Source of the DNA: Dillenia suffruticosa
Lineage: Eukaryota; Streptophyta; Magnoliopsida; Dilleniales; Dilleniaceae
Length of the DNA: 64,000 nt
NCBI GenBank assembly: GCA_033439265.1
Contig: JAVTVX010000005.1
Coordinates: forward strand, 1,064,001-1,128,000
Reading direction: 5' to 3'
The position numbers and the translations under genes are program-made. Numbering within the stretch: the stretch's first letter is position 1; each line of letters starts with the position of its first letter. Below are positions 1 through 64,000 of this stretch, in pieces. The notes under the pieces were generated by a model. It made no database searches. It was not told the DNA's origin and saw only the letters and a program-made list of their open reading frames with translations.

Positions 1-763
1 TGGTTTGCAATATTACCACAAAGTATTGCTTCACTCGGTCAAGCTTTCACCATATCAACTTGCAGGTTTGGCAGGAATATGTTAAACCACTCCTGCAGCA
101 TCCACTGACATCTCCTTTTTCAAATTTAAAAACAAAAAACTGAAAAAGGAACAGTTGCAATGCATTCCAATGTAATTTTCTACCATATGGTTTCCAAACT
201 TCTTCCCTTAACCCAGTTCTTAACAGAGCACAAAGGCTGGAAAATAGCATTGATATGGTAGTGTAAACACTTACAAAGCATCCAAACAAAAGAAGAAGTT
301 TCTTTTAGCTCAGATTACAAGATCTGTTGAACGAATGATTCCTTATTCTTCAATCAATTCCCCATAAAACAACTGTCACAGTCAAATTCTGGGCTATATT
401 TCTTTTCTATAGAAGAAAAGTATCATTTATGAAGATGAAAGAATTGTATGAAAAGGAGGACAAGGAATCCTAGAAAGAAATGAAAAGATCAAAACATAAA
501 AGCATGGAGGAAAAAGACAATCACTAAAGAATCAGTGCCCTCCAAACCCATTTCATATCATCAAAGTATAAGTTTTGAGAGCTCCCATAACAAAAATACC
601 AGCAGGAAAAATAAAGAACAATCTTCTCCCAGTAGATAGAACTAGGAACATATTGATTCTGAAATGCTACAATACAAACATACCATCAGCATCCAAAAGC
701 CAATCAACCAAGAAATTCGATAACATGAAATTAGATAAAACATTTTGTATGTAAGAGGACAAC
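1..763 (-). other. CAX intron sequence running off the left edge
   Basis: No CAX-like segment is seen here on the minus strand, although the next exon (the acidic loop and second alpha-repeat) is still missing, so this is read as intron. The donor at 763 is GTTGTC. No repeat or other gene was recognised in it. Confidence 0.55.
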
Positions 764-3700
764 CTCATTAAGAGGAGCATATGAACTACGCTCCTGGCTC
801 TTTAACTGGAAGAAAAGAAAGGCACCATAGGCTATCAGCATGATACAGCTACTAAACCGAGAAAGAGCCAGTTCTGACTTTCCGAAATGCACCTCCGTGT
901 GTGTGGAGTGGAGAACAGCAGGAAAGAGTAGTCCCATTACTGCCATCAGCAGCAATCCTGAGTTCACAGTGGCAGTTCCCTGCATAAAATATCTATTAGC
1001 GATAATCAAAAAGTTGGTTGATCCTTGGGTAAAAACAGAAATATAAACAAACAAAATCTAGAATCATGGACCTTGTTAAACAATTGTTCCTTATTATGGA
1101 AAACAATACCACCACATAAGAATGCGCAACCAAGAACCAGTAACATATTTGACAGAATTGATCCAAGTAATGACTGCTGAACAACTCGAATCATCCCCCT
1201 TTTCAATGCATAGATGGCTATAATAAGCTCTGTTGCATTTCCAAATGTAGCGTTTAGAAGGCCCCCAACTGAAAATCACAATAAAACAAAAGAGAATAAT
1301 CAGCTATGAAATCATGCTATAAGCACAAACTTCAATGGATGATAAAAGCCCCACTAAGTGAACTTAAGTTCCAATCATAATAAAAATAGACATGTACGAC
1401 AAGAAATTAATACATTTTATGAAAAAGTTGCTTTGGGGTAAAGTTAGGAAATATCAAACATAGCAATAACTGCTAAAATTGAACCAAGTAAACAACATAT
1501 CCCGCATGAATCTAGGAATTTTCAACAACCACTGAATATCAGATCTAACAAAGTAAAGGGAAGGAGTTCAAATGAAAACCAAGGAAAAAAAAGCACCATA
1601 ACACCCACATGGCACATGTGCACACATATAACAAAAATATTTTACCACCTCTTTTAGAGTTCTGTTAAGTTTTCCTCTTATTCTTGGTATATTTTCAACT
1701 TGTATTCTTATACACTATCACTTCTTCTAACAATAATATTAGGTTATCTTTTCGAAATGTGACCAAACCATCTTAAAACTATTTTCTCGTGTGTTATCTA
1801 TAATTGGTGCTGCTCCTAATTTTAACTTTAACATACTCATTTCAAATTCTGTATTTTCTTTTATTTCACTCATCCACCTTAATATTCTCATTTCCCCCAT
1901 GCTTATCCCCTGTGTATGTTGATTTTTAATTAGTCCAACACTTTGACCAATAAAGCATGGTTAATGTTATTGCAGTTCTAAAACTTGTCATCATGTAACA
2001 TCGAACTCTCCTCCATTCCATCCACCCCACTCTAATCCTATTTGCAACATCATCAACAATATTTCATTTTTTAAAACAATATATCCTTTAAAAAAAAAAA
2101 TTATCTCTATTAGGCACTTCTTCTCCCTTAAAATTTTTACCACGTTTTCATCCAAATCATTTTTTATACTCAAATTTCATTCCATGTACTCAATTTTTGC
2201 TCTATTACTTTTAAAATCTTTTGATTCTATAGCATCTCTACATTTTTCTAAGTTTTGATTTGCACCTTGTTTACTCTTGTCAACTGATACAAGATTATGT
2301 GCGCATAACATACGCCAAAGAATATCATCCTAAATATCACCCATGATATTACTCTTTACTGATACAAAATAAAAATAAAAATTGCGATGATCCTTGGTGG
2401 ACATGTACAATGATTAGATATTCTTTTTTTTCATTATTTTTTATTTCCTGTTGTATTATACATATTCTTAATTAGATTCATATAACTCATGGATACCCCT
2501 TTACATTCTCGAATTTGCCACATTATTTTTTTAGGTATTGTATTGTATCATTTCCTCAAATCAGTGAAATCAATATGCAAATCACTTTTCTTTTTGCTAT
2601 ACGTCTTCATTAAATATCTAATTAAGTAGATAACTTCGATAGTTGACCTACTTGGAGAAAAATTAAATTAATTGCCAGGAACATTTGTTTCTTACCTAGA
2701 TTTTATTATTCTCTCCCAACATTTAATAATATTACTCGTTAGCTTAATAACTTTATAATTTGAACGGTTTTGAATCACAAATGTTGTTATATATTGGTAC
2801 TAGGATACTTTTCCACTAATCGGGCATTTTAACAACCTTAAGTATCTTATTGCAAAGTTTAGTCAATTACACTGCCTCTCACTGACCCCCAATATTTCCA
2901 AACTTCAACAGGTTGTGGTTGAGCCCCATGACTTTGCCTATTTTCATCTTCTCAAAGTGTGTTATACTTCAAGTATGCGGATACTTCTTATATACCTATT
3001 GTTGTCGGCTACATTACTAGCTCTAGGTTCCTCTATAATTTCTACATTTGGCATTTAATAATCTATTGAAACACTTCTATAATCTTCTATTATATCCTCA
3101 TCTTTTACAATGGCATTCATCTTTGATGCATTTTACCTAAATTTAGATCTCTTATTTTTTCTCGCTTACCTAACTAGTTTATATATATCTTTTTTGCCTT
3201 CTTTCTTTTTCCTAATTTATGGTTTAGGTTCTCAAATGCTCTATTCTTCAGTTCTGTTACAACTTTTACCTCTTCTTCTTGTTATGCTCCCATCCCATCA
3301 CCAACTCTATTTTCTATAACATCTGCTTCCTTTAGATTCTCCAAACACCTCTTTTGCTTCTTCAATTATACACATTTCCATTTTGTCCCACATAACACTA
3401 GTTTTCACTTGCTTCCTTCCTATCTTTAAATACTGTAGTTTTCACCCCCCCACCCTAAATTCTACAACTTAATTTTACTCCTACCCCTTCTATTACAAGC
3501 CTTTTTCTATCTCCTAATACATAGATCTAGTACCACTAATCTATGTTGAGTCATTCAACTCCCACCTAGTATTGTTTACAATTTTTGCAAATTATTTAAT
3601 TTAATTTTATGGTAAGGAAAAAATCTATTTGATATGGGGCTTTTATTCAATAAAAGACACATGCCAATAACCATATGCATACAAGGGACTGTATGCGTAT

Positions 3701-5445
3701 TAACTTTTATGCATAGGCCTAGCATTAATCATTTGTTTTCACTAATTGGTGATGCAACTAAAAGCAATACCTTTTTAGTGTCACTAGCTTAGTTTGAGTA
3801 ACATATAAACCAAGACTTAACAGAAAGAGTAAAAAGGCCATGATTTTATTCACCTAAATTCAGTAGAGATGAACAAGCCGTGTATGCCAATATCAGATAG
3901 AACTTCTGTTCTAAAAGGAAATAAAGCTTATATAGGCTTGCATATAAAAAGAACATCTTACGATGTCTATGTAGCATAGACCCAAATACAATCATACATC
4001 AAAATTATAAACTTTAACACTACTTTAAATTAAAAAGTGTTGTATGTTGTCCCATCCATATGGCATGTCACGTCAGATACAGAAGTGCTCATTTTCAAGA
4101 ATCATCCATGCAACACAGCATGGCGCACACTAACTCCCAACCAGAAATGACTGGTTAAACTTAAAAATAGCTAACAATGCCCAAAAACTCTAAAGATCAG
4201 CAATTTAAAAGGAAAAAGGCTCTAAACCAACACTAAGATATGAAAAGAAATTGGTACCTGTGGGTCCCGTGTAGAAAGCAAGCTGCCTATATTAGAAAAA
4301 TCAAAACTAATCGGTCATTCAACACATAGACTCACAATTCTAAGAGTAGCATTTTTCAGTGAGATAGAGTCCTTACTCTGTAGCATAACCTAAACGCTCC
4401 GCCAGAGGAGTTATACCTAATAAGCATAGAAAAAAGACCCAGCCCTGCAATCCACCCCAAACAAAATGATTAAAACCGTCTTTGATGATTGATAGGCAGC
4501 AAGAATCAGACAAGTTATAAACATCAAATAGATGCAACTCACGTTATGGCCAGTTGTATAATGGATCAGGATTGCTAAAGGGCCAAAAGGCATAAGAAAG
4601 TTGAGTTTATTTGAAAAAATCACAGTGTGTATACTCTCTAAAACACTGGTCCTCACTGAGTTGTAATCACGAATTTGCAGGCCTCCTGATAAAGCCAGTT
4701 CAGCTATGTGACCAGGATGTGGCTTTTGGGCACTCATCTCAGGGCTAAAGAGACTCTCGTCATCAAACTCATGAATTGACCGATTCTCTGATTCCATCTG
4801 CCAAAAGAAAAAGAAAATGAGAGATCTCTGTCAGAGCCTGGACTCCAATAGGCAACTATACAGACCACAAGAGGCAGCCTGAATAATTAGCAAACACTAT
4901 TATATATTTGAATTTGAAGGGGGACAAAAGAAGGGGTGCATGCCTGCCAAAAGCAATAGAGGTTAAAATCATCACAAGATCAGAGGAACCATAAAACCTT
5001 AGGGTGTGAGATAAACTGTAAATTGGTTGGAACAAATGGAAAGAACATAACCATTTAAACTATGAGGTAAGGGCTATGAAGCGGTGTGTAACTAGAGATA
5101 ATATTTTGTTTCACCAATTTAAGTCCAATTTTTTTATCATACCTATTAAATGTGGAAATTATCTCCTTCCCTTGTTTTCAACAAAAGATTCTCTGGCATT
5201 CTTCCTATAACAGTGGGCATGACTAAATGGTAAGGTGTGAAATATAGCAGTGTCCATGTGATAGGAGATGATATCATAAAGACACAACAACATGAAAAAA
5301 TTAGAAAAGATTTCATACTATTCTAAAAGTTGAAAAGCTTTATTTTGTGTGTTGTGTTTAAAGGATGCGACTCAGTTGGATACAACATAAATAATTGAGC
5401 AATATAGAGTAACCATGTGAGGGCCACAAATTCCTTTATTCTTTT

Positions 5446-5519
<74 letters not shown>

Positions 5520-5724
5520 TCTTTCTTATGAAATTAGAATCGAACAACACTCGGTTTTTTTTTTGTTGTGCCACTTCGAGCATTAGAAATAGCATTCACG
5601 ATTTTCTAAAATTCATTTGATTCCGATCACATGAAAAAAAAAATGCGCCCAAAAGAAGGTTTGTAAAAATAAAACTTACTTCAATGTTAGGCTGAACTCC
5701 AACCAACTTTATCTTGGAATCCAT
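764..5724 (-). CDS. CAX5: Vacuolar cation/proton exchanger, CAX2/CAX5 clade (partial, 3' part beyond left edge)
   Basis: Tonoplast antiporter that loads Ca2+ or other divalent metals into the vacuole in exchange for H+. Coding exons, in gene order: 5680-5724, 4543-4797, 4377-4444, 4258-4286, 1072-1268, 764-979. They keep phase and give the first 270 residues or so; the second half lies left of base 1. The soluble N-terminal region (about residues 1-60) is where CAX proteins carry an autoinhibitory segment. Next come the membrane segment with [13 protein letters not shown], then [20 protein letters not shown], then the first alpha-repeat [13 protein letters not shown] with the GNxTE ion-binding signature, then [17 protein letters not shown]. 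These segments match the CAX2/5/6 clade better than CAX1. The start at 5724 gives MDSKIKLVG and is followed by a GTAAGT donor. An ATG at 4797 sits exactly at an acceptor and is internal. A 5'-UTR exon probably ends near 6167. Paralogue assignment (CAX2 or CAX5) is uncertain. Confidence 0.88.
1630..3600 (-). mobile_element. Decayed RTE-type LINE fragment inside the CAX intron
   Basis: Read on the minus strand, the segment shows in order: the end of the endonuclease/linker (HRLVVLDL near 3560), a linker with FKDRKEAS and WDKM-like words (about 3350-3450), reverse-transcriptase words resembling PDxWKxSxLVPIYNN (about 2840), a form of the PGRSTxEAIYLIRxLM block with [14 protein letters not shown] (about 2560-2660), and C-terminal words like EMRILRWM and [12 protein letters not shown] (about 1660-1900). 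All are typical of plant RTE LINEs. Many stops and frameshifts interrupt every frame, so the copy is old and inactive. The 5' end is lost near 3600. It accounts for most of the 2989-base intron between 1269 and 4257. Confidence 0.8.
5454..5517. repeat. (AT)n microsatellite
   Basis: About 64 bases of uninterrupted AT dinucleotide within the CAX intron between the first and second coding exons. Likely length-polymorphic. Confidence 0.95.
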
Positions 5725-6149
5725 GTTCTTCTAAGTTGCAAAACACAAGAAGTCACCAAATCCGTGAACAGCAACCAACCGAGAAGCTTATCTTGGTATT
5801 TATCAGACATTCCACATTCCCCGTCCTAAGAAACCATACAACACAAAATAGCCATTCAAAATCTTGGGGGGTTTGTTTTACGGTACGGACTAAAATGTCA
5901 CATGTAAATCTCAATCCAACAAAGATTTAAGGGAACGAATAATAGTACAAATCACAAGATAAACGAAACCCACCATCGTATTCGCTTAAAAAAAATAAAA
6001 AGTTATTTTAAACCGCCCCAGCATATCAATTATGTGTAAAAAGACCGAATAGGTTGAACAGCATAAATAATTGAATAAAATTAAACTGACCCAGAATGTG
6101 AAAACTGGATCAAAGAGGCTTAGATTCAAATTTGTATGAAAGATCAGGG

Positions 6150-6403
6150 GAAAATGAAGACGAACCTTGACGGATCTGATCATGTATAGAGAATGCTCAG
6201 GGAAACAGGGACGGAAGAGAGATTTGATGCCCAACTCAATTGATCATGAGATAGAGAGAGAGAGAGAGAGAAGACTAAAATTAGAAGACGAAGAAGGAAG
6301 ACGCTAGAAAAGGGAGAGAATTATTGCATATCTCTGTCCATATGCAGCGCAACTTTTCATATCACCACAACCAATAGCTCCCAGCATTCTTCGCTCTCTC
6401 TCT

Positions 6404-6444
<41 letters not shown>

Positions 6445-6450
6445 AATTGA
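6150..6450 (-). promoter_or_regulatory. Probable 5' UTR exon and proximal promoter of the CAX gene
   Basis: On the minus strand a candidate 5'-UTR exon ends at about 6167 (CAAG followed by GTTCGTC), and a matching acceptor (TTAG then AAGAAC) lies just upstream of the ATG at 5724. The segment carries a GA run at 6252-6271 and a CT run at about 6392-6441, both common in plant 5' leaders. No clear TATA box was picked out. The transcript start is inferred, not seen. Confidence 0.4.
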
Positions 6451-7170
6451 ATTGAAGTGCTTGCACGTCCCAATTCATAACGTAATCGTGGCGTGGACCA
6501 ATTGAAGTCGAAGTCAGCAGAACCAGCGGTGGTGATTTTTCCAACTAGACTTTGGGTGAAATTTCTTTTGGACTATTTCGCAAACACATTTTCCACCTTG
6601 GGGCTCTATCAGCGATTACTCAAAGATGCCCGCGCTCTCTCCGTTCCGTGGGTTGAAATACGCTACAAACGGCAACTTAATTTTACCCGTCTTCCATTTT
6701 TGACTCTTCAACTTTCTCCGTGATTCGATTTGGTCCCCACCACCCAAGATTTTTTTTTCTCCTCCTTTCCAATATTGTCCTCAAATTTTTATTAATTCCC
6801 ACTCATCATCGGTTCGACATAACATATCGTACTTTTCTGATCAATCTGCTCATCACTGTTGATTGTATTTTCTTCTGATCAATAATTGGAATTAATAATT
6901 CATGATAACAAAATAAATTAAATAAATTATATTTTAGTTACAGTGAGATATTATAAAAGCTGAGTGAAATAAAAATTCGATATTTCACAGAGATTATCTT
7001 ATGATCTTTTATGGGGTATTCAATATTTACCATTTTTTGTTTGAAAAAATTACATGTCTAATAAATTTTTTGCGTAATTCACACTTTGAGTTTGAATGAC
7101 GGGATGGTTGAGGTGGAAGGGCACATCCTAATTTTGGCAAAACGTCTTTGGCAAATTACTAACACGAGGG

Positions 7171-7326
7171 GTTATCAAATTTGATACAAAAGAGATAGAT
7201 ATGATACATGCCACGTCAATGAATGACATGGCATGTGCCACCTTAATGTATTCTTATGACATTTATGCCACACCATCAATTGCTGACGTGATTGATATCT
7301 ATCTGTCATTTTTGTAATATTGATGG
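7171..7326. mobile_element. MITE-like inverted-repeat element
   Basis: Arms of about 45 bases at 7171-7218 and 7284-7326 are imperfect inverted repeats of each other. Shared words include GATAGATAT, ACAAAA and CACGTCA. The loop holds a second short palindrome around GGCATGTGCC. The size (about 155 bp), terminal inverted repeats and lack of coding capacity fit a non-autonomous DNA transposon. I could not define a target-site duplication or a superfamily. Confidence 0.5.
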
Positions 7327-7339
7327 AGTTAATATATAA

Positions 7340-8560
7340 TAACCATAAATTTTAAATTTTAATTTATTTGAACACATTCATTTATAATAAAATTTTTGAA
7401 TTTAAAACATAAATTTAATTAAAAATATTAATTTAATTTGAAATCCAAACGAACTCCTTGACTTGATCTATCTGATGCGATGAGAAATACAAAACGAAAG
7501 AACAATTTAAATTCTAATTCAAGTTTAAACCTTAATTTAGTTCAAATCATTTTGTTTAATTCAAAATCCCAATTCAAATCAAAACCATGAATTGATTTAA
7601 AACCTTAATTTAATTATCTAATTTGAAAACCTAAATTCAATTAGACACTCTAATTTAACTTACAACTCTTTATATTTAATTTAATTTAATTTATATTCGG
7701 GTTTTAATAAAAACCATGGTTTAATTTAAATTAATTAAGATTTTGAATCAAATTACACTGCCGAATTAAGTCCAAGTTAAGATTTGAAATTTATGATTAT
7801 TATTTATCCAAAAGAATTGTTATATAACTATTTAATCCATTTAATCTAAAAATCATATGATTCATATAACATTATTTAATATAAAATTTGTGATTTAATG
7901 AGCAAATATGGAGACACTTCCCCAAGATGTTAGAATAAACAAAAGGGTAACTCTTTATATCCACCTTAGATAAATTCACAATCCCTAGGAATTTGTACAA
8001 GAATTTTCTTTAACCCTTAATTTTTTTTTTCATGACGCTGATATATATATATTTTTTATTATATAAAAATTATAAAAATATACGTAAAATTTTAACATAA
8101 AATATATATATATATAAAACACTTAAACAAAACCTATTTACCACTCAATATTTCATGCAACCCGATGCAAAACATGCTTGAAATATAACCTTTACGATTA
8201 AGTTCCTTGGGAAAGCTCAACTTGTCTTAATCCCCTTTTAATTTATCTTTATTTTTGTAATATATTCTATTTATCCGATTTCAAAATTTAATATTAAAAT
8301 TTAAATTGTTGTTATATTTTATTTATAATAATTTTTAATTAAATTATACATACCCACTCGACTAGTAGAAACGAATTTATATTATCTATATTAATAACTA
8401 TGATTCTGATCGTCCCTCGCCATGTCCAAAAATAAATAAGCAAGATTAAAATGAAAACCAACAAAGAAACAAAGGCACTTCAATCTCTCCGAAGAAAAAT
8501 CATGAAACAGACACGAATCAAAAAAGATTAGACATACAACACCAACAAGACAGAAGCCTC
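7340..8560. other. AT-rich intergenic spacer between the CAX and oleosin-like genes
   Basis: Very AT-rich sequence with loosely repeated words such as AATTTAAA and CTTAATTTAA at about 7370-7760 and short TA runs near 8040 and 8110. No ORF, RNA gene or recognisable element. The oleosin transcript should end just left of 8639. Confidence 0.6.
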
Positions 8561-8638
8561 ACCACCACCAACTGATGACACAAAAAACAGAAAGCCAAAC
8601 GAAGACCATCATCAATCCTCCTAACCCTAACGAAATAA

Positions 8639-9115
8639 TCAACCACGAGTCTCTTCACCATTGGCAACAGACCCTACAGCTCTTGCCTCGTCCTGTAAAT
8701 AACCAGCCCAATGTTTCCCCTCTTCCTTCACCTTCTCTCCATCTTCACTCACTTTCTCAACCATTCTTCCAACAAACCCTCCTCCACTCCCTCTTCCAAA
8801 TGACTTGTAAACCCAACGAAAAGCGAACATCCCTGCAACGCCTAAGGCTGCAGAAACAGCTAAACCAGCCAAAGCAGCAGCAAAGAGAAGCCCAACAAAG
8901 AAAAGCAAAGGACTGAATAGCAGTAAAAGAGGAAAGCTTATGAGAAACAGTATTACAGTGGCTGAGAGTGTGAAACCCATCGTGGCCAAGAGAGGTCCTG
9001 CAATGGCTATGCTTGTGACTGATGCATACATCACTGTTTTGGGGGACATTTTGGTTGACCCTTCTCCTTCAGAGGATGAAACCAGCAATTGTTGTTGTTG
9101 TCCTTCTTCTTCCAT
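8639..9115 (-). CDS. Oleosin-family lipid-droplet protein
   Basis: Single-exon gene of 158 residues. Oleosins coat seed or tapetal oil bodies, with a long hydrophobic hairpin in the triacylglycerol core. Here a short polar, Q/E/S-rich N-terminus (1-28) is followed by about 75 hydrophobic residues (roughly 29-105), then an amphipathic Gly-, Lys- and Glu-rich tail. The hairpin turn reads FPLLLLFSPLLFFVG. The family proline knot is P-x5-S-P-x3-P; the first two prolines and the serine are present, but the third proline is Phe, so this is a divergent member. The start at 9115 (MEEEGQQQ) was chosen because the open frame upstream is basic and unlike oleosins and has no better start. An ABRE/G-box-like CACGTGTC lies 186 bases upstream. 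It could also be a more distant oleosin-like protein outside the seed isoforms. Confidence 0.85.
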   Translation of the reverse strand: MEEEGQQQQLLVSSSEGEGSTKMSPKTVMYASVTSIAIAGPLLATMGFTLSATVILFLISFPLLLLFSPLLFFVGLLFAAALAGLAVSAALGVAGMFAFRWVYKSFGRGSGGGFVGRMVEKVSEDGEKVKEEGKHWAGYLQDEARAVGSVANGEETRG

Positions 9116-9879
9116 ATCCAAACGGAGAAACCTGGCACAGATACTTTGCTCTTGTACCTTATCTTTTCTTCTTCTTCTTCGACATAAACGTTGTTTGCCT
9201 TTCGGTTTTCTTCTCAAGATTGTTTTTTGGGATTGAGATGGGCAATTGTGTTTGTTAGCTCCAATGTCCGACGTTTCTCCCGTGACCAAGCATAGAGTGG
9301 CACGTGTCAATGCACAGTGGACACATGGCTGCAAATCATGAGCTTTTGTCCTTTCCCCTCGGGTCGTCTTGTGAAACTGAAGAGGATAAAGAAACAGTTG
9401 CCATATCCAAGGGGTCCATGCCTAGGATGCCACAAACTGCGTAACTCTTATCACATCAGTAAGCGCGCTCCAAGATCCTAAGCTAAGCATAACAAATAAC
9501 AACAGAAGATAAGTTCTTAGAGAGAGAGAGAGAGAATGTGTGTGTGTATGTGTGTGTGTTTTGGCATACACAAGTTTTAGCACGTATTTTAAAGCTTTGT
9601 GGGCAGGGGAACACACTTTAATCACCAAATATAAGCAGAGTGACCAGACACAAGATAGATGAATGAAATCAAATATGGCATCTCGCTTAGAATTTTTACA
9701 GTCACAAAATCGGACTCTTCCAACCATAAACGCCCTGCTTTCAAGGCTTCCAATATGATAATTAACCAATGAAAAGAGAAACACAAATAATCTTGCATAT
9801 GGTAAGGTTCAATATCATTAAATTTACATACAGATATTGAACCTTACAGTTGTTCGACAAACAGCCACCTTGAGAGGTA
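9116..9879. other. Intergenic: oleosin promoter and COX15 3' flank
   Basis: The right end of this stretch is the COX15 3' flank. The left end is the oleosin-like promoter. A compound GA then GT microsatellite lies at about 9520-9560. No further gene is seen; the ORFs in it have no recognisable family. Confidence 0.6.
9301..9308. promoter_or_regulatory. ABRE/G-box-like CACGTGTC upstream of the oleosin-like gene
   Basis: CACGTGTC is the classic abscisic-acid response core. It sits about 186 bases upstream of the oleosin-like start codon, a plausible place for bZIP control of a seed-oil gene. Position and word only; function is inferred. Confidence 0.45.
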
Positions 9880-12800
9880 TCAGAATGTTTTGGCAACTGA
9901 AGGGAGAGATTTCAGGAGGGGCAATGATGGTTTCCTGACAGTGTGACTGAGTAGGATCATGAGCGTCAACAGAGTTAGAGCTCCAGCTTGATGTGCCGTG
10001 CCCAGTGATGTGGGAACATAAGATAGTAGTGTTGATATGCCTAACGTGACCTACAATAATTATAGAAATGAATTACACAAACTTGTCTGTGAATGGAAAA
10101 TTGCATATGATTAATGAGAAGCTTGGTGACTTTACTGCAAATACCTGGAGGATTGATTTTTGACTTAGAAAGAAAAATGCTGGAACGAAAAATAATGGAA
10201 AAAGTACCTGAACAGCAGCCATTCCCAGGACGCTTCCAATTAAGGTACGGATGGCAGGATGAATGTCCAGTTTTCTTGTTGAAAACCATAAAGCTCCAAT
10301 TGAGACTAAGCTTGCAGTTGCAAGGATTCGATGATCTAGCTGTAAATAATACAACAACACAACTTTTCTTAATTACATCAACCAAATGTCTACCGATTCG
10401 TATGTTTACTCTCCTTGCAACTTTAAACCACATCATCAGTACTTAATATTGAGAAAAGTACGGATTACAGATGATGCCAGAATGCCATAACCCCCAAATA
10501 AGCTACCATTGAGGGGAAAGGACATCTCATGTTCCAAATATAAACAAAAAGCTCAAGAGGACTCATCAAAAATTTCAGAAGATAAAATTTTGAAGTCGTC
10601 TCCTGTTATTGGGAGTAGAACACGATTTAGATTTATCCTTCCTATTTACTACCTATCTATAATTCAATTTTTTGGAAAACAATGAAGTGAAACTGCATTC
10701 GTCAGAGAAATTTTACCTGCACTGTTGATGTATTCTCAAAGAAGTTGCGGATGAGTGGCTTCATTGAAAAAATATCATCTGGAATCCATGTATCCCCCAT
10801 TTTTGGGAAAGTATTGTATGCACGGCCCTGTTAATTCAAAACACAATAACTTACATCATACTTAGCTTAAAACAAAGTTCAAGTAATCCTTTGAGCAAGT
10901 GTAAGAATAATCCGAGTGAAAAAATAAAAAAAATAAAAAACCTAACATACAGCATCATTTCCAGCAACAAATGCACCTGAGATAGCTGTAATGCCAACCA
11001 GAAGGCTCACAGGTAGGGCAAGTCTCTTCACTTTTGCTGCTCCATGAACCCAAGCTATTGACTCAGCAGGTGGTTCAGGCATGACAACAGAAAGAGCCGT
11101 CCACAAAAGGCCAGAATAAATAACAAATGCTGAAGTAAGATGAGCAGCAAGACGATATGGGCTTACCCTTGGTTCAACATATTCAGAAGGTGGTTCCTAT
11201 GAAAATGAATAATGAGTTAGTTGAGCTGCATATAATAATTTCGATGAAATTCCACAGACACACATCTTACCTCTAAACCACTTTTAACCATCCACCAGCC
11301 AATGAATCCCTGGCCAGCACCAAGGGCAAATAGAGCAGAGAGTCTCAGTCCAAGCCGTAAGGTGATATAGCCCTTACGAAGAAAATATGAAAATGGTAGA
11401 GCAAACATGATACCTAAACCCCTTCCCCACATCCGATGTGCATATTCCATCCAGTAAATGAATTTAAAATCTTCAACGTTCATCCCTTTGTTCACACTGC
11501 ATAGAGGTTAAAAGCTCCATTAGAACTCCCAAGAACTCCTTTCTTCAATATAATGATCGCATATTTTCAAGACCACACAAAAAACAAAAATCCTGAGGCA
11601 ACTCGGGCACGGATCATCAGCAGAGAATAACTGTCAGAGTATAAGAGGCTTTAACATGCTAATAGCTTAAGCAATTCCCCAAGAACATAACGTGAATTCA
11701 TGATTTACATAGGAAGAACCAAAGTTGTATTCTGCAGATTAAGAATGTAAACTCACCGTTTGTACTCGGGGGATTGCTTATATTTCTCAAATTCCTGTGC
11801 CCATTCCTCATCATTCATTGGTGGAAGGTTACCAGAGAATTTCCAATCAGTCATTGAAAGACCCGATCGAGTAAGCCGTGTCATGCCACCAAGAACAACC
11901 ATGCTAAACACCCAGGCAGCGGAGCCAAAAAGCCATATTCCCACCAATCTCTGAGCTCGGGGCCCTGCAGTTACAAGGAGTTTCAACCCCTCCTTACTTT
12001 CCGTGCATACAGATGCTGTGGTTGACAAATGCCTAAAATACTGACTGTGGAAACTCTGAAAAAACCCAGCAGATAATAAAACTTTTCGGGCAATGAAAAT
12101 CATAGTTAAATATATGGCACCCACTTTGAATTCAAAACAAATGCTAAAAGAGAGGTGATGGCTATATGCAAAGTAGTTTGAGAGCATCTTAAAATTCAAT
12201 AAAACTATAGCACAGCATGGATAAATCAATCACCGAAAAGAGTTCAACACAACTAAATATAAGAAAGCAGTGAAACATATGAGATGCTTCAGTCAATCAA
12301 CATATCCTCCTCTTATGCAAACAACAAAAATTTTTCAATACTGTACAAAACATCTGCAATTGGCTCACCCAATTTAATTGCTTCCATTAATTTCAAAGGA
12401 TTTCAAACTCTCTTGCAAATTTTACCTAAAAATTATGGGGGTAGTGTTATTTTGACATCCAAAACAACAAAAATTTGACATGTTACAAATTTACAGGTTC
12501 AACAATGTTAAAAAAAAGAAAAAGAGACTACTCCGTGCTTTACAAGACCAGTTAAACTGCACTTGGTTAGATCTTGTCCTTTTGGTCCATACAACATTGC
12601 CCAAAAGCCTTTTAAAACTCAAATATAATATAATCTGGCAAATACTCATCAAGGAAAACTATTTTTCACAAAGTGGACGTATAGGGATATTGCCCAAAGT
12701 GCTGCTATGAATCATGGACATGGATACAATTAGCAATATAAAAATTTAGTACACAACCTGCCATGGATACAATTAGCAATACATTCATGCACAAGTGTCG

Positions 12801-13470
12801 GTGTATGTATGTATCAATATGAATATGTATGACTGTTATCAACGTGTAAAAACATTTTAACAACAAATTCACAGTCGACAGTAACCTTTGAAGGTTGTGA
12901 ATGCCAACACTTGAATGACCAAATTGGGGTTTAAAAAATTTGGTGGGAACCTACATTAAATTCTAACAGCTTCCATACACATTTTACATAATCAATGAAA
13001 TATTCATCCAGGTATTGTAAATGACAATACAAACAAGTTACGACTAATAGGCATGACTATAAAATCTAAAACAAATTGAGCAAAATGAAGATCCAACCAT
13101 GGAAATGCTAAAGCTAAATTATTTAATGAATGAAAATGTTCAACACAAGCCAAGCAAAGCATGGATAAATAAGATTTCTCACAATTTTCAAAACTGAAGT
13201 CCGGAACAGAATGGAAAAAGCATAGCAATTGCAATGAAGAGAAGGAAGAAGGGATGGAGATTGAGAAATACAAAACCTTGTGGAAGCCATTGAAAGAGCG
13301 CTTAGCAGTAGAACCAAGTCTGGAAATCGAAGAAGAGAAGAAAGTTCTGGAAGTAGAAAGTGAAGGATCAACCAAAACCCTAGTTGACGAGGATGACGAT
13401 GAACCACTGAGATTAGAGAAGTACTTTTGGGCATTATTCCTCTTGAGAAGCGACACCAATTGGTTCCGAT

Positions 13471-13474
<4 letters not shown>
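9880..13474 (-). CDS. COX15: Heme A synthase COX15, mitochondrial
   Basis: Inner-membrane enzyme that converts heme O to heme A for cytochrome c oxidase. Seven exons, gene order: 13277-13474, 11757-12055, 11271-11496, 10951-11196, 10717-10827, 10208-10339, 9880-10050. They join in frame to 460 residues, near the length of other plant COX15 proteins. Residues 1-66 (exon 1) are Ser/Arg-rich with few acids, as in a mitochondrial presequence. Conserved signatures follow: GGMTRLTRSGLSMTDWK, the heme-ligand histidines in EYAHRMWGR, AAHLTSAF, DHRILA and AHQAGA, and GQGFIGWWMV. The protein ends in VAKTF then TGA at 9880-9882. The start at 13474 is abutted by a 42-base GA run (minus strand). Donors are GT in all introns; intron 1 has a weak GTTTTG donor. 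Recognition is firm; exon 1 is the least conserved part. Confidence 0.93.
12719..12781. repeat. Short direct repeat in COX15 intron 1
   Basis: A 20-base word starting CATGGATACAATTAGC occurs at 12719 and again at 12762, a 43-base period. Small local duplication with no evident function. Confidence 0.6.

Positions 13475-13475
<1 letters not shown>

Positions 13476-13517
<42 letters not shown>
13476..13517 (-). repeat. GA/CT microsatellite in the COX15 5' leader
   Basis: Forty-two bases of CT on the plus strand (GA on the mRNA strand) end one base before the COX15 initiator codon. GA/CT tracts in plant 5' leaders are known binding sites for BPC/GAGA-type proteins; that role here is inference. 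Confidence 0.8.
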
Positions 13518-13521
<4 letters not shown>

Positions 13522-13747
13522 TCAGGGGCCCGGGTTTGGGGTTTTGCCACAGAAATGAACGAATGGGTTGGGAACTGTTGAATAATATGCAACCCGGTTC
13601 TCAAAAAATAAATAAATAAAAACCTGGAGCGAAGGTGAGCCCACCGAATTGGACATGGCTTGGGGGCTTAAGGTAGCTACCGGAGGGATTCACCGTTACT
13701 GTTATTTCATTTTTCGGTACTGTAAATAAATAATTTCGTTACTGTTA

Positions 13748-13988
13748 TTTTTTAATCAAGTCATGAAAATAACGAAATCGATTTTCAAGAATGAATGAAA
13801 TTGAAATTAAGTTGATTTTTCAAAAATTATCACACAATATATTTTTTTTTTTCTTATTTCACCCAAAGCCATTTAACACCTCTCTATTTCCCTTCAAACC
13901 TACTTACCAGATCCTCACCAAAATTCCACCATCCCTCTCTCCTCTCCAAACCCATTTACTTCCTCTCTCTCTTTCCTACTCCCCCCAC

Positions 13989-14030
<42 letters not shown>

Positions 14031-14293
14031 CCATGTAAGAGAGAAGATAAGTGGGTTTGGGGAGGAGAAAGAAATTTGGTGGAGTTTGGATAAAGATGTG
14101 TAAGCAAATTTGGAGAAAAATGATGAGGAGATAAGTGGGTTCAGGTAAAATCAAGGAAAAATTATTTTTATGTAAAATTGATTTTCAAGAAATCGATTTC
14201 ATTCTAGATCTTTTCGTCATTTTTAGATAGTATTTGAAGTTTATTTTAAAAAAAAATCAATTTCATTATTTTCATGACCTAAATAAAAATATC
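13748..14293. mobile_element. Foldback (long inverted repeat) element with a CT microsatellite at its centre
   Basis: The outer arms pair: 13748-13785 and the reverse complement of about 14250-14293 share TCATGAAAATAA and GAAAT(C/T)GATTTT. Inner arms also pair: CTCCAAACCCA at about 13945 matches the complement of TGGGTTTGGGGAG at about 14053. A (CT)n run at 13991-14025 forms the loop. The whole is about 545 bp without coding capacity, like a foldback MITE. It lies between the COX15 promoter and the SIP1 3' end. No clean target duplication was defined. Confidence 0.6.
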
Positions 14294-15904
14294 CATATTT
14301 TTATAATTTTAATCTCTAAATATAATATTTAGAGAAATAACCCCCAACTTGCATAAAAATTATTTCACATAAATTTTTTAACCAACAACATCTGGTTCAA
14401 CCAGTAATCAGATACTAACATATTTTAAATAAAGTTTTAATCAAATCTTATGTAAAGTAAAAGAGATAACGGGAGAGTTTTACATTTTAAGGGTCAAAGC
14501 TGACTCAAAATGAAATTAATCAAATCAAATATAATTACTAATGATTTATATAAAAAATAAATAAATTTTTAATCCATATTATTATTACATTAAAAGTTGA
14601 TATGAGATCAAAAGATAATTATAATTATCCGAGTAATTTTTTACCTTATTTTTCATATTTAATATATAAAATTTAAGTTAAATATGTTGTAAGGAAAGTA
14701 AAATCATTCCCAAATAAGAAAGAAAAAGTATACCCATTTTTAAGGGGTATTATCCCTTCCAAGTGTATTACATTAATGTATTTTATTTTATAGAAAGAAA
14801 ATATAAATTAAATTGAATTTTTAAGAGTAAAAAATTAATATATTTAATTTAAAAAATTAGAAAGAGAAAAACCAAATATTTAGAGAAAAAAGATTTTAAA
14901 TAATTAAATTTTAGAAGAAAAAAATTAATTTTCTTTTTTAGAGAAAAATAAAATAAATGTATTTAGAAAGAGAAAATTTGAAATAAATTATTTTTTTTTT
15001 AAAAAAGAGAAAATTAATACTTTTCTTAAATTTATACAAAGTCAATATAAATAGAGGAAAAAATAATTGTTAAATTATAAAAAGGTAAAAATTACCCAAG
15101 CATTAATATACATATCAACTATAGAGAAATGGAAAAAAAAAAAATACCTCTCTATCATTTCACCTGTATCATTTTTCCTTCTAAAATTTTACCCATAACA
15201 AAGACAACCTAATTGTCACAAGTTAATTAAAGAATTGCTTTTAATAAAGTTAAATCAGTATCTCTTTTTTAAAGGTTTATTTATTATCGGATTAATATTA
15301 TATAATTTATTTGGTTTATATATTTTTTATAATAAAGTCTGATATAATTCATAAAAATATTAATTTCCTTTATGCTCTTATTTCATATTTGATAGTGTTT
15401 ACTTCTTTTAGATTCTAGATTTTCGAATGTATTTTTTCACATTAATAACAAATTAAAATTTATAGTTTATCGTTCTCAGCGTGTTTTTTTTTTTTTTTTG
15501 AATTATAAGCTTCAAATACATTTTTAACTAAAAGCAAATGAAATTCACGTTACTTAGCATGAAACTCTGGGAGTGTAACTTGATTACTTCAATACATTCC
15601 TGGTCTACAATGGGATTAGTAGCTTTTTTTTGGGAAAAAAAATGAAAAAAGATGAAAAGATAAATAGGGTAAGATCTGCAATTTCTTGTTGAATAAAAAA
15701 ATGCAATCAAAGGGACATCAATTGCTGGTGAACAGACTGCATTTTCAGTTCATGACCAATGATGGATCAAATACAAAGCTTGCAATAGCTCCTAAACCTT
15801 CTAACTGTCCCCTCAGGGGATTTTTTTTTTTTCTTTTTTATGTTTTTATTGCCAACACTAGAATGCTAGAGGCAGGGCTGCCAGAATGGAGAATTTCCGG
15901 TAAT
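14294..15904. other. AT-rich spacer between the foldback element and the SIP1 3' end
   Basis: Extremely AT-rich, with runs of A and T and repeated AGAGAAAA-type words around 14800-15130. No gene or named element recognised. The rightmost few hundred bases should hold the SIP1 3' UTR. Confidence 0.6.
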
Positions 15905-18900
15905 CTATACTTCTATGGTAACATTCCACAGGTATAACTCTTTCTGTGGGACTTGTAATGCGAAGGTGACCAATCCAGACCCTTCTTCATATCTGAATGC
16001 AACTTCCTCAGCATCGACTACTATTCTTCTTGGTCGACCAGATGAGTAAGCCCCAAATACGCCAGCCCCATGAGCTTTCATGATCACATTTGCCAGTCCC
16101 TCCGGTTCATACTTCAATTCCTTGATGGCCCCTCCAGAATTGAACATCTTGATTAGGCCTATAGGAGCAAATGCCACTCCATTCGACAATTTTCTCACAG
16201 GAACCACAGTGAAAACTTCATATTCTCTTGATTTTAGAGTAACGGGCATTGATGCATTCTTTGGGAGATAAATGGTCTCTCCTGCAAATACATATAGGAA
16301 TGATTCAAGAAATCAGAATAATATAGCACATACATTTTCTGGCAGCAACAATAAGGACATATTAACCCTTTTGCTACCATTTGGCTTCAAGCTCATGAGT
16401 AAAACTATATTTCGGCTAAAGACAGAAACTATACCGCCAAGATGGGAATATACAATGGCATCTCCATTCCAGCCATCATCAATCACTTTTGACAAATATT
16501 CAATGTCCTTAGGACGGACAACTCCAGTTGTTGTTCCAGGTTGTTCATCGTGGATAAGGTTCTTTTTTCCAACTCTGCACCACCCAGCTCCTTGGCAATT
16601 GAATACTCCCATGACTCCGGTGTAATCATTTAGATTCCATACCTTAAGAAGGCTGCAATAATTGTCAAGAGCAAATCAGGCAAAACAACCCCCCCCCCAA
16701 AAAAAAAAGAAATGCTTCAAATGAAACTTGGTGATTAGTTCTGACCTTCTTCCATCTCTTGCAGGATCTGAAAACAAGCAATCCCTAGTTGGTCTTCCAG
16801 GAAGCTTGGCCCTTAATATAGAGCCATCGGGAAGTACAAGCTTCTTCAATAGATTGAAGTCATGCTGTCCGGGCTTGTCACTGCAGCAAATATTAACTCT
16901 CATGAATAACCTATTATAGATATAGCCATTCAGAGTAGACAAATATTTATGAAAAAGGATCATGCCTGACATAAATAGCACATCCCCCCACTGCACGTGC
17001 TGCTCCATGGTATTCAGCCATTGGGTGTAGGCTCTGCAATGTCAATTAATTTTGAGTTTAATCCAGCAGCAGAAAGAAGAAAAAGAAATATAGTCTTGAA
17101 GTGGGAAACAAGATAGAAACATATAACAAATTACATGGAACATATCCCAGTCTGGCTGCATAAATTCTCCAAGAAAGACTGTGTTATAAGCAACTGAAGC
17201 AATATGAATTGTGTGGGATGCTGGATCTCTAGGCCAGAAATCGTCCGACGCTCTTACAACAGCCGACTTCTTTGCACTGCATCAGTATATTCCAAGCTTA
17301 ATTATACACAAATTCTTGTGCACACCATGTAGTTCATATGTATGATAATGGTCAACCCATGTAAGAAACATTCAGGCACCTGTATAGACCATCTGTATTG
17401 TGACTCATACAAGAGATTATTCCGTTATCAGGAAAGTTTCTAGAAATTGATGCCTCCAATGCTTGATGGTACTTCCTAGCAAGTTTCACCCTTCCACCAT
17501 GGCCTGCACCTAAAGTCTCAAGGATGTTCTGGACATCTACCTTGACCCCATTAACGCCAGCCGATGCAAGATAAGAGTGAAGTTCATTATAGAAGCTGAA
17601 AACTTTCTCTGGGTGAACAAGACCAAGACCATTTGTAGTAATGCTGTTTAATGCATCACAAGGCTCATTGGACTGGACCCCTGGAGATGAAACAGGGTAG
17701 GTCAACTTGGAGTCATAGTGCTCCATTCCAGTGCCACCAGGCCTAACTCCACCCCAGTACCCTGTAATTGCATGCCACACATAGACATACCTGTAAAAAG
17801 AGTTCAGATGGGAATGAGAAAGTTCGAACCAAGCTGTTGCATCTGAACAATATATAAATTTACTTGGTGAAGACAATACTTTAATGCGTGCTTGTCTTTG
17901 ATTTCATTCACAATGTGAGCAAGGCCTAATGCTGGATCCTCTACCCTGTGACCTTCTTTGCCATCTTTTTGAAATTTGTGGTTTTCTTTGATGTTGGTCA
18001 ACCGGTTTGCAAAGCTGGAACAAGACAAGAAAAATGAAAACATATTTGGCATTCATACGAGAAACGTCAGGAATATATTTCACTGTTTCAACTTCAAGTA
18101 CTCACTTGGCTGTGTTATCAGCTTTGGCCTCCATACTAGAAGGATCCATTCCTACTGATTGCCATCCATCATCAATAATAATGAATTTTGGTGGAATCCC
18201 ACCATTCTCCAGACTACAAGAAAGCATGAATTACAACCTGCTTGTCATGATAAAACGACGTTGTGAAGCATGCGTGTGATGAGCAGGAAATACCTTTGCA
18301 ATCCTTGTTTCACTCCTTCGGCAGTAACATCGGTGTAAAATGCATCCCATGTACACCAACCAAACCAGTTCAACACATCTGGCATCTGCAGCATGTAACC
18401 TTAAGATGAAATCATGAATTGTATGAGAATAAAATGAAGCTACAGCACTAGAACAATTTAAAGGAAAAGGTACCTTCTTTCTCTCACGATGACAAAATGT
18501 CTGCAGATGTTTCTCCACTGACCTGCAAAGACAACAAAATTATGTAAGTCAATGAATATTTGTCTTTGTATATGCTGGAATGCATCAGCCTCATGTTGAG
18601 TTTCTCCAAGGTCTTGTGATGAAGGAAGGAGGCAAACTTAATGTCCATCAAGCTGAATGCAAATGAAAAAACCAAAATTAACAAAACATAAAACAGAATC
18701 CGGAGGAAAACACAGATCATTTTGCTTTCATTAGCTTCTTTCTGCAGATCATTATAGATTTAAACAATTCAATTCAAGAAAAAAAATAATTCAGAGGGTA
18801 AAGAAAAAAATAAATGGTCATGCACAAACTCAAGTCAACCAGGTCTGATGTCCCAAACTAGTCCTTCAATTATTCTTTACGTTTTGCTAGATTTAAGATC

Positions 18901-20169
18901 ATATTGTTAACAAAATTATATAACAAAAGATTGTTACAAGTTTATTAGGTCTTCCCTTAACACTAGGTACTCATTCAAATTGTATATTTATCTTTTCTCC
19001 TCATCGCGGCACTAAGAGTTCTGTCAGTTCATTTATTCTAATCCTAATTCTCATGTTGTTTCTTGATTGCCCCACAATCTGTACCAAGGGCAATGCCAGC
19101 CTACAATCACAAAAAGGGGGAAAAATGAAACATACTAAAAGGTGGAAGATCGTTTGATGATCTAATTGAACTTACTTCACGGCATTAGTGATGACTTGGA
19201 ATGGATCTGGCCCAGCAGCCACAAATACCAAATGACTCCCTTCAAATCCTTCAACAGCAGGGTCACCTGTAACAACAATCAAAACAGCTTAAATACTAAT
19301 AAAAAAGAAAAAGAAAAGAAAAGAACAGAAGAAACAATATTAATTGGTCAGACTAATCATACCACTTTCCAAGCAGATCCCCAACTCATTATTATCATTC
19401 CCTTGAAGGACAGCCCTAAAATCTCCTTCAAGTATCGGTAAGAAAACGGTGTAAAGCGCTTCACCTTCCTCACCAAATTGAGAACCATCATTTACTTCAA
19501 CAATTAAGAATTGGGTCTCAAAAGGAATGTCTTGCCCACAAGAACCCATTCTCTGTGTCATCCACCACAACTTGAATCGGAACAGACACATGAATCTCAA
19601 TCCTCTGCCAAATCAAACAGGATAAAATTTTTATAGGGACCTAGGAAAAAAATTCTAAAAAGCCAATATCTACGCCTGAAAAAAATTAAGGTAGTACGTA
19701 GAAAATAGTAGCATTCAACTGCAAATTTCCAGTCTGCCAAAAGAGAAGGGATCAGGACAAATTAGCTTAGCAAAAGTAAAACCTTTTTTAGCTGTTGATC
19801 ATACTCGACATAAAAGAAGGAACAAAAGAAAAAAAAAATTAAGAAGACAACATCAGAGTGCATGCAACCATAAATCTCTCAAGTAATTTCTCTAATTTAG
19901 TAGATAATAATATCAAACATAGAAATTGTGAGAATCAAAATCATATGTCAGATCAAAAAAAGGAAGTGAAGAGCATACTCAAGTTTGCCGACGGGAAAAA
20001 CTCGGCGACAGCCGGTCCGATCAGAGGCAACACCAATAAAACCACCGTTGGTAACACCGTCGCCGGTGGCCGGAGTAATAACAATGTTGTCGTGAACATC
20101 ATTCAAAATGCATTTCCCCAACACCATCAACTTTCCATCCGACACATTAATCCCAGCACCCACCGTCAT
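15905..20169 (-). CDS. RFS1: SIP1-type raffinose synthase-like galactosyltransferase/alpha-galactosidase (GH36)
   Basis: Cytosolic GH36-family enzyme of the seed-imbibition/raffinose-synthase group. Thirteen exons, gene order: 19979-20169, 19363-19604, 19176-19266, 18474-18522, 18294-18385, 18106-18213, 17880-18014, 17380-17790, 17135-17276, 16966-17033, 16746-16880, 16435-16652, 15905-16281. They keep phase and give 752 residues, about the length of Arabidopsis SIP1. Family blocks are intact: [63 protein letters not shown], the nucleophile region GVKVDVQ (Asp about 388), the acid/base region [12 protein letters not shown] (Asp about 451-452), and [18 protein letters not shown]. The intron after 16966 starts with GC rather than GT. 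MTVGAG at 20169 is the first ATG and matches SIP1. SIP1-group proteins may act as alpha-galactosidases rather than true raffinose synthases, so substrate is uncertain. Confidence 0.93.
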
Positions 20170-20327
20170 TTCTCTCAATCAAATCAAAAACCAACAACAC
20201 CCCAACAAAAACACAACCCTACAGATAGAAAAAAGCGTTAGAGAAAGAAGAAAGATGGAGTTTCTTGGTTTTCTTTCTCTACGTCTAGCAGGTGGGGTTG
20301 GTGACAAGATGCTATGTTTGGAGGGGC

Positions 20328-20335
20328 TTTATATA
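20328..20335 (-). promoter_or_regulatory. TATA box of the SIP1-like gene
   Basis: TATATAAA on the minus strand, in GC-richer surroundings, about 160 bases upstream of the ATG at 20169. This predicts a transcript start near 20300 and a 5' leader of roughly 130 bases. Confidence 0.65.
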
Positions 20336-20734
20336 GGGAAAAGGCGCGTAAAAGGCGGACACAATTAGAGGTAATTCGTTCATTGTAGAGAATATCTGGT
20401 TCTGGGTCTGATGAGATGGGCGGGAACTCTTACCAGATTCGTTGGATGCGACTGTTTGGCATTTCTGTGCTCTTGTCAATTACTGCACCTGCGCCACATA
20501 AACACTCCTGACTTACCAGGCGACCCCACCCATGTGTGTTCCCCCCTGCTGTTCATCACCACGCATGTTTTCTAATCTACGACTCTGATTAGAGCATGTG
20601 CGGGTGGAGAAACAGCAGAATATTCTCGTATAAATATCTGCATCCGCGGCCCGTGAACTCGTCACGAGGAAGCACCTGTTTTTTCATTTTTCTGCCTTTC
20701 GGCTTTTGCGGCAGCCGTTCATCCTTAATCACAT

Positions 20735-20976
20735 CACGTGAATCAGGCTACGTGGCATCGCGTCAGCCGTTTGATCAATATTGTAGCGGACGTAATTGGG
20801 TGAAAGTCCGAACTAATAAGCAAAGGTCGCTTTGGGTTAAGGCTACTCCGAAGGAAACATGTTGAAGGCGTGAAAAAAATTGGAGAAAATGACGTGTAAT
20901 GTAGGAGACACGTAGAGATGACGTGGAGATAGGAATAGATGTAGAAGGAGAGGGAAAGTGCGTGGAGCCACGTCGG
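20735..20976. promoter_or_regulatory. Cluster of ACGT-core (ABRE/G-box-like) motifs upstream of the SIP1-like gene
   Basis: Within 242 bases there are about seven ACGT cores: CACGTG at 20735, ACGTGGC at 20750, GACGTAA near 20790, GACGTGT at 20891, ACACGTA at 20908, ACGTGG at 20921 and CCACGTCGG at 20968. They lie 570-810 bases upstream of the SIP1-like start. Such groups fit bZIP control by abscisic acid or stress, in line with raffinose-family metabolism; control of this gene is inferred. Confidence 0.5.
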
Positions 20977-21594
20977 CAAACAACAGCTGAGGTGACAAGA
21001 ACTATGATGGGTCAAAGGTCAATGTCAAAAAGGAAAACCTTTGGAACGGAGTTGAGCCTACTTGCCAAATCAAACTCGAGTACCCCTCCCTTGACCCATT
21101 CGCCGCTTCCCATGGTTTTATCAAAATCCTAATAATTCTCTCAACAATAGCATTTTCATAACTTTTTAAAATAATTTCTGGATAGCCTCTTGAACAAGGA
21201 AAAAAAATGAAAATTCTGTATAGATTTTTCAATTACTTGACCATGGTTATAGTTGAAAATGAGGAATTGATCAGTTGGCCAACCAACCAGCTATAAAATT
21301 GGCAAGTATTGCCTGAACCAGCTAAAATTTCATGAAGAACGCCCATCAAAATGCCTGGCAAATGCAACTTATTTGGTAGGTCAAACGTCAAAGTGGGGTG
21401 TGAGGAGCTGAATTTGATGAAGTGCTTTTAGTTCAAGCTTCTTTGATTTTGTGACAACTTGCATAATCTCCGTTTTAGCATGCCTTTTATCTGGTTTTCG
21501 GTCTTGATTTTATAGGATGTATTGTCATACTATCGACCCGCTTTTCTAAATCATCACAGCATACCAATGGTTGGTTCACCTCATGTTAGGTTAC

Positions 21595-21730
21595 GTATAT
21601 TTTATGATCAAATTTTTGAATTTAATTTGATTTGGGAATTAAACAAACTACGGTGAAAGAATAATCTTTTAAATGGACCAGTGTAAAAATATAATCTCGA
21701 ATATCAATTGATATAATATAAAAAAAAAAT
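21595..21730 (+). mobile_element. SINE-like fragment, family B
   Basis: GATTTGGGAATTAAACAAACTACGG followed by AATAATCTTTTAAATGG-like words matches segments at 27255-27400 (plus) and 31205-31415 (minus). The three copies share a box-B-like region, then a conserved stretch around AACTACG, GGATAAC and TTAAATG. This copy is 5' truncated and ends in an A-rich tail near 21730. Confidence 0.45.
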
Positions 21731-22059
21731 TATCGTAGTATCACGATATCATTGATATGACTGCTGATATGGATTTTGATACGTTGTGTAAGTCGACTTT
21801 AGGATGTCTTATGATAGAAAGAGATTTTGTAATCAATTAGAATAAAAAAAAAAAAATTAAAAGATCACCCCGAAAATATTTTAGAAGGGATCAACGAACA
21901 ATCAACTATAGGGGAAATACAAAGTGAAGAGATATAGAACATTCCCTCCAATCTGACCTAGAAAGTAAAGGAACGACTAAGATTCCAAATTAAAAAAAAT
22001 TTTACAAGATACTTTTTCTTATCTGTGCTCTGTATTTGTAATGTGGGTGCCTAGCAACA

Positions 22060-22345
22060 ATCAAAAGGCATAGCTCTTTCATCATGACCTCTATAATTCG
22101 AAGAAGGTGACCTGTCCCAGCACTTCTTCATGTCTAAAACTCAACTTCCACTATATCCGGTGTCAACTGATACTCTTCTTGGTCGAGAAGACAAGTGGGC
22201 CTCACTTTCATGACCGTATTCGCGGTTATCTCCAGCTTATAATTCAATTCGATGGCCACCCCAGAATAAAATATGGCCTCACAGGAGCAAATGACACTCC
22301 ATGCGCACAACTTCTTGATTCCAAGGGTCTCATATTTTATAATTT
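22060..22345 (-). pseudogene. Relic of a second SIP1/raffinose-synthase-like last exon
   Basis: The stretch aligns by eye with the last exon of the SIP1-like gene (15905-16281) on the same strand. Shared words include CTCTTCTTGGTCGA, CTTTCATGA, CAATTC then GATGGCC, CCAGAAT, and AGGAGCAAATG then CACTCCAT. Its conceptual peptide keeps SGVAIELNYKLEITANTVMK against [21 protein letters not shown] of the intact gene. Only this exon's worth is found; reading is broken, and upstream exons are not seen between 22.35 and 26 kb. It lies about 2 kb upstream of the intact gene in the same orientation, so a decayed tandem paralogue is the simplest reading. Confidence 0.75.
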
Positions 22346-22469
22346 TATTCACGGGGAACTATTTTATTGAGTAATGTCTGACCTAATAATTTTCAGTGAG
22401 GCAGAGTTGAGTCATTCCCCTATTAAATTAATTAAGGAGTAGTTATGGATAAAATTCTATTTTTTATCG

Positions 22470-22650
22470 GCTCTTAATTTTTTTTTCTTGATTATTGGTA
22501 TCTAAAAATTTGATTAATCCGTTTTGAGTAATCGTGTAGTTCAATTTAAGAACCGACTCTCCTAATATCTTTTTTCCATTTACAAAACTTGAATTTAAGA
22601 TTTTAATTAAAAAAATTTAATGTACTACCATTAAATCTATAGACTGTGCT
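22470..22650 (-). mobile_element. SINE-like element, family D
   Basis: On the minus strand: a box-B-like AAATTCAAGTTTTG, then AGGAGAGTCGGTTCTTAAATTG, then ACGGATTAATCAAAT. The same order of words recurs at 27405-27580, 51790-51970, 54705-54880 and 55740-55895. No target duplication was defined for this copy. Confidence 0.5.
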
Positions 22651-23292
22651 CTTAGTTTTTTATCTTCTCTCCGACTTGTAATCTAGTATGTGCCATAAAT
22701 ATGTTGTCTAAGTCCTCCGGTCCTTGTTGCAAGAGCACAAACTACATCTTTTTTCAAGGATTTTGAGAGTTCTTCAACAGTGCTCTTTTTAAAAAAAAAA
22801 AAAAAAAATCCAAATTCTTAACATTATACTGATCTCATTCCATGGATGCCCATATTTGCACTTCACTTGTCATGTCCATCGTATTGATCTCATGAAGTTA
22901 ATTAGCATCATCATGAATGAAGTTCCCTTATGCTACAGCGCAAAGCAATGGTCCAAGGCAATAAATTGCTTGTGTAAATCAAATGTTTTTAGTAAAGTTT
23001 CCCAGAATTGACTTCACCTGAGGTAATTCTACCAATAATTTCCATACAAAGATTCCAAGTTTTTCAAATACGTAGGGTTTAAACAGTTTTGATAAGATTT
23101 TTTTATATTTTTTTATTTATTGGGACTGCGAAAATCACAAAAATATATGCTCTCACAAAATTTTAAATAGTAAATCTTAATTTCAGGAAAAATATTTGAA
23201 CAAAAGTTCTTTACCATTTGGATGTCCGACGACGGTTTCAAATCTTATCCACCTTCTTTTGCAAGTGGGTTGTACCTGAAGTAAATGAATAA

Positions 23293-23472
23293 TCAACAAA
23301 TGTTGGCGCAGATGGTAAGGAATCTACTGTCCTTTAAAACCGTGCTAGAGTTCGACTCCCCATAGAAATAGAGAGACATTTGTTGGGAAACCCCTTATAA
23401 AATGGGTCCCACAGAGATCGGTCGAGATTAATAGGGACGGAATCTCATATAACCAAAAAAAAAAAAAAAGGA
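23293..23472 (+). mobile_element. tRNA-derived SINE with target-site duplications
   Basis: The element starts near TGTTGGCGCAGATGGTAAGG (Pol III box A) and has GAGTTCGACTCC (box B) about 50 bases on. A body of about 180 bases ends in ATCTCATATAACC and a 14-base A tail. Flanking copies of GAAGTAAATGAATAA at 23278-23292 and GAAGTATATGAATAA at 23473-23487 differ by one base and are read as the target-site duplication. The 3' half resembles that of the SINE at 30337-30520. Confidence 0.85.
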
Positions 23473-23489
23473 GAAGTATATGAATAAAC

Positions 23490-26235
23490 TTCTGCAGGTC
23501 GTGTAAGTTTGGAGTCCATGGTTTTAGTCGATTATCATTTGCATGGCCTGGCCCTAAAAGTATAAAAAGGAAGCCCACTAAATCCGTGACAGGCCCAGTG
23601 GACAAATCAGCCAAAAGTTTCTCTGATTTACAAAGCCCAGTAACTCCATTTTTTATCATGACAGACCCAGTCCAGTTATCAATTCATTGAATGGGAGGGA
23701 TTAGTATTTTGCTACGGTAGCATGAATTTTCACTCAAATTGACATGCAAAAATGGTTACTCTCATGTTATCAAACCCTATACCCATCTCACTGGGTCTAC
23801 ATTCTTTCTTTCTTTCTAGCCACTACATAAAAAAACAATTAAAATAAAAACAATTTAAATTCTTTCTAAAGTTTTTGAGTCATAATGTTGGTGAAATAAT
23901 TACTTACTTGGGCCCTTGTTTTGTTGCTTGGAATGTAACCTAAATTTTTTTTTTCAGTCGACTCGGATGAACCTCGCTCAGGAATGTAACCTAAATTAGT
24001 ACCATCCAATATTTGACACATTCACCATGTGAGCAACCCCATCAGGAACCTCGTTCTTTCTTTCCTTTTAAGGTGGAGGCTGCTCTGTCAGCAACACTTC
24101 TTGCCCTAGGACACATTCATTTGTCCCCCCCCCCCCAAAATAGTGTTGGTAAAGGTGAACAATCAGTGACTATATTATCGTAATCTTTTCTTATTGTCTT
24201 CAATTGATATTTTTCTTTCTTTTTGATAATAAGTTGCCCAACTTTTTCTATGTCCATATCTCTTGCCTTTGTTTAATGCTTCTTTAGGGCATTATCTAGC
24301 CCAAAAAAAAAAGGGAACAGAGTATCCAATCCATGTAATAAAAAGCCTTGAAGCATTTTTCTTTGCATAATTTCTGGTCCTTTATAAAATCCAACTTAAA
24401 CCCAATTACCAACATACAAAGTTGGTGTCCCATCTGTTTTCTGTTCCTTTCTTGCTTTTGGTTTGGCCGAAAACGACAGACATTGCAATCGCATAACCAA
24501 TTTGGGTCTCCCTCTCTTCGATGGTTGTTTGGTTTAGAATTAGCTTCAAATCGCAACTTTTGATACTGAGAACTGACGTTGCCATAGTTTTGGTGTGTTA
24601 GGTAGGGTTGGACGATTGAAGGGTAACCCCTAATTGACCCTGCCCCCTAATTAACTTCCAAAATGTGATTTTTTCATGCAGCAATTTATAATGATCCAAT
24701 CCAAGACATCTTATTAGTAAAAAACCCTTATTCAACTATCTTCTCTGAATTCTAGTATTTGAATTTTGTGATTATGTAAATGTTTGTAATTTTCATGACC
24801 CATATATAAACAAAAAAAGAATTACGATGATCCGCAATCCATCTTGCATGATAATATGTCATTCAACCCTATTAAGACTCGATCAATTTGACAAAATTTA
24901 TTCGGTTTTTATCGTTTTTTTGCTTGGAAATAAAAATTTTATGGAGTTAAATTTTAATTTCTTTTTTTTAAAGTAGTATCTAGCTATAAATTGTCAGAAA
25001 AATCAATGAAATTCCGAATTTGTGCTTGTGGATTCAATATTAGTACTTCCTATATCATAAGTAAACTTCTTATTTTGAGACTTAAAATTGCAACCAAAAA
25101 GATTTGAAATTTACTCAAATTGTGCCCTATTATTTTTAAATTCCTGGAATCTTTAGATGGAGTGAACTCACACTTAACATAATTTTCCTTTTTCCTTTTC
25201 CTTCTCAAACTTATTCATTTTATGGACGGGGTGTTTGATAATTCGGAATTAAATTTTCGACTATTAGGTATCACTCAAATTTTAATATCTATACGAAGGA
25301 GGGTAGACTATTAAACTAGAATTTGTTAACTAATAAACATATGTAAAATATCGTTAGATGATCAAAATTCCTAATTAATTTTTTTTTTTTTGTTCTATTT
25401 AATCTCTACACTGCATAAGATACAAAAAGAGTAATCAGAGCATATAAGTATAGGGGCCAAAATTTATGATTGAGGGTTGCAAATTAGTGGAGCTTTGAGG
25501 GCAGTGCCATGAGGGTTCAGTAAAAGGAACCTGACATAAAAAAAATGAGACGGCCTTTATTTTTTATGAGTCTGACTCTTGTGGGACTATGATTCAGTCT
25601 GACATTTTATGATGTCTCATGATATATGCAGCAAACTCTTGTTGATCGTACATGATAGTTAGCATAAAGTTATAAAGTTATAGTTAAATAGAATAAAATA
25701 TTATATTTTTTAATTAAATATCGAATTTAAAATTTTAAAAATAAAAATGATTATAAAAAAGAGAGGTTTCCCGGATAAAATTTTTATAAACATTCAAATC
25801 AAATTATTTAAAATATAATTCTAAATTTCGGTGATCGGAACACATCGCAAAGCAAAATCACCCGATTAGAGATAAAGAAACCCACACTCATAAAGGAAAA
25901 TCTTAATGGGGCCGAGCATGGCTTGTTTAAGTGATCCATGAAACTTAAATTTGACCCCACATCCTAGCACGCACTAGATGGGCATTAAACCATATAATAA
26001 CCTTAAACTATGACCAATCATCTCAATTTTTTTTTGATATATAACCTAATTTAATATGACCTAATTTTCTCAGTCTTGTAAATTAAAATAGTGGGAAATC
26101 GTGGTAGAGCGCAACTTTAATTTCATTGTCCAATGACAGGAAACAAATTGACAGTTTAGTTAATTCCTAGAAACGTTAGTTGATTGGATTCTCTTCCCAC
26201 CCAACAGAGAAAACGGAAAATGGCAAGATTTTCCC
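23490..26235. other. Intergenic stretch without recognised features
   Basis: AT-rich sequence with homopolymer runs (for example C-rich at about 24126-24138). ORFs here are short and match nothing I recognise. No element boundary was convincing. Confidence 0.5.
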
Positions 26236-26254
26236 AAAATAAATAAATAAATAA

Positions 26255-26375
26255 CAAAAATATAAAAACTTAAAGGTAAAATTATTCTTTCATCTCGAGA
26301 TCACGAATTTGAATCGTGAAAACAGTCTATTTGTAAAAATATAAGGAGAATATTACGTATATATATATTCTCACT
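26255..26375 (+). mobile_element. Degraded Au-type SINE
   Basis: AAAGGTAAAATTATTC, then GATCACGAATTTGAATCGTG (box B), then AAAACAGTCT and GTAAAAATATAAGG follow the order of the plant Au SINE family (GGTAAAGTTG, GGTCACGGGTTCGAGTCGTG, GGAAACAGCC, GCAAAAATGCAGGG). The match is by memory and the copy is diverged. Box A lies in the AT-rich 5' part and is unclear. Confidence 0.6.
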
Positions 26376-27254
26376 CTCTTCTTATTTCTGTACTAAATTA
26401 AAGAGTATTTTATATGCCGAATGAGTTTTGTTTTAAATAAATAAATAACAAAACAAAAGATGTAAGTCCGAATTAAATAATAGAGTCGTAGGATTAGTCA
26501 ACCTTTGGATGTGAATAATTAGTGTAAGTGGTCCTAAAGCAGTGAGTGAGTGCATAAAAATATCTCAATCCACCGATAAACAATACTCATTCAAAACGGA
26601 ATTTGCTTCTAGAAGGCTTGTTGTTTTCTATACGTGCTCCTATCTCTATCCATCTATCCATTTACAAGACATCTTCCATTTCCATAAAGTTTGCAATCTT
26701 ATCTCTCCCCAACTTCGTCTAACACCACGACAAAAAGGATGGCCACCCCAATCACCCTAATCCACCTTCTGGAAGATGTCACTGTTCTTTTTTTATGGTT
26801 GATTCTAGAAGCCCTCTCTCTCCCTTGTTTTCGCTATAACTGATCTATCAACGCTTATATTATAATTTTTTCTATTCTTAACCTTCGCTTATCCATTAAC
26901 CTCTCCCCTCTTCTCTGTTTCAAGTCCCAAGTTTATAATGCAACAAACCCATTTAAGGGCAAACAAGACACGGCCTTGTAATCATTTATTCGTAATAAAA
27001 CAGATTAATTATTTTTATGACTCAAATAATATATATTTTTACTAAATAAGAATAAAAAAGAGACCATATAAACTGTCCCATCTAATATTTTCTCCATCCA
27101 AACGGCATGCTTTTTTCATTTGATCATCCCATTTTCCCGGCATTGATGTCATTTACGCATCTTTAGATTCACCAAATACAAAAGAGGGGGCACCGTTGCT
27201 TTTCGTAAAACAGTTTGATTTCTGATTCCTCTTTGAATAGAGAATAGTTTAATT

Positions 27255-27400
27255 AATTACCGACGGTCAGTTACTTAATAGGATACGATATTAGATCTCT
27301 TAACTAATTTTATGAGTTTAACTCGTGATTTGGATATAGAGTAAACTACGTTAGAAGGATAACTTTCTTAAATGTGTTATTGTAAGTTTCGAATTATTAC
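27255..27400 (+). mobile_element. SINE-like element, family B
   Basis: GACGGTCAGTTACTTAATAGG (box-A-like), GAGTTTAACTCGTGATTTGG (box-B region), AAACTACGTTAGAAGGATAAC and TCTTAAATG match the minus-strand copy at 31205-31415 in the same order. The right end runs directly into a family D copy, forming a compound. Confidence 0.5.
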
Positions 27401-27404
27401 ACAT

Positions 27405-27580
27405 GACTCCATATACTGATTGGTATAATATCAAAAAATTAGTTTAATCAAACTCCTTATTAATTATAAATCTTGGATTTGAGTTATGAAAATTAAGAAA
27501 TGAGATTTAAGAGAGTCGACTCTTTAATTGATCTTATAATATTTAAATCGGATTAATCAGATAAAAATAAGATATATAAG
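27405..27580 (+). mobile_element. SINE-like element, family D
   Basis: ACTGATTGGTATAATATC (box-A-like), TTGGATTTGAGTTATG (box-B-like), AAGAGAGTCGACTCTTTAATTG and AAATCGGATTAATCAGAT define the family order shared with four other copies in the window. Confidence 0.55.
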
Positions 27581-28439
27581 ACTCTGTTTAAAAAAGCGGA
27601 GAATGGTTTAAATTTATTAGAACTGATTTGACCATTATATGGTGTCGGTTTTGGTTGTCACAACCACTTGATTAATAATTCTATCTACCTATGAATATTT
27701 CTTCTATATTTTTAGATTTCAAGAAGGGATATTTTGTGTGTGACAACTTAGGGTCACGGGGACCAGAGTTTCTAGAAGCCTTCAATTTTGCCAAGTTCAC
27801 TGCAGCCACATACTTAGGCTTCAGGAAACTTTTTATTCACGCAAACTTTTCAATAATTTGATTATCAATTTTTGAAATATTTTTTATTTTCAAAATAATT
27901 TAACAAATTAAAATAATTAATATTCATATAAATTTTCTTTTTATATTTATTCATTTTTTATATTTTTATTTTATAAAATATTATTTTTTCATATATCGTA
28001 TCGTATCTATTTTTTTTTCTCAAGATATATAGGAACTAAACTATGCCATATCATGTGCAATCCTTATTCTTATTCTCTTTCTTGTTGTGAAAGTTGATTC
28101 CAAAGCTCACTTGATCATTTGTGAAACTTGTACAATGTGTTCGTGTTCATTCTTTTTTCATAACAATAATGAACTCATTAAATATTAAAAAAAATAGTCT
28201 GTAAATAATACCCATTTTGTATATAAGCTCAAAAGCCATTTAAATAATTTTACTAATATTTGGATTATGGGGTTTCCCCTTGAGTCAATCTTAAGCTATG
28301 ACCTTGACTTAAACACCAAAATAATAAATAAAAATGAAGGCCAATCAAAAACAAGGGCTCATAATTCAAATGTGGCCCTCTTGATATTATTCTAATATCA
28401 TTCCCATTTTTAATACTATCTTCAAAAAAAAAAAAAAAA

Positions 28440-28900
28440 AAAATTGTTGTTCCTAAAACCCTCAGAGGCTGACTGGTTTTCTAGAAGACTTCCCACGTGC
28501 CCAACTATGCAAGCCCCAGCAACATGCTGGAGAGAGAGAGAGGCTTCTAGAAGGATTGGCACGCGGGAGACTCTATTGGGTAGCTGGTGAACAGTGTCAC
28601 TCCCGTACCATCTCAACCTCCTTTCAACAAGAGAGGCCCCCCTTTTCCTGATTATGGTTTGGTTTCATCTCTCCCTCTCTCTCCCTCTCTGTCCCTCCAT
28701 CTCCCTCTCTCGACTCCACCGTCCTATTCAAGCTTCTAGAAACACTGTCACCTCACGTGCTACGTGCCGCATTCCGGAAACATAAACTCAAGGCCGACGT
28801 TGTGACTGAAGTGCCACTCCCGGTAATTGAGAAAAGGAAAAGAAAAACTTTCTAGTGGCTCGGCTCGGCGAGTCGGCTTGCCTTCGAGTTTGGAGCTGCC
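28440..28900. promoter_or_regulatory. GC-richer promoter-like stretch with heat-shock-like and G-box words
   Basis: This stretch is less AT-rich than its surroundings. It contains three of the TTCTAGAA palindromes, GA and CT runs, CACGTG-type cores and short GC palindromes (GGCTCGGCTCGGCG near 28858). The order GA run then TTCTAGAAGGA at about 28530-28555 resembles the J-protein upstream region at 32420-32450. No ORF of note follows on either strand. It may be the promoter of an unseen non-coding transcript or a lost gene. Confidence 0.3.
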
Positions 28901-29069
28901 GAAATCAAACATCAAATATTAATGATAATAAAAACTTAACGATTTAAACGTTCCTAATCCTAAGCGGAGAAGATTTCCTAGAACCGGAAAAGTGCAGTGA
29001 TTAAGCCATTGACTGCACTCGACGAGATAAAAACGTATTATGCTACTTTGTTTGCCTGCCCTAAGATGG

Positions 29070-29073
<4 letters not shown>

Positions 29074-29147
<74 letters not shown>

Positions 29148-29180
29148 GCATAAAAATTATAAATATATATATATATATAT
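29074..29180. repeat. (TC)n microsatellite followed by a short (TA)n run
   Basis: A run of TC of about 71 bases (29074-29144), then TA repeats at about 29163-29180. Long ORFs on both strands here are repeat artefacts. Confidence 0.95.
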
Positions 29181-29879
29181 TTATTAAAATTTAAACACTA
29201 AATTTTTAAAAAACACATTTAAATAAAAATTTTTTACCATTCAATATTCTTATAAAAACCTTGCTTTCTCTGATCTTGACAAGACAGCAAATATTGACGG
29301 GGTTGCAGCAACTAGGAGCATGAAAATTTCAAAGAGAGGACTATTCTGAAATCCAAGTCGGACCTATTCAAACAAATTGCATGTGTATGCCATTGCGTCA
29401 TATCATGAGACATACATTTGACCGACAACCTTATTATAGCCTTCTCGTTTTACTGGAATTAACATTCCATGCCACAGCTAATAAACACTTCCGCTTTGGC
29501 CGAAAAAATCGATGTAAATAATAAACCGAATGAAAAAGTAAAGTAGGAAATGATCTGACAATTTTTCTAGAAAATAACGTTATTTTATACGTGAGAAACA
29601 AAATGGAACATTCTCGATCAAAAATTCAAAGTATACGGCGGAATGATCCAAAAATTCAGATAACGATCAAAAATCAAATCCAACAATTGGATTCGATTTC
29701 TTTAAAATTCATTCCTTTAATTTTCTAAGTATTTCTCTCTCTACAAATCCAATTTTTTTAAAAATTTCAAGAATTTTATATCTCATCTCTATAGAGAATT
29801 CTTACTATCTCCACACCTAAATTTTTTCTGCGTCACTCTAAATTTCTCACAATTTATTTGAGATTTTGGTTGAGAATTA

Positions 29880-30135
29880 TTTGTGAAACTCCGAGAGTTA
29901 TGTAGAGGTTTCAAGAGGGCCACAAGGGAGACAAATGGCATGGGCAGGTGGCAACATACACACTACTTGCCCTTACACCCGCATATATGGCGTGTCCCTG
30001 CGCGTGCATGTACATGGCCTGCCAGAGTGCGCTTGTGGGTGCGTGCCCCATGCCGTTGCGTGGTTGTGCCACCTGCGCTTGCACGCTGGTGCTTGTGCTG
30101 TTTTTCAACCATTTCCATCCCCAGTGACTTCTAAA
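29880..30135. other. Unexplained GC-rich island in the AT-rich desert
   Basis: About 250 bases of markedly higher GC content with TG/GC-rich words (GCGCGTGCATG, TGCGCTTGCACGC). A weak ORF at 29883-30134 (83 codons) has no recognisable domain. The sharp change in composition suggests an inserted element, possibly part of an old transposable element, but I saw no ends, primer-binding site or coding domain. Confidence 0.35.
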
Positions 30136-30336
30136 GTTTTCACAGACTCTTTTTAAGTCATATTAGGTTCTTTGAATTTTGGTTGGCAATAACTTTATTA
30201 GAAACTCCTACTCACATTTTGCACTCTCAGCTAAGAACTTAGTTGGTATCCGTAGTTCCTTAATCACTTAAATGTGAGATAATGCATTGTTGTAAGTCAA
30301 ACGACTACTTGCATTATATATATATATATATATATA

Positions 30337-30520
30337 TTTTTTGATATTATGATTAGGCCACCAATCCAGTATTTGAGGTTTCGTCCCAACTAATATGGGT
30401 CGACTGCTTGTAGGACTTAATTGAAAGGGCAGGTCTCCCAATACTGATTTTTCCATTCCCATAAGGGATCGAATTTCCAACCATAATTAAGGGATGTCAG
30501 TCTCCGAATCAACTGAAAGT
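30337..30520 (-). mobile_element. tRNA-derived SINE (minus strand)
   Basis: Read on the minus strand: TTGATTCGGAGACTGACATCC (box-A region), GGAAATTCGATCCCTTATGG (box B), then CCTGCCCTTTC, TCGACCCATATTAG and GGGACGAAACCTC, ending in CATAATATCAAAAAA against a TA microsatellite at 30315-30336. Length is about 180 bp. The 3' words TCGA, ATTAG and GGGACGAAACCTC match TCGAGATTAATAGGGACGGAATCTC-like order in the SINE at 23293-23472, so the two are related. Confidence 0.75.
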
Positions 30521-30904
30521 TATTTTTTCCGTTGATAATTTTTTATCGCTGAAAATTATTTTCTAGTAGTGTTATATAAATACAATTTTAACATACAACT
30601 AACATGGTCAACCCTTTCCAATACAATTATTACATAAATTAAAATTATTACTAGAATTTAAACTTATTTAAATAAAAAAATTAACGAGAGTATAACTATT
30701 AAACTATACCTGCTTAAGTCATGTGATAACCTCGTGTTGAGTTGTACATTGAAAAAAAAAAACACACATTTCTTTTTTTTTATTTTTACATTAAACGGAA
30801 TCAAACTGGACATCTCTAAAAAGAAATAGAATGATACCAATTGAATTAAATTTCATTGACAGGGAGTATTACCTTGTTGTTAATAACAAAACAAGAACTT
30901 TCAT

Positions 30905-31010
30905 TTAATGGCAAATATGTAATGAATTATAACTCAAATGATATCGTTCCGTTCTCTTTTATAAAGGTCTCAAATTTGAATTAAAAAAATTAATAAAAAA
31001 TTATAATGGT
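30905..31010 (+). mobile_element. Short SINE-like element, family C
   Basis: GAATTATAACTCAAATGATATCG (box-A-like), about 35 bases, then GGTCTCAAATTTGAATT (box-B-like) and an A-rich tail. The same pattern occurs at 52765-52845 and 53640-53750. The copies are only 80-110 bases long. Confidence 0.45.
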
Positions 31011-31204
31011 AAAATGAGAACTTTTACCCTCACATCACTCGAAAACAAAAATTTCGACGAAGACATGCCTTTCATCCTTTTAATTTATAATGGTAAAAGT
31101 TTTGTCCATTTTCTTTTCTACAGTAATAAACTTGTTAAATACATAATATTCTTATATGCATATTAAATAGTTATATCATACTAATACCACGTAAGCACAA
31201 AACT

Positions 31205-31415
31205 TGCTATCAAAAATTTAAATTTAGAATTTACTACTATACCGACAGTTATCCGTAACTTATTCCGACTAGTTTGAGATTTACGGTGACTCATTTAAGG
31301 GGTTATCCTCACGACGTAATCTACTTTATACCTAAATCACGATTCGAATTCGAAATCTTAATTAAGAGATCAAATACAATATTTTACTAAACCAATTGAC
31401 CGTTAGTATTAATAA
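31205..31415 (-). mobile_element. SINE-like element, family B (longest copy)
   Basis: Minus strand order: ACGGTCAATTGGTTTAG (box A), GATTTCGAATTCGAATCGTG (box B), TAGATTACGTCGTGAGGATAACC, CCTTAAATGAGTCACCG, AATCTCAAACTAGTCGG. This is the most complete of the three family B copies. Confidence 0.55.
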
Positions 31416-31419
31416 TATC

Positions 31420-32330
31420 TCTCTTTATCGATTCAATCTTTTGAAAGAGATATAATTATATAAAATATAAATTTGTATTAAATGAGAGATTTAAAATTCA
31501 AATCATATCATATCCTGTTTTAATCTTTTTTTATACGTAAATGTGGGTGTTAATTTTAAGTTTTTTACGGACAGATAATAGTTATATAAAATGTAAGACA
31601 TATAAGTAATAGTGTTTGGAATTTCTCTTAATTTTGACGATTCGATATTTTTGACGGCTGAAATGAAATAACCTCAAAAAATTTGAGTCAAATGTTTGTT
31701 TTATTAAAAAAAAAAAAAAGAAAAACTCAAATTAAGAGAAAGAGAAGTTTGGAAAACTTAAAGATGCTATATTGGGGATGTTAACCAATCACCCAACATG
31801 GATGAGATTACCAATTTAGTTAAAAAAAAAAATGTTGGTCATCACATAAAAGGTTATATTTCTGTCAGAAACAGATGAAAATTAATTAGGAAATCATGAT
31901 TCGTAATTCCCAATCCCATCCAAAGACTGCCACATTCCGATCCGTGCAATTCCTCCGGCATCCAGATTCCCGAAACTGGTTTAGGAAAAACAGAGGATCA
32001 CCTATTTCGAAGGCCCACCTCTCTCCGCTTTCCAAACATGCTCTTGCTGTGCCGAGTCGACTCGGATCATCCCTTTTTAATTGATTTAAAACAAAATAAT
32101 GTTGTTGACCTAAAAAAATTAATTAAAATTTTATGTAAAATAGATCTTACTTTGAGACTACTTAAAGATAAATAAAATTATTTTTTATTGGTATTAATTA
32201 AATTCGTAACATAATTGTCAAAAATATTTAATTAATTCAAAATTATTTAAATTTAAAAACTTTTATAATTTTTTATTAAAATTCACTTTAATCTATTTAA
32301 TTTATAAATTGTTTAGTTTTGGTACCATTC
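31420..32330. other. Intergenic, J-protein distal upstream region
   Basis: AT-rich with no recognised gene. A short less AT-rich stretch at 31900-32080 carries a 62-codon ORF that resembles no known family. Confidence 0.45.
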
Positions 32331-32437
32331 AAAAGCCGGCTTTTGGGGCGAGACGGAAGACAGAAGAATACGTCGGCTTAGCCGACTCATAATAAAGAAT
32401 CTCTCGGCTGAGGGAGAGAGAGGAGAGAGAAAAGATG

Positions 32438-32445
32438 TTCTAGAA
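32438..32445 (+). promoter_or_regulatory. Heat-shock-element-like site upstream of the J-protein gene
   Basis: GTTCTAGAAGGAAAGGAA holds a TTC-nn-GAA core with further GAA units just downstream. It lies about 200 bases upstream of the TATA-like word. Heat control of a J-protein gene is plausible; this is an inference from the motif. Confidence 0.5.
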
Positions 32446-32635
32446 GGAAAGGAAGTGTGGAGCCACATCAGCATGTGGGGCTCACTTACTCGAAGCGGAC
32501 TTGTGTGGAACAGCCGGCGAAACGCCCCTGGAAACCCCTTCTCCCACTGCGCAAAAGGCAGGCGCCCACTGCCTCTCTTTCTCTCTCTCTCTCTTTTAAC
32601 TTTTCCTATTTCTTTTAACTTTTCCAATCCGCCAC

Positions 32636-32643
32636 TTATAAAT
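32636..32643 (+). promoter_or_regulatory. TATA-like box of the J-protein gene
   Basis: TTATAAAT at 32636-32643 predicts a transcript start near 32670 and a leader of about 180 bases. The leader lacks an upstream ATG and contains a direct repeat (CAATCCAACACAAACCCT) at about 32728 and 32763. Confidence 0.5.
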
Positions 32644-32846
32644 CTCTCTCTCTCCTGACTTTGTCAAAACACCCAACCCCAAAAAGTAATCAATCTGTCT
32701 CTCTCCCTCTTGCACAAAAAGTCTTCAATCCAACACAAACCCTAAAACCACAAAAAGTTTTCAATCCAACACAAACCCTGAAACTAAAACCTTAAAATTC
32801 ATCTTCCCAAAAACCTCCAAAAAAAAAAGCCACCTTTTCCCTTCCA

Positions 32847-33290
32847 ATGTTTGCAGCAACCACGACTCTCAATTCCGTAACTTCCACCCTCTCATTCTCA
32901 GCCGTCGGATCTGCCCGCAGGATGCCGTCTTCTTCTAATACATTTTCTAAACCGCCGATCCGAGCAGCTGCTTGCGCGGTGGAGACGCGAAAACCAGCAG
33001 CCAGTCTCTACGACGTCCTACGTGTCAACCGAAACGCTTCTCTAACCGAAATCAAAACCGCCTACCGAAGTCTAGCGAAACTTTATCATCCGGATGCGGC
33101 CTTAGAATCTGACGGCCGCGATTTCATCGAAATTCACAACGCCTACGCCACTCTATCAGATCCCGTGGCTAGAGCTGTCTATGACCTCTCTTTGGGCTCT
33201 ACTAGAAGAAGATCCAACGGCGGATATCCGTCGACGACTTCCGGATTTTATTCGACTTCTCGACGATGGGAAACTGACCAATGTTGGTAG
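32847..33290 (+). CDS. Small plastid-targeted J-domain protein (DnaJ11/DJC66-like)
   Basis: Intronless gene of 147 residues. J proteins stimulate the ATPase of Hsp70 partners; this small type acts in the chloroplast stroma. Residues 1 to about 45 are rich in Ser, Thr, Ala and Arg with almost no acids, as in a plastid transit peptide. The J domain follows (about 53-112), with SLYDVLRVNRNASLTEIKTA, the essential HPD at 81-83 in KLYHPDA, and NAYATLSDPVARAVYD. The protein ends in RRWETDQCW, the ending of Arabidopsis J11-type proteins. It has no Gly/Phe or zinc-finger region, so it is a type III J protein. The first ATG of the predicted transcript is used. Divergent neighbour of VARICOSE (tail to tail), an arrangement I recall for Arabidopsis At3g13310/At3g13300. 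Confidence 0.93.
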   Translation: MFAATTTLNSVTSTLSFSAVGSARRMPSSSNTFSKPPIRAAACAVETRKPAASLYDVLRVNRNASLTEIKTAYRSLAKLYHPDAALESDGRDFIEIHNAYATLSDPVARAVYDLSLGSTRRRSNGGYPSTTSGFYSTSRRWETDQCW

Positions 33291-34787
33291 GGCCTACATA
33301 TATTAGCAGCTGGGCCATTTTTGTCGGATTAGGTTTACCGGAGAGAAAATTGGTGTAAATTCTTGGACCATTGTATCTTCTTCTTCTTTTTTTTTTTTTT
33401 CGCATGTTAATATTTGTCATTTGTATTATTTGAGAAAGAGGAAAATGGAATTATATATGGGATATTTTTCTCGAAATTTGTTTTTATTGAGGAAAATGAA
33501 AGATGGGATTTTGTGAAAATTGTTAAGGGAATGCGTTTGTCGTGCATCGGAAAATGTCGTAACTGTTCACGTTTGCACTCCTTGGTGCAGTACCATCCAA
33601 ATCCAAAACTCCAAATCCAAATCCAAATCCAAATCTGCTCTTTTCTAATAGCACACTTTCCCGACGAAATCTATCTTTCATTTTTCAGGCTTTTCCCCCT
33701 TTTTTTTATTCTGTCGGCAGAAAATTAAAATGAACACTCTCAATATATATACTTGGGACTGCTTTCAAAAGTAAAAGTAATATTTTGAAATTAAGCTCAT
33801 AAGTTAATTTATGGGTAAAGGTCGTTTTTTTTTCCCTAGTTAAAATGGTGGGAAGGGAAGAGATGGCATTACAAAGTCACACGGGCTTTGCCATGGACAA
33901 TCCCCGAGAGGGGAAGGGAACATTCTTTGCGTATGTCCAAATATCTCAGAATTTTTTTTAGTAATTGAACCTAAAATTTAATTTTTGATGGTTGCACCAA
34001 AAAAGATTTCGGACTTTGGAGACATACGCAACGGGAAGAATACTTGTTCAACGCATCTAGTGAGTGAGTTATTGAGCGGTGCCTAGTGAGATTAGTAATT
34101 GGTATCCCCATTGTTAATTATAGGAAAAAGTAAATATAAGAGGAAAACTGAATCACATGTTATCATCAAATCATATCTCTACCTTTTTCTATTCTTCAAA
34201 ATTCCTCAAAGTTGGAAGGCCTTTTGGCGTGCATCAAAGTTGTGTTTCTTGGATCTCTGATGCAAAAAATTATGACCCAGTTCATGGTAATGTGTTTTTC
34301 GATCATTTAGACTGTTTTTAGGTACCAAAGTATCAATCACAAACATAAGGAAGTGCCCAGATTAATGGGTCGTGGATTTGAATTTTGAGAAATAGCTTTG
34401 TCGGTATTTCACAGTGGACTTGTTTGACGCTAGGATTGATTGGTTGATTGACTCCCGGCTTTGTTAACTTGCCCAAAAAGGCCGGGACCTTTTCACATTT
34501 GTAGCCTAATTTTGTTGACCAAAAAGTATTCAAGAAAGAACATCAATTGACTGCTGGAAAAATTGTACCGCAGAAACACAAAACTTTGTAACAGAAAAAA
34601 TGGAGAAACCCTCCCCAACCGACCTGATTTACAATACAAAACAGAAGCAGATATAAATTGGCTCCACATGGGCTACACATCAGTCTCATTAACACTGCCC
34701 AACAGTTATATACAGCTCCTCCCTTACTGAAATTGGCAGTTCATTCTTTGTTTCTTTGGACATTGTTTTTTGTTTACCACATAAGAA
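33291..34787. other. Convergent spacer between the J-protein gene and VARICOSE 3' ends
   Basis: Holds the 3' UTRs of both genes. An imperfect inverted repeat lies at 33922-34041 (listed separately). The rest is AT-rich without recognised features; ORFs here match no known family. Confidence 0.55.
33922..34041. repeat. Imperfect inverted repeat (possible MITE remnant)
   Basis: The arm at 33922-33959 (ATTCTTTGCGTATGTCC and following) pairs with the complement of 33999-34041 (GGAGACATACGCAACGGG and AGAAT). Shared core GCGTATGTC. Arms of about 38-43 bases flank a 40-base loop. It could be a small MITE or a transcript hairpin. Confidence 0.45.
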
Positions 34788-37700
34788 TCATTTACAGGTC
34801 ATCAGTGTAGAGTTGATTATATGCATGACCACACGCATATTCGAGATTTCCGAGATGGAAGTTGTTGGTAGGGAACGGTGATGGTTTAGTATCTGATAGA
34901 CCTGTTCGAAGATGGGGCGAACATGGACCGCAATCATTGTGTCTGCCGGATTGATTGCGACTGCAACATCAGTCATCCATGTCAATTTCCGAGGTGTATC
35001 CTTGCCAATATCACAGGCCAACTGTTGCAAAAGTGAAAGTAGTACTCCTTGGCTTAACGGTAGAGGAATCATGGACAATATTCCCTGAAGATCAACCTGC
35101 AGAACAAGGCAATGTCCCAAGCCACAAGAGTTAGTCAACCAATTTTTTGTACTTCTATTTCTCCACAGGTCACAGCCAAGATAAAATACCACAATCAATA
35201 AACTAGCCTAGTACAACTGAAACTTGAATTAAGCCTCAGAAAAGCTTAATCTTGATTCCTTTATCATACAAGATTTTTTTTCCCGGGGGGGGGGGGAAGC
35301 AATTGAGGAAAAAGGTTTTGTGGAAGATGTATTTAATCTTAAACACTGTCAAATAACAATTAAGTGGCAAAGCAAGCTTAACACTAACAATCAAATTCAT
35401 AACTAAGCTTGTTCACTTAAGATTTCCAGACAAGTTAAAGGAAGCTTGTGACAAGTCAAACTAAAATTAAATTCCAGAACTACTTATTACCACTGGAACC
35501 CTAGATGTGACAAAAGAGGGGAAATCCGTATCAAGCAAAAAGTCATCAGAGTTTCCTATGAACCACGAACATGAGAAGGGGCACAAAATAGAAACATATC
35601 ATGTCAAAAGCTGCAACTATGTTGGCACAACATACACGCCTCATTTCTAGATCTGTTGATGCAACGATAGGAGTGCCACATCATTTGATAACATAATACC
35701 ACTGGCTTGATGATGGAAAGTAGATGGAAAGTAAATGAAAAGTAAAATTTGATGAAAGGCACATGGTTCATGCTACTGGTCATGAAATCCTACCTCTTTG
35801 GGTGCCCATTACTTATATGGATTTTCATGATGATAGTATACTATAGACTCCATTACATACCTGACAACATAACCAGGATACGATCGAGACATCACTCCTT
35901 TGCAATGCTGCTGTAAATGCCTCCTCGAATTTGCGTTCAGCAATTAATCTAGATAACTCTTTGGTTGGATCCAAAGGCACTTCAACCTAGACAAGATGGA
36001 GAGAGTTCAATAAATCAGAAGTTAATCCCTAAAGACCAATTTCAGCATTCATGCAACAATTCCTTTCCACATGGGAACTAATGATTCATCTAAAATAAGG
36101 ACAAACCTTCTCATGAAGACCACCCATAGGACCATTGCTCAATTGAGAAACCAAGGGATTAACTGTGTTTGCATTTGCTCCAGCTGCAGCGAGAGCTAAT
36201 AGCTTTCTCTGGCCATCAGCCAATTCTCCGCTCAATGTTTGGGTCATTGTTGATGCCGAATTAAGGGCATCCTGCAAAACCAAGTTGAGATGCAATGGGA
36301 AGAGAAGCAACAACTACATTGTCCAGAGTCTCAAATCATGGAAATTAGGTTTTAGTGAATCATAAATGCAGCACGTCACTCTTGCAATGAGTAAAAGTTG
36401 TGTCCTACTCAACACCCCCATATGCCCTAGCGTACGCCGACCTCAATCAAGAGGGCAACTTCATAACTCAAAAGCAGCTACCTCTGGATATGTTAGACAG
36501 CAGGAAACATCCACTTGCAAATGGTGGAATTTAATGAAGCATTTGTTACAAATAGAACCTAAGGACTAGTTAGGCAGCTTCACCTATCTTTTCATCCATT
36601 TGTACCACAAAGAATAGGGAAAATAAGCCGAATATCCTTTACCAGACAACTTTCTTTTTGAAATTATCCATTAGGTGACCACATGTTTGGCATGAAACCC
36701 TATTGGAGGCCAGATATGCAGCATTCATCTTGTTTAATTTTCAATGGCCTTCTGTAAGCCTATGCGTATCAATAGCAGTAGCAATTTCCAAAGAACAAAC
36801 AAAAGTCAACTTCAAGGTGTTGTAAACACAAGGACATGGAGGGAATTTCACAAGTAAAAAAATGAAGCAAAGAATAGCACAAAAACCAAAAACTAAGTCG
36901 TAGTCAAGCAATCGCACAAAAACCAAAAACTAAGTCATATTCAAGCAATAGCATTCAGCATTAATTGAGAGCTTAGTTGATGCGGTTAAAGGAAATATAC
37001 TGCAGGAAAATTCAAATTCCGGACCAGTTACAAAAGGAGATATGACAGGGCATTGTAAAAGAAAGTTTCTTAAGGTCAGTGTAACTATTGATAAAACATA
37101 AGAGTGCTTTATCGACTTGTATCCCACCCTGGAACTGTATATCCTACCCAAATTACCTTGGAATTTTATTATTATTATGTCCACCCTTGTATTGATTTCC
37201 TTGCTATGCCCAATTAATATTTTCTTCTTTCTGTTGATAAAAGATGAATTTGTATTAAGAAGGAAAGAATGTTTCATTTTGATACAAGATGAATTATGAA
37301 AAGATTTATCCAAAGAGTCTGATAGTAATATTTTGGATGAAAGCCATTTCTCCTATTACATGAAATGCCCCCCTCCAACCAGGGTCAGATTTAATATAAA
37401 TAGTATATACAGTAAGCCTGAATGTTTTAACTCTACATAAATATATGTATATATATTTATATTTTCATGTCATTTCATGAGATAAACGAATTAGCCACCC
37501 CGAGTGATCTCTACTGGAGCACTCAAATAGACACACTCTAAAGAACAACGATAAATGAATTACCACTTTGCTTGTTGGAAAACCTGCCAGATTATAAGTG
37601 GAAAGCCAGATTGTCCAAAACAATTAAAAGACGTGATTAGCCAAAATATTTTAAAACATTTTAAGCACTAATTTTGAACCTTGACCCAGAAAAGTTTACA

Positions 37701-40700
37701 CAGTGCTCAAAGCATTCCATTAAATTTGTTGAAATCACATGAGCAGAAGTGAATGGATATTTAGATATAAAAATGGAACAATAGAAATACTTTGGACAAA
37801 GAGAGTTATTCTATATGGCCGAGATGCTGTACACAACTTTTTTTATTTGTCTGAACCATGTGAAAAAAGCCCATTTCAAGTTATTAAGAATCTGGAAATT
37901 TGAATCTGGAAATTTGAAATTTCATGTATCAGTAGTAAGATATTGGACATAAATAGGGAAAACAATCTGATTTATAATATGCAAACAGCTTATAGACAGC
38001 TGGTACATACCCTTAGAGCAAGTGCAAGTGGAGAATGAGTTGATTCAAACTGCTGCTGGGCTGTACTTGCAAGCTCAATCATTCCTTTCTGAAATGTGGC
38101 ATCAACTTGTTCAAACATGGCTTTGCATGACATATCAAAGGCAGGAATAACCGATGTTTCCAAACTAGACCTCAATGCATCCTGCAAGCATAGGTTTGGT
38201 GAATTATATATTATTGGCAAACATCACTGGACAGGCCAAATATATAAATGACAATGCTACAAAAGCCATGCTCCCTTTGCCCCTAATTAAGTAATCTAAC
38301 AACACTACATGTCACAGTAGATACTATAACACAATCAATATATTAGATGCGAAAAATGAGAGCAAATGGGAGAATTGCCAAGAAAAATTGTGATGGATCA
38401 TGTCCATAACAGACAAACTACCACAAATAATTTGTACAGATTGATACTCAGGATGGCAGACTTTTTTCCAACAAAGATGCTTAGAGATATTTATTTTTTT
38501 TAAATCATTTTGAAAATCCCTATAATGAAATACAAGCAGGTAACAACACCCCCCCACCCCCACAAAAAAAGAGCCTCCAAAAAAATCATCCTTCCAATAT
38601 TAAATCCATTTGATTCTTTTAATATTAAATCCATTTGAACAATACTTTATGCATTTTGAGAACCATTTTATGGACCAAAACTATCTATTTTACCATTTTT
38701 TGTATAGCTTCCCCTCTATACCATCTTACCACATTACACTTTTTCAGGAACCTTTACTGATGAGCTGGATATATAAATTGGACATTAATCATGCTGATTA
38801 GCTGATTAACTTTACTGAACAATATCCGATTAGCTTGATTCTTTTAATCACCCTGGATATATAGGAACCTTTACTGAACAAAAGTTTCGCTTTACTGATT
38901 AGCTGGACATAGGAAATCATGCCGAAAGATCTTGCTTCATCGGAACAAGGAAATGTGGTGAATGATTCTGAATAAATTGGACATTAATCTCCAAAGTTTT
39001 AATGAAACTACATCTAGTTCCAAAGTTGGTATTCCAAAAGACAACTCTATCAACCTTATTTTTAATTAACCAATGCGATACCGATAAAAATGGATATGAA
39101 CTTAACTGTGCAACCAATAAAAAATTTGATTCATTCAAATCAAAGCAGGTCTCTTATGCACCAGAGAGATTTTATGATACATATAAACAAGCATGCTTAA
39201 CTAGCAACTAATTTGAGTATCCAAACTTTAGACACCCATCCAACCTTCAACCCACCAGAAAGAAGGAAACCGACTTTGTGATACTAGTCACTGGTTGACC
39301 AACAATAGAGAAAATTTTAACGAGTTAACATACCTGAAGGGCTTGTTTGCCAGAGGTTTGAAATTGAGCCTGGATTTGCCTAGCTACAGTAGCTTCAAGT
39401 TTGGAATTGACAGATTTCTCTAGTTGATTCACTGCTTTATCACTTACTCCTCTCTGTAAAGCAAATCATCATCCACTTTCTTATAAGACACTTTCAACCC
39501 CAGAACACCAGGAATAAAAATGTACTAGGAGAAGATATAGAGGAAGAGAGCTCTAGAAAAATTTGAACCTGGAATGAATCTGCAATAGCAGAAGATATAG
39601 TTTTCTCAACTATAGGAGTAATAGCGCGTGTAACAGCTGGACCAACTGCAGCAATTTCTTTCTTTACAATTTTCTCCAACATTGCAGGAACATCTTTGTT
39701 GAAATTGGTTATCAAAGTCGTTATCTGCTGCAACCGTTCTCTTCCCAATTTCTCCTGCTTTGCATTCTCTTCTTGGAAACGAGCCCACAATGCATCAGCG
39801 TTGGCCTTGACAGCTTTCTCCATGCTCCGGCCTAAAGCTGCCTCTATTCTTCTACCTTCTTTTGTCACAGGGACAGCAACCATAACTGACAATTGCTTTT
39901 GCATTTCTTTTTGCATGTTTAGAAGCTGCATAACAAGTCATAAAATGCCGAGGTCAAGAAACAAGCAGTAAAGAAAATTAAGAAAGCTAAGTTCACATAT
40001 TATTAAACATAATGCACAATAAAAAACACTAGTATGGACTGCATCAACCCAATTCCTAGAAAAGACAACTGAATACAGAAGCATCAATGCACTTCCCTCC
40101 AAATAATAGACAAATGCAAAAAGTTACACCAGAAATTGGTCCATAAAGTGTTCCACCATCTTCAAAATGTAGAATTGCAAAAGGAATATATAAGAAATGA
40201 ATTTGGTTACAATAATTAAAAAACTAAAAACTAAAAACTAAAAACTAAAAACTAAAAACTAAAAACTCAAACTAAAACAAAAACAAAAACAAAAACAAAA
40301 ACAAAAACAAAAACAAAAACAGAAACAAAAACCTTTGGGAAACAGATGTGCATTATTCAATATTAGAGCAAGGGGAACCATGTGTTGCATTGGTGAATAA
40401 AGCTCCAACACTTCCACACACGGCATTACTAGGCCATGCATGGTGCACATGAGGATCTTGGGCAGAGAGGTTCCTGGGCAAGGCAAAAGAAGAACAGTTA
40501 GGGGGTGCAAATCCAACTATTTTACCCACCCTAAACCCTTTCACAGTGGCCTATTAATTCTGAAGATGCTGTTGCTTTTGCGGATTCACTTGCTCATTTT
40601 GTAGTTTCCACAGGAATGGCACTCCCCGATGCTCTGAAGTTATTCTCTCTTTACTTAAAAGTTACTAGAAAATGATGACAATGGAAATTAATATGAAAAA

Positions 40701-43700
40701 TAACAACAATACAAAAGAGCAGCATTGTTAGCAGAGCTACTCATCCCAATAAATACCCACAAGAAGATGTTAGGTGTATATTAAGAAACAAGGGCCCCAT
40801 TAGCACCTTCTTGCATAGCCCTTCTTGTTGAGGTCCTGGGTTGCTACAATTACAGTATAGAAATAAATAGCATAAACTCTTCTTTAAGAAAGACGAGAAT
40901 ATGGTATTTTGTGGATGTGACAACCTTCATGCTTTAGGACAGAAGAACTACTAAGCCTAGAATATGTAATTACCCCATGCTCATAACATTTTTCTAATCC
41001 AATGCAATTTCCCCAGATCATGATAAAACATTTCTGACATATCAAAAGTGAAATATGTAAAGGCTAGGCCCAGAATAGTTATCAGTTACCTGATTAAGCA
41101 TATCTTGCATGGCCACAATCTGTGGGACAGAGGTTTCTAAGGAGGTTGAGCTGCCTCCCACTTCATTAGAAGAGTCAGTTGAATTGAAAGTGCTTGGAGA
41201 TGGGGAAGATGGGCGAGATGCTTGAGAGTTTTTCCCCTTCTGCTTTTTCCCCTTTGAAGCTGGTGTAGCTTGTGGTACTGTCGTAGGTATAGATGAATCA
41301 GGAACCTTTGGAGCTGTATCCTTTGTGGGGTCATGTAATTCTTCCTGAGAAGAGCTTGGACCTTGGCCCATTGCCTCCACTGTGGTAGCACCATCAACAT
41401 GGCGAGATTCCTCCACAATATAAGATTCCACTGATAATGCAGAGCATTCTCTGGCCATTTGAATGCCTAGATCTGAGGCTTGAGAGCAAAAGGCTTTCTC
41501 CTTACTCTCTGAAACAATAATACGAGGTTCCATTTGTGACCCAAATTTTTCATCAGTAGTTGATCCTGTTTCACCCACAACTTTAACTTCAACCTCCACA
41601 TTTCCAGAATCACTATTGACAACCACATCTTGGATGTTTGCCTCACCCTCACTCTTGCTGTCAATAAGGTGCGTGGTCTCAGAGGATGTAGCGGCCATCA
41701 ATATCTCAGAAGGTGTAATGAGATGAGTTGGTGGCTTAAATACAACCTGAGGATTAAGAACAGCTGAAGTATCCTCAAGCGATACCTTTTTTTCATCATT
41801 CCTTGAGTCATCATCCAAGGAAGGTACATCAGACATATTCGAAGTAGCAGTATGTATTTGCCTGTCAACTGAATAATCCAAGACTGGCTGGTCTCCACCT
41901 CGATCACTGCCTGGATGTCCTGGCTCATAGCTACTAGCTGGAGAACCTTTCACACCACTAAGTTTTCTGGACAGTCTTGGACTTAAAGGAAGAGGAGGTG
42001 AAGGAACACAAACAATATCATTATCATTTGTTACCGATGGCATAGGTGAAATTTTAGATTCAGTACTCGAAGCAGGATATTCTAGTACAGTAGTAACCTC
42101 AGTTGAACTAGACCTTACAGGATACCGTGGGGCAGCACTGCTATCAGAGCTACTTAAAACTGGTGGTTTGGGTGATGAACTAGCAACAGACATTTCGGAA
42201 GTCTTTCTAGCAGAAGAGTCTAAAGCAGAAAATCCTTCTGAAAGAGCTACATCTCGTGATGCATTGGAGTCAGATTTCTCTAACCCAACATTTTCCAGGG
42301 GTGGGGGCAAGCACAGAGATAAATCCAGAGCATATTGTTGAATTGCTTGTGTTTGGACACAGTAAACCTGAACAATATGTTCTCCGTGAGGTAACAGGTC
42401 ACTTGTCCCAGTAAAACTTAAAATGGGCATAGTAACTGTGAACTCTGCTATGTAGTCCATGCGGGTCGCTGCTGGGTTGGGACCATACTCCAAATGTACT
42501 GCATATATAGCATTCTTTTTTGCATTAGCAAGCAAAAGAAGGCCTGCTTGAGGCAATGCTACAACTTGATTAAAGAAAGCATCATCAATATTAGGTTCTG
42601 CTGAACTCTTTAGAACCAATGTCTGGGTACACTGCCATGATTCAGCATCACTGGGCAGCAACCAACCTTCCTCACTTGCCGATGCCCATATCTTGACCTC
42701 CCGATTTAGAGGGCCCTGCACGGAACTTTGTTACAACTACCAAACAAATATATCACATGTATGCATTATCAGAATGCTGAGGTTGTGTATAGAATGACAT
42801 CTATGAGTATCCAGATAAGATGCCACTCTGTGTTAAAAGGTACCTAGTATAAGGTCGTTTGTTCTCATTTTAAACTTCTTAAGACAACAGACTCAAAAAC
42901 CTTAGCTTGTAACCCAACAACACTTCCTCCCCCCTTCAATGTCTAAGATACAATTGTAGGAAATACAATTAGTCAACATTAATGGCTTTCAGGCACCAGC
43001 ATTACATCCATTTGATTATTATCTCAATTAAATAAAATCTATGGAGAGAGAGAGAGAACCTCTCCCATGCTACTAACAGCAACAGTAACATTACAGTAAG
43101 TCAGGTAAAACAAACGCTTTTCAGAAAGAGTTTAAACTCCAATTTATTAATAAAAAAGTTAGAAGAAAGACCATTTACCGCTGTTATAAGAATAATGTGA
43201 TCTGGCCGATTAGGAGCAGTCAAGAAGGTAGCAGAGTTAACTGGTTGGCCATCATGTGGCCTCAATACAGCAAGTGGTTGTGGCTTCCTGTCTTCCCAGA
43301 TCTTTATCTGTGAAATAAAGATTTATAGAAATGAGAGAGAGAGAGAGAGAGAGAGAGCTGTGTAATTATTAGCATAAACAGAGAGCACATAAGTGGTCAC
43401 AATCATAACACTCATATCACAAAGATTAATTCCAGAAGGTCAGATAGAATCTGAACCAACTTATTAATCATATGGATGCAATTCAAGTATATCAGGCTAT
43501 GCCATTCCAAGACAAACATGATAAAGGGTTAACTACAAAACAGTATAAATCTGCCCACAGACGCGCTCATGTTCAGAAAAGTTCTCTCAATACTTATTTA
43601 GAAATTTTAATTATACCCTACTTAATGCTTTTCGTAGTGAGGTTGCGTGTTTAGGAAGTTCAGTTTCCTAGGAACCTTAATGACAGGAACTCACAATCTT

Positions 43701-46700
43701 GCATCTTGGATCAGTTTAATGCAAAGTACTGATCTCTCTCTGCATAGTCCTACTAAGAGAATTTGGACTCTTAATAATATTTAAGTCTTTTTTAATCATC
43801 TTTTTCAGTAACAAAATGCTCATAATTTCCCTCCTGCTAATCCATTAGGAACACCAAGGCTCCTTCAAAAGTTTCTCACAGTCATTGCTTCTTATTAGAA
43901 AAAGATGATTTGCTGTAGAGCAGACATTTAAAATTTTCCAACCATGTGTCCCCCCCCCCAAAAAAAAAAAATTCAAAGTCCATTTTTCTTCTTGTATCAT
44001 TCTTCTTGCTCAGTGATATATTCTTTCCCTATCAACCGATAGCTCATATAGGCTTGAAAGCAGAGCATTTCAAGAAGGTTGTTTATGAAGATCTCATGGA
44101 ATAGATGCTAGATAAATATGAAGCAACCGAGTTTGGGATTTGCATGATGGGATAAATTTTGAGAGAATCTAAAATGTGAAAGGACTTGGATGGTAATACA
44201 AAAGTAAACATAAAAACAAAAATTTATAGGAAACTGGTTCGACATAATGGTGCATCCAATGAAGAAACCAATCAATTTTAAACATAGTTAGAAGATGTCT
44301 ATTAAAATACCAGACACATAGCTATTTTTTTTGCTAGCAATAAAACATTAGAGAACATGACAGGTCATACAAAATCTAAGAAAATGTCTAAAGAACATCC
44401 GAGCCTTAAAAGGGGAAACAAAGTTCGACAAGACATATGATTGCTTCTCCTTACCTTTAAAAATCCTGATATATCTTTTTCACCGGACATACCACAAACA
44501 ACTAAAGGGATAATATTTACCACATTTTCTACAGAAAATAATTTCCCACAGCCCCAAGATAAGTTCACTGTTGGAAAACATAATCCCCAATTCCTTAGTC
44601 TGAAAGTAATGATGGTTAACAAACTTAACTTGCTAATCCCAAAAAATGCTATTACCTAAAACCACAACCCCGTATAGATCATTAAATAGCAAAAGAGGAT
44701 ACTTATGAACAGAGGGAACAAGAAAGCACAAAAGATAATTACACCAGCAACAAGGAAGCATCCTTGGAAATTGTAAGTGATGAAAAGAAACAGAAGCAAA
44801 ACAAAACAAACAATGCCAAAAAAATTAAAGGTGTCAAAGATCCCCAGTTTTGCTTGATATCTATCATCAAAATCATGTATGTAATCCAAGTAAAGATCCT
44901 TTCAAAAAAAGCCACCGAAGCCACTGAAAAATAAAAGTAACTGCGGAGAACTCTATTTTCAAGATCAGGCTCCACGGAAAAGATCCTCTACTACCACTCC
45001 TATTTCATTCACAAAGTAAAGCAAAAAGATTACGTAAACCAAACTTAGATGATTCTCAATGAAATTCTGTCATATTTTATACATTATAAACAGATGAAAT
45101 ATTGTCATATCCTAGTCCTGTATCAGTATTCATTCTTCATAGAAGAAAGCTAAGAAAAGCTTTTGTCCAACTCCAATAAGCTTATCAACCCAAGCCCCTC
45201 CTCCAATCAGGTATGCAACTATAACATGCAAATGGATGCAGACGGAGGAAAATACTGATAATAAACAAGGAAAATACAAAAAGTGCAGCTGGGTTAACAC
45301 AGACAAACCGTGCCATCCACTGAAGCAGAAACCAAACGTGTAGTCATCCATTGGCACATTGACAAATGGGTCACTTCTCCATCATGTTTACCAACAAGCT
45401 GGACCCCATCAATCAGCTTGTCAACTGGACACTGTAAAGGCTCCTCTGCTGAATAAACCTCACCCTTCCCCACCTTTGTGGTATCGATTCTCAGGACACG
45501 TTTTCCAATTCCAACCACCAAAACTTCCTGAAATAATGTGAATACAACAGTCACTAAAAATTTTATCCACCACTCCAACATCCGCGTGTGTAATAAAGAA
45601 CTCTAAAATAACCCATTAGGGGAAGAGATCCCTCCCCCTGGAGGGGGAAAAAAAAGGAGATAATATACCTGTTTGTGCCAATGCCAACATACTCGCGGAA
45701 ACAAGGATTCTCCCTCATCCTCCACTATTTGAATGGCTATAACAATTTTTCCCATTATTTGTGGCTTATCTTCCTCATCTTGACCTTCAGCAATCTTCCA
45801 CACATAAACTCGTCCATCAATGCTCGCACTGAAAGGGACACACTTCAGTATAACTCACAGAAAGAGAAAAACTGGGGGTAGAGAGAGAGAGAGAGACAGA
45901 AAATTACAGATGAAATGCTACCTAGCCAAAAGTTGAACATCCTCAGCAAAGAATGCCATATCTGTAACCCTCTGACAGAGAAGACATACGTTAGACTAAT
46001 CAGCTGCAGAACATGAACACTAAGATTAATGCCATACAGATTCTGGTGCAAATTTGGATTAACAAGATGATATCAAAATATAAAAAGCAATTGACAACAT
46101 GTAGAAAGCTTTAAGAAGGTCCATACATGCAGACATCAAACCCAATTGCCTATGTAACTGGGAAAATAATCGCAGTAAATCAACTTTCAAAATCAGGATT
46201 TCAAAGCACTTCAAACAATCTAGATCAGATTTAGTTTGCTGTAAAGCATAACCATATCTTTAAGATACATGTTCTTTTGTATTAAGAGGGCATCAAAAGA
46301 ATTTGTGTAGAACAAGAAAAAACCTACTCAGAAATGCTATAAGGTCAAGCATGATCAAGCATGAAGAGATAATGATACCAAAATTACTAATGGTACCTGA
46401 GAGATAAACATGCACAGATAAACATGCACAAGCACGAAGAGAGAATGAGTATGATCCCCTCTTCTACTGTACAAAATGAAGCAGAAGTTCTAGGTTCCAG
46501 TTTCATCAAGTTTAGGGCTGGGAATAAACAAATTGCTCATGAGCAATCATAGGCTTGCTCTAGCTTCTTTAAATAGCAAATAAGCCAAGATCAACCCATA
46601 ATTTAGAAGATGTTTAACAAACTAGCCAAAGTTAAATACTTCAAAAACTGATTTGTTAGGATCCTAAACAAGTTCATTAGACACTTTAGATCTCCTCACA

Positions 46701-49700
46701 TTTATTGTACGAAATAATTAATTTAAGAATTTTATTCATGAATCAAGTGAAAGATATAGACAATAATGTCTGATGACAATTATTTCATTATTTCTGGATA
46801 AAAATATGAAAAAAATATACAAATAAATCAAGGTCTCACCAATTCTAGCTAAAAGCCATAGGTAGGACAAAGCCAACCAAAACTAGCTAAGTCAACTGCC
46901 AAACACCACAAACACTGTATATCCATATACTACTGTTCCATCTCCCAGTTAACAAGTAGATTAACATGGATAACTCACTCACAAAATTCACATCAGAAGG
47001 ACATCAATAGAATTCAACCAAATTCATTCCAAAGTCTCAAGCAGTAATCTACAGCATGGGGTCAGCAGCAACAAAAATGTCATAAATATAACCTTCAGGA
47101 AAATTGTTTGCGCCTTAATGCTATGTTCGATAGATGTAAAAACTTCAACTTTCTAAACAAGGGCTCACACATCACTAAGAAAGAAATGTTTGATAACCAC
47201 TAAGCACATGACTTAGAACCTATTGCTTAGTGAATAACACAGATGGCATTTAAACCTTCAGGAAACTTGTTTTTCCCATATTGCCACATTGATTAGATGT
47301 AGAAACTTCTCCAAAAGTCAAAAGCTCTCACATCACCAAAAAACAATGTTTGATAAGCACAAAGCTTGTGCATTAGATTCATTGAAAAAGAATGTTTGAC
47401 AAATACTAGCATACAGGATTGACAATACTACGTAGAAGTAAATCATCACAACTCTTCCTACCAACATGTAGGTTAAACCAGACCCATAGATTTTTCCAGT
47501 ACAACCCAAAAAAAAAGACAATCTATTTGCTGACATAATATGCTTCTTCATTTGATTAAAAAGCTATGAAGGACAAAATGAACACTGGATTTGAGCCACA
47601 ACACAACATGAACACATCTACATGTAGTGCTACATAAATTTAAAGAAAGAAAAACAACCAATACAGTCAAACTTTCAAATGGAGTAATAAATTAACCCCA
47701 AAACTAAAAAATAAATCTTCCCAAGCATATATGAAGAAAGAATGAGAAAGATTCTCCCCAGCTCAAAGCCCAATTGATATATACTTTCAATTCAACTTGG
47801 ACATTAGAGAGAGAGAGAGAGAGAGGCAGTCATTTTCCTCTCTCCTATATGGCAACAAGATTCCCATGCTCATCATGTTCTGAACCAAATATTCCATCTC
47901 TAAAGCGAAGTTCTTAGAAATAAGCTAACTTAGTTCCACAAGTAATTTATCCATTGAAAGCAAGTGGTTCATTTCTCACAATTCGTTCTCCAAAAGACAA
48001 ACAATGATCATGTATTGCCCTTTACTTGGATATTATCAAAAGGTTAGAGTTATTTCCTGAATAAACCAACTTTAGGTAGTCATTTCTGCTCAAGACAGTG
48101 CTTTCCGGGGAAAGTTAACTCTTGTCCCAACCCATTCTGTCTACACCATCAGATCTACAACAACAACAAACTAAACCTTAATCCCAATAAGTTGGGGTCG
48201 GCCATTTGAGAGACAATCTTGAAAGAGAGAGAAAAAATAAATAAATAAATAAAGATAAAATAAAATAAAATAAAATAAAATGAAAAATAGATAAATAAAT
48301 CAATAGATAAATATTTAAAAAGTATTGGTTTAATTTGTGCGGATTCTACTACACCATCCATTTCTATCCAAAACCATTTTCTCTTCTAAACCCTTAATTT
48401 TCAAATGTTTGCGGATAACTTGCATCCAAGTTTTCAGCGGTCTACCTCTACGTTTTACTAAACTTCTTATATTTAAGTTCTCAGTTCTCCTAATAGGCGC
48501 ATCTTTGGGTCTTCTTTGCACATGCCCGAACCATTTCAGACGACACTCTCGCATCTTATCCACAATTGAACTAACTCCCAACTTATTTCGGATCTCTTCA
48601 TTTTTTATTCTATCTCTTCTAGTTTTTCCACGCATCCACCTAAGCATCCTCATTTCTGCTACAGGCATCTTTTGTTTTTGTTGTTGTTTAACAGCCCAAC
48701 ACTCAGTACCATATAATAGTGTAGGTCTAACCGCGCTTCTATAAAACTTTCCCTATAAGTGCAATGGCATCGTGTGATCGCAAAGAATTCCGGAGGCCCA
48801 TCTCCATTTCATCCAACCCGCTTGAATTCTATGATTCACATCTCCATTGATGTTACCATCATTTTGAATGATAGATCCTAAGTATCTAAATCGTTCACTT
48901 TTGGATACCTCTTGCCCATCTAACCTAATCGTTTCTTCATCATTCCGGGGGCTGTCACTACCTGTCATAGATCTTAACATCAAATAAATATCAAATGAAC
49001 TTCCAGTACAAGATCCTAAACACTTTGTAGCAACTACATACAAGGCAAGAGACACGGCAACATGAGAAGGTCATTGAAGTTCTACACTATCGCTCATTGT
49101 AAGATAAAAGTTGTAAAAATTGTAGTAATGTGTCATGTATATAGAATGTACCCAACATTAACATATTCATTCCTAGAAGTGCTCACACAACATAGATTGG
49201 AAGTCTTATATGGTTAGTTCAAAACATTTGTTTCTATAAAGTTCCTCTTCTTAATTGAAAATTATTATTTGGAGATAAAGGATTTGTCACATGTGCCTTG
49301 TTTTTTCCACCTATAGAGCAGTCAGAAGATCTTTCATATTCTCGTTGTTGTTGTTGTAGAGATTTCATTTGATTATGAAACTTGGGGTCTCATTTCTTGT
49401 GTTCTGGGGCACTCTAGCATCAAATCTTACACCAGTGGGATTCTCTAACCGTTGAAATAAGCTAATTCTTAAATGTACCAGATTTTCCTGTGAGTAATTA
49501 ACAATAGACCATATTATCTTTGTCCAATTTGAAAACACTTCAGAAAGTACTAAACCATCCATATATTTTGATTACGACAACTAATTATCTTATTAAGGGC
49601 CAACTTGAAGAATGTAAGTACTCCCGTATTTGATATGAGACTGGCCGAATTTGTTGTCTTTGGAGAAACACCAGTTCAAACTACCAAACTTGGGAAAAGT

Positions 49701-50913
49701 AAAGAGCGTCATTATTCAATATAAAGGTATTTATAATCATGGACGCACACCTTCCTTTTATAAACATGGCCTTAAATAGCACCGAGTAGGTTGGCATGAA
49801 CCATATGTGCATGAGATTGAAACCAAGGCCATGATACAATAGATATCATGCTTCAAGAGAGATAATCAACCTCATCCATCAGACCATACTCATGAACTGT
49901 AAAGTAAATACAATACAATAAACCAGCAAAAAGGAGTGAAAACTATCGGCCGCCCAGCCAAAAGAACCCAGTATTCTATCCGTGAAAAGAGAGCAAGAAC
50001 ATAAAGCAATGTGCGAGAATTAAAATTGACTGCAGATAGCTAAAATCAAATTCAAACCTCAAAAATTGTTTCCTACTCATAAATGCAAGCCAACCTGAGT
50101 GTGACCACGAAGCAAAGATCGCAATGCAGTGTTAATATTAAGCACACGAATCGCTCCCAACTTCAATCCATAACAGATATAGGTCTTATTAACAGCAATT
50201 TGGCGACCCAACACCAATCCAGGATCAGAAATGTACTTAGTAATCGGAGTAACCTCGAGCTGAGGCTGAACTTCACCCTGCAACCTAACATTAACATCAT
50301 AAACCCCATGATCACCAACCAAATGCCGCCCCTTCGGTAACTTACTACTCGGCATCCGAGCAGGACCTCCCGGCGGCAGCGCCACCGTGTTCAAGGCAGG
50401 CGAGGCCAAGGGCACTGAGGGCAAAATGTGAACATTGGCAGGGCTAGGAAATTCAAGACCCCCAGATGAAGCTGAGGGCAAATTTGAAGTGGGTTGCTGA
50501 GAAAACTCAAGATTGGATTGGGGATTGCTGAGTAGAGCCATTAATCTGGCGCCAGGATTATTAGGGTTTGAAGAAGAAGACGAAGAAGAAGAAGGGGGAG
50601 GAATTGGGCATTGAAGAGGGGGTGTAGGATAAGAGAGGGACCTCTGGGGATGCAAGTTAGGGAGTTGAATATCAGGAGCAGGAACGGGAGGGTAGGGCAT
50701 GTAGTGATGATGATGATGAAAAGGGGTTGTGTAGGGACCGGTGGGCGGAGGGTATGAAGAGGAGGGTGGAGGTAAGGTTTGAGGGAATGGAGATGAAGGA
50801 GGGAATGGGGATGAAGGGTTGAGGTTGTTAGGGTTTTGCGGATTTGCGGATTTGAAGAACTTTTGCACATCAAACGGTCCCGGTATCTGGTTTGGATTGT
50901 TGGCTGAAGCCAT
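34788..50913 (-). CDS. VCS: VARICOSE, mRNA decapping complex scaffold (EDC4 homologue)
   Basis: Scaffold that joins DCP1/DCP2 in P-bodies for mRNA decapping. Twelve exons, gene order: 50095-50913, 45922-45971, 45669-45828, 45309-45527, 43179-43307, 41090-42715, 39569-39925, 39334-39453, 38011-38181, 36107-36271, 35861-35986, 34788-35096. They keep phase and total 1416 residues, slightly longer than I recall for Arabidopsis VCS. Exon 1 encodes a Pro/Ser-rich and His-rich leader (starting [20 protein letters not shown]) and the first WD40 segment. Exons 2-6 continue the WD40 domain (for example [28 protein letters not shown]), to about residue 590. The long exon 6 then encodes a Ser/Thr/Pro-rich acidic linker. 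Exons 7-12 give the helical C-terminal domain ([63 protein letters not shown]). Intron 1 (4.1 kb) holds a truncated LINE. VCS and its paralogue VCR cannot be separated here. Confidence 0.94.
36876..36949. repeat. 37-base tandem duplication in a VARICOSE intron
   Basis: Two adjacent units carrying GCACAAAAACCAAAAACTAA, differing by a few bases. A recent local duplication without evident function. Confidence 0.7.
40217..40333. repeat. A-rich minisatellite, (AAAAACT)n then (AAAAAC)n
   Basis: A heptamer repeat at about 40217-40266 passes into a hexamer repeat at about 40274-40333, inside the VARICOSE intron between exons 6 and 7. The switch from 7- to 6-base units suggests stepwise slippage. Confidence 0.85.
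48150..48990 (-). mobile_element. 5'-truncated RTE-type LINE with TTG tail in VARICOSE intron 1
   Basis: On the minus strand: [20 protein letters not shown] and [19 protein letters not shown] (about 48960-48760), then [52 protein letters not shown] and [13 protein letters not shown]. This is the C-terminal part of a plant RTE reverse transcriptase. It ends in GGCCGACCCCAACTTATTGG and a (TTG)n tail at about 48153-48165, the usual RTE 3' terminus. The 5' end is lost near 48990. At least one frameshift, near 48755, separates the two reading segments. It is better kept than the LINE in the CAX intron, hence younger. Confidence 0.88.
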
Positions 50914-51060
50914 AGAAATTGATTCGATCTGTAAGAAGAAGAAGAAGAAGAAGAATGAGATTTGATCGAAAAGGGTAGGGCTTTAAACTAAAAGCGGCAA
51001 TAGTAAAAACACTCAGATACGCAGCAAGAGAGAGAGATTAAGTGGAACGGGTGGGACTTG
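50914..51060 (-). promoter_or_regulatory. VARICOSE 5' leader and proximal promoter
   Basis: Immediately upstream of the ATG at 50913 the minus strand carries a CTT/GAA run (50936-50955), then a CT-rich and mixed region to about 51060. No convincing TATA box was seen, as is common for housekeeping plant genes. Confidence 0.4.
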
Positions 51061-51789
51061 ATGGGGGACCAATTCTGGGAAGAAGGTGATGTCAGAGAAA
51101 ATGATTTTCCCTAATTTATTTGTATAACGACCTACTCACCTTCTGGGATTTGCACTTCTTCCCCAATTATTTTACGCTTCTTGCAATCGGAAGTCCACAA
51201 GTTTGGTTTTGAGACGCATTTCATTTTCTATCTGGGACAAATAATGCTTCTTGGTCCACTCTTTATAGAACTCTTTTTTTTTTTAATTATTTTTGAAGTA
51301 TTTTCTAATTGATGTGACACTTTTAATGGGTCAAATATTAATATATCTATTAATCCGAATTTTAAAAAATTGATAAGTAATTTCATGATATTTCATGATT
51401 ATTCAAATACTTAGATAAGTAATTTCATGATATTCAAATAAATATTTATAATAATTGATTTAAATAATAATTTTTGACTTTATTAAATATATTTTAATAT
51501 ATAAAATAATAGTTAAATAGTTGACAACTCTTTAGTGGGACGTAAATCATAAATTTTCTTCTTATTTCTTGAAATTAAAAAAATAAAAATAGTGTTTTCC
51601 ATAGAAACAAGGAATGGTTTAGCCCAAGCAAAGACTTAGATTTCTCCTTTTCAAAAGTGGATGCAATTCTTTTATGTTATCTAAAAGGAGTCGAAGGCCA
51701 TTCACAAGTCCAACACAAATCATGAAGTATCAATCCAAAGGGCACCTTCTAACCCTAGGGTACCCAATAATAAACATATATAATTTTAT

Positions 51790-51970
51790 AATTAACAGAT
51801 ATCTAGAATCATACTCTAATTAATTCGGTTTAAATATTATTGAATCAAATTTAAAAAAGTTCTCCCAGTATATTCATTTTCATTTTCAAATTTTAAATTC
51901 GAGATTTGATTAACAAATCTAATATTTTTATCTATCAGGTCAATTAAGTCAATCGTATATCGATGGGACT
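51790..51970 (-). mobile_element. SINE-like element, family D
   Basis: Minus strand order: GACTTAATTGACCTGATAG (box-A-like), AATCTCGAATTTAAAATTTG (box-B-like), CTGGGAGAAC, AATATTTAAACCGAATTAATT. Same order as the copies at 22470, 27405, 54705 and 55740. Confidence 0.5.
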
Positions 51971-52764
51971 AAACAATATTGTATTTGGCCCCGGGGAGGC
52001 AACCTCAAGATAATCGGTCTGCATTTTTTAAAGACGTGATGATGTTGAGGTTTTATGACATAAAATGTTTGCATTGACCAACCAAATTAGCCATAACACA
52101 AGGCTTCAGATATTAGCTATTTAAATTTTGAAAACTAAAAACTGGGAATCCAAACATTCAATCTGCAAATTCCATCGACACCAAATTTACATAGAGACCT
52201 ACTATTTATCAATTACCCTCCTCGTCTCTAACTACACCTCCCGCCATAACCATCCCTCTGCTGAACAAAATTAGACAAAACCCCTCGAGGGCTTTCCAAA
52301 GCAATAAAAGAGCACAAGGGTGTTATGATGCCTAAAAAGATGGTTCTACAAGCATTAGAAGCTCAACCAGCCTTCTGTAATACTAAACTCCAAAGTCAGA
52401 TTTATATATAACACCTCATAGTGATACTAATCTCATAACCACAGCCGGTTCCCTAAATTGAGTATAAACTACAATGACTGATAAAACTTATCGGACACCA
52501 TAGGAATCGCATGACTTCTTTGATTATGTCATCTTTCTGATTTTCCTGATTACAAAACAAATAAGGGTATAAAACTAAAGTCTATTGCAAGAGTTGTAAA
52601 TCATGAGAAAATCGCGTGAGATTTAAATAGAGATTTTATAAATATTTAAATTAAATTTATTGAAATATGATTTTAAATTTTAAAAATAATAAAAAAAAAA
52701 ATTAGTGTTAATGTCTACAAGCTTACACTCAGGACAACATACATAGAACTTCAAACAATAATGA

Positions 52765-52845
52765 AAGTTTCAATTCAAATGATACTTTTTCATTTTTATA
52801 TAATATGCTCGAATTTGAATTCTGACGTGTTTACCAAAAAAAAGA
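52765..52845 (+). mobile_element. Short SINE-like element, family C
   Basis: TTTCAATTCAAATGATAC, a T-rich spacer, GCTCGAATTTGAATTCTG and a terminal ACCAAAAAAAAG tail. Compare 30905-31010 and 53640-53750. Confidence 0.4.
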
Positions 52846-53639
52846 AACATAGTACAGCGATTCAATTTTGAAAAGAAACATGGGACGAGCTTGTGTTCCA
52901 CCGTTGCTTTACAATGTCAAAGTCTTTTCTAGCCACTAGTCTTAAAAATTAGATTCAACACCATTCTCTCCCTCTGAAATGAATGTCAATAAACCTTATC
53001 CTAGGCAAAGCACTATTTGAGAGTCCTCTAAATAATGATTGAGGAAATATGATTGTACTGCCCATGTCAAGGATTCCAATCCCAAGCTTCGTCTTGTTCG
53101 AGCAAACAAAAAATGCACACTTGTCTGCAGTCAAATCAATGTCACTTCGCAAACAAAGAAACAAAACTAGTAGGCTTCTTTCTAGCCGGCCCTGGAACAA
53201 GTTGTCGACACACAAGACTATCCCAAAGTTTTTCTATATGGGCAACGAAGAATTACGCCAACGGCATAAAATTTGAAATTAAGAGCTTTATGTGATGTTT
53301 ACGGCTTGACGTTGTCATTATCAAAAGACAATCATATTAAAATTAGAAAATAATTGCTTACTAGTCAAAGTATAGAAGCTATGTGCAGTCAATTTCGAGG
53401 GTTGTTGGATTAAAAGAAATAGATTAAGTGCCATGATGAGAGCATTTTGTGCAGACACCCACATAATTTTGAAGGCAAAATTTTAATTCGGCTTCCCCAA
53501 TTGAATACTCTTAATTTTTTTTTTTTTGATATTTGGACATAAGTAAAGGAAAAACATAAGTAAAGGTAGAATTTGATATTTTTATTGTTGTATTTGGACA
53601 TAAATAAAGGTAATTTTCTTAGTTATTTCAACTAAAAAA

Positions 53640-53750
53640 CAATTTTTGAATTGTACAATGAATGAGTTATAACTCAATTAATATCGTTTTTTTTTTTTTT
53701 AAAATATTTCAAATTTGAGTTTTCTATATACCGAAAAAAAAAATCAAGGA
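53640..53750 (+). mobile_element. Short SINE-like element, family C
   Basis: GAGTTATAACTCAATTAATATCG, a T run, TCAAATTTGAGTTTTC and an A-rich end. The first word is nearly identical to that of the copy at 30905-31010. Confidence 0.45.
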
Positions 53751-54377
53751 TTGCATACCCCATTTTCCTCATCATACCTCTTAATTTTTGTTTTCCAAAG
53801 AACATCGGTTAACTATATGAAATTAAATGTTAACTGAATTGTAATTATTTTCTTGTATCGCGAAAAAGAAGGTATATGTTTGGGATACTTTTTGCTTATT
53901 TATTAAATTACTTATCAATGTACATGATTTTTTCATTAGGAGGTTCGTAGATTTACCAGTTATACAACGGGTGTAGTTTTTTTTTATTTTAATCACTAAA
54001 TAAATTATAATTATTAAAATTTGAATTTATTTTATTAGAAAAGTTACTAGATGTACAACCACTATACTATATTTTTGTTAATGTTCAATATACTCAACTT
54101 TTTGTTTTTAGTTATACCGGATAAAATTTTCAACTCACCCAATAGGGATCTTTAAGATTTCTACCGTTTCGAGTTATAATACACATTTACGACGATTTAA
54201 GCTATTTTGATCATTTTATAATCCTACATCCCTTCTAATGTTATTTATCTTCGTTTTTGATGTGTGCACGAGATATACATGCTCATACCATGGATTTTTG
54301 ATCTAGTAATTCCAAGAGATGCACACGAGTTTTTAAGTCCAAAACCATATTTCCCTCCAATATATGCAATGCTCTTT

Positions 54378-54538
<161 letters not shown>

Positions 54539-54704
54539 ACATGCTAATTGTGGTTGTCTAACCAATGTGTGAGCTTTATCAAATGACTTAATTTTTGGAG
54601 TTAAATTGGGGAAAAATGGTAAATACATCTTAAAGTCTGAACAAAAATTTCCTGTGCTATTGTTTTGGGCCTCTTAGATGAGCCGATTCATGTTTGGTCT
54701 TTTT

Positions 54705-54880
54705 TTTTTTTTATAATTAGACCATTATTCTGATTAATTTGATTTAAATATTTACATATCAATTTAAGAATAACTCTCGGAACATAATTTTTTTTATTCA
54801 TAAGTTTCGAATATGAAATTTGATTAAATGATCAATCATTCTAACTTACTGATCCGACTATCCAGTGATACGTTGAATCT
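54705..54880 (-). mobile_element. SINE-like element, family D
   Basis: Minus strand order: GGATAGTCGGATCAGTAAG (box-A-like), CATATTCGAAACTTATG (box-B-like), CCGAGAGTTATTCTTAAATTG, AAATCAAATTAATCAGAAT. Clear family member. Confidence 0.55.
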
Positions 54881-55739
54881 TTGTTAAAATCAAATAAACA
54901 ATATTGGGCGTAACACCTAATGAAATATGATCCAAACCAATTTTAATCACAAATGTGCTTGCTAATGGCCAATGATTCAAACCAAGCAAGCAGACCCAAC
55001 CCAACTCCTCTCTACCTGCAGCCAAAACAAGCAAAGTCACTTCAAAGGAGCGCAAACTCTTCACAATATGGTAAAAAACTTCCAATAGCCCCATGAACAT
55101 TATGTGGCCCTCACTAAATCGTATTAAACTGCCCAAAGTTGCCTTTCGGCCTTAGTCTTAATATGGGTTCATTGTGTTTGGGGGGGGGGGGTGGCTTCAA
55201 CTTGAGCATTGGTGGCCATGTTCGACCAAAATAATGGAGTGTTTGAAGACATATTGGTACCCTAAAGGCGGTGATTTTGCTTCCTGATAAAATTATAAGT
55301 GTGTGGATCTTTGGAGAGATATTTAATATTTTTTTTATATCTAATATTTAAATTTGTATAAATATATATTTTTATAATTTTTATATTCTCTTAGACTAAA
55401 AATAATAATATTATAAGGGTGTGGGGTTTGAGCGGCTCATGGCTGAGATGCCTGCGCGCATGCATATCATCAAATGATCAATGATTCCACATCACATCCG
55501 TCTTACATTCCACGCAAGTTCTATCGGACCGGATACTAAAACCCCCGCTTCTCTCTGGGTTTTGCAGAGTTGGAATTGCTTTTTTTATTACTATTATTAT
55601 TTAATAACATGTTAATAATTTCAATTGCATATATTTTTATTTTTTTTAAGATGTGATTAGGGTGTGCAAAGAAACGATTATGCCTAATTTTTTGAAATCC
55701 AATCACCTCCGATATAACGGACACTTTATTTTACCATAT

Positions 55740-55895
55740 CATAATTATTATCATAATCAAAATCTTTTGGGTTGAATAATCTCTCGAGTTCGAGTTTTGA
55801 GAATAATAAAAAATGATTTGGGAGGGTCAACCTCAAAATGAACCCCATAATACTCGAACTGGATTAATCAAATAAAACCCGAATACCGATACTGA
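55740..55895 (+). mobile_element. SINE-like element, family D
   Basis: GAGTTCGAGTTTTGAGAATAA (box-B-like), GGGAGGGTCAACCTC, ATACTCGAACTGGATTAATC and AAACCCGAATACCG. The least AT-drifted copy of the family by eye, so perhaps the youngest. Confidence 0.55.
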
Positions 55896-56560
55896 AAACA
55901 AAAAAAGAAATAGTTGTTATCATAAGAGCTAAACTAAGTAACTTATTATTTAGTTTGTATTTAATAATAATATTTGGTGTAATAGGAGCACAAATACATT
56001 GTAGATGAAGGTTGGAGTACTAATATTTTGATCTTAATATGGTGACAAATTCCTTCCATAAATTAAAAAAAAAAAAGTTTGATCCAATTAATATGAATAA
56101 CATTCATAACATCCCCCAAAATTCTTGTAGGAATAAGTAAAAAAATTAAGTTAAATCAATCAGGTTTAACGTGAGTAATTAAATGGGGTTTACTTAAGGT
56201 AATTAATTAATTAATTAATTAAATTAGATTTTGGGGGACCAATTAGGGAAGAAAACACAAGGGAGTTCAAACAGGTCATTCCTTAACCCAAAAAAAAAAA
56301 AAAGTTGAGAACAAGTAAATCTAATCCAATAGCAGGAGAGGAGTAGGGTGGTAGACAAAATCGTCATTTCACGATCAACTCCACTCCACCTTCCTTCACC
56401 GTAAAGATTAAAGATCCAGCACTTTTGCTCATTCTTTACGATTTAACCAACAGCATAAAAGGAAATCTCAATCCCATTCTCTCTCTCTCTCTCTCTCCTT
56501 ACGCTACCCACAAAAGATTCTCCGATCATCCATCTTTTGTAACAACCCACAAAGAGGAAG

Positions 56561-56749
56561 ATGTGTTGTGGAGGAAGAATGTGTATGCTGTGCACGTGCG
56601 TGATACTGGTGGTGATTCTGATTGGGTTTCTCTTCGGATTCGGAGTGTTCACGCATGGATTTCACAAACTGGAGAGCTTCTTCCATCTCGAGACCACCCC
56701 GACAACAAGCGCAAGGTCTCTCTTCGCTCCGCCTCCTCCTCCTCTCTAG
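56561..56749 (+). CDS. Small single-pass membrane protein of unknown function
   Basis: A 62-residue ORF beginning MCCGGRMCMLCTCVILVV. It has a Cys-rich N-terminus (five Cys in the first 13 residues, possible palmitoylation or metal sites), one hydrophobic helix (about residues 9-30, ending FLFGFGVF), a short polar part and a proline-rich end APPPPPL. I recall similar uncharacterised plant proteins starting MCCGGR and keeping the FGFGVF-x-x-GFHKL stretch, so it is probably a real gene. It has a CT-rich leader (56478-56497) typical of plant transcripts. The ORF ends at TAG 56747-56749; a GT within GCAAGGTCTC near 56714 could be a donor, so a longer spliced form is possible. Function unknown. 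Confidence 0.7.
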   Translation: MCCGGRMCMLCTCVILVVILIGFLFGFGVFTHGFHKLESFFHLETTPTTSARSLFAPPPPPL

Positions 56750-57203
56750 ATTCTCAGATTTTAGGGTTTATCTCCTCTCTCTCTCTCTCTCTCTTTCTAT
56801 TCACTCTGTTATGTTTCTTTGCCTCGATTTTCGGGGGGATCTTTTTCTTTATCAAATTGATTGAATTCAATGTGGTTAGTTATTTTGGATGTTTTGATTT
56901 GCGTGCTGCGGATTACCTTCCTGATGGACGCGAATATGCAATTCTGTTGATTTTTTTTTTTTTAATTACTGATCAAATGAATTTCCTTATTTTCAATGTT
57001 TGGACATTAAGATAAAATTAATTATAATACAAATAATGTAAAAAATAAAAATTATAATTAAATAATTTAAAACATATAAATATAAAAAATATAAATTTTT
57101 TTATATAAATATTAATTAATTTAGTCCGTTGAAAAATTTTAGAAATGAAAAACATTAATATTAAAAATTTTTCATACATAATAATAAAATAATATAGATA
57201 TAG

Positions 57204-57288
57204 TTTCTTTTTTTTCATAAGGTTTCGAACCCTAAATTTCAGGATTAAAAGAGAAGAATTGTGATCATCAGACTATCCCCTTAAGGAT
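57204..57288 (-). mobile_element. Short SINE with a perfect 15-base target-site duplication
   Basis: Identical ATAATATAGATATAG copies flank the insert at 57189-57203 and 57289-57303. Minus strand: GGGGATAGTCTGATGATCAC (box A), AGGGTTCGAAACCTTATG (box B) about 40 bases on, then an A tail. The insert is only about 85 bases, little more than a tRNA-like head plus tail. Confidence 0.85.
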
Positions 57289-57356
57289 ATAATATAGATA
57301 TAGATGATGGCATAGGACATTGTTGAAGAATAAGAATTGTCAACCACTGAACCATA

Positions 57357-58105
57357 CATTTATTGCGACCCTTTTCCTAAAAATTTAAATTTTTGACGAG
57401 TATAATGATAATTACATGTGTTTGATGATAGTAACAGGAAAGGGACACGCTAGATTGGGATTTTGAATTTGAATTCTCCAACGTGTATCAAATATATGAT
57501 ATTCCAAAAGATTGAGAATGCTAACTGACGCCACTAAAGGGTATAGAGTTTGGCTCATTTATTGCGACCCTTTTCCTGAAATTTAAATTTTTGACAAGTT
57601 TAATGATAATTACATCCGTTTGATGTTAGTGACAAGAAAGAGACATGCGAGATTGGGATTTTGAATTTGAATTCTCGGATGTGTATCAAATGTATGACAT
57701 TCCAAAAAATTGGGAGCCACCAAAGAGCGTAGAGTTTGACTCATTTATTGCGACCCTTTTCATAAAATTTAAACTTCTGACAAGTTTAATGATAATTACA
57801 TCCAATTGATATTAGTAACAGTAAAGGGACACGCTAAATTGGGATTCTGAATTTGAAATCTCCAACATGCATCAAATGTATGACATTCCAAAAAATCGGG
57901 AATACCAAAGAGTATAGGGTTTGGCTCATTTATTGCGACCATTTTCCTAAAATTTAAACTTTTGACAAGTTTAATAATAATTATATCCGTTTTATGTTAA
58001 TAACAGGAAAGGGACACGCTAGAATGGGATTTTGAATCTGAATTCTCCAATGTGTATCAAATATATGACATTCCAAAAGATTGGGAATGCTAACTGATAA
58101 GTCAA
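57357..58105. repeat. Four-copy tandem repeat, unit about 185-199 bp
   Basis: Units start with CATTTATTGCGACC at 57357, 57556, 57742 and 57927 (periods 199, 186, 185). Each carries TTTGACAAGTTTAATGATAA, GGGACACGCTAGATTGGG, TTGAATTTGAATTCTCC and TGACATTCCAAAA in order. Copies differ by about 5-15 percent by eye. The last ends near 58105. No ORF spans the units. Confidence 0.9.
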
Positions 58106-58596
58106 TAGGGAAAATGGAAAAGTTCCTATCAAAAAAAAAAATAAAAATCAATAAGCTTCAATAGAAGTTGAAAGTTTTAAACTCAAAAAAATAAAAATAA
58201 AAATAAAAATAAAAGACCAAGCACCTAGTTTCCATGTTTTTTTTTCTCATCACCAAAATTCTGACAATATAAAAACAAACATTGATTTCCAACATAAGGG
58301 AAAATATGATGTAAATTTAATTAAAATATATGAAATTCCAAATATTTGTACAATGGCAACTAAACTCTTCAAAATGTAGGGGTGAATTAACAAGCAAGTC
58401 TATAAATGGTTAAAAAAAATAAATAAATAAAAACATGGATGGGATGATCAAATGATAAACAAGACAATCCTTCTTTCTTCTACAAAGCCATAAGCTAAAG
58501 AATTAAACCTCAAATGTACAGAGTCCTGCATCCAATACAAAATGGATGTAGCCGCTATATTACAGCACATTGCCCTGGTTCTGAATGTATCTCTTG
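58106..58596. other. Spacer and TFB1 3' flank
   Basis: A-rich sequence, including (AAAAAT)-like runs near 58185-58215. The right end should be the TFB1 3' UTR. Nothing else recognised. Confidence 0.55.
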
Positions 58597-61500
58597 TTAT
58601 ATAATTCCATTTGGTCTCTCCCCACTCTTTGCAGATCTCTTTTGCATGTCAGCATCATAATGTGCAAGCGCCGCCTCTAAAGCCTGCATCGATATGACCT
58701 CTTTTCATGAGCTGCTTTTTATATAATAAGGTCTTTCTTCAAAATTTAATGGTCAAATCCTTGAGATAGAATGGTGAAATTTTCACATGAACATGATTAT
58801 ATAAAGTTGCCATCTTTGGGAAGGCAAAGCTACTTAATTTTCCCAATTGTGGACCCATTAGAGCAAAAGTTATTAACTAAGAAGTACCACTCCATTTAAC
58901 TATATCTAGATAGTATCTACACGTCGTTGCACGTCACACCAACACTTCTAAAAATGGCCGCATTCATGTGTTGTGGAGAGTTGATAGACACAACATGCTA
59001 ACTACACTTTGCAAAATTTATAATAGAATAAAATTTTTTCTATCTCCACGTCCGTGTTGGTCATGTCCCATGTTCTAGGTCTAAACAGAGGAGTAATGAG
59101 TGTAACCTAGGCTTTCTAAGCTATGGACAGAACTTTGTCAGCAAAGCCCATGGCCAGGCCATGGGTTCCCCCAAAAAATAGACAAAAGAAAAAAAAATAA
59201 AAAGAAAAGAAACATAAAAAGGTTAGATTATTATTGTATGATTTACATTTACAAAAGAAATAGGGGAGTGGGATTTTAACCTGTTGCATGGGCTGAACAA
59301 GGAGAGAAACTTGATGTCGAAAATCTGATTGTATAGATTCCTTCATCTCCTTCAGATGTAATAAAACATGGTTAACTAACTATAGTTATTTCAGAGAAAG
59401 AACACGTAACCAGTTGACAGTCCAATAGATGGGAAAGCATGGTTATCAAAGCTTTGAGCAGTTAACCAAATACATATTAATTGTAAATATAACCAAAAAA
59501 AGAAATGTACCCAGTACAATAAACATGTATCATAATTGCAATTTATAGATTCTCAGAAATCAACTATAGAATGCAGATAGATCTGGGATTAACATGGCAT
59601 TTCCAAAGTCATTGCTGAAATCTCTTTCCCATTGGAATGTTGTTTCCTACCATGGCAGAAAAGTTGGCCATGCAATCAGCAGATGGTATCAAAATCTCAG
59701 AGCAGGAAATCACCAAGAAGAAAGGCAGGCAAAAATTACCGAAAGCCCCTAAAACCATCCAAACCAGGACTAACTATGCTGCTCCCTTATTTCTCGTCTT
59801 CAGCGCCTTGAAAAACTGCTGAACTTTTTGATTTTAGCCAAAATATATCCGTGGATTGGGTTTTCAATGCAAAAGGCTATCCAAATGAGTGTTCTTTTTT
59901 TTTCCTTTTCTTCTAGTGCTTTGTTTCTTTGTGGACCAATTCAGCCAAACTTGCAATTTCCACCCACTAAGGAGTAATTATCAAATTCAATGACTAAGAT
60001 TATAATATTGAAAAAACACTAAGGCATGCCTCTGAATAATTATCTTGCAAACTAACTTATTTTGTAATATATATAATACCTACCATTGCATGGCTCGTAA
60101 TTAAAGTACTGCTTCTGCATTGAACCTATATGATGCAACCTAGTTCCAACATAAGATCACTTCAATTGAGTTTTGGATATATTTAGCAGCAATTTGCGAG
60201 TATATTCGCGAAACAAACAAACAACGAAGCCTGATCATTTCTAACAATAAGAGAAAACGTAACACAATCTTCATGATTCAGTTATCAATACCAATAATGT
60301 GTGGTTTTAATAAAATGACCCAACATGCTACCTACAAAAACACTCTGGAGTGAAAAGAAAACCCAAGTCCAGTGAAGTGTCAAAGCTGAGCAAGTGGCAG
60401 CGAAGAACTTACAACCCCAGTACAAGGGAGAAAAAATAGAATAGCAATCTTCACTGAGTACCTGTAACTTTGGATAGATCTGGACCATGGCATCCTTCAA
60501 TCTGCTTACCTGCAAAGTCAAGCACTATATAAGAGAAAGGTACACTAACAACAAGGTCCAAAGCATCTCTCAAATTTCAAAGCCATTGTCGGCATTTATG
60601 AACAATCTAAATGGTAAGAGATTATCCCTACCTCTTGTGGAACAATACTGCATCTCAGCATCGGACCTCTTCAAATTTTTAAAACTTTTGAGACCAAATC
60701 TTAAGAAAGCTAATTTATTCTTACACCAAAGTATGCAACAATAAAGAGCACTGTGCAATATTTGATTTAATATTTAAATGGCGATTTCGAAATGTTTGAA
60801 TGTAGTACAAAACAAGTCAAGGCTGAAGCAATGCATGTAAGATTCAAAAAAGGAAAAAACCACCTAAGCCTTAATCTCAAATTTTGGAATTGGTTGTTTA
60901 AGAGACAAAAATGGGAGAGAGAAAATAAAATAAAATAAAAGTTTGAAAGCAAAAATAGAAAAGATAAAAAATAAAAAAAAAATAAAAAAAAAATGAAAAT
61001 AATGAAAAAAGAGAAATAACTTAGCATACCTTTCATTGTTGATAAGTAGTAACAATTAATGGCATCAGGCATACCTTAGCATAAAGATATGAAGTTGTAA
61101 TGGGATACGATGACCAGAAATGTTTCAGTAACTCTTGAATGGATGTCCAGTGCTGAAAGAGGGAAATTGCTCTCTCGTAATAGAGAATCATTTCAAAAGT
61201 AAAGTAAGAAATAACAAATGAATAGGGACAGTTGCTATGCCTCTCTCTTCACAATCAGATCTCAGGTAAGAAGACTTGATAAGATGCATCTGTCAATTGA
61301 ACTAGAAGAAGGTATCAACTCACATGTAGGAGCTCATCTTTGGTTTGATTTGGCAAGTTATCCAGAAAACTTTCATGAGGATTCTTGCCAAGATGATACT
61401 TGGTGCTTGAGATATTCTGGGTCAATCCATTGAAAACCTATAGCATGAGATCAAGCATTTACACTATCGTAAGTGGATAGAGCATATGTTTCTTATTATC

Positions 61501-63864
61501 TTTCATCTCTTGGGGTCATATTACAATAAAACAACAGGTGATATGTATAATCTTTCGTTACCTTAAGAGCAACTTCAGGTTTCAATAAGGGATCAGTCAA
61601 TCCCACTGATTTGATTTCAGCAATGGATTCTCTCAGGGACTGATATGCCTCCCGGGAACTCAGCCTGTGTTTCATGGGGTTTGTGTCAGATAGTGTCTCT
61701 CCCAAAGTTTTAAGTGCATTTGCTTGCTGAGAATCAAAGTAATCCCGAGGATCCTGGTACAAGACAGATAATACTCATTCATTTATGACATAAATAAGTT
61801 GCTGAAACAAATGGCCACAAAGTTGCACCTTAATACAAAGTGGGGCAATAGGAGGGTCACGAGGTGCATCAAGATCCTCAATTTCAGTCATTCGAGAAAT
61901 CCTATCCAGTCGCTCTTGGTTTCTGGTTCCATCAGATGCTTCATTAGATACTTCAGCTGCGCACAGACCAAAAATCATTACTGCGTGGTATCTCACATTT
62001 GTTAGTGAGCTAACCAGCAAAAGAGAGAGAGCATGGAAATCAAGATGACTGGAAGAAGATATGGAAGTGCTGCTAAACACGAACCCTTTTTTGACCTGAG
62101 TGCCACGGCTACTGCTCTTGTGTCTCGTGGTTCAGCATCTGCATACAAAGCTTGTGAGAGAGATGGATGCCATATTCCTCATCATTTCAAGAGACACAGT
62201 CAACAAGTGCAACAAAATTAGTGGAGCTCATAGATGACCTTTTAGAATACTAGCAAATTATGCATCTAGGAAATGTATGATCATGAAATTAGTATATTTG
62301 TTTGCAATGTTCGTGGCTGTAACTCCTATCATCTGTAATTTTTTCTTTTTGAATCAGCTGTAGTTTTTCTTTTTTTTTTTTTTTTTTCTCAACAAGATTG
62401 AAAAATTAGAAAAGATAAAAAAATGCAGCCAAGGAAGGTTTACCTAGAGGTCTTCCTTCGAGAACAACTGCTGCATGCCGGTTAAGATCATGTGCAAGAG
62501 ATCTTTTGTATTGCTCATAATGTGAGTCAATTTCAGTGATTACCTTGCCTCCATCACGAAGGATCCCATGGTCCTATAAGTTAAACAAAGACCATCATAA
62601 TAGGAGACATGTTACCCATGAAGTCAAAAGCATTAACTTTATAAATGAGGTAATGACAAAAAGCTAGAGATGGCCTAGAAAGAATTTATTCCAATTTCAT
62701 TATGCATATGGAGCTTTTACACTACACCTTTGCAATAAAAAAATACAAGGAATAACTCAAATGTCGCTATATTGAAACATACAACTACAAAAAAAAAAAA
62801 AAAAAAATGTCCACCTTCTAAAAGGCTGTTTGAAACCTAGAGGAGAGAATGACATAGAGAAAATGCAATCAGCCTTGCCTTACTACCTCATAGCCACCTT
62901 ACCAGTCACCACTTAAGAAGATTAAAAATATTTAGCGCATTTTCATTGGGATTGCAACCCTGGGAGTCTAGGACCATGAAAGGACAAACCAGCAAGGATT
63001 TTGTGCCCATTCAAATGTAAGTTTTACATGATTAAGTACATGTTTATTGGAAGAGATGGGCACTCTCAATGCTCTGAAATCATAATAGTTGGTTTCAATC
63101 CCTAAGTTACTTTCCAGTAAACCAATTGATTAGGAACACCTGTAAATGGGCCACTGCACATATAATGCCATCTAAAAACTCATTTTGGCCGAATGCCTGT
63201 TTGCTGAATTCCCACTGTCTAATTGGACAGTCATGGCCAATTTGTAGCATACAGAAAAATACATACAAGTTTGAATCAGCAGAACAACATAAGTGCTAAA
63301 TAAAGGTTTTATCCAACATACTGGAAGATGCAAGTAATCATCTCCTTGATCAGCTTCCATGTCTAAAGTTGGGTCCACTCGGCGGATCTGTGACCAGCAA
63401 GAAAGGGAGAATTCAGCAAACAAATGATATTATTCCAACATCAACTATTTTAACATGGAGAGAAGATCATAACAATTTCCTAAAGCTTGCACCTTCTGCC
63501 GAGCTTCATTTGCCAAGATGTCATCTTGCTTCAAGAATACAGCAAGATCTTCATCTTCGGCAGCTTCTGCTGCTGCTACAATTGAGTTCTTTGTGCGATG
63601 AAGGTATTCTGCTCTGCAATATTTGTTCCAGAAGTCCAGTTCTGTCATCTGCAAACAGAGAAATAAGTAGAAACTCCAGTGACAGGAAGGTTATCACAAT
63701 AAAATTGTTCTGATCTCATGCACAAGATTATATTTCGTCCTACTTTTGATAAGATAATAAATGATGTTTAAGGGCCCAAGGGATGCATGTTTGAGCATTC
63801 TTCATACCTTGCTGGGAACAAACTTTAAGAAAGCCTCATGGACAGCGGGTTTCTCAGCAAAAAT
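58597..63864 (-). CDS. TFB1: TFIIH core subunit 1 (p62/TFB1), BSD-domain protein (partial, 5' part beyond right edge)
   Basis: Subunit of the general transcription and nucleotide-excision-repair factor TFIIH in the nucleus. In-window exons, gene order: 63808-63864, 63493-63648, 63322-63387, 62444-62573, 61829-61956, 61562-61753, 61324-61437, 61075-61152, 60462-60509, 59281-59349, 58597-58683. All junctions keep phase and give about 374 residues. They include the second BSD domain (IFAEKPAVHEAFLKFVPSK then TELDFWNKYCRAEYLHR), RRVDPTLDMEADQGDD, DLDAPRDPPIAPLCIK, NGLTQNISSTKYHLGKNP, the helical C-terminus (KHFWSSYPITTSYLYAK, HQVSLLVQPMQQ), ending in HYDADMQKRSAKSGERPNGII. The PH domain and first BSD domain lie right of base 64000. 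One acceptor (CTGAAG at 59350) is weak but required by phase. Confidence 0.92.
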
Positions 63865-64000
63865 CTGAAAATCGATTCAATTATTGATCAGAAAAGCAAG
63901 AGAATATATAGTGAAGACAAGTACACTCTAAGATTGGCCATTAAGCAAGTTAGCACATGCACTGAAAAACAAGAAGATCTAAGAAAAAGTGAGCATAAGG

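Follow-up and report, generated by a model that had tools for sequence, protein, structure and literature searches.

Seven genes kept in one order in a 64-kb segment of Dillenia suffruticosa have Arabidopsis counterparts scattered over at least two, probably three, segments

The window analysed here is a stretch of 64,000 nucleotides from contig JAVTVX010000005.1 of Dillenia suffruticosa. Within these 64 kb the order CAX, oleosin, COX15, SIP1, J protein, VARICOSE (VCS) and TFB1 was confirmed, while the Arabidopsis counterparts of these genes are scattered over at least two, probably three, segments. The window is very probably a conserved eudicot block spared by the gene losses that came after the genome doublings in the lineage of Arabidopsis; of this explanation, the orthology of the genes, the ancestral state of the block and the existence of a third segment are inferred. 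The seven genes and their order had been proposed in an initial annotation made from the letters of the sequence, and all seven were found in that order by profile or structure-database matches (Table 1).

Table 1. Genes recognised in the window, with positions counted from its first nucleotide.
Feature	Position	Strand	Details
CAX2/CAX5-type cation/H+ exchanger	764..4797	-	5 exons recognised; 3' part beyond window start
CAX exons	4543-4797, 4377-4444, 4258-4286, 1072-1268, 764-979	-	Splice model
Oleosin-like gene	8639..9115	-	Taken as single-exon ORF, 158 aa; PF01277 2.1e-16
COX15 (haem A synthase)	9880..13474	-	7 exons, 460 aa model
SIP1 / alkaline alpha-galactosidase, raffinose-synthase family	15905 to about 20169	-	PF05691 7.5e-61
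Small J protein	32847..33290	+	Intact, 147 aa; PF00226 (DnaJ) 4.4e-19
VARICOSE / EDC4 (Ge-1) homologue	34788..50913	-	5' part splice-modelled; model without exons between 36 and 41 kb
TFB1 (TFIIH p62 subunit)	58597..63864	-	Partial splice model; cut by window end

The gene models were obtained with simple splice predictors written for this analysis and are approximate. Six of the seven genes share the minus strand, the J protein gene alone being on the plus strand. The ends of the window cut both outer genes, so that CAX is without its 3' part at the start and TFB1 without its 5' part at the end; positions 764 and 63864, the limits given in the initial annotation, are the splice donor and the splice acceptor, respectively, of the outermost exons.

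Two sets of pieces of the window were compared with Pfam. In the first, six out of ten pieces reached the curated cut-off, namely one CAX exon, the oleosin, two COX15 exons, SIP1 and the J protein, and the four pieces below it were another CAX exon (E 0.0013), two VCS pieces and one TFB1 piece. In the second set the cut-off was reached by half of the eight pieces, these being the spliced CAX, the BSD domain of TFB1, the VCS propeller and the VCS C-terminus; the four that stayed below it were a small plus-strand ORF at 56561-56746, a longer stretch that overlaps this ORF but is read in a different frame, and two remnants of retroelements. The match of CAX to PF01699 (Na_Ca_ex) had an E-value of 1.4e-23 on the spliced part and of 2e-11 on one single exon, and a GNATE motif was found in the protein. 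COX15 matched PF02628 on two exons (7.2e-24 and 2.3e-25). For the oleosin-like gene the splice predictor preferred a two-exon model with a short extra 3' exon; the plain ORF was retained in its place.

SIP1, a name that we take to be a synonym of alkaline alpha-galactosidase 1 (At1g55740), has predicted exons at 15905-19561; this model is incomplete and was extended by eye with a first exon taken from the ORF at 19948-20178. A 322-residue part of the model matched 7exf, a structure of galactosyltransferase 6, with an E-value of 7.1e-128, and the galactosyltransferase 6 structures matched are presumably from Arabidopsis. The J protein has its HPD motif at residue 81, and its size and position suggest that it is a putative member of the DJC23/24/66 clade. 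VARICOSE was recognised by Ge1_WD40 in the propeller (9.3e-20) and by EDC4_C at the C-terminus (4.5e-12). Of the 141 structure sequences that a VCS piece matched, the best 60 include WD-repeat propellers, both natural and designed, and not a single EDC4, so the identity of this gene is founded on the two EDC4-specific Pfam models. In the TFB1 splice model six of the eight joins were resolved; the BSD domain was matched at 4.6e-8, and the best structure match, to TFIIH subunit 1, was weak (E 0.0066).

In search of genes overlooked between those named, six-frame Pfam scans of the gaps at 19.7-32.8 kb and 51-59 kb gave nothing above the curated cut-off in any of the 12 frames, and the matches to DUF3915, Atrophin-1 and Trypan_PARP in these gaps were rejected, all being below their own cut-offs. 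The same scans failed to show the first exon of SIP1 at about 20 kb; short exons can thus escape such scans. In Rfam nothing reached the gathering score, and no tRNA was found. The plus-strand ORF at 56561-56746 is complete, with 62 aa, and may be a small gene; it matches no Pfam family.

The initial annotation had placed the Arabidopsis counterparts of five of the families in two runs of adjacent loci, At3g13300/13310/13320 and At1g55730/55740/55750, and these six locus numbers are all correct, each being found in print. In the accessible parts of the sources, VCS is At3g13300 and its relative VCR At3g13290 (PMC7910438), the J protein DJC66 is At3g13310 (PMC3720927), CAX2 is At3g13320, CAX5 At1g55730 and CAX6 At1g55720, with genome coordinates given (PMC4488139), alkaline alpha-galactosidase 1 is At1g55740 (PMC9912918), and At1g55750 stands unnamed among the core components of TFIIH (PMC9916837). 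The last locus is also listed as the Arabidopsis orthologue of a wax gourd gene annotated as general transcription factor IIH subunit 1 (PMC10157166). Both runs are consecutive as claimed, which was read from the numbers and not from a map. On each of the two segments, genes of the window, matched by family and name, find their counterparts at loci numbered in succession, and the orders CAX-SIP1-TFB1 and CAX-J-VCS are each a sub-order of the order in the window.

The two Arabidopsis segments were claimed to be homoeologous, and this is borne out by a flanking pair of SERAT genes, At1g55920/At3g13110, which is labelled as alpha-WGD in print (PMC4202327) and is the one pair so labelled; it follows that the At1g55 and At3g13 segments are homoeologous. 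Paralogues of Cpn60beta (At1g55490/At3g13470; PMC5780408) and of eEF2 (At1g56070/At3g12915; PMC9273596) also lie on both sides. From one chromosome to the other the order of the Cpn60beta, eEF2, CAX5/CAX2 and SERAT pairs is strictly reversed, which is what an inverted collinear block would show; the chance of four pairs being monotone in either direction is 0.083, and the four were hand-picked, so the sample is not unbiased. The only duplicated pair named in Arabidopsis in the accessible part of the CAX source is AtNCX6/AtNCX10, not CAX2/CAX5 (PMC4488139).

The chance of the Arabidopsis adjacencies was estimated under random gene placement, for which approximate values were taken for the gene number and the sizes of the WD40, oleosin, TFB1 and raffinose-synthase families, and the counts of 116 Arabidopsis J proteins, three in the J clade and three alkaline alpha-galactosidases came from the accessible parts of the literature (the last from PMC9912918). 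With narrow families the estimate lay between 2e-17 and 4e-16, and with whole families it was about 3e-12 or less. Without the oleosin-COX15 pair, the adjacency of which in Arabidopsis is partly presumed, the values became 2e-14 to 3e-13 and 2e-9, respectively. That members of large families came to cluster here by chance, with no orthology behind it, draws some plausibility from the J proteins, WD40 proteins and oleosins, which are all multi-gene families, but the family-level values speak against it, as does the fact that VCS has one relative, VCR. COX15 and TFB1, which we take to be one- or two-copy genes in Arabidopsis, count against it too, and we regard chance clustering as having next to no probability.

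A different objection is that the order in the window is derived, with separate ancestral segments joined by rearrangement in the lineage of the window, and that the match to Arabidopsis reflects this fusion. The window is the one sequence outside Arabidopsis on which the comparison is based, and the neighbourhood of TFB1 in wax gourd differs: the mapped interval of the orthologue, Bhi08G000342, holds seven other genes, none annotated as a gene of the window, and two of the eight genes are without a listed Arabidopsis orthologue (PMC10157166). Since TFB1 has other neighbours there, the block is not universal; the difference may be due to rearrangement or to another copy of the region. Against a derived order, CAX is common to both Arabidopsis runs, and the runs interleave consistently, with SIP1 between CAX and the J protein and VCS between the J protein and TFB1, which is not what a simple fusion would give. 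We therefore consider a derived order improbable. As for the literature, no publication was found that names several of these genes together as a block in other plants, and none that names four of the six flanking Arabidopsis loci together; 22 publications contain two of the six.

For COX15 and the oleosin-like gene the initial annotation had named no partner at either site. This holds for the two alpha sites but probably leaves out a third homoeologous segment with At5g56090 and At5g56100. The latter is presumably a glycine-rich protein or oleosin. In a literature listing At5g56100 co-occurs with "oleosin" in three papers, one of them about oil-body proteins, and its number is adjacent to that of At5g56090, which is given as COX15 (PMC11676349). 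Further copies of two of the families flanking the alpha pair are found on the same chromosome, Cpn60beta at At5g56500 (PMC5780408) and SERAT1;1 at At5g56760 (PMC4330696), at distances from COX15 of 41 and 67 locus numbers, respectively. The adjacent numbers of COX15 and the oleosin-like gene, together with the nearby Cpn60beta and SERAT copies, indicate that the pair probably derives from a third, older homoeologous segment. The chance of COX15 falling at most 70 loci from the Cpn60beta-SERAT interval is about 0.006, the distance of 70 having been chosen post hoc.

The same data can be read with only the two alpha segments as homoeologous, COX15 and the oleosin-like gene having moved as a linked pair, either into the lineage of the window or out to chromosome 5, and the Cpn60beta and SERAT genes being near by coincidence. 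In keeping with such a move, COX15 lies 41 locus numbers beyond the Cpn60beta-SERAT interval; under strict collinearity with At1g55 it would be expected within, so that a third segment requires a rearrangement. The oleosin identity of At5g56100, too, is presumed, with the literature listing behind it. A fourth Arabidopsis copy of Cpn60beta is located elsewhere, at At1g26230 (PMC5780408), which makes the copy on chromosome 5 weak evidence by itself. The low chance of COX15 being so close to the interval and the presence of copies of two flanking families on one and the same stretch of chromosome 5 argue in the opposite direction, and a linked move appears unlikely to us, if less so than the two alternatives discussed above.

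We favour, with some reserve, a block now split in Arabidopsis over three segments of two ages, the alpha pair and an older At5g56 segment. The older copy would have kept COX15 together with the oleosin-like gene, and both alpha copies would have lost the two. SERAT1;1 is not placed in the SERAT group of 2;1 and 2;2, and in the accessible part of the same source the four SERATs of grape are likewise assigned to three groups (PMC4330696), which means that the At5g56 segment may predate beta.

The proposed course of events would begin with a single ancestral segment that carried CAX, the oleosin-like gene, COX15, SIP1, the J protein, VARICOSE and TFB1. On the way to Arabidopsis this segment would have been multiplied into several copies, first by an older event, either the beta doubling or the gamma triplication, and then by the alpha doubling, and every copy would have shed a different subset of the genes. 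One alpha copy, At1g55730-55750, would have retained CAX5, SIP1 and TFB1, and the other, At3g13300-13320, VCS, the J protein and CAX2, whereas COX15 would have stayed with the oleosin-like gene on the older chromosome 5 copy (At5g56090-56100). The genes would have inherited position only, with no common function. The roles of the seven gene families are unrelated, and a functional gene cluster was rejected on that ground.

Complementary loss from two segments, as the initial annotation had it, is supported as far as the Arabidopsis loci, the sub-orders and the alpha-WGD pair are concerned. The interpretation as a whole is partly supported, with the pre-duplication order deduced from a single window.

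The window illustrates clearly how a single intact segment from a plant can reveal which regions of Arabidopsis are homoeologous to each other, and it leads to a proposed home for COX15 and the oleosin-like gene, neither of which is accounted for by the alpha pair on its own. The process behind it is ordinary fractionation, that is, complementary gene loss after whole-genome duplication, which is long established and calls for no new mechanism. A "network of synteny" between tomato and Arabidopsis was reportedly described by Ku et al. in 2000 for a region other than that of the window, and compared with that synteny the window adds no new principle. In coffee, the accessible part of a study of the CcEIN4 region reports one counterpart each in tomato, grape and Medicago and two in Arabidopsis, the latter shaped by selective gene loss (PMC2656508). 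That study compared grape, whereas the window was compared with Arabidopsis loci, and both of its Arabidopsis segments are on chromosome 3, unlike those of the window (PMC2656508). The comparison of Prunus with a pseudo-ancestral Arabidopsis genome, in the accessible text of which none of the six locus prefixes for the region of the window occurs, is a published precedent for the same pattern (PMC1479338).

An intron of VCS (the VARICOSE/EDC4 homologue) and one of CAX (the CAX2/CAX5-type exchanger gene) each carry a remnant resembling the C-terminal region of a reverse transcriptase from a plant LINE. The peptides of the two remnants are related: BLASTP, run against two subject sequences, gives 2e-9. 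A Pfam search matched neither.

Features in and between the genes
Feature	Position	Strand	Location
LINE-like remnant	48333-49070	-	VCS intron
LINE-like remnant	1742-2063	-	CAX intron
Complete ORF, 62 aa	56561-56746	+	VCS-TFB1 interval
Tandem array, 4 copies of ~185-base unit	57335-58086		
Oleosin-like gene	8639-9115	-	

The 62-aa ORF, for which Pfam returned no family, has a cysteine-rich N-terminus and a single strongly hydrophobic segment, and may encode a small membrane protein. In the tandem array, three copies share 72-89% identity with the reference copy. Long perfect dinucleotide runs were also seen, of GA (54384-54535, 76 copies) and CT (29074-29144, 35.5 copies).

The oleosin-like protein contains a proline knot, PLLLLFSPLLFF, which lacks the third proline of the consensus.
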